From Heloderma charlesbogerti (taxonomy: Eukaryota; Chordata; Lepidosauria; Squamata; Helodermatidae): a stretch of 64,000 bases of DNA. Below the pieces are notes generated by a model. The model was not told the origin of the DNA and made no database searches. It saw only the letters and a program-made list of their open reading frames with translations. How positions within the stretch are numbered: position 1 is the first letter of the stretch; every line of letters begins with the position of its first letter. Shown here piece after piece: positions 1 to 64,000 of the stretch. The stretch covers positions 1 through 64,000 of the forward strand of contig JANEZZ010001896.1 in NCBI GenBank assembly GCA_026122225.1. Reading direction: 5' to 3'. The translations under genes and the position numbers were made by a program.

Positions 1-248
1 GTGTGGCTTCACCTTGCATATTCTCATCAACAGTATCCAGCCCAATAATAATAGCTATTATATGACCTAGTTTGGGTCCAATCCATGTCAATTGATTGCA
101 TTATGCTGACATTAATGTGAGTTGCGACTAATCTTTTCCCATTACTTTTAATGTGACTTTGTTAGAACTATAATTATAACTACAACTAACGTGAGCTGGA
201 TGGGGGCCTTGTATTTCGGGATAGGTCCCCTTCAAAACTATTGTTCAT

Positions 249-337
249 GTGAAGCCCAATCCTATCTGTGTTACTTAGCAGTTAATCCTGTTGTGCTCAG
301 TGGGATTTACTTCTAAGTAGTTACACATTGGATTGTA
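249..337. repeat. Palindromic MITE-like repeat (AATCCTAT ends)
   Basis: A short interspersed repeat whose ends are inverted (CAATCCTATCTGTGTTAC at the left, GTTACACATTGGATTGTAG at the right) around a core with CTCAGTGGGATTTACTTC. The same pattern recurs at 27612-27682, 29957-30043, 35321-35393 and 35425-35516, and in the mirrored right arm. I infer a non-autonomous DNA-transposon-like family; its superfamily cannot be told from the sequence. Confidence 0.55.
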
Positions 338-476
338 GCATTAATCCAGATCCAGTAAAAGGCAAAGTAAATATAGAGGTATCTATGTAAATATTAACTG
401 CTTAGAGAACTATAGTAATGTACTAGAGATAACCTTACAGAAAAATAATGGGTATTTCTTTCCTTCCTTTATTTAG

Positions 477-767
477 TCCACTCTTGGCTTTGTTGCTCTG
501 GTGATCAGCACTCTCCACACCCTGACTTATGGCTGGACAAGGGCCTTTGATGAAAATCAGTACAAGTTCTACCTGCCTCCCACCTTTACCCTCACCCTGC
601 TGGTACCGTGTGCTGTAATCCTGGCTAAACTCTTCTTCTGCCTTCCTTGTATGAGCCAAAGACTGCGGCGCATCAGAAACGGGTGGGAAAGGGGCAGTTA
701 TGTCAAGTTCGCCTTGCCCAGAGTATCAGGGGAATTTTCAAGTGGAGAAACCAGCAGCACTGTGTGA
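477..767 (+). CDS. STEAP3: STEAP3 metalloreductase, terminal coding exon
   Basis: The exon follows a polypyrimidine tract and AG acceptor (ending at 476) and reads in one frame to a TGA at 765-767, about 96 codons. The translation begins [20 protein letters not shown] and continues through a hydrophobic final transmembrane segment (about residues 43-62) into a basic cytosolic tail ([13 protein letters not shown]). This is the C-terminal end of the six-transmembrane ferric reductase domain and matches STEAP3 as I know it from mammals. STEAP3 reduces endosomal Fe3+ released from transferrin, using NADPH through FAD and heme. Upstream exons lie outside the window. The adjacent C2orf76 homologue in convergent orientation reproduces the amniote STEAP3-C2orf76 order, which favours STEAP3 over STEAP1, 2 or 4. 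Confidence 0.92.
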
Positions 768-1330
768 CACAGCACCTCTTTTCCTTTACAGATTTCAAAG
801 AGCTCTATGAAGATTCTTTTTTTATATAGATTTTTTTAAGCTTTTAAATTTGGCGTCGGTGAATGGTGGGTTGTAATTATTATCTTATTTGGGGTGTTTT
901 AGAAAAAAAGTACTTATATAGCCAGTTTACACAACAACATTTAGAATACACTGGTAATTCTCGGGGGAAAAAATGGTTGCCTTAAAACATTAATGCAGAA
1001 TTTCAGCTATACAGTTTAAAGATACAAAGGAAAACGTAATCATTCTGCAGACCTAAAGCCACATCAGCATAGGGGTGGGATACAGCTTGGGAAGAGTGTG
1101 CTCTGTAGCTGCCTTGAGACCTGATAGTAGGTTTCTTTTCTTAAGGCTACAATCATATACACATTTACTTGACAGTAAGCCACACTGGACATAGTTGGAT
1201 TTACATCTGAGTAAACATGCAGATGGTTTCACTGTAAGTAGTTCTTCTGCTTAACATTTGGTTCACATGCACCAAAATAATCAATTTGGTTGACCAGTAG
1301 ACTGGGCTAGGCCAGATGTTTTTTGATTAC
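768..1330 (+). other. Probable STEAP3 3' untranslated region
   Basis: Non-coding sequence directly after the STEAP3 stop codon. It is AT-rich and has no recognised repeat. I infer that it is 3' UTR. No AATAAA lies within it; the first plus-strand AATAAA I noticed is at 2531-2536, beyond a LINE fragment, so the true transcript end is uncertain. Confidence 0.4.
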
Positions 1331-1960
1331 AACAATGGGCCTTCTCCATTGTGGCACCCATCTTATATAATGCCCTCCCTCCTGGTATTTGGGATACACC
1401 AATAGTGGCATGTTTTAGGCACCTGTTAAAGACCTGTCTCTTTACCCAAGTCTTCCCTGAATTGTTGTGCTGCCAATTTAGTTTAATTGTTTATTACTGT
1501 ACTTTTAGTTTTGGTTGTAAATGTTTTAGAGAGCAATCCTATGGTCCATGAGAGGGTCTCAGAGATGACAGGATTGCTCAGAGAAACCCTTCCAAGGTTG
1601 AAGACAGCACTCTGAGCTCAGAAGACGTCAGAGATGAGAGCCGTGCCCCCTCACAGCTAGTGCTGAAAAGCCTGTGTAGCAAAAACCACCAACGACAGAG
1701 GACAGGGAGGCGAAGATAGCGTCCGCTGATCCTCCCGTCCTGCTAGCTTCAGCCTGGAAAGGCAAAGGGATCTCGGAAGCCTGCGAGTTTGGAGGCTTCC
1801 GAGCAGTGAGGGCACAATTGATAGGATTGCACTCTTAATCACTTCAATTGATGAGCTTTGGTATTTATGGTTTATTATCATCTCTGTTTTTGTAAACGGC
1901 CTATCTTTAGATATGGCAAGTGGTATATAAACTGATTTAATATAAAATAATTTGCATCAT
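1331..1960 (+). repeat. L2-type LINE 3' fragment, interrupted by a MITE
   Basis: Positions 1335-1470 translate as a degraded end of an L2 reverse transcriptase ORF (residues such as APILYNALPPGIWD and LLKTCLFTQVF), comparable to the C-terminal end of the L2 ORF at 17417-20449 ([23 protein letters not shown]). The tail resumes near 1890-1960 with the GTAAACGGCCTATC and GGTATATAAACTGATTTAATA type 3' end. A MITE at 1531-1834 splits the two parts. Confidence 0.6.
1531..1834. mobile_element. MITE-like insertion with AATCCTAT inverted ends
   Basis: About 304 bp bounded by GAGCAATCCTAT on the left and ATAGGATTGCACTC on the right, which are inverted copies apart from a 2-base gap. It interrupts the L2 3' fragment, so it is the younger event. 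It has no coding capacity. The inverted ends match the termini of the short palindromic repeats elsewhere in the window, suggesting one family of non-autonomous elements. Confidence 0.45.
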
Positions 1961-4900
1961 CCCTGGGCTGGCTGGGGCTGATGGGAGATAGAACCCAATA
2001 AGATCTGGAAGACCACCAGTTCCCTACTCCTGCGGTATACTGTGCTGCTAGGCAAATTTTCTATCAGACAAATTATGTTGATTTCAGTGGAATTGACTTC
2101 CAGAGAATTGTATGAAGGATCACAGCATTATCAGTCCACCAGTCAACCAAAATGCCAATTCCAGTAGAACAATTTCCCTCAAATAGTGAACACCTGGTGT
2201 AAAAATACTCTAGCTCAAACTGGAACTACAAGTTTCTTTAGATACACAGCTACCATCAAAACAGCAACCACATGTTTTAATCCTCTCCTCCCCTTCCATA
2301 ACTTTCCAGCATTGTGCATTTCCCTACCCAAGATAATCAGCTGACACTGGCAAGGACAGAGAAGCACAAGAGTGCTGGGACATCAGATGTTATGGACAGA
2401 GAATTAAGCGTACAGTTGCTACACATTTAAGTGTAACATGTAATTCCAGCCACACTTTACCATTAGTGCAAATTCCCCCCCCCCTTATGTTATTCATATG
2501 GCAACTGTTCTCATCCCTTTAATAGCTCTGAATAAATGGAGCTGCAAATGCAGTACAGATCGTTGCCTTTTGCCATGTCAACCAGTTAGGTAACATCCGC
2601 TTTCAGTCTGTCCCCTTTAAGCTTATCACATGTTAGCTGTCAGGTGAAGAAATATGTGAATTAATTCATTTTCTTGCAAGCGAAAGGCGAAAAAGTTGGA
2701 TCACAACCTCCATTCCAAAGAGTGAGTAATCATAAGCTGGCAGTTATCCATGACTACAGACACAGAATAGCAAATTTCAAGCATAGCTGATTCACAGCGA
2801 TTGCTTCCTACTGTGTTCCAGCCTAAAGCTCTGCTCCTCTGTCAGTCTCCCCTTTGCTTCCCCATCACCCCGACCATTTAAAGTAGCATGGACTTGCATT
2901 TCCTGGAATGGCTTGGAAAATTTACAGGGAGAGAAAGATACTTATAACAGTATGTGAGCAAGCGTAGGAGGGGCGCTTATATCCTCAGCTATTTAAGGCA
3001 ACATTAAGGAAATTGCAGGGAGGGAGAGGAAAGAGCCAAGGCACAAGGCTTAGACTACCACCCACTTTTCCCATTGGAAGACATAGTTGCAGACTAGGAG
3101 CTTCTACCACTAAGGCTGGTATGGTTAAAATGTCTATTTTTATGGTGCCCTGTATAACAAAGTAATGTCACCCCCCATCCCACCTGGCTGCCTTTGGCCT
3201 TCAACAAATCACTGGAATTTTCACCCATTTACAGGTGATCAGAGAGCAACCATTTAGTGTGACATTTTGAACTGTCATCCTTCAAGGATGGAAGGCAAGT
3301 ACACCAGAGCACCACACCTCTCTGTGTGTATTAAATCTTCATTTAACTGGTTACTGTACATACATCCAGCCACTCTCACTGCTACGATGCCAACACTCAG
3401 CACATTGCCTAAGGAAGCCATTTCCAGATGTGTACTCCTGAAGCACTGGGGAAAGTATTTTTCTGTCTGGCAATTATACCTGTCAGTTCCTGGATGTTAA
3501 AATGTGCAATCCGCTAATGAGGAACAGATCCACGAGTCCAGAACCACTTGTTTGATGAGTAGGCAAGAACAGAAAAGCCAGTAAGGGAATCTGTGATTGC
3601 ATTCACGAAGAGGGAGTTCAGCAGTAAGTCAGCTTAACAGACAACAGGAACTGGAATGAAATCATTTGAAGCCCCCTTCTTATTTGTCCAAAATTTTTAA
3701 AAAATAACTCATTTAGACACCGCCTCATCAGCTATAATACAAATGGTTGATGTTAATATAAATGGTGTGTATTTGACAGCCAACTTTATCATGAGAAGAC
3801 TACTGAGTCAGGCCACAGACTACTTATTACTCCACTACAATAACAGACATACGTAAGAAAGGAATTTCCACACACATGCCACAGACATAGATGTTTATCC
3901 CAGTCCAAATCACAAAGTGGCCACGCTGAACTGGCCCCTCCATCCTCATTGGCTATGGCATAAGACTGCACATAAGCAGAGCAGGATTTGGGCTTCTGCA
4001 TCTGGTGTTCATGCTGTATCTTGAAGACCGGCTACTCTAGCCAGAACAGATCCCTACTACCAAACTCAATGAGAATGTGAAACTCAAACTCAATGTGAAC
4101 TGAAAGTGTGTGAGATTATAGAGGCTCTAGTGTGATCTGCAGATGCAACCAACCTGTATACAAGTAGCATTATTTGATATCTTTGCCAGCTTCCATGTTA
4201 AATATGCAGCCTGTCCAGATACATGCTATAGAACCACCAGTACCACAATTTAGGAGCACATATGCATATCCCACACATATGTCTGCCTTTCAGATATTCT
4301 GGACAGGTATAAATGATTTAAGTATAAAGCTACCAACTGGAATCTAAAGGATTTCAGGTGTATGTACACCTGAATGTTCTGCAGGGGTTTATACACAGGT
4401 TGTATTCACAGAACACACCCTCACCAATTGCTTTTTTACCTTCTTTGAATTCAGAAAAGTAGTTTGGGGAATTTGGCACAAAAGTAGTTCACATGGAAAC
4501 TTGGGAGGAAATGCTCCCCATGCACCAGTGGCAGTTTTCCTTTAAACTGCTCTTATACAAGATTTCAGGGAAGTTTAAAAAGCAGTGTCACAATTCTGCA
4601 AGTGCAATCTCTAAAAAGGAACATTTTGGTGCATGCAAGGAGTACTTTGGGTCACAGTGTTCTGTAGCTTATGTAAACTATGTGCCTTTCTTTACTGACA
4701 TAAGAGTCTGAATGGCATCTAAAACACTGGTGTGGAGGGCATGTAGAAGGATCGAACAGTCAAACAAGAATTTTATTTGCATATGTTGACATGGCTAAAC
4801 AAAGATAACATATGCAGGTAGCAAAGAATTTCAGATAAGCTGAAATGGAATGGACTGGCCCTGCCTGAGTTATCCTCCCCACAGATATGGTAAAACAGGT

Positions 4901-7900
4901 AAGTAATGAGGTTTTTTTTTTCCCCAACAAGATCCATGTAGATCTCACTTATGGATGAGTGCAAAGCTGCTGTGAGGTTTGAATAAGGCTACTCCTACTT
5001 TACCTGCTGTTCCAGTTTCGTGCTTGTCTTCCCTTTTTTGCAATAGTGCAAGTGATTACTCAAGAGTCCAGGACTGTGGCTTTGAGCTCCTCAGAAATTT
5101 GCCCCGTATCACAATGGGCTAAATCCAACCTTACACAAGTGGATTTCCGCTCTTATAATAGGAGTTTCCTTTCCCCTGCTGTCCGCCCCCCACAATGATG
5201 CCCCCAGCAAACATGCTCCAGGGGGTCTCCCAATTGCTCTTCCCTCATTTTCCTTTCAATCAAGGCAAGAGATGCTTTTTTAAAAAGAGGCCAACTGACC
5301 AATTTGTACACAATATTCCAGTGAGGACTTCAATCCAAGGACTGTTAATGCTGGGGGGGGGGGATATTACCATTTAAAATACAGCAAATATATTGTGAGA
5401 CTATGCCAAGAAGTGCAACTTCCCTATGATTGGGACCGCTTCCTATTTTTCTTCAAGCAGCAACAGATTAGGTACCAAATAGTGAGGGAGGCAAAGGAGA
5501 GGGGAGAGTAGCTCAGAGATGTTAAGCATAGTCTTTCTTATACAAGTGATCCCTGTATTCTCTACTGTGCCCTTCACTGATGTCCAAAGCTGCTACACAG
5601 TCAGGTATAATAAGGACTATGGTTACATAAACACCAGTCACCTCCCAAATATTCCATATGAGTAAATTCTGAGAAATAAGCAAGTGTGCATAGGTTTGCT
5701 TTCCATAATTGCCTGCTTTCAAGATACAAGAATTTGGCAGGGAGGATGGACCGTGGTGTCAGGAAGCAAGAAAAAGATGGTGCAGCTATTGGAGAACTTG
5801 GAGATGAGTCACGAAGTAAGGGTGAGAGAGCTGTGCAAGGCTCTACAACTCTGCTTCTGGGCAACTGGAAGTCCAGTTAGCATCTATCTTACCCAGGCTT
5901 CAGTTTTTTATCAGCTGCCATCTATATTTTCCAACTTCTCCACAACCACGAGATCCAGATTTTTTTTATTTAAAAAAATCCCCCAAACATCTAATCCACC
6001 CCCAGATAACATTCATGTGCAGTGCACATGAGAAAAAGCATACAGCCCTGGCAGCTCTAATTTGATAGACGATCAGAAGATGCTCATTTGGTTGTTATAT
6101 TGTCACTCCCCTTTGCGTAAAACTAATGCCAAATGCTTTACATATAAACATTATGGAGGAGGCCAGGTTTCAGAACTGCTCCTTGACTGTGTACACTAAA
6201 CCCTCCTGCCCCATAAAACATTTGAAAAGTTATTCTGATTTTGTTACAGAAGCAAGCTGCTTTTTCTAAAGTTGCAATAGGAGTCAAAGCCCTTTGGTAA
6301 ATAGTTTCTGCATCAGTATTGGGCTGGAAAGGTTATGCAACGCTTGCTTGAAGATATGCCAATGTTATTTTTCTATCTATATTCTGTATAGATATACTGC
6401 TGCAAAATGAGAGATGAAATGTATACTGCCTATATCAATGTTTTCTGCACTGCCTAATTTGTGCCTTGGGAGTTTAAACCAGTTACCATTCTGCTTTGTA
6501 GTGGAACTTTTATTCTTCCTGTTGTCATGTACAAAATGTAATCAGGCTATATCTGTGAAATGGAAACACTGATGCAAGCTAACCACTGCAATCTTTCCCC
6601 ATCCCCTTATTTGCAATAAAAGGCTATTTCTAGTTCCTTTGCATTTTATCCTACATTTGCAAACTTTGAGGCATGTTTCCTCCCCCTCCCTTACCCAAAA
6701 GGGTTGAAAAATTCTGGAAAAGGACAACACCCTAAGGCAGTTGGAGACTTCTTCTATACCATCTCCTGGCATTTGAGCTTCTTTCAAAAAAGTGGTGAGA
6801 CATCTCTACTTTAGACATTAAGGAAAAAGGAAGATGGGAACTGCGACAGGACCCTTGTTGGCCCATATACTGTCTTTGCAGAGGAAGGCATCCTCCGTTA
6901 CCCCACCCTCCCACACTGACCTGGGTTTGCCTAAGCAACAAAAGTCAGTTCAGTGTCTAGTTAAAGAAACTAATATGAATAAGTGAGTAAGTAGAAAAGA
7001 AAAGGCCTTGGGTACCCTTCCTTCATCATCACTTTTCTTTTTAGACACTACCTCAAAAAAATGCAACATGTCGAAGACACGATCTGCTGGTTAGTGGATG
7101 CAGAATTTTAATGAGCTTATTTGGCAGTTGGTTTTTAATGGGTTCATTTAAATTCCTGCACTGAAGCTTAACCTCTGCAGGTAATGCTTTTTAACACTCC
7201 CTAGGTATTTGCACTGGAGTTTTAGCAATTCCAGTAGTTTCCATTATGCAAGATTTCTCTTTTAAAGTGCTAGATTGAGCCAGTGCTTAATTCGAAGTAG
7301 GATTTAGGGGAATATATTTCCCACCTATCACTAAGACCACACACCAGTAACAGTAATTTACAACTGGGCAGTCACAAAACATTTCAGATCTATTTGCATC
7401 CCTTGTGGATGAGTATTGTTTATATGGTATTTTATACATTTAGAAATATACAAATTACAGTCTGGTACTGACCAGATTTATTCAGAAGTCCCCATTAATT
7501 TCAGTCAGACTTGCTTCTGCTTAGGGAAGCCATGGAGCCTGATCCTATGCAGGTTGACTCTGAAGAAACAGTACAATGACACTTGTTCCCAAGTAAACAA
7601 GAAAGAAGAAGAGTATGGCTTAAATGTCTTTAAAGAATAGTAACATACGTACACTTTGTCAGCAAACCAAACCTGGCTGTTTAAACACAGAGAACTGAAT
7701 TTACATCATGAAGATTTCATATCCACAGTATGGAGAGAACTGATTATACTAGCATATATAATAAGTATTATTATGCTACAGGAGAGACATGTAGGAGTTC
7801 ACACTGGCTTCTTAAAAACCTCAGTACAGCGAACATCTGCCTCTGCAGCCTTTGGCACCACACCGGACACGGAGCACAAGCATCATACGTTAAACCAATT

Positions 7901-10732
7901 CACCGATTATTCACAAAGACATTCCTGCTCCTGCAAGAAAAAGGACAGGCTGTACTGACACCTTGTGGCTTTTGCTGCAGACAGGTTTGCTTCTCCCTGC
8001 ATGTAACTGAGTAAAACGGCATTGCTCTTTAGAAATAACGAGTGTGTGTGTTTCATTATTGAAATTTCAAAAGCTGCTCTCATCAGACCATATGCTTGTC
8101 ACTCACAAAAGAACTCTGAGGTGATTTTGAACACTTAGGAATATCAGTATGCCTGCACCAACTCAAAAGTAGCCACAAACGCCAAATCTATCCAGCCACA
8201 TAATAGCAAAATATAGTACATTTATGTTAACATGCTGAGCACCTAAATGAGAGATAGGGCAGTGGGGCAATGGGAGAGTTATCTTACCCCTTTACCTTTG
8301 CAAGAAAATAGTGTGCTGGTACAGGTCAGCCAACACAAGGAGTTGCAGATCTCTCCCTGTAACATTTTCCTTGGGGGAAAAAGAAGGCTGAGTAGTCCCC
8401 CTCTCCAAAGGAACCAGTGGTGGGGAGGGAGAACAGAGCCCTAAAACAGGACACCCATCTGCCCACTGTGAGAGCCCAAATTCATCAGCTCAGAACGACT
8501 GGTGGTAGGAGAGACTGGGAATTGTGGGGTGTGGATGAGAAGTAGATCCAAAGACACTATTCCTTTGCCCTTCCATCCATCCTGCAAATAACTGATTAGT
8601 GAGAAGGAGGGGGAAAGGGAGAGCAAAGGATTTTTCCTCTCTGAAACCCTTTGCCCCTTTTCTCCCCAATCCCATAGTTTATCCACAACCTACAACCAAT
8701 AGTTTGTTCCTTGTATTTAAAAAGTTCCTGGGCTACTAAAGGCAGGAAGTACTTCATGCACCATTCTTATTAAACTCAGGTGGCTTTCAAACCACCTTGT
8801 TTTCTCTGTATTAAATACAAAGTATTTCTAAGCACTCCCACATCCACTCTCTCCTCAAATCCACCACAGTGAAGAATTAAGTTTTGTTGCAATAATATTT
8901 GCCCCACCGTCAGCCTGTTTTCCTACTAGCTGCATATTTATTCTTGCTATTACTATGCTGCTTGCAACTATCCTGACCATTTCTCCTATGGTCGATTAAT
9001 TTCATTTCAGCATTCACTCTAGAAATCAAAAGAGTGGGGAAGGGGACCTCAAACCCAAAGAGCAGTCAAATATTGTGTCCTGCCTACAATAAAAGTCATT
9101 TCCCATATCGCTAATCATTATCATCATCGTCACAACGTATTTCTAGGCTGCCTTTCAAGGCAGAAGCCCTCAAAAGGCAGCTTATATTAAAACTCATATC
9201 ATAATTTTTAAAGTGACAGTTGATTCACTCCTTTCCTCAGTCAACAAGTATTTGCTGCCTCCCAAGATACGTATGTGTATATTCTGATTCTCCTCTTTAG
9301 ATAGACAAACACACAGACAGACGCTGTAAGCAGATCTGAGGTATTCAGACTAGAGCCAGGGATGGGGGTGGCTTCGCAAAGAAATCTAAAACTAAGCGTT
9401 TCAGTATTAGTGCCTTTCTGTATCGCTGTAAAAATCAACAACAGCCAATCAAAAAACAGCTATGGAAAACACACAATAAACAGTACTTCAGGAAGTCATA
9501 ATACAGAAGGATCATTACCAGAAACATAAGACGACCCATTGTTTAGCTCAGTCAGTGAAGCGTCCCCTGCTATCGCACTGTAAAATCATGAAACAATAGC
9601 AGCATTAACTCTTCTCTCAAGAGTGGTTTTATTTCCAGGTTTTTAACACTGGCAAGTACAACAGGGCAGTGTGGAAACACCAAGCACAGAGTGTAATACA
9701 GGCACAATTGCAGTAACCGTCAAAGAGAGCTAATGCAAGATGGACAACACATGTCAGAAAGAAAGAAGTGCTGTCAGGTCATTAAAATAATCTAAGCCAC
9801 TTTAAAGAACAACAAAAAAGACAAAGTACAGACTTTAAATCCTGAAAGCATCAGTGCTGAACAGTTAGATGTATGCCATAAAGGAATAACTACATGTTAC
9901 AGATGTATTCTGGTACCCTTAACACCAAAATACCCCTATGATGCTAACATAACAAACTGACTGTAGCCATGAACAAAGATGACAATTTTCCAAATGGCAA
10001 AATACTACCATGTGGGGAGCCAGTCACCTTCTGATATGGTGAGAATTTTACCACATATCTGCACTCAATTTGAAATCCAGAAAAGCAGGGGATGGTAACG
10101 TTCTCATCACACAAGAAGTTGCTAGAGATTATCCCCCCCACCCCGCCCCAATATGGTTCTATGCCCACTATGGTAAATGACCACTTAGTAAACCTTCTTC
10201 TGTATTTACAGGTAGAAAACACAATTCGTCTTTTTCCGCTCATCCATCCACCACCCCATATCTTCTCAGAACAAGGTTTCTCTCAAAATCCTGATAAACC
10301 CTTAAAAAATAAAACCCAATAAGAAAATTGAGTTTGAATGTGGAGTGGCAAAGATTTCGCATGAGGCAGTGAGACCAGATCAGGAACCCCTGTTCTCCAT
10401 GTTCTTTTACTTATTTTACTAAAACTGAAAAGGATACTGAGTGAGTGATAAGGAAGGAACTGGCTGTGAGGGCCAGAGGACTCTGAACAGCAGCCATTCC
10501 GACAGAATTACATGGAATTCTCTCTCAGCTCTTATGACTAGCTTAATTAATACAGATTCTAATTTTAGAATGAAGACAAAGTATAATGATATTTCACTTC
10601 TGCCCACAGCCAACATTTCACACTTAAACCTCAATTTACCAGTCTCGCAGAGATGCTTTACAGTGAGAATGTATTGACACATTGTACATAATTTTTTAAA
10701 AATAACTGAAGATAATAATGTATTACAAGCAA
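1961..10732. other. STEAP3-C2orf76 intergenic region, no gene seen
   Basis: About 8.8 kb of AT-rich sequence between the two convergent genes. ORFs here are short, lack recognisable domains and are not flanked by splice sites I trust. Small repeat remnants can be seen, for example a LINE or SINE tail near 9140-9195 and MITE-like sequence near 7495-7565. I see nothing else that can be supported. Confidence 0.6.
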
Positions 10733-10738
10733 TTTAAT
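10733..10738 (-). promoter_or_regulatory. Candidate polyadenylation signal of C2orf76
   Basis: TTTAAT on the plus strand reads ATTAAA on the minus strand, about 135 bases past the C2orf76 stop codon. It is the first variant poly(A) hexamer I noticed in the expected position. The motif alone is weak evidence. Confidence 0.3.
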
Positions 10739-10873
10739 AAGCTTTTATCACTCCCACACTTGTGTATCTTGGGTTCTTGTAAACTACTCATACTTATAAT
10801 ACACACCTTTAAGTTTTGAGAATGAAATCTCACAAAAAGTGCAAGAAATTTTTTTTCCTAAGTTTTAAAGTCT

Positions 10874-10966
<93 letters not shown>

Positions 10967-12894
10967 TTAATATATTTAGTGAAAACATGAATTTTAAAGC
11001 CACATAACATTATATTAACATTAATAAGGATCACAGATGGTGCTGAATGCTCTGTGGTTTAAGGCTATTGCTAGATACCAACTTGTTTTTACATCAGATT
11101 CAAATAGCAAGAATGTGCCTAGCCCCATACACCCAGCTGCATAGTACAGTTGCAGGGAGAACAACACCCTTGTTAAGTAACACTTTTTACACCAAGGGCT
11201 ACAAAACCATTTGGAGAGCATTCCACAAGTTTAAAGAGCCACTTCTTTCTCTTCAGAATACAAGGAAACAAAAAGCCTGCATTTTTAAGTTCCTTATTCT
11301 GTTCAGTTGTACTGGGGCGGTGGGAGCATTCCCCCCTGAAATTAACCTGTAGCAGTAATAATTCAATACTTAGGATCAGTAGAATATTTTACAGATCACT
11401 TTACATTCTCCCTCATGACCCATCAAAACGTGTGTCTGAAGAAGCTAATTTTTTGCCCTGCCGATGATTAATTCATGAGGCTTCGACAATATGCAAAGTG
11501 AAAGACACAAATTGGCTGCTCCAGCAATACCTTCAAATGCCTCTAATTATTCACAGGGGATATGGCAGAGCTAAAGGACCCACAAAGGTTCAGAGCAGTC
11601 ACAATTCTTTCCACCCAGCAGGTCAAGGACTTCCTCTTCTAAAACAATAAGTCAGCAACATTACTAATTCAGAACGAGACGCAGCGGACGGAAAGCCATC
11701 ACAATTATAAGACACAGAATTCTTTTGAAGTGTTGAGCCACTAAGTTCCATGCTTGCTTTTTAAAATTAAACTAGAAGTTAATGAAGTCTGCCTGAGTTA
11801 TGCAGAAAGGAGCAGAGACACTCTGAATATTGACTAGGAAATCTACAGACACTGTGGGCAATGAAAATTGAATACCAATACTTAACGTGCAACATACACA
11901 TGAAACAAAAAAGGAAACACACATTTAAGCCTTTTTTATTATATGATAGCTGCCAAAAAAATTATTCTCACAAATATTTCCAATTATAGGACCTGTTCAG
12001 ATGACATGGCACTCCTGCGTTTATAGACGCCAGAGGAGGGCAAGAGTAAGTTTCAGGTTTGCACACTTACTCTCCTGCAAGTAAACCAGGAAACTGCACG
12101 TTTGTTTGAATGTGGAGCTTTCCTGATTTGTTTGATTTTCCTTGCAATTAGGAGAGCGAAAGGAAGGAGTACATGAGCCCAAGTTCTGCTTGCATAGGCC
12201 CATAGAGGAAGCAAAATGGAAGACACATCTCCCTCCCCAATTATAGAAAGCAGATGGTTTAATAAGATTCAGATTGTCACCTCCCTATCTTTCTTGGCCA
12301 CATCACAAACTAAGCCTACTTTAAACAATAGTAAAAATGGTGGTACAAGCATTAATGACAGAAATCCTTATTTGATTCAAATCGTTTAAACATGTTTTTC
12401 AAAACTTCAAACTTCTCTTAGATTTGAGATGGAACTGTTGAAATAGTTTCAGAATTATGAAGGGTTTCACTGACTGAGGATCCCTTATTTGGAGGGTGGA
12501 TGGGATATAGCCCACCACATCAAGTAGCAAGATTTCTATGGACCAAGACATGGGGACGTGCTTCCTCCTGCTAAACATTCAGCTGAAGTTATACTTTCCT
12601 CCTCCCAGGCAGTAGCCAATACTGCCACTGTGCTTTTGGTCATGCGTGGCACCAGCAGGACCCACTGCTAGCACAACAGGGAGTTGCACAACTGGAGTTA
12701 GCGCTTCCTAAAGTAACCCTGGAAACAAGCCGAAACGCTCATTTCTGGATCAGGACAAATTAGCGGAGCTCCCTTCTGCAAGCTCTGCCCCATTCTAGAA
12801 TGAGTATTTCAGCTTGTTTCTGGTTGCTTTAAGAACTGCTAGCTCCCCATTGCGCTACTGGTGAGTCTCACTGACATACGCACAGCATAAGATA

Positions 12895-13225
12895 AAAAGG
12901 TAAAGGTGTCCCCAGCCAGTCGTGTCCGACTCTAGGGTGTGGTGCTCATCTCCATTTCTAAGCCGAAGAGCCAGTGCTGTCCGAAGACGCTTCCGTGGTC
13001 ATGTGGCCGGCACGACTGAACACCGAGGTGCACGGAACGCTGTCACCTTTCCCGCCGAAGCGGTACCTATTTATCTACTTGCAATTTCTTGCTTTTGAAC
13101 TGCTAGAAGCTGGGACTGAAGACGGGAGCTCACTCCGTCACGCGGCACTCGGGTCTCGAACTGCTGTCCTGCCAACCTTCCAGTCTGAGTTCAGCGTCTT
13201 AACCACTACGCCACCGTGGCCCCAT
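12895..13225 (-). mobile_element. Sauria-type tRNA SINE
   Basis: A SINE in minus orientation. The tRNA-like head lies at the right end (TTAACCACTACGCCACC in reverse) and the BovB-like tail at the left (AGTCGTGTCCGACTCTAGG). The interior with CATGTGGCCGGCACGACTG and GCGGTACCTATTTATCTACT is diagnostic of the squamate Sauria SINE family. A 13-base target-site duplication, ACAGCATA(A/G)GATA, flanks it at 12882-12894 and 13226-13238. It sits in the last intron of C2orf76, outside the mirrored region. Confidence 0.88.
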
Positions 13226-14019
13226 ACAGCATAGGATACTGTCCCCTACTTCCACCTTCAGAAGTCACATTTTCCTAGGCCAATACAGGACAGCATTTAG
13301 GTTCTTACGGGACCCATCCATTGGCTGCTTTACACCAGGGGTGCACAAACAACGTCCCCCCAAACGTGCAGGTCCCCAAGACCCCTACCCACTGCCAGGA
13401 AAACTGCTGCTCCACAGCACTAATGGCAGTGGCAAAGCAGGATCAGGCTCACTGGAGTAGGGAAGAAGCTATCTCTTCCTTCCCCTGTGACCCTAAAGCA
13501 GAGGACCATGTATGTGTGCGCATGCCTGCGTGCATGTCTGTGTGCAGCCCGACACCCCAGCAGACACCTGACATGGCCCTTGCGGCCAAAAAGATAGTGC
13601 ACCCTGCTTTACAAGAACATTCTGCTTTCGCTAGGGTATGTCTACGGGGCAACTGCGCTACTGGTTCAATGCTGTTTTTGTTTACTGGTTCAAACAGCCC
13701 ACTGATCAGCACGCAGGCTCTTGTACAATACTTCCACAATCATAAGAAGATCCCCTTACAGAGGCAAATACCCTTTCCCCTGGTGCATCCCCTCAGAAGA
13801 ATGAAGCCAGCCATGCACACCACAGTGAATGCTTGTCCCATAATAATCCTTAACCTCCATGGGAGCATTTCAAACCAGTATGTAGGCTTTAAACACTTCA
13901 TGATCTTGCCAGTTCCCCAAATGAACCATATACAGACATGTCCTGACACATACTGTACCAATGTAATATACAGAAATCTAAGCAATTAACTAAGAGGCTT
14001 GCTGATATCACAAGAAGAA

Positions 14020-14092
14020 CTTGGTTTATTTATTTATTTCATTTCATTTCTATGCTGCCCAATTGCCAAAGCTCTCTGGGCAGTTCACAAAA
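14020..14092 (-). repeat. L2-type LINE 3' end remnant
   Basis: TTTATTTATTTATTTCATTTC followed by TATGCTGCCCAATTGCC and CTCTCTGGGCAGTTCAC matches the 3' terminus of the L2 element at 17190-17270, including its hairpin. Only the 3' tail is present, as expected for a severely 5'-truncated LINE insertion. Confidence 0.7.
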
Positions 14093-15221
14093 ATTAAGGT
14101 TCCACTCTGATTTGTTTACTTTGAGTTCTGAATAGTTAAACTACCTCAGAGCTTAGCTAGAGTATGAACTCAAAAGCTCATTTTCTTTTGTAACACCAAG
14201 TCGATTATATAGGATGCAATCACTACCTGCTGTATGACTCTCTTCGCACAGGTAGTTACTGCTGTGGAAGGCAATTGTTTGCATGGCTGTGTAAAATGTT
14301 TGGGCAATGCAGCAATTAGCTTGTACAAACCTCTAGGAGAAAGCTGTCACTTCTGCACAGAGTTTCCAGTGTAATGGACAGGAAAAGAGCACATTTCTGT
14401 CTACTTGAGCCGATACACAAACCGATACAGAGTTAATTTTAATTAACCAGTCAGATGTATTACTTTTAGCCAAAGGCCTTTGGAAAATATAGGATATAAA
14501 CCCACTGAAAAATATAGGATGTAATACAGAGATTGTAAAATTATGTCATTACTATTGGCTACCACAAATACAGCCAGAATAATAAAATCTCATCAGCTAA
14601 AAGTCGTCCTCTGCACAGTTAACAGCTATCTGCTAAATACCTTTTCCTATATTTTTCCTATTTTTCTCTTTTTAAAAAATGATATTGTGAGAAATATAAA
14701 TGTTAAGATTACCTTAGAAACCAGAAATTCTACTGTTTGTTGCTATTATTAATATTTTATTATTATTTTATTAAGTAGCAATTTAGGAACATTAACATGC
14801 TAAACAATACATTTTAATTATTATACATTATGTTAGTAACAGTTCAGATCATATTTATATTATATAAGAAACTGTTAAATAAAAACCAAAAGAATAAAAA
14901 CAGGTTGGATGCTGTTCTACAGAGAGAAGAGCTTCTTCTATCTGCGGGATGCTTCAGATCAAGCACAGGAATCCTGCTGGTGGAACGGAGGAAGTGACGA
15001 TCTTTGTCAGTTTCATCCACCCACCCCAACCCCAGCAACACCTCCCTCACTCTTGTGGTGGGTCCTCCAACCCTCCAGAACAGATCAAAGGGGGGGGGGA
15101 GGACATAAATTTCTGCAAGGGAGGGGAGAATCACCTCCCCTTTCTACCAGAGGGTATGTTCTGAACACCATTCAGGGAATGCTCCCACCAGCAGAAAAGA
15201 AGCTGGACCCAACCTAAATAA

Positions 15222-15632
15222 AATAAACTGGCCATATTTTTATCCTGCCCTTCCTCCAAGGCATTCATGTTGGCATACATGGTTCTCCCACTCACCACAA
15301 CACTCTGGGATAGGTTAGGCTGAAACACACCAGGCCAATTAAATAACCCACAATTTGCCATGCACAACAAAGCATGGATTAGCCACTGGATTGTTTAACC
15401 CCTTAAAAACCTAGTGCTTCAGGATCGCATGGCATTATTCACAGACAGCAGAACTGAGGAGCATACCACAGGCAGTGCACTTGTTCTCATTCGTGCATGT
15501 TATGTGCGAATCCGATCACCAACTGGCCCACGGTCACCCAGTGAGCTACATAGCTGAGAGGGGATTTAAACTACGGTCTGCTCAGTTCTAGTCCAACACT
15601 CTTAACCACTATCCTGCACTGGTTCTCCATGC
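15222..15632 (-). mobile_element. MIR-like tRNA SINE
   Basis: In reverse orientation the sequence runs from a tRNA-like head (GGATAGTGGTTAAGAGTG, about 15595-15615), through a B-box-like segment and the GTGAGCTACATAGCTGAG core, to a tail with GGGCAGGATAAAAATATGG at the left end. A second copy of the family lies at 33190-33370 in plus orientation. The family call rests on this recognisable order of parts. Confidence 0.65.
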
Positions 15633-16478
15633 TGCACTAATCCAGCAAGTTGAGTAGGCACAGATTGTAGATTTTTTTTTAAATCGTACACCACTTTGGA
15701 AGACCTCACTACGATTGGCATCTCCCATTTTTAGCCTCTTCTCCCTGAAATCCTCCATTCAAAGCCCCCACCAGACTCACATGTGCTACATGTTAAGCAG
15801 TACATCCAGCAAGCCGCTACAAATTTGGCTTTTGATAGTGAGGACTCTTGGAACCTCAGCTACTGCCAAACAAGAATCCAGCTGCTTATACAGAGCCAAA
15901 TGACACCCAGCAGGCACCTGGTTTGCCACATAAAACCGTTTTCTTACACTTATGACTGCATGCCATGGCCCGTGGCACTTTCCAATCAGAAAGTGAGCCA
16001 TTATGTTCGGAGACGAGCCACACGCTCTTATACTTGTGTTCCCCCAAGTGATCCAGGTGACTCTCCAGCACTGCATTGCACATTATTAAACACTCATCTC
16101 ATTACTCCTCACTAGTTCCACTGCTTGAATATCCAACCAAAACATCAGTTTAAATGTTACTGAAAAGACTAAGCAGACATGGTACTAATAACCAAGCTGT
16201 CAATCATTTAAAATTACCCTCAGCAGAATTCTAAGCCTACCTTCTTTTTAAAGAAAACACACTTCCATTAGCATTCTGAAGAGAGATCCGCGGTGCCCTC
16301 AAGCCCAAAGATTTGAATGTACATTAAACCAACCCCCTCCCGTCCTGAATAATCACCAGGTTGCATACAGAGCATCAGGAATAGCATTTGCTTTTCAGCT
16401 GGCTATCCAAACATAATCAGCTATTCTCAGGATAATGACAAGCACAATGTCTTCAGTCAATCCAAATGAGATACCTAC

Positions 16479-16560
16479 CTACTCCAGCTGTGTGCAGGGT
16501 ACTGTCCTCTGCCAAAATGAGTTTGTCATCATCTTCTAAACTCACAACAAGTTCATTGGT
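16479..16560 (-). CDS. C2orf76: C2orf76 homologue, fourth coding exon
   Basis: Minus-strand exon of 82 bases between a TTTCTAG acceptor and a GTAGGT donor. It encodes TNELVVSLEDDDKLILAEDS then TLHTAGV and ends with one base of the next codon (phase 1), which the exon at 10950 completes. The acidic LEDDDKL stretch and the DSTL motif are conserved UPF0538 features. Splice phases on both sides agree with the neighbouring exons, so this copy looks intact. Confidence 0.9.
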
Positions 16561-16705
16561 CTAGAAATAGGAGGAGAAATGAAGATAAATATGGGGTCGT
16601 CAAATAAGAGCAGCCACTATATCCTAGTTGAAGACAGACATCTTCGAATATCAACAAATTAAATTTAGGAAAATCTAGGTGGAAGTAAGCAATCATAAAA
16701 TGTAC

Positions 16706-16743
16706 CTTAGAGCCATGCGCCTGGTGAATAATCTTCATCGCAT
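16706..16743 (-). CDS. C2orf76: C2orf76 homologue, third coding exon
   Basis: A 38-base minus-strand exon between a CTTTCAG acceptor and a GTACAT donor. It completes an Asp codon begun in the preceding exon and encodes DAMKIIHQAHGSK, a strongly conserved block of the UPF0538 family. It is too short to stand out as an ORF and was found from the family sequence plus splice signals. Its upstream neighbour (29818-29868) is about 13 kb away, because the L2 and BovB LINEs lie in this intron. Confidence 0.9.
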
Positions 16744-17189
16744 CTGAAAGAGATCACTTACTTTGAGATATGATTTGTTTGTGGACATTTAGCTCTATAC
16801 TACCTCTATACTACCTCTCGGGTCTCACACATGCTTACATTCTTCCTGCACATGTGTTACCTTGTGGTATCTCCCACCATAGTTTTCTTCTCCCAACTAG
16901 AAATAAGCGAACAAGTCAGTTTGTTTGGGGTGACGTGCCAGAATCCAGTTCCACCCCAAGCAACAGCATTTCTTGTGGTAGCACCACCACAATCCTGTAC
17001 CCTTTTAATAGAAAGGTAATCCCACTGAATGAATCCCAAGAAAGCCTGCACAGGATTGCAGCCTTAGGGCACAATCCTATGACTTACGCCCTCAATGCTC
17101 GTAACCCTCTGAACCCAGAACTTATGAGCATCCACTGCAGAGCAGGAGGAGCAGCAGAGGAAATTGCAGCCTCCCTGCTCTGCATTTTT

Positions 17190-20100
17190 GCTAGACAATT
17201 TATTTATTTATTTATTCATTTCATTTCTATACCGCCCAATAGCCGAAGCTCTCTGGGCGGTTCACAAAAACTAAAACCAAACAACACACAATAAAACAAT
17301 TTAAAATATATAGAACATTAAAACCACAATATAACAATACAACCACAATAAAACCTAGCAGCAGTACAGGAGTTTAAAATACAGATTTAAAACAGCAAAG
17401 ATAAAAATTTAGAAAGCTAAAATGCCTGGGAAAATAACAAGGTCTTCACCTGGCGCCGAAAGGAGTACAATGTAGGCGCCAGGCGAACCTCACTAGGGAG
17501 CTCATTCCAGAGCCGGGGTGCCACAACAGAAAAAGCCCTCCTCCTAGTAGCCACCCACCTCACTTCCTTTGGCAGGGGCTCACGGAGAAGGGCCACTGAT
17601 GATGATCTTAAGGTCCAGGCAGGCACATATGGGAGGAGGCGATCCTTCAAGTAACCTGGCCTCAAGCCGTTAAGGGCTTTGAATGTTAACACCAGCACTT
17701 TGAATCGGGCCCGGAAATGGACTGGCAGCCAGTGCAGCTGGAAAAGTACTGGCGTAATATGAGCTCGCAGGCCAGTCCCTGTTAACAATCTTGCTACCCT
17801 ATTTTGGACCAGCTGAAGTTTCCGGACCGTTTTCAAAGGCAGCCCCACATATAACGCATTGCAGTAATCCAGACGAGAAGTTATCAGAGCATGGATAACT
17901 GTAGCTAGGCTATCTCTGTCTAGATAAGGGCGTAGTTGGTATACCAGCCTAAGCTGATAAAAAGTGCTCCGTGCCACTGAGTTCACCTGTGCCTCAAGTG
18001 ACAGTTCTGGATCCAGGAGCACCCCCAAACTACGAACCTGATCCTTTAGGGGGAGTGCAACCCCCTCCAGAACAGGTTGAATATCACCTAGCCGGGCAGA
18101 CGAACCACCCACTAACAGTACCTCCGTCTTGTCTGGATTGAGTTTCAGTTTATTAGCCCTCATCCAGTCCATTACCGTGCCCAGGCACTGGTTCAGAACA
18201 GCCACTGCCTCACCTGGTTTTGATGAGAAAGAGAGGTAGAGCTGGGTGTCATCCACATATTGATGGCACCTCAGCCCACATCTCCGGATAACCTCCCCCA
18301 GCGGTTTCATGTAGATGTTAAACAGCATGGGGGATAAAATAGAGCCCTGTGGAACCCCATGGCACAATTGCCATGGCACAGAGCATTAATCCCCCAGCAC
18401 CACCTTCTGGAATCGGCCATCCAAGTAGGAGCGGAACCACTGTAGTGCAGTGCCTCCAACTCCCAACCCAGACAACCTATCCAGAAGGATACCATGGTCG
18501 ATGGTATCGAAAGCCGCTGAGAGGTCCAGGAGAATCAACAGGGTCGCACTCCCCCTGTCCCTCTCCCGGCAGAGGTCATCCCACAGGGCGACCAAGGCAG
18601 TTTCCGTTCCAAAACCAGGCCTGAAGCCCGATTGAAATGGATCTAGATAATCCGTTTCATTCAACAGTGCCTGGAGCTGTCCTACAACCACCTGCTCAAG
18701 CACCTTGCCCAGGAAGGGAATGTTGGCCACTGGCCTATAATTGTTAACATCCTCTGGGTCCAGGTTAGGCTTTTTCAGGAGTGGTCTAATTACTGCCTCT
18801 TTTAAAGCAGCAGGCACCACTCCCTCTCTCAAGGAGGAATTTACAACCTCCTGGACCCAGCTGGACAACCCCTCCTTGTTTGATTTAATAAGCCATGAAG
18901 GGCAAGGGTCAAGCACACAAGTGGTCAATCGGACTTGGCCAAGCACCTTGTCCGCATCCTCAGGCCTCAGTAACTGAAACTCATCCAATAAAACTGGACC
19001 AGACGGTGCTCTGAACACCTCTACCAATGGAACTGCATTAATGGTGGTGTCCAATTCATGACGAATCTGAGCGACTTTATCCTCAAAGTGCCGCGCAAAC
19101 TCATCACAGCGTGCTACCGAGGGTTCCACCGTCTCTCTCCCTGGCCCAGAATGTAACAGGCCGCGAACCACTCGGAAAAGCTCCGCCGGACGACATTGAG
19201 AAGATGCAATGCTGGTGGAAAAGAACTGCCTCTTTGCCACCCTCACCGCCACAGAGTAGGCTCGATAGTGGGCTCTTACCTGTGTTCGGTCAGACTCAGC
19301 ACAAGTTTTCCTCCACCTGCGTTCTAGCCGTCTCCCCTCTTGCTTCATTGCCCTCAGCTCAGGTGTATACCAAGGAGCTGGCCAGGCTCTGCTCAGAGGG
19401 AGAGGGCACTTGGGTGCGATCGTGTCAACCGCCCGAGTCATCTCTGCATTCCACAGAGCGACCTGGGCTTCGACAGGAGCACCAGCCATACGAGCAGGAA
19501 AATCCCCCAGAGCCCTCTGGAATCCATCGGAATCCATTAATCTCCAGGGGCGGACCATTTTAATAGGTCCCCCACCCTTGCAGAGGGGAAAGGCCGCCAG
19601 AAGTCTAAACCTCAGCAGGAAGTGATCTGACCATGACAAAGGGACAGATGTTAATTCCTCCACTTTCAGATCACCATCCTCCTGCCCAGTCGAGAAAACC
19701 AGATCAAGCGTGTGTCCTTTTATATGCGTTGGGCCGATGACATGTTGGGACAGCCCCATGGTTGTCATGGCGGCCATGAAGTCCTGAGCCGCCCCGGATA
19801 CAGCGGCCTCAGCATGGAAGTTGAGATCCCCCAGGACCATCATCCTGTGGGTCCTCAACACCAAGTCCGAGACCACCTCCGTCAGCTCAGGCAGGGAGTC
19901 CGATGGGCAGCGGGGTGGGCGGTACACCAACAGAATCCCTAATCTGTCCTGGGTACCCAACACAAGGTACAGACACTCAAGATCTGCACTCAAATGAGCA
20001 GGAAGCCTGGAGAGGGAGATTGAATTCCTATAGACCACGGCAACCCCCCCTCCCCGACCCTCAAGTCGGTGTTGGTGCTGCACCGAGTACCCAGGAGGGC

Positions 20101-20640
20101 ACAGCTGGAAGAGAGTGACCCCTCCCAGTTCCCCAACCCAGGTCTCAGTAATACATGCCAGGTCAGCCCCCTCATCCACAATCAAATCATGGATGAGGGA
20201 GGTCTTATTTTGGGCCGACCTGGCATTCAGCAGCAGCACCACCAGACCCGAGGGCAGACTGGTAAGGCTGCCAGGAACCATCAGGTTGGGGGAAGAACCA
20301 CAAGAGGGGACAGCTGTAAGGTGTCTAGCCCCTCTTCTCCTCAGCTGGCCTGTTAATCCCCCAACGCCATACCTCCCCCTGCCCATGACCATGGTTATGG
20401 TGGCACCTCCCCCACCCCCTGAGTTGCCCAATAGTCCTCCCAGGCACATATTAAAATATTAAGATATAAAATATACAACAGTTTAAAAGAACATAAAAAA
20501 GATAAAAGAGAACAGCAGCTAAGAAGGAGCAGATAGTCCACGTTTGCCCCTTCCCCTGGTCTTTAAAGCTGCTGCCCTCTGCTGCTGCTGCTGCTATTTG
20601 CTGCTGGTGTCTCTGGAGAGGCAGGTGGGTAGATCTTCAG
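17190..20640 (-). mobile_element. Nearly full-length L2-clade LINE
   Basis: Minus-strand element with a long EN-RT ORF (20449 to 17417) and a 3' end near 17190 carrying the hairpin GAACCGCCC…GGGCGGTATAG and an AAAT-type tail. A 5' non-coding segment with a GCT microsatellite (20581-20595) precedes the ORF; the exact 5' boundary is not clear. The element spans the edge of the mirrored region: positions from 18349 upward have a reverse-complement partner at 61.7-64.0 kb, while 17190-18348 has none only because the window ends. Confidence 0.85.
17417..20449 (-). pseudogene. L2 LINE endonuclease-reverse transcriptase, one in-frame stop
   Basis: About 1010 codons in a single frame, broken only by one TAA at 18386-18388. 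The N-terminal part holds an APE-type endonuclease: LLNARSAQNK, ACITETWV, GGGVAVVYRNS, MVLGDLNFHAE and the catalytic WSDHFLLRF. The reverse transcriptase follows with [50 protein letters not shown] and the active-site YVDDTQLY. The YMKPLGE…DDTQLY arrangement is typical of the L2 clade of the CR1 superfamily. The stop falls just upstream of the PQGS motif, so a product ending there would lack the RT active site. An apparent restart GTG at 18379 is only the next open stretch. Confidence 0.88.
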
Positions 20641-20653
20641 GTCCTACACGACT

Positions 20654-20693
20654 CCAAGTGCGACGCTAAGTGCGCACTTAGCGTCGCACTTGG
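20654..20693. repeat. 40-bp perfect palindrome
   Basis: CCAAGTGCGACGCTAAGTGC is followed immediately by its exact reverse complement, with no loop. It is CpG-rich and sits just upstream of the L2 5' region. The mirrored copy is at 61659-61698. Confidence 0.9.
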
Positions 20694-20699
20694 CGCGAC

Positions 20700-23559
20700 G
20701 CTGAGGCGCACGCCGAGGCAAGACAAGACTTTTTTGCCCATCTAGCTGGGGCATGTTGGGGGGGAGCAGGGAAGGAGGCTGGAAAGCCCTTGGGATCCCA
20801 GCCTCTCCAGTCCCCCCTTCCCACCCACCAACACAACTTGCTGATCTCGGAGGGGCAGGTGGCACAGTTCTTTCCTCACCGGCTGCAAGGGGGCAGAGGG
20901 TGAAGCACAAAGTCCTGGCTCCAAAGTCAGAGCACCGTCTCCAACCTCAGATCCCAGAATTTGAAGTATCCTGTGGCCCCCAGATGCTGTCTAAGGGCCA
21001 AAGGATTGCTCCCTTAGATATTCTTTTTTTGGCAGCCATTTCAGAGACCCCTCTTAATACATACCACAACAGACTTCCGCTGAGCGAACATCAGGGTACA
21101 AACATTTCCAAGAAACTGTCCCAAAATTGTAAGAAAAAAATCTATGTAGAAGTTATAAAATGTGGCAGGGGAGAAGAAGAAATACATTTTGCCCAATGAA
21201 ACAATGTAAATGTATACTCTGGGCTCATCAACAGCTTTGCTCAAATTTCCCCATAAAAAAAAAAAATTATTGTTCCTTCATATTTCAGGGTGTATAATAG
21301 TCAAAATGTCACATAAGAAACAAAATACCACATAAACATTATAAAAGCACTATGCATAAATAAATTCTTACACAAATGCAAGAACTAATTCATTACACCC
21401 CTTAAAGTAACAGTCAGCTGTATTCTCTACCTTAAAATAAAAGGTTTACTTACTTACATTTATGCAAGGTTATTTTACCCCCATAATGCTCTCAATACAG
21501 ACATGGAACAATATCCTTGAGACTATTCAGATACAAATGCAAAAAAATAACATCCCAACCTATCTGGTTTGCAAAATTCAAACTACAACATGAACTCCAA
21601 CCCTTCCACAGCAGTTTTACTTTGTAATTATATGGATCACATGCCCACAATAGGCTCCATTTTAACAGTTAAATCCACCTGATCATTTTCAACTCCAGTA
21701 AAATTTTAACAATCACGTAATTTGAGAATATTTTGATGGGGGGGCACTTTCCTGAGATATTTTCAAGACTTCACCTTGTTTTAAGAAGTACGCAATCCTG
21801 TTTTCCAGTCCAGCTATTAACATGACAGCAACCTTAGCATAAATTCCCACTTGTTAACCCTCCAGTGACATTGTTAGTCTTACAGAAAGTTACAGTGTTT
21901 AATTGTGTACACAATATAAAAGCAGGTGGACAACAGTCACTAAGGACATGGTTTATATTGGGCACCTTTTATACTAAAAAAAGTGAGATCAGATTGCAGC
22001 TGACTTTCTTTACATTTACAAATCAAGTGCCAAAAACATATTTTAAAAATTCTCAGCAAAAATTAGGAACAAGTCCAGGTCCTGTAATTGCTCCAGTTAT
22101 GGAATGATCTGCTCATTTACCACTGCTTTTAGGAGAGTGCTGAAAACTACTCTATACTACCAGGATTTTGGTAGCACTTGATTTTAGATACGTAGGTGTA
22201 CTTCAAATAGAGCTGAATTAGGGTTTCTTAGTATTAATGACTGTTTTTATAATCTTTCGTAATATCCAACTTTGCACGAGTGGACTTCCTCTAACAGCAA
22301 ATTACACAATCTTGATAATAATTCCTTGAAACTTTTCCTTTTTATAATCATTTCTTCAAAAGCAGTCAGATAAATCCTAAAAGAGCCATTTCTAATCCCA
22401 ATATATATGCAGTTTGTTATCTGCATTCACAGAAACCAAAGAAGTTTGTCTGGTTCATTCCTCTTTTTAAAGAATACCCCAGCTAATATATTGTTCCTAT
22501 TTTAACATGTCCCAATATCTTACAATCCCATATTTTACCCACAGAGATTCTACCATAGCTATCACGAAACTTCCATTGTAAATAAAATATTAGTAGGATT
22601 TGTTTCAAATGAGAAGCAGTATATAATATTGCCAATAAATAAATAATGTAGCTGGGTGTAATTTTTTTTCAAACTAGCCCATGCATGCATTACTGCCATA
22701 ATAACGGGGTTCTCATCATTCATTATCTTTTACTTTACTAAATCTTCTGCTTCAAATTAAATTGTAGATCATTTAGCAAACTCATACTTAAGATCTTTCC
22801 TGTTTATCTCCAGCTTCATTCTCACCTACTTCTTATTTACTATGTAAATTCTTCCAACACATAAGCCTCTCATTCCACGCTGCCAGCTCCTACTTGGCTA
22901 CCCCTTCTGACCTCACAATTAGTTGCTGAATATTGAAATGCAGATGCACAGAGGAAACTGTGATTTCAAAGGATTGTGGGTCATCAGCAGCACTTCAACA
23001 TGTGAGCCAAGTTTAAAAGGCACTTTAGGAAGATGATAAAAAAAAAAAATACCCAAAAGACAACTCTGCCAATTAACACCAGCATGAATAATGTGCACGC
23101 TAATATTGAAGTGAATTCCAAGATGTACAATTCTTTAATAACTCAATGAGGGAAAGTTCTAGCTGTAATGGAACTGAAATGACTGATCTTTTCCCTTCCT
23201 AATGCCTACACCCAGTCTTCTATGAAAACCACCATATTCACTGTTTCTCCTACATCTCAGACTTTTTAAATGTTACTACTTCATAGCATCCACTGCTTTT
23301 TCAAATTAGCCAAAGTCATTATACAGAAAGATTATATTCAGATACCACATCAGCAACTCAGGTAAGGTGGAGCCAACTAGTCAATATGGAGAAACTGACT
23401 AGAGTAGATAGGGTATTTCAGTGAGAAACAGATTATCAGCTTTACAAAAATCAGCCCAGAATAGCTTCATCAAATCAGGAGATAACGAACTCTTCAAAAA
23501 GAAAGAGAGAGAGAGAGAGAAAGCAGTTAGATTTTCAAAGGAAGCTTCAAAGAATTAAG
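20700..23559. other. C2orf76 intron sequence, no gene seen
   Basis: About 2.9 kb of mostly AT-rich sequence between the L2 and BovB elements, inside the intron between the second and third coding exons of C2orf76. Near 22590-22650 is a short LINE-like tail ending in AATAAATAAATAATG. A GA run lies at 23506-23521. I see no supported coding region; the ORF at 20753-21199 has no recognisable domain. Confidence 0.6.
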
Positions 23560-23571
23560 AACCCAAATTTT

Positions 23572-26500
23572 GTTGTTGTTCACTCGTTCAGTCGTGTCCG
23601 ACTCTTCGTGACCCCATGGACCATAGCACGCCAGGCCTTCCTGTCCACCGCTCTCTCCCGGAGTGTGCTCAAGTTCATATTCATTGCATCGGTGATGCTA
23701 TCTAGCCATCTCATCCCCTGCCGTCCCCTTCTCCTTTTGCCTTCAGTCTTTCCCAGCATCAGGGTCTTTTCCAGAGAGTTTTCTCTTCGCATTAGGTAGC
23801 CAAAATATTTCAGCTTCAGCTTCAGTATCTGTCCTTCCAATGAGCACTCAGGGTTGATTTCCTTTAGTATGGACTGATTTGACCTCCTTGCAGTCCAGGG
23901 GACTCGTAAGAGTCTTCTCCAGCACCATAGTTCAAAAGCATCAATTCTTCGGCGCTCAGCCTTCCTTATAGTCCAGCTCTCACAGCCATACGTTACTACT
24001 GGTAAAACCATAGCTTTGATTAGACGGACCTTTGTCGGCAAGGTGATGTCTCTGCTTCTTACTGTGCTGTCTAGGTTTGCCATAGCTTTCCTCCCAAGGA
24101 GCAAGCGTCTTTTAATTTCATGGCTACAGTCACCGTCTGCCGTGATCTTGGAGCCCAAGAAAGTAAAATCTGTCACTGCTTCCATTTCTTCCCCTTCTAT
24201 ATGCCAGGAAGTGATGGGGCCAGATGCCATGATCTTCGTTTTTTTAATGTTGCGTTTCAAACCAGCTTTTGCACTCTCCTCTTTCACCCTCAACAAGAGG
24301 CTCTTGAGATCCTCTTCGCTTTCTGCCATTAGGGTGGTATCGTCTGCATATCGGAGGTTGTTGATAATTCTCCCGGCAATCTTAATTCCGACCTCTGATT
24401 CATCCAACCTGGCATTTCTCATGATGTACTCTGCATATAAGTTAAATAAGCAGGGTGACAATATGCAGCCTTGTCGTACTCCTTTCCCAATTTTGAACCA
24501 CTGGGTTGTTCCATGTCTGGTTCTTACTGTTGCTTCTTGACCCTCGTACAGGTTTCTCAGGAGAGAACAGGTTTCTCAGGTAAGGTGGTCTGGTACTCCC
24601 ATCACTTTAAGAATTTGCCACAGTTTGTTGTGATCCACACAATCAAAGGCTTTGGCGTAGTCAATGAAGCAGAAATAGATTTTTTCTGGAATTCTCTTGC
24701 TTTCTCTATGATGCAGCGAATGTTGGCAATTTGATCTCTAGTTCCTCTGCCTCTTCAAAACCCAGCTGGCACTTCCGGTAGTTCTCAGTTTGCATACTGC
24801 TGAAGCCTAGCTTTTAGGATTTTGAGAATCACCTTGCTGGCATGTGAAATAAGCGCAATTGTGCGGTAGTTTGAACACTCTTTGGCGTTGCCCTTCTTTG
24901 GAATTGGAATGTAAACTGACCTTTTCCAGTCTTGCGGCCATTGTTGAGTGTTCCAAATTTGGTGGCATATTGAATGCAGCACTTTAACAGCATCATCTTT
25001 TAGGATTGTAAATAGCTCAGCTGGAATACTGTCATCTCCACTAGCTTTGTTGTTACTAATGCTTCCTAAGGCCCACTTGACTTCACTTTCTAGGATGTCC
25101 GGCTCAAGTTCAGTGACCGCACTATCATGGCTATCAGGGACATTCAGATCTTTCCTGTATAGTTCTTCTGTGTATTCTTGCCACCTCTTCTTAATCTCAT
25201 CTGCTTCTGTTAGGTCCCTGCCTTCTTTGTCCTTTATCATGCCCATCTTTGCACAAAACGTTCCCTTGAGATGTCCAATTTTCTTGAAGAGATCTCTAGT
25301 CTTTCCCATTCTGTTGTTTTCCTCGATTTCTTTGCATTGTTCATTTAAGAAGGCCTTCTTGTCTCTCCTTGCTATTCTCTGGAACTCTGCATTCAGTTGG
25401 ATGTATCTTCCCCTTTCTCCCTTGCTTTTCGCTTCCCTTCTTTCCTCAGCTACTTGTAAAGCCTCATCAGACAGCCACTTGGCTTTCTTGCATTTCTTTT
25501 TCTTTGGGATGGATTGAGTTGCTGCCTCCTAAACAATGTTACGGACCTCCGTCCATAGTTCCTCAGGCACTCTGTCTATCAGGTCTAATCCCTGAAATCT
25601 ATTCCTCACCTCCACTGTGTATTCATCAGGGATATGATTTAGGTCATACCTGAATGGTTTAGTGGTTTTCCCTACGTTCTTCAATTTAAGCCAAAATTTT
25701 GCAACAAGAAGCTCATGATCTGAGCCACAGTCAGCTCCAGGTCTTGTTTTGACTGACTGTATAGAGCTTCTCCATCTTTAGCTGCAAAGGACATAATCAA
25801 TCTGATTTCGATATTGACCATCTGGTGATGTCCATGTGTAGAGTCGTCTCTTGTGCTGTTGAAAAAGAGTGTTTGCTATGATCAGCGTGTTCTCTTGGCA
25901 AAACTCTATTAGCTTTTGTCCTGCTTCATTTTGTACACCAAGGCCATGCCTGCCTGTTATCCCAGTGATTTCTTGACTTCCTACTTTAGCATTCCAATCC
26001 CCTATGATGAAGAGGACATCTTTTTTTGGTGTTAGTTCTAGAAGGTGTTGTAGGTCTTCATAGAACCAATCAACCTCAGCTTCTTTGGCATCAGTGGTTG
26101 GGGCATAGACTTGAATTACTGTGATGTTGAATGGTTTGCCTTGGATTTGTACTGAGATCATTCTATCATTTTTAAGATTGTACCCCAGAACTGCTTTTCC
26201 CACCCTTTTGTTGACTATGAGTGCTACTCCATTTCTTCTAAGGGATTCTTGCCCACAATAGTAGATATGATGGTCACCTGAATTAAATTTGCCCATGCCT
26301 GTCCATTTTAGTTCACTGATTCCCAAGATGTCGATGTTCAATCTTGCCATCTCATGTTTGACCACCTCCAACTTACCTTGATTCATTGATCTGACATTCC
26401 AGGTTCCTAAACAATATTGTTCTTTACAGCATCGGACTTTCTTTTCACCACCAGACACATCCACAGCTGAGTGTCCTTTCGGCTTTGGCCCAGCCGCTTC

Positions 26501-26799
26501 ACTCTTTCTGGCGCTACTTGGAAATACCCTCTGCTCTTCCCCAGTAGTATATTGGACACCTTCTGACCTGAGGGGCTCATCTTCCGGTGTCATCTCTTTT
26601 AGCCTTGTGTTACGTTCCATGGGGTTTTCTTGGCAAGAATACTGGAGTGGGTTGCCATTTCCTTCTCCAGAGGACCACATTTTGTCAGAACTCTCTGCCA
26701 TGACCTGTCCGTCTTGGGTGGCCCTGCACAGCATAGCTTATGGCTTCACTGAGTTACACAAGCTCCTTCGCCACAACAAGGCAGTGATCCATGAAGGGG
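23572..26799 (-). mobile_element. Full-length BovB (RTE) LINE with 12-bp TSD
   Basis: A 3.23-kb minus-strand insertion bounded by the exact duplication AACCCAAATTTT (23560-23571 and 26800-26811). Its 3' end reads GAGTCGGACACGACTGAACG and a (CAA)n tail, the classic BovB terminus. Domains in order are an APE endonuclease (LGTWNVRSMNQGKLEVVK, ISELKWTG, IGDWNAKVGS) and a reverse transcriptase (PIPKKGNAKECSNYRTIALI, LRYADDTTLMAESEE), then a C-terminal segment with WCWRRLLRVPW and a VTKSRTRL end. BovB is known for horizontal transfer between squamates, ruminants and other lineages. The length matches the usual full-length element of about 3.2 kb. Confidence 0.95.
23580..26734 (-). pseudogene. BovB ORF2 (endonuclease-RT), disrupted
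   Basis: Three open stretches cover most of the protein: 26734-25778 (endonuclease), 25309-24785 (start of RT) and 24461-23580 (RT active site to C-terminus). They are separated by nonsense changes, for example a stop right after IDYVLCS near 25778 and another after LQQYAN near 24785, and by frameshifts. Near 24545-24585 a short duplicated segment (two copies of CAGGTTTCTCAGG) disturbs the frame where BovB normally reads DHLTCLLRNLY. The right-arm copy has one T fewer in the second copy. The element is not expected to be autonomous. Confidence 0.9.
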
Positions 26800-27611
26800 A
26801 ACCCAAATTTTACTGGTCCTCAAAATGAGAGAAACTGAACTCCCTTTTAAAATTTAGGCTTGATTCTATTTTGTAATAAGAATACTCTTGACACTTACAA
26901 CCCCCACAATTCCTGCTATACTTTTCAGTGTCTCCTACTGCTAGCTTTCATTGACCCATAGCATGGGTTGCCAGATACAGATCCCAAGAGAGCTCTTATG
27001 TATTTAAAAGTTACATACAAGGGAATGCTTCACCAGGTATGGGCTTTTCCCATCATCATACTGCACTGATCAGTTAAGATTTTTTTTAGGATGGGGAGGG
27101 GGCACTCCATTTTCCAACTAGAGGCCTGGGGAAGCCAGAAGTGTATTTTGCCACATGAACTGGCCTCCTTAGAAATGACTAAGGCTGCATCCCAAAGTTG
27201 CTGCCATCGATCAGTAAGGGCTTCCAAGCTATGGAGCGCATGTACTCAGACTGAAATGAGGCATTACATACAAAAGTAAAAGGTAACATGAAACAGTAGG
27301 CTCATAAAACCTGACAAGTTTTTTCCCCCTATTACCAAAAGTACAGGTAAAGATTTTACCATAACTTAATTAAAATTTGGTAGGCACAGATAAAATTGCT
27401 CTGAGGGCCATATCCACTCTACTGGCCACAATTTGATCCCCCCTAAGTTCAGACCCTGATAGTGCAATCCTAAGCATGCTCATTTTGGGGTTCAATGAGT
27501 TCCCCAGCCTTCAGAATAGAATAAATAAAACTCAGCCACACTCTCTACAAAACAAAGCTTTAGCACTGTGCAGATCATCCAGACCAACATCCTGTTTCTA
27601 GTTGTTCCACA

Positions 27612-27682
27612 ACGCAATCCTATGCACGTTTACTCAGAAGTTCAATAGGGCTTACTCCCAGGTAAGTGTGCATAGGATTACA
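27612..27682. repeat. Palindromic MITE-like repeat (AATCCTAT ends)
   Basis: Starts GCAATCCTATGCACGTTTAC and ends GTAAGTGTGCATAGGATTAC, an inverted pair around a core with CAATAGGGCTTACTCC. It is one of the cleanest copies of the family listed at 249-337. Mirror copy: 54671-54741. Confidence 0.6.
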
Positions 27683-28130
27683 GCTGTAGCCGACCGAGAA
27701 AGGAGGTGGGATACTTTCTGGCCTTTACGCATCATGCTCAACAACTCCAGAAAAAAGTCACAAGATATCCAAATGTATCCAACTCTGTAGCCATTATTGT
27801 TGTTACAACAACTCTTCTATAATTTCACACCATTACTAGTTAGAAACCTTCCCCAGACTGATACAACTCCTCAGGGTAGGAACTTTCCTTCCTGCCCCAT
27901 GCTAACCTGTAAAACACCATGTATGTTGACAGCACTTATATAAAACAAGTATTTCTAGTCAATTTCTAGCTACTCTCTTGACAAGTTCACACATCGCACT
28001 AAGCCACCCTGAGAATAAACCATGGTGGGTGGGCAGCTTGTCCGTTACTCCCAATGGATGATTGCCCACTCAGTGGCTTACCATGATTTGTTAATCATGG
28101 ATTTGTTAATCAGTGATTTGTTAATCACTG

Positions 28131-28157
28131 CAGTCCTGCAGTGTGCAGGACTGCAAA
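28131..28157. repeat. Short stem-loop
   Basis: TGCAGTCCTGCA, the spacer GTG, and TGCAGGACTGCA form a 12-bp perfect stem with a 3-base loop. It follows three spaced copies of a GATTTGTTAATCA-type motif (28085-28130). It is probably part of a degraded palindromic repeat. Mirror copy: 54196-54222. Confidence 0.6.
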
Positions 28158-28239
28158 ACTGCATGTCCACTATTTAGCCCAGTATAGCCATATCCCCCTC
28201 TTTGTCAATGTCCATGTCAACTTCATCCTCCACTTCCCA

Positions 28240-28312
28240 AGCGGAACTCCCCACCCCCCACCACCCCTCCTGCATCAGCTCCCACCCCCCACCACTCCTC
28301 CTGCATTATCTC
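28240..28312. repeat. Two-copy C-rich direct repeat
   Basis: Two adjacent copies of a unit of about 33 bases built on CCCACCCCCCACCAC followed by TCCTGCAT. No coding function is evident. Mirror copy: 54041-54113. Confidence 0.6.
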
Positions 28313-28502
28313 ACAATTCTGTGAGCCCTTATGAACGTGGTAATTAGCGTTCACATTTTTTCTTTTCAGGGTCTTGCACAAGTCCGCTATTCAGCCAAGC
28401 ATACCAATATTCCCCTCTTGTCAACATCCTTGTCAATTTCATCCTTCACTTCAGGGCTTCCCTTGCTAGCGATTTTTTTTTTTTTAAGGCTGCTTCATGT
28501 TC

Positions 28503-28851
28503 TTGTTGTTGTTCAGTCATTAAGTCGTGTCCGACTCTTCGCGACACCATGGACCATAGCACGCCAGGCCTTCCTGTCCACCGCTCTCTCCCAGAGTGTG
28601 CTCAAGTTCATATTAATTGCATCAGGGATGCTATCTAGCCATCTCATCCTCTGCCACCCCTTCTCCTTTTGCCTTCAATCTTTCCCAGCATCACGGCCTT
28701 CTCCAGGGAGTTTTCTCTTCGCATTAGGTGGCCAAAATATTTGAGCTTAAGCTTCAGTATCTGTCTTTCCAATGAGCGGTCAGGGTTGATTTCCTTTAGG
28801 ATTGACTGATATGACCTCCTTGCAGTCCAGGGGACTCGTAAGAGTTTTCTC
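28503..28851 (-). mobile_element. 5'-truncated BovB fragment
   Basis: About 350 bases of BovB 3' sequence: the reverse complement of AGTCGGACACGACTTAATGA and the segment encoding LLRVPWTARRSYQSILKEIN. It is clearly homologous to 23572-23925 but diverged from it, so it is an independent older insertion. The right boundary is where similarity stops in TTTTCTCC. Mirror copy: 53502-53850. Confidence 0.9.
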
Positions 28852-29006
28852 CCTCCTCTAAAGTTCCTTCTCTCCTGCAGCCGCCAGCCATTTCTGGCTC
28901 CCCCTCCCCCTTCATGCTTGTCATTGCTCTGTAACCCATATGTGTATCTGACAGCTAGCAATGAAGGCCAGTGGAAGGATCACTAAACATACGCAAATTT
29001 TGAGGC

Positions 29007-29170
29007 AGACACATAAGGCAGATTGCTAAAAATATGAAAATTTGAAGGCAGAGCAGTAAAACTGAGGTGGAAATTGTGCAAATTTCATGACAGAACAGTA
29101 AAATGGAGGGGAGATTGCACAAATTTCATGGCAGAGCAGTAAAACCAAGGGAAGTATTACACAAAATTCC
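29007..29170. repeat. Tandem repeat, period about 41-42 bp
   Basis: Successive copies of CAGA(G/A)CAGTAAAA start at 29049, 29091 and 29132, each linked by a segment like AATTTCATG(A/G)CAG. About three good copies plus a degraded leading one. No coding role is seen. Mirror copy: 53183-53346. Confidence 0.75.
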
Positions 29171-29817
29171 TAGCAACCGATATTCACTCCTGCACAAAAA
29201 AATTAAAATTCTCAATGGAAGGTGCCAAGAAGGGAGAGGGAAGAATGGCAGCAGCATTAGCAAGATTGCGAGGAGAAGCAGAGTTTTTCACTGCTCTCGC
29301 CAGGCAGATCTCTAGCCATTCCCAACAACCCACAATAAAATCATCCTGCCAGGTTCGGGTGTCACAACAAGCCACCCTAAGAACAAGACACCCTAAACAA
29401 TGCTACTCTAAGCCATGGGTTTTCAGGGTGGTTTGTTTGTGAAAAACCACCCACAATGGAAAAACCATTCCAGATTCAGAAATCGTGCTAAGCCACCTTG
29501 CAACCACCCACAATAACAACCACCATGGTTTAGCATGATATCGGAACCAGGTCACTAAAATGATACAAGCTTAAACAAATCTCTCCTTGTACTGTACATC
29601 CTCATGATATATTTCCATCATAAACTGCGTTTTTTTCCTCAGTCTCTTCCCCCACTCCTATCAAAGCTGAACAGGACAAGCTCTTTTAAGATCCACTCAT
29701 GACATAATTTCTCCATTTCTATAATCACTTTAGTTCCTTATTTTATATTTACTCAAAGCAGATTAAATCTCAACATATAGGTAATTTGATTTAACTGAAG
29801 AGTAAAAAAAGACATAC

Positions 29818-29868
29818 CGTATCTATATTTTTTAAAAGGAGGTGGAAGCCCTGTCCTTAATGCCACAT
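29818..29868 (-). CDS. C2orf76: C2orf76 homologue, second coding exon (left copy)
   Basis: A 51-base minus-strand exon with a TTTTTTTCTAG acceptor and a GTATGT donor. It encodes DVALRTGLPPPFKKYRY, including the LPPPF motif characteristic of UPF0538 proteins, and starts and ends in phase 1, matching exons one and three. The identical exon recurs in the right arm at 52485-52535. Confidence 0.93.
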
Positions 29869-29956
29869 CTAGAAAAAAAGTTGAAAAGAAACACTATCAG
29901 TTTTCACCTATATTTAACAGGATGGATACACATGCCTACCTTTTCTTAGGACTAAC

Positions 29957-30043
29957 AGCACAATCCTATGTATGTTTAGTCAGAAGTAATTTCCACGAAG
30001 TCAAATGGAGTTTACTCCCAAATGAACATACATAGGCTTGTAG
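29957..30043. repeat. Palindromic MITE-like repeat
   Basis: GCACAATCCTATGTATGTTT at the left is matched in inverted form by AACATACATAGGCTTGTAG at the right, around a core with GGAGTTTACTCCC. It belongs to the family described at 249-337. Mirror copy: 52310-52396. Confidence 0.55.
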
Positions 30044-30094
30044 ACCAAGTCATGCAAATAGAACTTACTCCCAAGTAAACAAGGATAAGACATA

Positions 30095-31600
30095 GACTTG
30101 GTTCACACATAACACTATCCTGTGGTTAACCCATGGTTTATTGCCCTACCCAGGCTATTATCTGTCATGATACCTCTCTCATAATACTGTAACCTGGGGT
30201 CATCTCATGAAGATGAACAGTAGGAGATTCAGGACAGATAAAAGGAAGGACTTTTTCACAGAGCGCATAGTTAAACTATGGAATTCACTTCCACAACATG
30301 TAGTGATGGCCACCAATTTGGATGGCTTTAAAAGGGGATTGGACAAATTCATGAAGCATAAAGCTATCAAAGATTACTAGTCCTGATGGCTATAGGCTAC
30401 CTCCAGTATCAGAGGAAGTATGCCTATGTACACCAGTTGCTGGGGAACATGGGCAAGAGGGTGCTGTTACATTCATGCCCTGCTTGTGGGTTTTCTATGG
30501 GCAGCTGGTTGGCCACTGTGTAAACAAAATGCTGGACTACATGGACCCTTGGTCTGATCCAGCATGGCTCTTGTGTTCTCAGATGATTGAGAAAACAAAC
30601 CATGGTTTGTTCAATCCTTGGGCTGTTTGTTTCCCTCCTCTTTTGCCCGCTCCCTCCCTGTATCTCAAATGCCTTACCAGTGCTGTAGTACTGGCATGTA
30701 GAACTGCTGGGGGTTTTTTATGGTTCTGTGTTCACACGTAATGACAATCCATTGTTTAAACAACCCAGAGTTCACAACCCATGTGTTCTCTTTCTGGATT
30801 GTTTGTGGTTAACAAACCATAGTTTGTTAGCACTGCTGGTTTCACACACCACAACCACCCAGAATTCAATAACCCATACCATGGGTTAGCATTATGTGCA
30901 AAAGCAGCTGCAGTGACACAATGAGCCCTAATGGTGATAGAGATTAGAGGTTAATATCATGCACAATGCACCCCAATAACTGCCAACAACTATCTTAACA
31001 CAATGCAATTCCATCCACTTTGTTACATCCATAACAGCAGGAAACCTCATTTGTGAATCATTCCTGAGAAATGTGCAGGTCCTCTGAAGGATGAGCAATG
31101 GAATGGAACTTTATGGATTCCTCGAGTTTTGCTTAACCAAGCCATGACACAGTAGGACTATGATAGCAATAAAGGAAGTTGCATTTTACAAAGGCAGACC
31201 ACTGTTTCATCTAGTTCAGCACTGTTGACACTGACCTCGGTCACACATAAAGCTAACCCATGGTTATTTCAACCATGGCTTGTTGCCCTACCCAGGGTTT
31301 GCCTAACAGCCAATCGACCAAACCATGGTTTGTTTTCTCAGTCCCTGGGTTGTTTGTTTCCCTCCTCCTTCACCCACTCCCTCCTTGTATCCCAACTGCA
31401 TTTGAAACCCACAATTCTGGGTTCACAGGTAACAGCAACCCATAGTTTAAACAACCCACAGTTCACAACCCAATAACAAACCATAGGTTCTCTTCATGGC
31501 TTGTTTGTGGTTAACAACCCATAGTTCCAGGTTCACACATAATGACAACCTAAGGTTCAACAAACCATGGTTTGTCATTACATGTGACCCAGGTCACTGA
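30095..31600. repeat. Clustered AACCATGGTT-type inverted repeats
   Basis: Three blocks (about 30095-30170, 30590-30900 and 31235-31600) are dense in self-complementary words such as AACCATGGTTTG, CAACCCATAGTT and GGTTCACACATAATGACAA. Each block begins or ends with a GGTTCACAC-type sequence. This looks like several related palindromic non-autonomous elements inserted close together, with an L3-like LINE end between two of them. I cannot name the family. Mirror copy: 50753-52258. Confidence 0.5.
30190..30580 (+). repeat. L3/CR1-type LINE 3' fragment
   Basis: A degraded ORF end is readable in plus orientation (KDFFTERIVKLWNSLPQHVV, then MATNLDGFKRGLDKFMK), followed by a terminus with GGACCCTTGGTCTGATCCAG and CATGGCTCTTGTGTTCT. 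Both are typical of the 3' end of L3-like CR1-superfamily LINEs. Mirror copy: 51773-52163, minus strand. Confidence 0.75.
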
Positions 31601-31685
31601 CTGGCAGCAACTCTCCAGGGTTTCTTTCCCAGCCCTACCTAAAGATGCCTTTTGCATACAAAACATATGCTCCACCAATGAGCTA

Positions 31686-32270
<585 letters not shown>

Positions 32271-33189
32271 CTACTTTCTGACCCATCCTTCATTACCACT
32301 AGCTTCCTTAAGCCCTTTCACTTTTTTCTGGGAAATCTGAGTTTATAGCTCCCAGCACCAGCAGCAGTGATCCAGAAAATCCCAATCTCTGCATCACATT
32401 TCAGATTTCATAAAATGTGGTGCACACAGAAATGAGAGGGACACACAGTCCAAGGGCACAAGTTCAAAATCTCCACTGTGCGGGAAACAATTTAACAAGC
32501 TGATCAACTAGGTCAGGCAAAATGCCTTTTAAAGAAGGGTGGAAGAAGAATATCTAAGATAAATAAAAACAACTTGTAACAGAGTTGCCCTTCTCTACAA
32601 CCACAACGTTTAAACAAGTGACACAAAGGGCCAAATCCACAAACAAAAACTAAGCTTATCATCTTCCAGAGAACTTTCTACAAAGTTTGCACATGAGGCC
32701 AAAATATCTGATGGATTACACAAGAGCAGAGCAATCCTATCTGTGCTGAAACAAGCACTAATGTTAGAGCCTCTGAGAAATCCAAAGCCCTGCTGACCTG
32801 GCACAAGCCCAATGGGGCGAAAGAGAGGGAGGAATGGCATTTCCCCTCTTTTTCCCCTCCCCAGGCTGTTTTTATTTTACAAATTGCATCCCACTGAAAC
32901 TGATGGGAGGGAATTGATCTATGTTAGCATAGACCAGGCACCAGTTTGAGGGTAGGTCAAGATAGCTGAGTAGCCTACAAACCCACAGCCTCTTCCAACA
33001 TGCCCACTGGCCCACACCTGACACATCTCCCTTTTGGAGAGGTAAGGACTACAGAGGTTTCTACAGGGGCTGGGAGGGAGCATCCAAGATCAGATTTCCG
33101 TCTCAAGTGCAAGAGTTACAAAACAATCCTTTGGCCCCTGAGGCACTCTCCCAAGGACCATAGGTTTGCATCCCAAGTAGAAAAAAAAA

Positions 33190-33370
33190 TCTGAACAACA
33201 CTCTTGCATCCTCAGTCGCCACTCAGCCATGAAGCTCACTGGGTGACTTTGGGTCAGTCACTGACACTCAGCTGTGTTGTTCTGAGGATGAAATGGAGAG
33301 GAGGAGGATCATGTAAGCCACCTTGGCATCCTTGGAGGAAAAAAGGTGGGATATAAATGTAATAATAATT
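33190..33370 (+). mobile_element. MIR-like SINE, 5'-truncated
   Basis: Contains CACTCAGCCATGAAGCTCAC, then GGGTGACTTTGGGTCAGTCA, and ends with AAGGTGGGATATAAATGTAA and a short AATAAT tail. The core and tail match the SINE at 15222-15632, but the tRNA head is missing. Mirror copy: 48983-49163, minus strand. Confidence 0.7.
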
Positions 33371-33593
33371 TTTAAAACCTATTTTTAACCACTTCTCTCC
33401 CTCGAATTCCAATCTTCATTCTTGGGCACCTAGAACTCTAATATCTGCATTTACTTGATAAATAAATTCTCACAGGTTCACTATAACTGGCAGAACTTAA
33501 CCATGAGCAGTGCAGAACAGTCATCTGTCCTCTGACCTGAACCACAGAAATTCAACAACTAGCAAGTGTACCAAAGTTTTAAAGTACACATAC

Positions 33594-33737
33594 CAAAGGA
33601 TATGTGAAACTTATCTCATCTGCCTTCCGAACAAATATGTGAGCAAATCCAATAGTAATCCCATTGTACAAATTAGGACATCGAACTAGGAAGTACTGAT
33701 TGATCACACGTGTTCTTGGCTGAAGAAAGATTTGAGC
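33594..33737 (-). other. Candidate 5' exon of C2orf76
   Basis: A 144-base minus-strand segment has an acceptor (CATATTCTAG) and donor (GTATGT) and is open in one frame (AQIFLQPRTRV, then INQYFLVRCPNLYNG). That frame does not join in phase with the C2orf76 ATG, and I do not recognise the peptide. I infer a possible 5' UTR or alternative exon between the promoter and the first coding exon. A chance open frame is also possible. Mirror copy: 48616-48759. Confidence 0.35.
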
Positions 33738-34064
33738 CTAGAATATGATATGAATAATAAGCAATAATCTCATAAAACCAAATCAAAATTGCTACTTGCA
33801 TGTGTAACAGCATATGTTTATGTTTCCAGAACATTACAAGCCTCACCTGAATAAAATAGGTGGGTTAAAAATAATTAATAAACTTTAAATGGGGCTGGCC
33901 ATGTTAGGTTAAAATACATCGTTATACCAGAATAAGTGTAATATGGCAGAATCTTATGCACAAAAAGACGTCCTTAGGGCACAATCCTATGCAAGTTTGG
34001 ACAGAAACAAGCCCTAAAACTCCCAGAATTCCCATAACTCCCAGCATTCCCCAGGCTGGCTGGT

Positions 34065-34525
34065 GAATGCTGGGAGTTGTAGGACCTTTCTCTGTCTAAA
34101 CATGCATGAGATTGCACCTTTAGCCAGTATGGCCCGCTGGGAGTTGTAGGACCTTTCTCTGTCTAAACATGCATGGGACTGCCCCTTCAGCCAGTATGGC
34201 CCGCTGGGAGTTTTAGGATCTTTCTCTGTCTAAACATGCATGGGACTGCCCCTTCAGCCAGTATGGCCCGCTGGGAGTTTTAGGATCTTTCTCTGTCTAA
34301 ACATGCATGGGACTGCCCCTTCAGCCAGTATGGCCCGCTGGGAGTTTTAGGATCTTTCTCTGTCTAAACATGCATGGGACTGCCCCTTCAGCCAGTACGG
34401 CACGCGGGGAGTTGTGGGACCTTCCTCTGTCTAAACATGCATGGGACGGCCCCTTCAGCCAGTACGGCACGCGGGGAGTTGTGGGACCTTCCTCTGCCTA
34501 AACATGCATGGGACTGCACCCTTCG
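34065..34525. repeat. 67-bp minisatellite, about 7 copies
   Basis: The word GCCCGCTGG or its variant GCACGCGGG starts at 34132, 34199, 34266, 34333, 34400 and 34467, an exact 67-base period. Units carry CTGTCTAAACATGCATGGGA and CCCTTCAGCCAGTA. The three middle units are almost identical, while the promoter-side units share variants (GTACGGCACGCGGGG). It lies just inside the C2orf76 promoter region. Mirror copy: 47828-48288. Confidence 0.95.
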
Positions 34526-34589
34526 TCTCGAAAGTACAAGCCCCTTCGTTATGCTTTTCTGTAACAGACTAACACGGTTATCGTGAATT

Positions 34590-35250
34590 TACTCACAACA
34601 CAGAAATACGAAGCGGGGGCAGCTCGACTCCTGCGTTCCGACGTGACGTGCCATTGTGTGTCAAATTCGATACACACGAGGTAACCAGGGCAGAGCGGCA
34701 ACATACCAACCATATCCATAACTCCTTCGCTCTCGCCCCAATAACATTCCCTTTTGGCTCCTGCTCCCCCTGCCACCCAACTCCTCGTTGCCGCTTCGGT
34801 AACAATCCGAATTCTCTGTCGGGCTCACCGGAGGAGGACCTCGATTTTGCCTCTCCCTGCCTCTGCTTGGTAGCTCCCGCCACAGAGGCCGCTGGCTGAA
34901 GCTACGCAGGCGGCTGCGCCCTCTGCAGAGTCACGTGACCGGGACGCACGCGGCTCTTCCCCGCCCTCCTCTTTTCTCCCCTACCCGCCAGACAACCACG
35001 TCCTCACCCTCCCTCTCAGCCTCGCGTCTTCCCCTACTCCTCCCACCCCCTCGTCAGCGATTGGCTGGCTGTTCGAGGCTCCTTTCGGACGCATCCAATA
35101 ACGGAGGCTATTTTCCGCCCATGGGCGGAGCTGAATCGTTCATTGGCCCCGATCCTTGTTTTTTTCAGACACGCCCTTCATTTCGTGAATGGCGGTATTA
35201 CTCCGTTTCTTCGTTTTCCCCGCTTCGCTTGCTCTCAACCACAGAAACAG
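34590..35250 (-). promoter_or_regulatory. CpG-rich promoter of C2orf76 (left copy)
   Basis: The only strongly CpG-rich stretch near the gene. On the minus strand it holds a GC box (GGGCGGGG, 34958-34965), an E-box in TCACGTGAC (34932-34937) and CCAAT boxes (35060-35064 and 35142-35146). A GTGAGC donor after 34829 marks a likely end of exon 1. In mammals this type of promoter is shared head-to-head with DBI, but I see no DBI exon upstream here. Mirror copy: 47103-47763. Confidence 0.75.
34829..34910 (-). other. Probable non-coding exon 1 of C2orf76
   Basis: On the minus strand, GC-rich sequence downstream of the E-box ends in CGAGGTCCTCCTCCG and a GTGAGC donor. The start is only a guess from the position of the promoter boxes. 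No start codon of the UPF0538 frame lies here. Mirror copy: 47443-47524. Confidence 0.4.
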
Positions 35251-35320
35251 AATGCAAGCTAGACTTTGGGTCAAAACTGAAGTCTCAATTGGCCAGGACC
35301 CCAGCATATAGAAAGTTTAG

Positions 35321-35516
35321 ACTGCAATCCTGGGAGTAAATCTCATTGAACTCAGTGGAACTTGCTTCTGAGTAGACACGCACAGGATTGCACTTTATTT
35401 GGGATTTCTGCTTTACAGTGTTACAGCGCAATCTTATGCATATTTATTCAGAAGAATGTTCCACTGTGTTCAGCGGGGCCTGGGGCTTACTTCCAAGTAT
35501 GTGTGTTTAGGATTGC
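35321..35516. repeat. Two palindromic MITE-like repeats side by side
   Basis: Copy one (35321-35393) runs from GACTGCAATCCTGGGAGTAA to ACACGCACAGGATTGCAC. Copy two (35425-35516) runs from GCGCAATCTTATGCATATTT to GTGTGTTTAGGATTGCA. Both have inverted ends and the ACTC/GAGT core of the family at 249-337. Mirror copies: 46960-47032 and 46837-46928. Confidence 0.6.
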
Positions 35517-37565
35517 ATAGAAAAAAAACAGAGGAAGTTAGAAAAGAAATCCCGTTCACTTTTAGTGTGTGGGAGAAATCCAGGATTATAACGTAGCTGT
35601 GGTTAGTCAGCAGTATGACCATCCAGAAACATAGGTTAGCAGCAAAAACAGGACTGTACGCTCTAACTCTAGACTTACTTGGTCATATATATACAGAGAG
35701 AGATTTAAACGTTTCTAAATCGCTATGCCAATGCACTACAAGTCCATTCCCCCATATTGTAGGTTGGAAATTACTATTATTCTATTTATTTATATCCCGC
35801 CTTTTCCCGAAAGTGGGACTCAAGGCGCTTTACAACATGAAAAACTTGTACAGTTAAAATTTGTAAATAAAAATATACAAAAGTTAAAAATACAATTAAA
35901 TCAGCAATAATATAAAAACTGTATAAAATATCAGAATTTAAAAACAACAACAATATAAACAATAGTGCCAATCCATCATATTCTCACAGGTCCAGACTAT
36001 CTTTCCCCAAAGGCCTGCCAGAACAAACAAGTTTTTGCCTGCCTGCAGAAACATACCAAGGAGGGTGCCACTCTCTCCTCCCTGGGAAGGAAATTCCATA
36101 GTCTGGGGGCGGCCATTGAGAAGGCCCTCTCCCACATTCCCACCAGGCGAGCCTGTGATGGTGGCAGGACTATGAGAAGGGCCTCCCCTGAAGATCTCAG
36201 GGTACAAGCAGGCTCATAGGGGAGAATACAGTCTTTCAGATAACCTAGACCCGAGCCATATAGGGCTTTATAGGTCATGGCCAGCACTTTGAATTGTGCC
36301 CGGAAACAGACTGGGAGCAAGTGAAGCTGTTTTAGCAGGGGAGTTGTATGCTCCTTATAGTGTCAACAGTCCGGCAGCAGCTCTTTGAACCAGCTGAAGT
36401 TTCTGAACACTCTTCAAAGGCAGCCCCACATAGAGTGTGTTACAATAATCCAAATAGGATGTAACTAAGGCATGTGTCACTGTGGCAAAGTCAGACATCT
36501 CAAGGAACAGGCGCAGCTGGCTCACCAGCTTTAACTGTGCAAATGCACTCCTGGTTACCGCTGAAACTTGGGTATCCAGGCTCAAGGCTGAATCCAGAAG
36601 TACACCCAAGCTGCGAACCTGTGTCTTCGGGAGGAATGTGACCCCATCTAGCACAAGCTGAATCCCTATTCCCTGATCTACCTTTTGAATGACCAGGAGC
36701 ACCTCTGTCTTGTCTGGATTAAGCTTCAATTTGTTTAACCTCATCCAGTCCATTACTGCTGACAGACACCAGTTTAGCATTGCAACAGCTTCCTTGGAAT
36801 TAGATGAAAAGCAAAAGTAGAGTTGGGTGTCATCAACATACTGGTGACACTGAACCCCAAAACTCCAGACAACCTCTCCCAATGGTTTCATGTATATGTT
36901 AAATAGCATGGGGGACAAAACGGAACTCTAAGGAACCCCACAGGCCAGGGGGTCGAACAGAAGTCCCCCGGTGCCACTTTCTGGGTCTACCCCTCCAAGA
37001 AGGAATGGAGCCACTGTAAAACATCCCAGCAAGGCAGCTCAGAAGGATACCAAGGTTGATGGTATCGAAAGTCGCTGAGAGGTCCAGCAGAACCAACGGG
37101 GACACACTCCCCATCTAGTTCCCGGCGCAGGTCATCCACCAAGGCGACCAAAGCTGTTTCTGTCCCATAACTGGGTCTGAAGCCAGAATGAAATGGGTCT
37201 AGATAATCTTTCTCATCCAGGAATCCCTGGAGTTGGGAGGCCACCACGTGCTCCAATATCTTGCCCAGAACTGGAGTATTGGAGACTGCCTGATAATTAT
37301 CCAATATGGAAGGCTTTTCAGGAAAGGCTTTTTTAACAGAGATCCCTCCACCGTCTCCTTCAGGCAGGCTGGAACTCTACTTTGACCAAGGGAGTCATTA
37401 AGCACTCTACTTACCCACTTGGCCAGTCCGCCTCTGGCTGCTTTTATGCGCCAGGAAGGGCAAAGATCTAGAACACATGTGGTCACCCTCACCTCTCCAA
37501 GGATCCTGTCCACATCCTCAGGCTGTACAAATTGAAAAGCATCCAATAACACTGGACAAGCAGGG

Positions 37566-38514
37566 CCAAAGTTACATCTATTGGGTCTCTTTCAATGGGA
37601 TCTTCTCAAACTGGTGAGAGGTGACGAGCAGGGTACCAGAGGGCTCAGTCCTGGGCCCAGTGCTCTTCAACATTTTTATTGATGACTTGGAGGAGGAGGT
37701 GCAGGGAATGCTGATCAAATTTGCAGATGACACAAAATTGGGCAGGATAGCTAATACTTTGGAAGACAGAAACAAATTTCAAAGGGATCTTGATAGACTG
37801 GAGCACTGGGCAGAAAACAACAGAATTACATTTAATAGGGATAAATGCAAAGTTCTGCACCTAGGAGAAAGAAATCAAATGTACAGTTACAAGATGGGGG
37901 ATACGTGGCTCAACAACACTACAAGCAAGCAGGATCATGGAATTGTTGTCGATCACAAGCTGAATATGAGCCAACAATGTGATGTGGCTGCAAAGAAGGC
38001 AAATGCTATTTTGGGCTGCATTAATAGAAGCATAGCTTCTAAATCTCGGGAAGTACTAGTTCCCCTCTACTCAGCACTGCTTAGGCCTCATCTGGAGTAC
38101 TGTGTCCAGTTCTGGGCACCACACTTTAAGAAGGATGCAGACAAGCTGGAGAGGGTTCAGAGGAGAGCAACAAAGATTATTAGGGGACTGGAAACAAAGC
38201 CCTATGAAGAGAGACTGAAAGAACTGGGCATGTTTAGCCTTGAGAAGAGAAGACTGAGGGGAGATATGATAGCGCTCTTCAAGTACTTGAAAGGTTGTCA
38301 CAGAAAGGAAGGCCAGGATCTCTTCTTGATCATCCCAGACTGCAGGACACAGAATAATGGGCTCAAGTTACAGGAAGCCAGATTCTGGCTGAACATCAGG
38401 AAAAACTTCCTGACTGTTAGAGCAATCTGTGTCTTGGGTTCCTGCATTGAGCAGGGGGTTGGACTCGATGGTCTTGTAGGCCCCTTCCAACCCTACTATT
38501 CTATGATTCTATGA
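37566..38514 (+). mobile_element. CR1 LINE 3' fragment inserted in L2
   Basis: A 5'-truncated CR1 in plus orientation with an open RT segment at 37621-38514: PEGSVLGPVLFNIFIDDLEE, active-site KFADDTKLG, the RDLDRLEHWAENN block, and LLRPHLEYCVQFWAPH. It ends with GGACTCGATGGTCTTGTAGG and the diagnostic repeated ATTCTATGATTCTATGA. It splits L2 sequence that resumes on either side, and I see no clear target-site duplication, as is usual for CR1. The RT C-terminal half is uninterrupted over 297 codons, so the insertion is not very old. Mirror copy: 43839-44787, minus strand. Confidence 0.93.
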
Positions 38515-38743
38515 TCAACTGTAGCATGCAAGTCAGAGTGGATCCAAGCGACTTTGTCTGCAAAGTGCTGAGCAAATTGTTCACAGTGGGCTGTCGAGAG
38601 GTTTAAATTCTCCTCTTGCAGCCTAGTATATAAAAGACCCTTGACCACTCGAAACAGCTCCGCTGGACAGCTTTTTGCAGACGCAATAGTGGCAGGAAAA
38701 AAAAAATTGCTGCCTGTATTGCCACAGAGTAGGCCTTCAAATA

Positions 38744-39087
38744 TATGGGCCGCGGTAGCTTAGTGGTTAAGACGCTGAACTGCAGACCAGAAGGTCGGCA
38801 GGTCAGCAGTTCGAGACCCGAGTGCTGCGTGAGGGAGTGAGCTCCTGTCTTCGGTCCCAGCTCCTGCCAACCTAGCAGTTCGAAAGCAAGAAATTGCAAG
38901 TAGATAAATAGGTACCGCCTCAGCGGGAAAGGTAACAGCATTCCGTGCACCTCGGTGTTCAGTCATGCCGGCCACATGACCACAGAAGCGTCTTCGGACA
39001 GCGCTGGCTCTTCGGCTTAGAAACGGGGATGAGCACCGCACCCTAGAGTCGGACACGACTGGTTGGGGACACCTTTACCTTTACCTT
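38744..39087 (+). mobile_element. Sauria-type SINE inserted in L2
   Basis: The tRNA-like head (GGGCCGCGGTAGCTTAGTGG) is followed by GTTCGAGACCCGAG (B-box region), the family body, and the tail GAGTCGGACACGACTGGTTG ending in (ACCTTT)n. A 14-base duplication, TAGGCCTTCAAATA, flanks it at 38730-38743 and 39088-39101. The host sequence is L2. Mirror copy: 43266-43609, minus strand. Confidence 0.92.
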
Positions 39088-39129
39088 TAGGCCTTCAAAT
39101 AGGCTCTAGCCCGTGTTCGATCGGATTTA

Positions 39130-39884
39130 GGGATGTCAGAGACATCTATTTCCAGGCTTGTGAAAAAAAAAAAAGACATGATAGGCTACGTAAAGATTTA
39201 CGTAGCCTATCATTGCTAGGTTTAAAAAAAAAAGACAAAAAAGACGTGATAGGCTATGTAAATCTTTACGTAGCCTATCATGGTTGGGGGTGGGTTTAAA
39301 AAAAAAACACGTACGCAAATGGCGGCAGCTACGGCCGCTGCCATTCGCATTCCTTCTTTTTACCATCTTAATCTACGTAAGTATTTATGTAGACTATGAC
39401 GGCGAAAATCGAGGGGAACATAAATAACGTAGCAGGCGCTATTTGCGTCCCTTTTTCATTCACCGTTTTAGCCTACGTAAATCTTTACATAGGCTAAAAC
39501 GGGGAATCAAAAGGGGACGCAAATGGTGCCCGCTATGCTATTTGCGTTCCCCTTGATTTTCGCCGTCATAGTCTACGTAAATATTTACGTAGATTAAGAC
39601 GGTAAAAAGAAGGAAAGCAAATGGCGGTGGCCATAGCTGCCGCCATTTGCGTACACGTTGTTTTTTGTGTGTTTTTTTTACCCAGAGCCCTCCGCGGACG
39701 GAAATCCAGCTGCGGACGGCTCTGGCCTGGCCGGGCAGGGCCTGGCCAGCTGCTCTGCAGAGCTGCCGCAGAACACAGCCGGCTGTTCGAGGATTCCGGG
39801 GGGAGGAACGGAGCGCCTCCCCCCCACCATCAACATAATCCGCGAAAGTTAAGTCACTTTCGTACAACCCTAATCGGATTCACT
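39130..39884. mobile_element. Hyper-palindromic 755-bp element inserted in L2
   Basis: The insertion is bracketed by a 19-base duplication of L2 sequence, CCGTGTTCGATC(G/A)GATTTA, at 39111-39129 and 39885-39903 (one mismatch). Inside, 39305-39660 forms one imperfect palindrome centred at about 39482 (CpG-rich ends with GCAAATGGCGGCAGCT). Each half contains smaller palindromes on a TACGTAA…TTACGTA core: about 39371-39394, 39463-39502 (centre) and 39571-39594. Two further related palindromes lie outside at 39178-39213 and 39247-39280. A GC-rich non-coding part follows (39680-39840). No ORF of note. The long TSD suggests target-primed insertion rather than a typical DNA transposon, which is unexpected for such a structure. 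I do not recognise the family. Mirror copy: 42469-43223. Confidence 0.8.
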
Positions 39885-40155
39885 CCGTGTTCGATCAGAT
39901 TTACTCCGGGTTTTCTGCCAACATCGCTCTAGTTGTCTTCTCACTTGTTTCATCGCCGACAGCTCCCTAGAAAACCAGGGTGCTTGTGAGGCTCCACTTC
40001 ATGAGAGAAGACGCTCAGGAGTGATTGTGTCCACAGCCCTGGTCATTTCTCCATTCCAGAGATTGGCCAGGGCTTTGGCTGCTGAGGCAACAGGAAAATC
40101 CCCCAAGAGCCATCAGGAAACCATTCAGATTGAGTTGCGGCTAAGAGAGTGGCTT

Positions 40156-41128
40156 ACAACAATCCTGCAATATAGTCTACTGTTAATATTACAGGCTAGA
40201 AGTGAGACCAAGGAATTTCAACCAAACATACAAAACACGTCTGATGTTATAGAAAAGGTTAATATGAAATTGCCATGAGGCCCCCTCCCACCCCAAATCC
40301 ACTCCTCAATTGCATAAAGGTTCCTGCTCCATTGATTTCTGTGCAGCCGCCTTCAGTTTTTAACTGATTTAAAACTCCCCCCAAAGTCACTTTTTTCATT
40401 CAAAATAATACCTGAGCTAGAGAAGGGATAAACTACTGTCTTTGTTGCTAGCTGGTGTTTTGGGAATGGGGAAGCTGCCACCCAACTGTAGTTACACTAA
40501 ACTTCTGACTTTCCGTATTTTTTCTATGGGCACTTTCATAGTCATCAAAAGGAACACAGAAGTTAGGAAGTCTACTTGAGTCTAATTTTAAAGACTATAT
40601 TTTATGTCTATGAAGGTGAGAACAATTTGCTCCTTTGGCAAGGTGGGGGTCGCGATTTGGAATACTCTTTGCACAGTGTCTTACAATTGGACATGTGACG
40701 TTCTACACCCCACGTATTGGAATGGCGTGACTTTTCTCTTTGGGTGGGTGCTAACTGGCATCATTATGCTGTTTGCAAGGGGCTACAATCTCAGTGATTT
40801 TGTCAGTCGACTTCAAGTTCCTGATTGTAGGTCATAGAATCCACTCTGTGTGGGCCAAGAACATGTAAAAAACAGTAACACATCAACAATAATAGAAGCT
40901 CTCTTTGATTTAGAGAGCTTTGAAACAATCATGTCTACACACACAGCAGAAATGAAGTAAACCTTCTCCCACCACACACTCTCCAGGCATGTTTTGCACC
41001 TTTATTGTGGCAGAAATGCAGCATGTGGGGCTGTGGGCTGACTTCCCGTTAGCATGATCCGCTTGATTGTCTCTAGAAACCCCATGCTTCAACAATGCAA
41101 ACCTGTTCACCCTGAACTCAGTGTGTTC
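40156..41128. other. Innermost arm sequence, unrecognised
   Basis: About 970 bases between the L2 copy and the palindrome axis. It holds one unrecognised ORF (40604-40837) and AT-rich sequence. I see no exon of DBI, the gene expected upstream of C2orf76 from amniote synteny. Confidence 0.5.
40604..40837 (+). other. Unrecognised 77-codon ORF (left copy)
   Basis: The frame encodes a short peptide rich in Trp and Cys with one hydrophobic segment (VTFLFGWVLTGIIMLFA, about residues 42-58). I cannot assign it to a family. There is no upstream promoter or clear splice structure, and a chance ORF or a decayed repeat is likely. Mirror copy: 41516-41749, minus strand. Confidence 0.2.
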
Positions 41129-41225
41129 CTATTTAATTTATTTACCTATCAATATTTTGTATACCGCCCTCCCCATTATGGGGAGGGCGGTATACAAAAT
41201 ATTGATAGGTAAATAAATTAAATAG
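41129..41225. repeat. 97-bp perfect palindrome at the axis
   Basis: Perfect inverted symmetry around a single central T at 41177, including GTATACCGCCCTCCCCAT and its complement ATGGGGAGGGCGGTATAC. The flanking AAAATATTGATAGGTAAATA and TAAATTAAATAG look like an L2-type 3' tail, in which a GGGCGGTATA hairpin normally precedes the A/T-rich end. Beyond 41128/41226 the arms differ by one extra base (C at 41128 or 41129) and one substitution (41124 against 41229). Confidence 0.95.
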
Positions 41226-41515
41226 AACTCACTGAGTTCAGGGTGAACAGGTTTGCATTGTTGAAGCATGGGGTTTCTAGAGACAATCAAGCGGATCATG
41301 CTAACGGGAAGTCAGCCCACAGCCCCACATGCTGCATTTCTGCCACAATAAAGGTGCAAAACATGCCTGGAGAGTGTGTGGTGGGAGAAGGTTTACTTCA
41401 TTTCTGCTGTGTGTGTAGACATGATTGTTTCAAAGCTCTCTAAATCAAAGAGAGCTTCTATTATTGTTGATGTGTTACTGTTTTTTACATGTTCTTGGCC
41501 CACACAGAGTGGATT

Positions 41516-41749
41516 CTATGACCTACAATCAGGAACTTGAAGTCGACTGACAAAATCACTGAGATTGTAGCCCCTTGCAAACAGCATAATGATGCCAGTT
41601 AGCACCCACCCAAAGAGAAAAGTCACGCCATTCCAATACGTGGGGTGTAGAACGTCACATGTCCAATTGTAAGACACTGTGCAAAGAGTATTCCAAATCG
41701 CGACCCCCACCTTGCCAAAGGAGCAAATTGTTCTCACCTTCATAGACAT
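41516..41749 (-). other. Unrecognised 77-codon ORF (right copy)
   Basis: Exact mirror of the ORF at 40604-40837, identical in translation. The duplication adds no independent evidence that it is coding. Confidence 0.2.
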
Positions 41750-42468
41750 AAAATATAGTCTTTAAAATTAGACTCAAGTAGACTTCCTAACTTCTGTGTT
41801 CCTTTTGATGACTATGAAAGTGCCCATAGAAAAAATACGGAAAGTCAGAAGTTTAGTGTAACTACAGTTGGGTGGCAGCTTCCCCATTCCCAAAACACCA
41901 GCTAGCAACAAAGACAGTAGTTTATCCCTTCTCTAGCTCAGGTATTATTTTGAATGAAAAAAGTGACTTTGGGGGGAGTTTTAAATCAGTTAAAAACTGA
42001 AGGCGGCTGCACAGAAATCAATGGAGCAGGAACCTTTATGCAATTGAGGAGTGGATTTGGGGTGGGAGGGGGCCTCATGGCAATTTCATATTAACCTTTT
42101 CTATAACATCAGACGTGTTTTGTATGTTTGGTTGAAATTCCTTGGTCTCACTTCTAGCCTGTAATATTAACAGTAGACTATATTGCAGGATTGTTGTAAG
42201 CCACTCTCTTAGCCGCAACTCAATCTGAATGGTTTCCTGATGGCTCTTGGGGGATTTTCCTGTTGCCTCAGCAGCCAAAGCCCTGGCCAATCTCTGGAAT
42301 GGAGAAATGACCAGGGCTGTGGACACAATCACTCCTGAGCGTCTTCTCTCATGAAGTGGAGCCTCACAAGCACCCTGGTTTTCTAGGGAGCTGTCGGCGA
42401 TGAAACAAGTGAGAAGACAACTAGAGCGATGTTGGCAGAAAACCCGGAGTAAATCTGATCGAACACGG

Positions 42469-43223
42469 AGTGAATCCGATTAGGGTTGTACGAAAGTGAC
42501 TTAACTTTCGCGGATTATGTTGATGGTGGGGGGGAGGCGCTCCGTTCCTCCCCCCGGAATCCTCGAACAGCCGGCTGTGTTCTGCGGCAGCTCTGCAGAG
42601 CAGCTGGCCAGGCCCTGCCCGGCCAGGCCAGAGCCGTCCGCAGCTGGATTTCCGTCCGCGGAGGGCTCTGGGTAAAAAAAACACACAAAAAACAACGTGT
42701 ACGCAAATGGCGGCAGCTATGGCCACCGCCATTTGCTTTCCTTCTTTTTACCGTCTTAATCTACGTAAATATTTACGTAGACTATGACGGCGAAAATCAA
42801 GGGGAACGCAAATAGCATAGCGGGCACCATTTGCGTCCCCTTTTGATTCCCCGTTTTAGCCTATGTAAAGATTTACGTAGGCTAAAACGGTGAATGAAAA
42901 AGGGACGCAAATAGCGCCTGCTACGTTATTTATGTTCCCCTCGATTTTCGCCGTCATAGTCTACATAAATACTTACGTAGATTAAGATGGTAAAAAGAAG
43001 GAATGCGAATGGCAGCGGCCGTAGCTGCCGCCATTTGCGTACGTGTTTTTTTTTTAAACCCACCCCCAACCATGATAGGCTACGTAAAGATTTACATAGC
43101 CTATCACGTCTTTTTTGTCTTTTTTTTTTAAACCTAGCAATGATAGGCTACGTAAATCTTTACGTAGCCTATCATGTCTTTTTTTTTTTTCACAAGCCTG
43201 GAAATAGATGTCTCTGACATCCC
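42469..43223. mobile_element. Hyper-palindromic element, right arm
   Basis: Mirror of 39130-39884. The flanking 19-base duplication is at 42450-42468 and 43224-43242 (TAAATC(T/C)GATCGAACACGG). Confidence 0.8.
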
Positions 43224-43265
43224 TAAATCCGATCGAACACGGGCTAGAGCCTATTTGAAGGCCTA

Positions 43266-43609
43266 AAGGTAAAGGTAAAGGTGTCCCCAACCAGTCGTGT
43301 CCGACTCTAGGGTGCGGTGCTCATCCCCGTTTCTAAGCCGAAGAGCCAGCGCTGTCCGAAGACGCTTCTGTGGTCATGTGGCCGGCATGACTGAACACCG
43401 AGGTGCACGGAATGCTGTTACCTTTCCCGCTGAGGCGGTACCTATTTATCTACTTGCAATTTCTTGCTTTCGAACTGCTAGGTTGGCAGGAGCTGGGACC
43501 GAAGACAGGAGCTCACTCCCTCACGCAGCACTCGGGTCTCGAACTGCTGACCTGCCGACCTTCTGGTCTGCAGTTCAGCGTCTTAACCACTAAGCTACCG
43601 CGGCCCATA
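43266..43609 (-). mobile_element. Sauria-type SINE, right arm
   Basis: Mirror of 38744-39087 with the same target-site duplication TATTTGAAGGCCTA on both sides. Confidence 0.92.
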
Positions 43610-43838
43610 TATTTGAAGGCCTACTCTGTGGCAATACAGGCAGCAATTTTTTTTTTCCTGCCACTATTGCGTCTGCAAAAAGCTGTCCAGCGGAGCTGTT
43701 TCGAGTGGTCAAGGGTCTTTTATATACTAGGCTGCAAGAGGAGAATTTAAACCTCTCGACAGCCCACTGTGAACAATTTGCTCAGCACTTTGCAGACAAA
43801 GTCGCTTGGATCCACTCTGACTTGCATGCTACAGTTGA

Positions 43839-44787
43839 TCATAGAATCATAGAATAGTAGGGTTGGAAGGGGCCTACAAGACCATCGAGTCCAACCCCCT
43901 GCTCAATGCAGGAACCCAAGACACAGATTGCTCTAACAGTCAGGAAGTTTTTCCTGATGTTCAGCCAGAATCTGGCTTCCTGTAACTTGAGCCCATTATT
44001 CTGTGTCCTGCAGTCTGGGATGATCAAGAAGAGATCCTGGCCTTCCTTTCTGTGACAACCTTTCAAGTACTTGAAGAGCGCTATCATATCTCCCCTCAGT
44101 CTTCTCTTCTCAAGGCTAAACATGCCCAGTTCTTTCAGTCTCTCTTCATAGGGCTTTGTTTCCAGTCCCCTAATAATCTTTGTTGCTCTCCTCTGAACCC
44201 TCTCCAGCTTGTCTGCATCCTTCTTAAAGTGTGGTGCCCAGAACTGGACACAGTACTCCAGATGAGGCCTAAGCAGTGCTGAGTAGAGGGGAACTAGTAC
44301 TTCCCGAGATTTAGAAGCTATGCTTCTATTAATGCAGCCCAAAATAGCATTTGCCTTCTTTGCAGCCACATCACATTGTTGGCTCATATTCAGCTTGTGA
44401 TCGACAACAATTCCATGATCCTGCTTGCTTGTAGTGTTGTTGAGCCACGTATCCCCCATCTTGTAACTGTACATTTGATTTCTTTCTCCTAGGTGCAGAA
44501 CTTTGCATTTATCCCTATTAAATGTAATTCTGTTGTTTTCTGCCCAGTGCTCCAGTCTATCAAGATCCCTTTGAAATTTGTTTCTGTCTTCCAAAGTATT
44601 AGCTATCCTGCCCAATTTTGTGTCATCTGCAAATTTGATCAGCATTCCCTGCACCTCCTCCTCCAAGTCATCAATAAAAATGTTGAAGAGCACTGGGCCC
44701 AGGACTGAGCCCTCTGGTACCCTGCTCGTCACCTCTCACCAGTTTGAGAAGATCCCATTGAAAGAGACCCAATAGATGTAACTTTGG
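43839..44787 (-). mobile_element. CR1 LINE fragment, right arm
   Basis: Mirror of 37566-38514. The 297-codon RT segment (44732 to 43839) is identical in translation to the left copy. Confidence 0.93.
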
Positions 44788-47102
44788 CCCTGCTTGTCCA
44801 GTGTTATTGGATGCTTTTCAATTTGTACAGCCTGAGGATGTGGACAGGATCCTTGGAGAGGTGAGGGTGACCACATGTGTTCTAGATCTTTGCCCTTCCT
44901 GGCGCATAAAAGCAGCCAGAGGCGGACTGGCCAAGTGGGTAAGTAGAGTGCTTAATGACTCCCTTGGTCAAAGTAGAGTTCCAGCCTGCCTGAAGGAGAC
45001 GGTGGAGGGATCTCTGTTAAAAAAGCCTTTCCTGAAAAGCCTTCCATATTGGATAATTATCAGGCAGTCTCCAATACTCCAGTTCTGGGCAAGATATTGG
45101 AGCACGTGGTGGCCTCCCAACTCCAGGGATTCCTGGATGAGAAAGATTATCTAGACCCATTTCATTCTGGCTTCAGACCCAGTTATGGGACAGAAACAGC
45201 TTTGGTCGCCTTGGTGGATGACCTGCGCCGGGAACTAGATGGGGAGTGTGTCCCCGTTGGTTCTGCTGGACCTCTCAGCGACTTTCGATACCATCAACCT
45301 TGGTATCCTTCTGAGCTGCCTTGCTGGGATGTTTTACAGTGGCTCCATTCCTTCTTGGAGGGGTAGACCCAGAAAGTGGCACCGGGGGACTTCTGTTCGA
45401 CCCCCTGGCCTGTGGGGTTCCTTAGAGTTCCGTTTTGTCCCCCATGCTATTTAACATATACATGAAACCATTGGGAGAGGTTGTCTGGAGTTTTGGGGTT
45501 CAGTGTCACCAGTATGTTGATGACACCCAACTCTACTTTTGCTTTTCATCTAATTCCAAGGAAGCTGTTGCAATGCTAAACTGGTGTCTGTCAGCAGTAA
45601 TGGACTGGATGAGGTTAAACAAATTGAAGCTTAATCCAGACAAGACAGAGGTGCTCCTGGTCATTCAAAAGGTAGATCAGGGAATAGGGATTCAGCTTGT
45701 GCTAGATGGGGTCACATTCCTCCCGAAGACACAGGTTCGCAGCTTGGGTGTACTTCTGGATTCAGCCTTGAGCCTGGATACCCAAGTTTCAGCGGTAACC
45801 AGGAGTGCATTTGCACAGTTAAAGCTGGTGAGCCAGCTGCGCCTGTTCCTTGAGATGTCTGACTTTGCCACAGTGACACATGCCTTAGTTACATCCTATT
45901 TGGATTATTGTAACACACTCTATGTGGGGCTGCCTTTGAAGAGTGTTCAGAAACTTCAGCTGGTTCAAAGAGCTGCTGCCGGACTGTTGACACTATAAGG
46001 AGCATACAACTCCCCTGCTAAAACAGCTTCACTTGCTCCCAGTCTGTTTCCGGGCACAATTCAAAGTGCTGGCCATGACCTATAAAGCCCTATATGGCTC
46101 GGGTCTAGGTTATCTGAAAGACTGTATTCTCCCCTATGAGCCTGCTTGTACCCTGAGATCTTCAGGGGAGGCCCTTCTCATAGTCCTGCCACCATCACAG
46201 GCTCGCCTGGTGGGAATGTGGGAGAGGGCCTTCTCAATGGCCGCCCCCAGACTATGGAATTTCCTTCCCAGGGAGGAGAGAGTGGCACCCTCCTTGGTAT
46301 GTTTCTGCAGGCAGGCAAAAACTTGTTTGTTCTGGCAGGCCTTTGGGGAAAGATAGTCTGGACCTGTGAGAATATGATGGATTGGCACTATTGTTTATAT
46401 TGTTGTTGTTTTTAAATTCTGATATTTTATACAGTTTTTATATTATTGCTGATTTAATTGTATTTTTAACTTTTGTATATTTTTATTTACAAATTTTAAC
46501 TGTACAAGTTTTTCATGTTGTAAAGCGCCTTGAGTCCCACTTTCGGGAAAAGGCGGGATATAAATAAATAGAATAATAGTAATTTCCAACCTACAATATG
46601 GGGGAATGGACTTGTAGTGCATTGGCATAGCGATTTAGAAACGTTTAAATCTCTCTCTGTATATATATGACCAAGTAAGTCTAGAGTTAGAGCGTACAGT
46701 CCTGTTTTTGCTGCTAACCTATGTTTCTGGATGGTCATACTGCTGACTAACCACAGCTACGTTATAATCCTGGATTTCTCCCACACACTAAAAGTGAACG
46801 GGATTTCTTTTCTAACTTCCTCTGTTTTTTTTCTATGCAATCCTAAACACACATACTTGGAAGTAAGCCCCAGGCCCCGCTGAACACAGTGGAACATTCT
46901 TCTGAATAAATATGCATAAGATTGCGCTGTAACACTGTAAAGCAGAAATCCCAAATAAAGTGCAATCCTGTGCGTGTCTACTCAGAAGCAAGTTCCACTG
47001 AGTTCAATGAGATTTACTCCCAGGATTGCAGTCTAAACTTTCTATATGCTGGGGTCCTGGCCAATTGAGACTTCAGTTTTGACCCAAAGTCTAGCTTGCA
47101 TT

Positions 47103-47763
47103 CTGTTTCTGTGGTTGAGAGCAAGCGAAGCGGGGAAAACGAAGAAACGGAGTAATACCGCCATTCACGAAATGAAGGGCGTGTCTGAAAAAAACAAGGA
47201 TCGGGGCCAATGAACGATTCAGCTCCGCCCATGGGCGGAAAATAGCCTCCGTTATTGGATGCGTCCGAAAGGAGCCTCGAACAGCCAGCCAATCGCTGAC
47301 GAGGGGGTGGGAGGAGTAGGGGAAGACGCGAGGCTGAGAGGGAGGGTGAGGACGTGGTTGTCTGGCGGGTAGGGGAGAAAAGAGGAGGGCGGGGAAGAGC
47401 CGCGTGCGTCCCGGTCACGTGACTCTGCAGAGGGCGCAGCCGCCTGCGTAGCTTCAGCCAGCGGCCTCTGTGGCGGGAGCTACCAAGCAGAGGCAGGGAG
47501 AGGCAAAATCGAGGTCCTCCTCCGGTGAGCCCGACAGAGAATTCGGATTGTTACCGAAGCGGCAACGAGGAGTTGGGTGGCAGGGGGAGCAGGAGCCAAA
47601 AGGGAATGTTATTGGGGCGAGAGCGAAGGAGTTATGGATATGGTTGGTATGTTGCCGCTCTGCCCTGGTTACCTCGTGTGTATCGAATTTGACACACAAT
47701 GGCACGTCACGTCGGAACGCAGGAGTCGAGCTGCCCCCGCTTCGTATTTCTGTGTTGTGAGTA
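47103..47763 (+). promoter_or_regulatory. CpG-rich promoter of C2orf76 (right copy)
   Basis: Mirror of 34590-35250. CCAAT boxes are at 47207-47211 and 47289-47293, the GC box GGGCGGGG at 47388-47395, the E-box CACGTG at 47416-47421, and the likely exon 1 donor GTGAGC follows 47524. Confidence 0.75.
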
Positions 47764-47827
47764 AATTCACGATAACCGTGTTAGTCTGTTACAGAAAAGC
47801 ATAACGAAGGGGCTTGTACTTTCGAGA

Positions 47828-48288
47828 CGAAGGGTGCAGTCCCATGCATGTTTAGGCAGAGGAAGGTCCCACAACTCCCCGCGTGCCGTACTGGCTGAAG
47901 GGGCCGTCCCATGCATGTTTAGACAGAGGAAGGTCCCACAACTCCCCGCGTGCCGTACTGGCTGAAGGGGCAGTCCCATGCATGTTTAGACAGAGAAAGA
48001 TCCTAAAACTCCCAGCGGGCCATACTGGCTGAAGGGGCAGTCCCATGCATGTTTAGACAGAGAAAGATCCTAAAACTCCCAGCGGGCCATACTGGCTGAA
48101 GGGGCAGTCCCATGCATGTTTAGACAGAGAAAGATCCTAAAACTCCCAGCGGGCCATACTGGCTGAAGGGGCAGTCCCATGCATGTTTAGACAGAGAAAG
48201 GTCCTACAACTCCCAGCGGGCCATACTGGCTAAAGGTGCAATCTCATGCATGTTTAGACAGAGAAAGGTCCTACAACTCCCAGCATTC
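47828..48288. repeat. 67-bp minisatellite, right arm
   Basis: Mirror of 34065-34525 with the same number and order of unit variants. This is striking for a repeat class that normally changes copy number quickly. Confidence 0.95.
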
Positions 48289-48615
48289 ACCAGCCAGCCT
48301 GGGGAATGCTGGGAGTTATGGGAATTCTGGGAGTTTTAGGGCTTGTTTCTGTCCAAACTTGCATAGGATTGTGCCCTAAGGACGTCTTTTTGTGCATAAG
48401 ATTCTGCCATATTACACTTATTCTGGTATAACGATGTATTTTAACCTAACATGGCCAGCCCCATTTAAAGTTTATTAATTATTTTTAACCCACCTATTTT
48501 ATTCAGGTGAGGCTTGTAATGTTCTGGAAACATAAACATATGCTGTTACACATGCAAGTAGCAATTTTGATTTGGTTTTATGAGATTATTGCTTATTATT
48601 CATATCATATTCTAG

Positions 48616-48759
48616 GCTCAAATCTTTCTTCAGCCAAGAACACGTGTGATCAATCAGTACTTCCTAGTTCGATGTCCTAATTTGTACAATGGGATTACTA
48701 TTGGATTTGCTCACATATTTGTTCGGAAGGCAGATGAGATAAGTTTCACATATCCTTTG
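48616..48759 (+). other. Candidate 5' exon of C2orf76, right copy
   Basis: Mirror of 33594-33737, between an AG acceptor (ending 48615) and a GTATGT donor (starting 48760). Status as an exon is inferred only from splice-like signals and the open frame. Confidence 0.35.
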
Positions 48760-48982
48760 GTATGTGTACTTTAAAACTTTGGTACACTTGCTAGTTGTTG
48801 AATTTCTGTGGTTCAGGTCAGAGGACAGATGACTGTTCTGCACTGCTCATGGTTAAGTTCTGCCAGTTATAGTGAACCTGTGAGAATTTATTTATCAAGT
48901 AAATGCAGATATTAGAGTTCTAGGTGCCCAAGAATGAAGATTGGAATTCGAGGGAGAGAAGTGGTTAAAAATAGGTTTTAAA

Positions 48983-49163
48983 AATTATTATTACATTTAT
49001 ATCCCACCTTTTTTCCTCCAAGGATGCCAAGGTGGCTTACATGATCCTCCTCCTCTCCATTTCATCCTCAGAACAACACAGCTGAGTGTCAGTGACTGAC
49101 CCAAAGTCACCCAGTGAGCTTCATGGCTGAGTGGCGACTGAGGATGCAAGAGTGTTGTTCAGA
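48983..49163 (-). mobile_element. MIR-like SINE, right arm
   Basis: Mirror of the truncated SINE at 33190-33370. Confidence 0.7.
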
Positions 49164-50082
49164 TTTTTTTTTCTACTTGGGATGCAAACCTATGGTCCTT
49201 GGGAGAGTGCCTCAGGGGCCAAAGGATTGTTTTGTAACTCTTGCACTTGAGACGGAAATCTGATCTTGGATGCTCCCTCCCAGCCCCTGTAGAAACCTCT
49301 GTAGTCCTTACCTCTCCAAAAGGGAGATGTGTCAGGTGTGGGCCAGTGGGCATGTTGGAAGAGGCTGTGGGTTTGTAGGCTACTCAGCTATCTTGACCTA
49401 CCCTCAAACTGGTGCCTGGTCTATGCTAACATAGATCAATTCCCTCCCATCAGTTTCAGTGGGATGCAATTTGTAAAATAAAAACAGCCTGGGGAGGGGA
49501 AAAAGAGGGGAAATGCCATTCCTCCCTCTCTTTCGCCCCATTGGGCTTGTGCCAGGTCAGCAGGGCTTTGGATTTCTCAGAGGCTCTAACATTAGTGCTT
49601 GTTTCAGCACAGATAGGATTGCTCTGCTCTTGTGTAATCCATCAGATATTTTGGCCTCATGTGCAAACTTTGTAGAAAGTTCTCTGGAAGATGATAAGCT
49701 TAGTTTTTGTTTGTGGATTTGGCCCTTTGTGTCACTTGTTTAAACGTTGTGGTTGTAGAGAAGGGCAACTCTGTTACAAGTTGTTTTTATTTATCTTAGA
49801 TATTCTTCTTCCACCCTTCTTTAAAAGGCATTTTGCCTGACCTAGTTGATCAGCTTGTTAAATTGTTTCCCGCACAGTGGAGATTTTGAACTTGTGCCCT
49901 TGGACTGTGTGTCCCTCTCATTTCTGTGTGCACCACATTTTATGAAATCTGAAATGTGATGCAGAGATTGGGATTTTCTGGATCACTGCTGCTGGTGCTG
50001 GGAGCTATAAACTCAGATTTCCCAGAAAAAAGTGAAAGGGCTTAAGGAAGCTAGTGGTAATGAAGGATGGGTCAGAAAGTAG

Positions 50083-50667
<585 letters not shown>

Positions 50668-50752
50668 TAGCTCATTGGTGGAGCATATGTTTTGTATGCA
50701 AAAGGCATCTTTAGGTAGGGCTGGGAAAGAAACCCTGGAGAGTTGCTGCCAG

Positions 50753-52258
50753 TCAGTGACCTGGGTCACATGTAATGACAAACCATGGTTTGTTGAACCT
50801 TAGGTTGTCATTATGTGTGAACCTGGAACTATGGGTTGTTAACCACAAACAAGCCATGAAGAGAACCTATGGTTTGTTATTGGGTTGTGAACTGTGGGTT
50901 GTTTAAACTATGGGTTGCTGTTACCTGTGAACCCAGAATTGTGGGTTTCAAATGCAGTTGGGATACAAGGAGGGAGTGGGTGAAGGAGGAGGGAAACAAA
51001 CAACCCAGGGACTGAGAAAACAAACCATGGTTTGGTCGATTGGCTGTTAGGCAAACCCTGGGTAGGGCAACAAGCCATGGTTGAAATAACCATGGGTTAG
51101 CTTTATGTGTGACCGAGGTCAGTGTCAACAGTGCTGAACTAGATGAAACAGTGGTCTGCCTTTGTAAAATGCAACTTCCTTTATTGCTATCATAGTCCTA
51201 CTGTGTCATGGCTTGGTTAAGCAAAACTCGAGGAATCCATAAAGTTCCATTCCATTGCTCATCCTTCAGAGGACCTGCACATTTCTCAGGAATGATTCAC
51301 AAATGAGGTTTCCTGCTGTTATGGATGTAACAAAGTGGATGGAATTGCATTGTGTTAAGATAGTTGTTGGCAGTTATTGGGGTGCATTGTGCATGATATT
51401 AACCTCTAATCTCTATCACCATTAGGGCTCATTGTGTCACTGCAGCTGCTTTTGCACATAATGCTAACCCATGGTATGGGTTATTGAATTCTGGGTGGTT
51501 GTGGTGTGTGAAACCAGCAGTGCTAACAAACTATGGTTTGTTAACCACAAACAATCCAGAAAGAGAACACATGGGTTGTGAACTCTGGGTTGTTTAAACA
51601 ATGGATTGTCATTACGTGTGAACACAGAACCATAAAAAACCCCCAGCAGTTCTACATGCCAGTACTACAGCACTGGTAAGGCATTTGAGATACAGGGAGG
51701 GAGCGGGCAAAAGAGGAGGGAAACAAACAGCCCAAGGATTGAACAAACCATGGTTTGTTTTCTCAATCATCTGAGAACACAAGAGCCATGCTGGATCAGA
51801 CCAAGGGTCCATGTAGTCCAGCATTTTGTTTACACAGTGGCCAACCAGCTGCCCATAGAAAACCCACAAGCAGGGCATGAATGTAACAGCACCCTCTTGC
51901 CCATGTTCCCCAGCAACTGGTGTACATAGGCATACTTCCTCTGATACTGGAGGTAGCCTATAGCCATCAGGACTAGTAATCTTTGATAGCTTTATGCTTC
52001 ATGAATTTGTCCAATCCCCTTTTAAAGCCATCCAAATTGGTGGCCATCACTACATGTTGTGGAAGTGAATTCCATAGTTTAACTATGCGCTCTGTGAAAA
52101 AGTCCTTCCTTTTATCTGTCCTGAATCTCCTACTGTTCATCTTCATGAGATGACCCCAGGTTACAGTATTATGAGAGAGGTATCATGACAGATAATAGCC
52201 TGGGTAGGGCAATAAACCATGGGTTAACCACAGGATAGTGTTATGTGTGAACCAAGTC
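50753..52258. repeat. AACCATGGTT-type inverted repeats, right arm
   Basis: Mirror of 30095-31600, including the L3-like LINE end at 51773-52163 (minus strand). Confidence 0.5.
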
Positions 52259-52484
52259 TATGTCTTATCCTTGTTTACTTGGGAGTAAGTTCTATTTGCA
52301 TGACTTGGTCTACAAGCCTATGTATGTTCATTTGGGAGTAAACTCCATTTGACTTCGTGGAAATTACTTCTGACTAAACATACATAGGATTGTGCTGTTA
52401 GTCCTAAGAAAAGGTAGGCATGTGTATCCATCCTGTTAAATATAGGTGAAAACTGATAGTGTTTCTTTTCAACTTTTTTTCTAG

Positions 52485-52535
52485 ATGTGGCATTAAGGAC
52501 AGGGCTTCCACCTCCTTTTAAAAAATATAGATACG
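52485..52535 (+). CDS. C2orf76: C2orf76 homologue, second coding exon (right copy)
   Basis: Exact mirror of 29818-29868, with a TTTTTTTCTAG acceptor and a GTATGT donor, encoding DVALRTGLPPPFKKYRY. It is the last C2orf76 exon visible on this arm. Confidence 0.9.
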
Positions 52536-53182
52536 GTATGTCTTTTTTTACTCTTCAGTTAAATCAAATTACCTATATGTTGAGATTTAATCTGCTTTGA
52601 GTAAATATAAAATAAGGAACTAAAGTGATTATAGAAATGGAGAAATTATGTCATGAGTGGATCTTAAAAGAGCTTGTCCTGTTCAGCTTTGATAGGAGTG
52701 GGGGAAGAGACTGAGGAAAAAAACGCAGTTTATGATGGAAATATATCATGAGGATGTACAGTACAAGGAGAGATTTGTTTAAGCTTGTATCATTTTAGTG
52801 ACCTGGTTCCGATATCATGCTAAACCATGGTGGTTGTTATTGTGGGTGGTTGCAAGGTGGCTTAGCACGATTTCTGAATCTGGAATGGTTTTTCCATTGT
52901 GGGTGGTTTTTCACAAACAAACCACCCTGAAAACCCATGGCTTAGAGTAGCATTGTTTAGGGTGTCTTGTTCTTAGGGTGGCTTGTTGTGACACCCGAAC
53001 CTGGCAGGATGATTTTATTGTGGGTTGTTGGGAATGGCTAGAGATCTGCCTGGCGAGAGCAGTGAAAAACTCTGCTTCTCCTCGCAATCTTGCTAATGCT
53101 GCTGCCATTCTTCCCTCTCCCTTCTTGGCACCTTCCATTGAGAATTTTAATTTTTTTGTGCAGGAGTGAATATCGGTTGCTA

Positions 53183-53346
53183 GGAATTTTGTGTAATACT
53201 TCCCTTGGTTTTACTGCTCTGCCATGAAATTTGTGCAATCTCCCCTCCATTTTACTGTTCTGTCATGAAATTTGCACAATTTCCACCTCAGTTTTACTGC
53301 TCTGCCTTCAAATTTTCATATTTTTAGCAATCTGCCTTATGTGTCT
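53183..53346. repeat. 41-42 bp tandem repeat, right arm
   Basis: Mirror of 29007-29170 with the same units. Confidence 0.75.
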
Positions 53347-53501
53347 GCCTCAAAATTTGCGTATGTTTAGTGATCCTTCCACTGGCCTTCATTGCTAGCT
53401 GTCAGATACACATATGGGTTACAGAGCAATGACAAGCATGAAGGGGGAGGGGGAGCCAGAAATGGCTGGCGGCTGCAGGAGAGAAGGAACTTTAGAGGAG
53501 G

Positions 53502-53850
53502 GAGAAAACTCTTACGAGTCCCCTGGACTGCAAGGAGGTCATATCAGTCAATCCTAAAGGAAATCAACCCTGACCGCTCATTGGAAAGACAGATACTGAA
53601 GCTTAAGCTCAAATATTTTGGCCACCTAATGCGAAGAGAAAACTCCCTGGAGAAGGCCGTGATGCTGGGAAAGATTGAAGGCAAAAGGAGAAGGGGTGGC
53701 AGAGGATGAGATGGCTAGATAGCATCCCTGATGCAATTAATATGAACTTGAGCACACTCTGGGAGAGAGCGGTGGACAGGAAGGCCTGGCGTGCTATGGT
53801 CCATGGTGTCGCGAAGAGTCGGACACGACTTAATGACTGAACAACAACAA
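53502..53850 (+). mobile_element. 5'-truncated BovB fragment, right arm
   Basis: Mirror of 28503-28851, ending in AGTCGGACACGACTTAATGA and a (CAA)n tail. Confidence 0.9.
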
Positions 53851-55553
53851 GAACATGAAGCAGCCTTAAAAAAAAAAAAATCGCTAGCAAGGGAAGCCCT
53901 GAAGTGAAGGATGAAATTGACAAGGATGTTGACAAGAGGGGAATATTGGTATGCTTGGCTGAATAGCGGACTTGTGCAAGACCCTGAAAAGAAAAAATGT
54001 GAACGCTAATTACCACGTTCATAAGGGCTCACAGAATTGTGAGATAATGCAGGAGGAGTGGTGGGGGGTGGGAGCTGATGCAGGAGGGGTGGTGGGGGGT
54101 GGGGAGTTCCGCTTGGGAAGTGGAGGATGAAGTTGACATGGACATTGACAAAGAGGGGGATATGGCTATACTGGGCTAAATAGTGGACATGCAGTTTTGC
54201 AGTCCTGCACACTGCAGGACTGCAGTGATTAACAAATCACTGATTAACAAATCCATGATTAACAAATCATGGTAAGCCACTGAGTGGGCAATCATCCATT
54301 GGGAGTAACGGACAAGCTGCCCACCCACCATGGTTTATTCTCAGGGTGGCTTAGTGCGATGTGTGAACTTGTCAAGAGAGTAGCTAGAAATTGACTAGAA
54401 ATACTTGTTTTATATAAGTGCTGTCAACATACATGGTGTTTTACAGGTTAGCATGGGGCAGGAAGGAAAGTTCCTACCCTGAGGAGTTGTATCAGTCTGG
54501 GGAAGGTTTCTAACTAGTAATGGTGTGAAATTATAGAAGAGTTGTTGTAACAACAATAATGGCTACAGAGTTGGATACATTTGGATATCTTGTGACTTTT
54601 TTCTGGAGTTGTTGAGCATGATGCGTAAAGGCCAGAAAGTATCCCACCTCCTTTCTCGGTCGGCTACAGCTGTAATCCTATGCACACTTACCTGGGAGTA
54701 AGCCCTATTGAACTTCTGAGTAAACGTGCATAGGATTGCGTTGTGGAACAACTAGAAACAGGATGTTGGTCTGGATGATCTGCACAGTGCTAAAGCTTTG
54801 TTTTGTAGAGAGTGTGGCTGAGTTTTATTTATTCTATTCTGAAGGCTGGGGAACTCATTGAACCCCAAAATGAGCATGCTTAGGATTGCACTATCAGGGT
54901 CTGAACTTAGGGGGGATCAAATTGTGGCCAGTAGAGTGGATATGGCCCTCAGAGCAATTTTATCTGTGCCTACCAAATTTTAATTAAGTTATGGTAAAAT
55001 CTTTACCTGTACTTTTGGTAATAGGGGGAAAAAACTTGTCAGGTTTTATGAGCCTACTGTTTCATGTTACCTTTTACTTTTGTATGTAATGCCTCATTTC
55101 AGTCTGAGTACATGCGCTCCATAGCTTGGAAGCCCTTACTGATCGATGGCAGCAACTTTGGGATGCAGCCTTAGTCATTTCTAAGGAGGCCAGTTCATGT
55201 GGCAAAATACACTTCTGGCTTCCCCAGGCCTCTAGTTGGAAAATGGAGTGCCCCCTCCCCATCCTAAAAAAAATCTTAACTGATCAGTGCAGTATGATGA
55301 TGGGAAAAGCCCATACCTGGTGAAGCATTCCCTTGTATGTAACTTTTAAATACATAAGAGCTCTCTTGGGATCTGTATCTGGCAACCCATGCTATGGGTC
55401 AATGAAAGCTAGCAGTAGGAGACACTGAAAAGTATAGCAGGAATTGTGGGGGTTGTAAGTGTCAAGAGTATTCTTATTACAAAATAGAATCAAGCCTAAA
55501 TTTTAAAAGGGAGTTCAGTTTCTCTCATTTTGAGGACCAGTAAAATTTGGGTT

Positions 55554-58500
55554 CCCCTTCATGGATCACTGCCTTGTTGTGGCGAAGGAGCTTGTGTAAC
55601 TCAGTGAAGCCATAAGCTATGCTGTGCAGGGCCACCCAAGACGGACAGGTCATGGCAGAGAGTTCTGACAAAATGTGGTCCTCTGGAGAAGGAAATGGCA
55701 ACCCACTCCAGTATTCTTGCCAAGAAAACCCCATGGAACGTAACACAAGGCTAAAAGAGATGACACCGGAAGATGAGCCCCTCAGGTCAGAAGGTGTCCA
55801 ATATACTACTGGGGAAGAGCAGAGGGTATTTCCAAGTAGCGCCAGAAAGAGTGAAGCGGCTGGGCCAAAGCCGAAAGGACACTCAGCTGTGGATGTGTCT
55901 GGTGGTGAAAAGAAAGTCCGATGCTGTAAAGAACAATATTGTTTAGGAACCTGGAATGTCAGATCAATGAATCAAGGTAAGTTGGAGGTGGTCAAACATG
56001 AGATGGCAAGATTGAACATCGACATCTTGGGAATCAGTGAACTAAAATGGACAGGCATGGGCAAATTTAATTCAGGTGACCATCATATCTACTATTGTGG
56101 GCAAGAATCCCTTAGAAGAAATGGAGTAGCACTCATAGTCAACAAAAGGGTGGGAAAAGCAGTTCTGGGGTACAATCTTAAAAATGATAGAATGATCTCA
56201 GTACAAATCCAAGGCAAACCATTCAACATCACAGTAATTCAAGTCTATGCCCCAACCACTGATGCCAAAGAAGCTGAGGTTGATTGGTTCTATGAAGACC
56301 TACAACACCTTCTAGAACTAACACCAAAAAAAGATGTCCTCTTCATCATAGGGGATTGGAATGCTAAAGTAGGAAGTCAAGAAATCACTGGGATAACAGG
56401 CAGGCATGGCCTTGGTGTACAAAATGAAGCAGGACAAAAGCTAATAGAGTTTTGCCAAGAGAACACGCTGATCATAGCAAACACTCTTTTTCAACAGCAC
56501 AAGAGACGACTCTACACATGGACATCACCAGATGGTCAATATCGAAATCAGATTGATTATGTCCTTTGCAGCTAAAGATGGAGAAGCTCTATACAGTCAG
56601 TCAAAACAAGACCTGGAGCTGACTGTGGCTCAGATCATGAGCTTCTTGTTGCAAAATTTTGGCTTAAATTGAAGAACGTAGGGAAAACCACTAAACCATT
56701 CAGGTATGACCTAAATCATATCCCTGATGAATACACAGTGGAGGTGAGGAATAGATTTCAGGGATTAGACCTGATAGACAGAGTGCCTGAGGAACTATGG
56801 ACGGAGGTCCGTAACATTGTTTAGGAGGCAGCAACTCAATCCATCCCAAAGAAAAAGAAATGCAAGAAAGCCAAGTGGCTGTCTGATGAGGCTTTACAAG
56901 TAGCTGAGGAAAGAAGGGAAGCGAAAAGCAAGGGAGAAAGGGGAAGATACATCCAACTGAATGCAGAGTTCCAGAGAATAGCAAGGAGAGACAAGAAGGC
57001 CTTCTTAAATGAACAATGCAAAGAAATCGAGGAAAACAACAGAATGGGAAAGACTAGAGATCTCTTCAAGAAAATTGGACATCTCAAGGGAACGTTTTGT
57101 GCAAAGATGGGCATGATAAAGGACAAAGAAGGCAGGGACCTAACAGAAGCAGATGAGATTAAGAAGAGGTGGCAAGAATACACAGAAGAACTATACAGGA
57201 AAGATCTGAATGTCCCTGATAGCCATGATAGTGCGGTCACTGAACTTGAGCCGGACATCCTAGAAAGTGAAGTCAAGTGGGCCTTAGGAAGCATTAGTAA
57301 CAACAAAGCTAGTGGAGATGACAGTATTCCAGCTGAGCTATTTACAATCCTAAAAGATGATGCTGTTAAAGTGCTGCATTCAATATGCCACCAAATTTGG
57401 AACACTCAACAATGGCCGCAAGACTGGAAAAGGTCAGTTTACATTCCAATTCCAAAGAAGGGCAACGCCAAAGAGTGTTCAAACTACCGCACAATTGCGC
57501 TTATTTCACATGCCAGCAAGGTGATTCTCAAAATCCTAAAAGCTAGGCTTCAGCAGTATGCAAACTGAGAACTACCGGAAGTGCCAGCTGGGTTTTGAAG
57601 AGGCAGAGGAACTAGAGATCAAATTGCCAACATTCGCTGCATCATAGAGAAAGCAAGAGAATTCCAGAAAAAATCTATTTCTGCTTCATTGACTACGCCA
57701 AAGCCTTTGATTGTGTGGATCACAACAAACTGTGGCAAATTCTTAAAGTGATGGGAGTACCAGACCACCTTACCTGAGAACCTGTTCTCTCCTGAGAAAC
57801 CTGTACGAGGGTCAAGAAGCAACAGTAAGAACCAGACATGGAACAACCCAGTGGTTCAAAATTGGGAAAGGAGTACGACAAGGCTGCATATTGTCACCCT
57901 GCTTATTTAACTTATATGCAGAGTACATCATGAGAAATGCCAGGTTGGATGAATCAGAGGTCGGAATTAAGATTGCCGGGAGAATTATCAACAACCTCCG
58001 ATATGCAGACGATACCACCCTAATGGCAGAAAGCGAAGAGGATCTCAAGAGCCTCTTGTTGAGGGTGAAAGAGGAGAGTGCAAAAGCTGGTTTGAAACGC
58101 AACATTAAAAAAACGAAGATCATGGCATCTGGCCCCATCACTTCCTGGCATATAGAAGGGGAAGAAATGGAAGCAGTGACAGATTTTACTTTCTTGGGCT
58201 CCAAGATCACGGCAGACGGTGACTGTAGCCATGAAATTAAAAGACGCTTGCTCCTTGGGAGGAAAGCTATGGCAAACCTAGACAGCACAGTAAGAAGCAG
58301 AGACATCACCTTGCCGACAAAGGTCCGTCTAATCAAAGCTATGGTTTTACCAGTAGTAACGTATGGCTGTGAGAGCTGGACTATAAGGAAGGCTGAGCGC
58401 CGAAGAATTGATGCTTTTGAACTATGGTGCTGGAGAAGACTCTTACGAGTCCCCTGGACTGCAAGGAGGTCAAATCAGTCCATACTAAAGGAAATCAACC

Positions 58501-58780
58501 CTGAGTGCTCATTGGAAGGACAGATACTGAAGCTGAAGCTGAAATATTTTGGCTACCTAATGCGAAGAGAAAACTCTCTGGAAAAGACCCTGATGCTGGG
58601 AAAGACTGAAGGCAAAAGGAGAAGGGGACGGCAGGGGATGAGATGGCTAGATAGCATCACCGATGCAATGAATATGAACTTGAGCACACTCCGGGAGAGA
58701 GCGGTGGACAGGAAGGCCTGGCGTGCTATGGTCCATGGGGTCACGAAGAGTCGGACACGACTGAACGAGTGAACAACAAC
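55554..58780 (+). mobile_element. Full-length BovB LINE, right arm
   Basis: Mirror of 23572-26799 with the same 12-base duplication (AAAATTTGGGTT at 55542-55553 and 58781-58792). It is one base shorter because a TTT in the left copy (24572-24574) is TT here (near 57780). ORF pieces at 55619-56575, 57044-57568 and 57891-58772 carry the same stops as the left copy. Confidence 0.95.
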
Positions 58781-61658
58781 AAAATTTGGGTTCTTAATTC
58801 TTTGAAGCTTCCTTTGAAAATCTAACTGCTTTCTCTCTCTCTCTCTCTTTCTTTTTGAAGAGTTCGTTATCTCCTGATTTGATGAAGCTATTCTGGGCTG
58901 ATTTTTGTAAAGCTGATAATCTGTTTCTCACTGAAATACCCTATCTACTCTAGTCAGTTTCTCCATATTGACTAGTTGGCTCCACCTTACCTGAGTTGCT
59001 GATGTGGTATCTGAATATAATCTTTCTGTATAATGACTTTGGCTAATTTGAAAAAGCAGTGGATGCTATGAAGTAGTAACATTTAAAAAGTCTGAGATGT
59101 AGGAGAAACAGTGAATATGGTGGTTTTCATAGAAGACTGGGTGTAGGCATTAGGAAGGGAAAAGATCAGTCATTTCAGTTCCATTACAGCTAGAACTTTC
59201 CCTCATTGAGTTATTAAAGAATTGTACATCTTGGAATTCACTTCAATATTAGCGTGCACATTATTCATGCTGGTGTTAATTGGCAGAGTTGTCTTTTGGG
59301 TATTTTTTTTTTTTATCATCTTCCTAAAGTGCCTTTTAAACTTGGCTCACATGTTGAAGTGCTGCTGATGACCCACAATCCTTTGAAATCACAGTTTCCT
59401 CTGTGCATCTGCATTTCAATATTCAGCAACTAATTGTGAGGTCAGAAGGGGTAGCCAAGTAGGAGCTGGCAGCGTGGAATGAGAGGCTTATGTGTTGGAA
59501 GAATTTACATAGTAAATAAGAAGTAGGTGAGAATGAAGCTGGAGATAAACAGGAAAGATCTTAAGTATGAGTTTGCTAAATGATCTACAATTTAATTTGA
59601 AGCAGAAGATTTAGTAAAGTAAAAGATAATGAATGATGAGAACCCCGTTATTATGGCAGTAATGCATGCATGGGCTAGTTTGAAAAAAAATTACACCCAG
59701 CTACATTATTTATTTATTGGCAATATTATATACTGCTTCTCATTTGAAACAAATCCTACTAATATTTTATTTACAATGGAAGTTTCGTGATAGCTATGGT
59801 AGAATCTCTGTGGGTAAAATATGGGATTGTAAGATATTGGGACATGTTAAAATAGGAACAATATATTAGCTGGGGTATTCTTTAAAAAGAGGAATGAACC
59901 AGACAAACTTCTTTGGTTTCTGTGAATGCAGATAACAAACTGCATATATATTGGGATTAGAAATGGCTCTTTTAGGATTTATCTGACTGCTTTTGAAGAA
60001 ATGATTATAAAAAGGAAAAGTTTCAAGGAATTATTATCAAGATTGTGTAATTTGCTGTTAGAGGAAGTCCACTCGTGCAAAGTTGGATATTACGAAAGAT
60101 TATAAAAACAGTCATTAATACTAAGAAACCCTAATTCAGCTCTATTTGAAGTACACCTACGTATCTAAAATCAAGTGCTACCAAAATCCTGGTAGTATAG
60201 AGTAGTTTTCAGCACTCTCCTAAAAGCAGTGGTAAATGAGCAGATCATTCCATAACTGGAGCAATTACAGGACCTGGACTTGTTCCTAATTTTTGCTGAG
60301 AATTTTTAAAATATGTTTTTGGCACTTGATTTGTAAATGTAAAGAAAGTCAGCTGCAATCTGATCTCACTTTTTTTAGTATAAAAGGTGCCCAATATAAA
60401 CCATGTCCTTAGTGACTGTTGTCCACCTGCTTTTATATTGTGTACACAATTAAACACTGTAACTTTCTGTAAGACTAACAATGTCACTGGAGGGTTAACA
60501 AGTGGGAATTTATGCTAAGGTTGCTGTCATGTTAATAGCTGGACTGGAAAACAGGATTGCGTACTTCTTAAAACAAGGTGAAGTCTTGAAAATATCTCAG
60601 GAAAGTGCCCCCCCATCAAAATATTCTCAAATTACGTGATTGTTAAAATTTTACTGGAGTTGAAAATGATCAGGTGGATTTAACTGTTAAAATGGAGCCT
60701 ATTGTGGGCATGTGATCCATATAATTACAAAGTAAAACTGCTGTGGAAGGGTTGGAGTTCATGTTGTAGTTTGAATTTTGCAAACCAGATAGGTTGGGAT
60801 GTTATTTTTTTGCATTTGTATCTGAATAGTCTCAAGGATATTGTTCCATGTCTGTATTGAGAGCATTATGGGGGTAAAATAACCTTGCATAAATGTAAGT
60901 AAGTAAACCTTTTATTTTAAGGTAGAGAATACAGCTGACTGTTACTTTAAGGGGTGTAATGAATTAGTTCTTGCATTTGTGTAAGAATTTATTTATGCAT
61001 AGTGCTTTTATAATGTTTATGTGGTATTTTGTTTCTTATGTGACATTTTGACTATTATACACCCTGAAATATGAAGGAACAATAATTTTTTTTTTTTATG
61101 GGGAAATTTGAGCAAAGCTGTTGATGAGCCCAGAGTATACATTTACATTGTTTCATTGGGCAAAATGTATTTCTTCTTCTCCCCTGCCACATTTTATAAC
61201 TTCTACATAGATTTTTTTCTTACAATTTTGGGACAGTTTCTTGGAAATGTTTGTACCCTGATGTTCGCTCAGCGGAAGTCTGTTGTGGTATGTATTAAGA
61301 GGGGTCTCTGAAATGGCTGCCAAAAAAAGAATATCTAAGGGAGCAATCCTTTGGCCCTTAGACAGCATCTGGGGGCCACAGGATACTTCAAATTCTGGGA
61401 TCTGAGGTTGGAGACGGTGCTCTGACTTTGGAGCCAGGACTTTGTGCTTCACCCTCTGCCCCCTTGCAGCCGGTGAGGAAAGAACTGTGCCACCTGCCCC
61501 TCCGAGATCAGCAAGTTGTGTTGGTGGGTGGGAAGGGGGGACTGGAGAGGCTGGGATCCCAAGGGCTTTCCAGCCTCCTTCCCTGCTCCCCCCCAACATG
61601 CCCCAGCTAGATGGGCAAAAAAGTCTTGTCTTGCCTCGGCGTGCGCCTCAGCGTCGCG

Positions 61659-61698
61659 CCAAGTGCGACGCTAAGTGCGCACTTAGCGTCGCACTTGG
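61659..61698. repeat. 40-bp perfect palindrome, right arm
   Basis: Mirror of 20654-20693; identical, as any perfect palindrome would be. Confidence 0.9.
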
Positions 61699-61709
61699 AG
61701 TCGTGTAGG

Positions 61710-64000
61710 ACCTGAAGATCTACCCACCTGCCTCTCCAGAGACACCAGCAGCAAATAGCAGCAGCAGCAGAGGGCAGCAGCTTTAAAGACCAGGGGAAGG
61801 GGCAAACGTGGACTATCTGCTCCTTCTTAGCTGCTGTTCTCTTTTATCTTTTTTATGTTCTTTTAAACTGTTGTATATTTTATATCTTAATATTTTAATA
61901 TGTGCCTGGGAGGACTATTGGGCAACTCAGGGGGTGGGGGAGGTGCCACCATAACCATGGTCATGGGCAGGGGGAGGTATGGCGTTGGGGGATTAACAGG
62001 CCAGCTGAGGAGAAGAGGGGCTAGACACCTTACAGCTGTCCCCTCTTGTGGTTCTTCCCCCAACCTGATGGTTCCTGGCAGCCTTACCAGTCTGCCCTCG
62101 GGTCTGGTGGTGCTGCTGCTGAATGCCAGGTCGGCCCAAAATAAGACCTCCCTCATCCATGATTTGATTGTGGATGAGGGGGCTGACCTGGCATGTATTA
62201 CTGAGACCTGGGTTGGGGAACTGGGAGGGGTCACTCTCTTCCAGCTGTGCCCTCCTGGGTACTCGGTGCAGCACCAACACCGACTTGAGGGTCGGGGAGG
62301 GGGGGTTGCCGTGGTCTATAGGAATTCAATCTCCCTCTCCAGGCTTCCTGCTCATTTGAGTGCAGATCTTGAGTGTCTGTACCTTGTGTTGGGTACCCAG
62401 GACAGATTAGGGATTCTGTTGGTGTACCGCCCACCCCGCTGCCCATCGGACTCCCTGCCTGAGCTGACGGAGGTGGTCTCGGACTTGGTGTTGAGGACCC
62501 ACAGGATGATGGTCCTGGGGGATCTCAACTTCCATGCTGAGGCCGCTGTATCCGGGGCGGCTCAGGACTTCATGGCCGCCATGACAACCATGGGGCTGTC
62601 CCAACATGTCATCGGCCCAACGCATATAAAAGGACACACGCTTGATCTGGTTTTCTCGACTGGGCAGGAGGATGGTGATCTGAAAGTGGAGGAATTAACA
62701 TCTGTCCCTTTGTCATGGTCAGATCACTTCCTGCTGAGGTTTAGACTTCTGGCGGCCTTTCCCCTCTGCAAGGGTGGGGGACCTATTAAAATGGTCCGCC
62801 CCTGGAGATTAATGGATTCCGATGGATTCCAGAGGGCTCTGGGGGATTTTCCTGCTCGTATGGCTGGTGCTCCTGTCGAAGCCCAGGTCGCTCTGTGGAA
62901 TGCAGAGATGACTCGGGCGGTTGACACGATCGCACCCAAGTGCCCTCTCCCTCTGAGCAGAGCCTGGCCAGCTCCTTGGTATACACCTGAGCTGAGGGCA
63001 ATGAAGCAAGAGGGGAGACGGCTAGAACGCAGGTGGAGGAAAACTTGTGCTGAGTCTGACCGAACACAGGTAAGAGCCCACTATCGAGCCTACTCTGTGG
63101 CGGTGAGGGTGGCAAAGAGGCAGTTCTTTTCCACCAGCATTGCATCTTCTCAATGTCGTCCGGCGGAGCTTTTCCGAGTGGTTCGCGGCCTGTTACATTC
63201 TGGGCCAGGGAGAGAGACGGTGGAACCCTCGGTAGCACGCTGTGATGAGTTTGCGCGGCACTTTGAGGATAAAGTCGCTCAGATTCGTCATGAATTGGAC
63301 ACCACCATTAATGCAGTTCCATTGGTAGAGGTGTTCAGAGCACCGTCTGGTCCAGTTTTATTGGATGAGTTTCAGTTACTGAGGCCTGAGGATGCGGACA
63401 AGGTGCTTGGCCAAGTCCGATTGACCACTTGTGTGCTTGACCCTTGCCCTTCATGGCTTATTAAATCAAACAAGGAGGGGTTGTCCAGCTGGGTCCAGGA
63501 GGTTGTAAATTCCTCCTTGAGAGAGGGAGTGGTGCCTGCTGCTTTAAAAGAGGCAGTAATTAGACCACTCCTGAAAAAGCCTAACCTGGACCCAGAGGAT
63601 GTTAACAATTATAGGCCAGTGGCCAACATTCCCTTCCTGGGCAAGGTGCTTGAGCAGGTGGTTGTAGGACAGCTCCAGGCACTGTTGAATGAAACGGATT
63701 ATCTAGATCCATTTCAATCGGGCTTCAGGCCTGGTTTTGGAACGGAAACTGCCTTGGTCGCCCTGTGGGATGACCTCTGCCGGGAGAGGGACAGGGGGAG
63801 TGCGACCCTGTTGATTCTCCTGGACCTCTCAGCGGCTTTCGATACCATCGACCATGGTATCCTTCTGGATAGGTTGTCTGGGTTGGGAGTTGGAGGCACT
63901 GCACTACAGTGGTTCCGCTCCTACTTGGATGGCCGATTCCAGAAGGTGGTGCTGGGGGATTAATGCTCTGTGCCATGGCAATTGTGCCATGGGGTTCCAC
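61710..64000 (+). mobile_element. L2 LINE, right arm, cut by window end
   Basis: Mirror of the 5' and central parts of the element at 17190-20640. The EN-RT frame starts at 61900 and reads 687 codons to the same TAA (61961+2000, at 63961-63963) that interrupts the left copy. The GCT run has four units here and five on the left. The RT active site and 3' end lie beyond the window. Confidence 0.9.

Follow-up and report, generated by a model that had tools for sequence, protein, structure and literature searches.

The window analysed here, a 64,000-nucleotide stretch of Heloderma charlesbogerti DNA comprising bases 1-64000 of contig C1672 (669,950 bp; JANEZZ010001896.1), is dominated by a giant palindrome that we attribute, with a probability of about 0.95, to a fold-back misassembly at the contig end. 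Palindromic long reads are probably behind the fold-back. The palindrome is almost certainly not a real feature and carries no biological novelty.

Self-alignment of the window returns one inverted match, in which positions 18349-64000 pair with themselves at 99.97% identity. A first-pass annotation, made from the letters alone, had described a spacerless palindrome with a fold at about 41177 and arms of at least 22.8 kb. The reported start at 18349 arises because the right window edge falls at 64000, and thus these limits reflect the window edge only. With 60 kb more of the contig included, the palindrome extends over C1672:1-82,349 (99.98% identity by self-alignment), and the earlier lower bound grows to arms of about 41.17 kb. 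Inverted near-identity over 41 kb excludes chance. The left arm stops exactly at base 1 of the contig, whereas the right arm continues into unpaired sequence. Because arm 1 ends at contig base 1, it is taken as the false arm, and arm 2 is taken to be in the true orientation. The axis is base 41177, as had been proposed: positions 41176 and 41178 form a pair, and pairing is perfect over the innermost 48 bases of both arms. The description as spacerless therefore holds to within one base, a single central T.

The two arms differ at very few positions. One substitution (41124/41229) and an adjoining 1-base indel (41128/41226) lie within about 52 bases of the axis. Further out, the arms differ by a CTG unit at 20579-20581/61771, by one T at 24572/57781 and by one G within a run of that base at 5352/76997. 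The self-alignment of C1672 lists three mismatches and eight gap openings because each difference is counted twice and the centre base is added. Among these listed differences, run-length indels form the majority, in agreement with the first-pass annotation. The features of the locus are collected in Table 1.

Table 1. Features of the palindrome and the embedded locus, in window coordinates unless a contig is named
Feature	Position	Strand	Basis and remarks
Arm 1	1..41176	-	Inverted copy of C1672:41178-82349; self-alignment and listed differences
Axis, single central base	41177..41177		Printed sequence compared with C2460
Arm 2, in-window part	41178..64000	+	Continues to C1672:82349, then unpaired sequence; self-alignment
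Segment B in arm 1	32014..41176	-	Overlap with C2460
Segment B in arm 2	41178..50339	+	Overlap with C2460; first 52 bases beside the axis differ by small insertions
Point matching the C2460 axis	50339..50340		Native CCTAAC/ATTAG here, CCTAAC/GTTAGG in C2460
C2orf76 coding-exon matches, arm 1	31797-31931, 29819-29869, ~16706-16744, 16477-16560, 10877-10951	-	tblastn
C2orf76, first two coding-exon matches, arm 2	50422-50556, 52484-52534	+	tblastn; remaining exons at C1672:65605-71472, outside the window
67-bp minisatellite, 6.8 copies	34069-34524 and 47829-48284 (arm 2)		Tandem Repeats Finder; in segment B, between C2orf76 and DBI

When the genome was searched with the axis region, a single further contig was reported, C2460 (1,322,092 bp), where the region occurs in both orientations. 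This contig is also folded from its first base (1-149,802, with the axis between 74902 and 74903), and its arms differ only by a 2-base change in a TG repeat over the 65 kb per arm that were compared (140,001-149,599 being left out). Beyond the 60 bp at the axis, the 106.2 kb of arm compared in the two contigs together is free of substitutions. C1672 and C2460 have a stretch of 9.16 kb in common, here called segment B, and their axes lie 9.16 kb apart in an interlocking arrangement: positions 41185-50339 of C1672 equal 65751-74902 of C2460 and, inverted, 74903-84054. Segment B is identical between the contigs save for small insertions within 52 bases of the C1672 axis. These insertions are nearly symmetric on the two arms, and we read them as poorly supported sequence at the turn.

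Each contig holds the native sequence across the axis of the other. Where C1672 reads CCCCAT, T, ATGGGG at its axis, the native sequence in C2460 is GATATGGGGCGG, and where CCTAAC turns into GTTAGG at the C2460 axis, the native continuation in C1672 is CCTAACATTAG. The two contigs are overlapping neighbours, each of which turns back inside the overlap. At their other ends, both contigs have a match for the final kilobase elsewhere in the assembly, at C1455:231934-232033 (inverted) for C1672 and at C1777:693-795 for C2460, and in both cases the match is probably to an overlapping neighbour contig that was left unjoined.

The genes on either side of segment B agree with this arrangement. Beyond the position of the C1672 axis, C2460 continues into DBI (coding matches at 86515-95795), the gene named in the first-pass annotation as expected there, and then into TMEM37 (112859-113416). 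Beyond the C2460 axis, C1672 continues into the coding exons of C2orf76 (50422-71472). When the two contigs are unfolded, the order is thus C2orf76-DBI-TMEM37, which we take to be the gene order on human chromosome 2. The exons and the minisatellite had been said to recur in reverse complement, the latter with unchanged copy number; tblastn indeed places C2orf76 coding-exon matches in both arms, and Tandem Repeats Finder counts the same number of minisatellite copies in each. The joined C2orf76 product matches Pfam DUF2340 across the whole profile, and among the matches listed (120 of 512) the protein is closest to that of Elgaria multicarinata webbii, at 91%, which makes an anguimorph lizard the probable source.

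LINE sequences also lie in the window and further along C1672. On the minus strand at 17417-20458, a LINE-type element has two frames in register, separated by one stop: the first, of 690 codons, encodes endonuclease and reverse transcriptase domains, and the second, behind the stop, has 322 codons. Other LINE pieces with reverse transcriptase and endonuclease domains, presumably BovB-like, lie at 23570-26800 and at C1672:99764-106408. Related copies at 93-95% are found further along C1672 and in C2460. No tRNA genes were found in the window and no Rfam families in bases 1-41400.

Other contig ends in the same assembly (2.302 Gb in 3,246 contigs) also fold back on themselves. We took the starts of 19 contigs, evenly spaced by contig number, and probed nine of them, ten having been dropped before the count as repetitive by eye (C1, C514, C1198, C1711, C1882, C2224, C2395, C2566, C2737 and C3079). 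Ten far ends of the same contigs, restricted to contigs shorter than 765 kb, were fetched and all were probed, as were the far ends of C1672 and C2460. The resulting 19 probed ends (nine starts and ten far ends) derive from 13 contigs. Fold-back within the same contig was found at 3 of these 19 ends (95% interval 3-40%), namely the start of C685 (1-99,124), the start of C1540 (1-77,572) and the end of C2737 (~353,094-424,324), and start probing recovered the positive control C2460. Among the candidates scored, the other 16 ends gave no fold-back within their own contig; in two of the probe searches 40 candidates were scored, out of 402 and 92 respectively, and misses are possible. The starts of C856, C1369, C2908, C2053 and C172 had no second near-identical copy in the probe search of the genome, and eight of the ten far-end probes were without fold-back, one of which (C1198) is a repeat.

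Two further palindromes came to light through C343, whose start matches palindromic C342 and whose end matches palindromic C2421; neither is counted in the 3 of 19. C342 is a palindrome over nearly the whole contig, with its axis near 11,855 of 23,377 bases and with noisier arms that are 97.6% alike over 1 kb around the axis. The axis of C2421 lies near 35,446. No whole-contig palindrome was present among ten contigs for which start and end were compared (C2395 was read whole). The five axes that were read have central spacers of 1 base (C1672), 0 (C2460), 0 (C685), 1 (C1540) and 4 (C342), and small errors occur near the axis in C1672 and C685. Because fold-backs occur at unrelated contig ends, they are a property of the assembly and not of the C2orf76 locus. 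Together with the native continuation in C2460, they support the preference for a fold-back artefact already expressed in the first-pass annotation.

In a separate observation from this survey, C1027 (64,284 bp) matches C1026 with both of its probes, the start at C1026:349981-350081 and the end at 413368-413467, order and spacing being unchanged. From this sequence match, C1027 appears to duplicate part of C1026.

Several lines of evidence thus converge on misassembly. The inverted copy begins at base 1 in both C1672 and C2460, the two axes interlock with each contig native across the axis of the other, and the same structure recurs in C685, C1540 and C2737, alongside the palindromes in C342 and C2421. 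The spacers of 0-4 bases at five axes and the 106.2 kb of arm free of substitutions outside the axis region point in the same direction, as does the documentation of palindromic reads that lack a spacer (PMC12870357) and of palindromic reads in an unamplified PacBio control (PMC6218980). Other observations count against it. Arms of 41 and 75 kb exceed a typical read, and a walk along the reverse strand must therefore be assumed. The near-symmetric errors at the C1672 axis are unlike single-read errors, 16 of the 19 probed ends show no fold-back within their contig, and the arms of C342 are only 97.6% alike around its axis.

We infer the type of read and the assembler step from these structures. 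Long reads in which one strand is directly followed by its complement would enter the assembly at weakly joined places, where a palindromic read could serve as a bridge. The assembler would then follow the other strand back to the end of the path, and the arms would become alike when the same reads were used for polishing. Of the artefact routes listed in the first-pass annotation, an unremoved hairpin read fits best; an amplification chimera may be another route, and nothing was seen that points to it. No remnant of the SMRTbell adaptor was recognised at the five axes, the best ungapped match to the adaptor sequence being 20-23 of 45 bases. The adaptor may have been missing from the read altogether.

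The paper on the H. charlesbogerti draft (PMC9713440) describes an assembly of 2.308 Gb with an N50 of 1.36 Mb in 3,551 contigs, a count that differs from the 3,246 contigs here. According to the same text, the draft was built from PacBio reads of a >30-kb library and a HiFi library using Flye 2.8.1 with a 10-kb minimum overlap, and was polished three times. Segment B, at 9.16 kb, falls just below this minimum overlap, which would help to explain why C1672 and C2460 were left unjoined. Foldbacks are reported for about 0.55-0.6% of reads in nanopore genomic data, as palindromic reads, and for 0.03% of Iso-Seq reads, whereas PacBio HiFi and Mas-Seq data are virtually without them (PMC12870357). 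A HiFi source is therefore disfavoured, and the raw reads of the >30-kb library are likelier. In an unamplified PacBio control, about 0.5% of reads were palindromic, a figure that combines false positives with missed or missing adaptors (PMC6218980).

The structure at the C2orf76 locus resembles previously described artefacts in some respects and departs from them in others. Like the long-read foldbacks of Heinz, Meyerson and Li (2026, PMC12870357), which often have no spacer, it consists of a strand followed directly by its complement, with the turn at one and the same place. However, the foldbacks in that report are single reads, whereas here the palindrome forms a polished contig end with 41-kb arms. 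It is also similar to the palindromes treated by Pacasus (PMC6218980) in being a false inverted duplication within an assembly, and in that case palindromic reads were the cause; artificial palindromes derived from amplification left inverted duplications in the gorilla Y assembly. Whole-genome amplification was the main cause there, but the accessible part of the H. charlesbogerti paper gives no sign of it for this draft. A literature search combining lizard genome assembly, nanopore and foldback found no paper.

Two genuine structures at this locus were weighed against misassembly. In the first, three 9.16-kb copies of segment B, the middle one inverted (B, inverted B, B), would really lie between C2orf76 and DBI, both axes being genuine and almost perfectly blunt, with only the outer arms false because the assembler left each axis wrongly. 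A triplication of this kind would be rare: a spacerless palindrome that formed recently between two conserved genes. It predicts exactly the interlocking axes of C1672 and C2460 and accommodates the nearly symmetric changes beside the C1672 axis. However, the whole repeat of about 27 kb would be within reach of the >30-kb library (PMC9713440), and fold-backs at unrelated contig ends would go unexplained. Its spacers of 0-1 base are also unlike those of sequenced human inverted duplications (PMC3907307), and we consider a triplication highly improbable. Even more improbable, in our estimation, are real giant palindromes of an amplicon, sex-chromosome or fold-back duplication type, whose arms would owe their likeness to recent origin or gene conversion. 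Their arms would be near-identical, as observed, and the zero substitutions in 106.2 kb would imply either active conversion or, at an assumed rate of 1e-9 per site per year, an age of less than about 14,000 years. Constitutional inverted duplications in humans do produce large inverted copies of adjacent sequence, but 21 of 21 sequenced junctions contained 766-70,466 bp of single-copy sequence as a spacer (Hermetz et al. 2014, PMC3907307). A duplication of that kind should therefore carry a single-copy spacer of hundreds of bases or more, whereas here the spacers measure 0-1 base and there is no outer flank. No unique outer flank precedes the left arm, which ends at base 1 in both contigs, and two different palindromes would be needed over one single-copy locus. 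The other folded contig ends would again be left without explanation.

A third reading, also raised in the first-pass annotation as an artefact route, holds that each arm comes from a different parental haplotype and that the assembler joined the two head to head. The run-length indels that make up most of the differences between arms would suit such a join, and C1027, which resembles a second copy of part of C1026, occurs in the same assembly. However, even at the low heterozygosity of 1.454e-4 given in PMC9713440, 15.4 substitutions would be expected in 106.2 kb and none was seen outside 60 bp at the axis (P ~2e-7), an argument that is weaker under a run of homozygosity. A fold-back step would still be needed, and the other folded contig ends would not be accounted for, which leaves a haplotype join with only the slimmest chance of being correct.

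The importance of the fold-back misassembly is for quality control rather than biology. Should the rate of 3 in 19 be representative, many contig ends of this assembly would carry false inverted duplications tens of kilobases long. False fold-backs inflate gene counts, introduce spurious palindromes into inverted-repeat surveys and keep neighbouring contigs apart; such ends can be recognised by aligning every contig end to its own reverse complement. C2orf76, DBI and TMEM37 are each present twice in the assembly; the animal itself most likely has a single, unfolded copy of the locus, with the genes running C2orf76-DBI-TMEM37.
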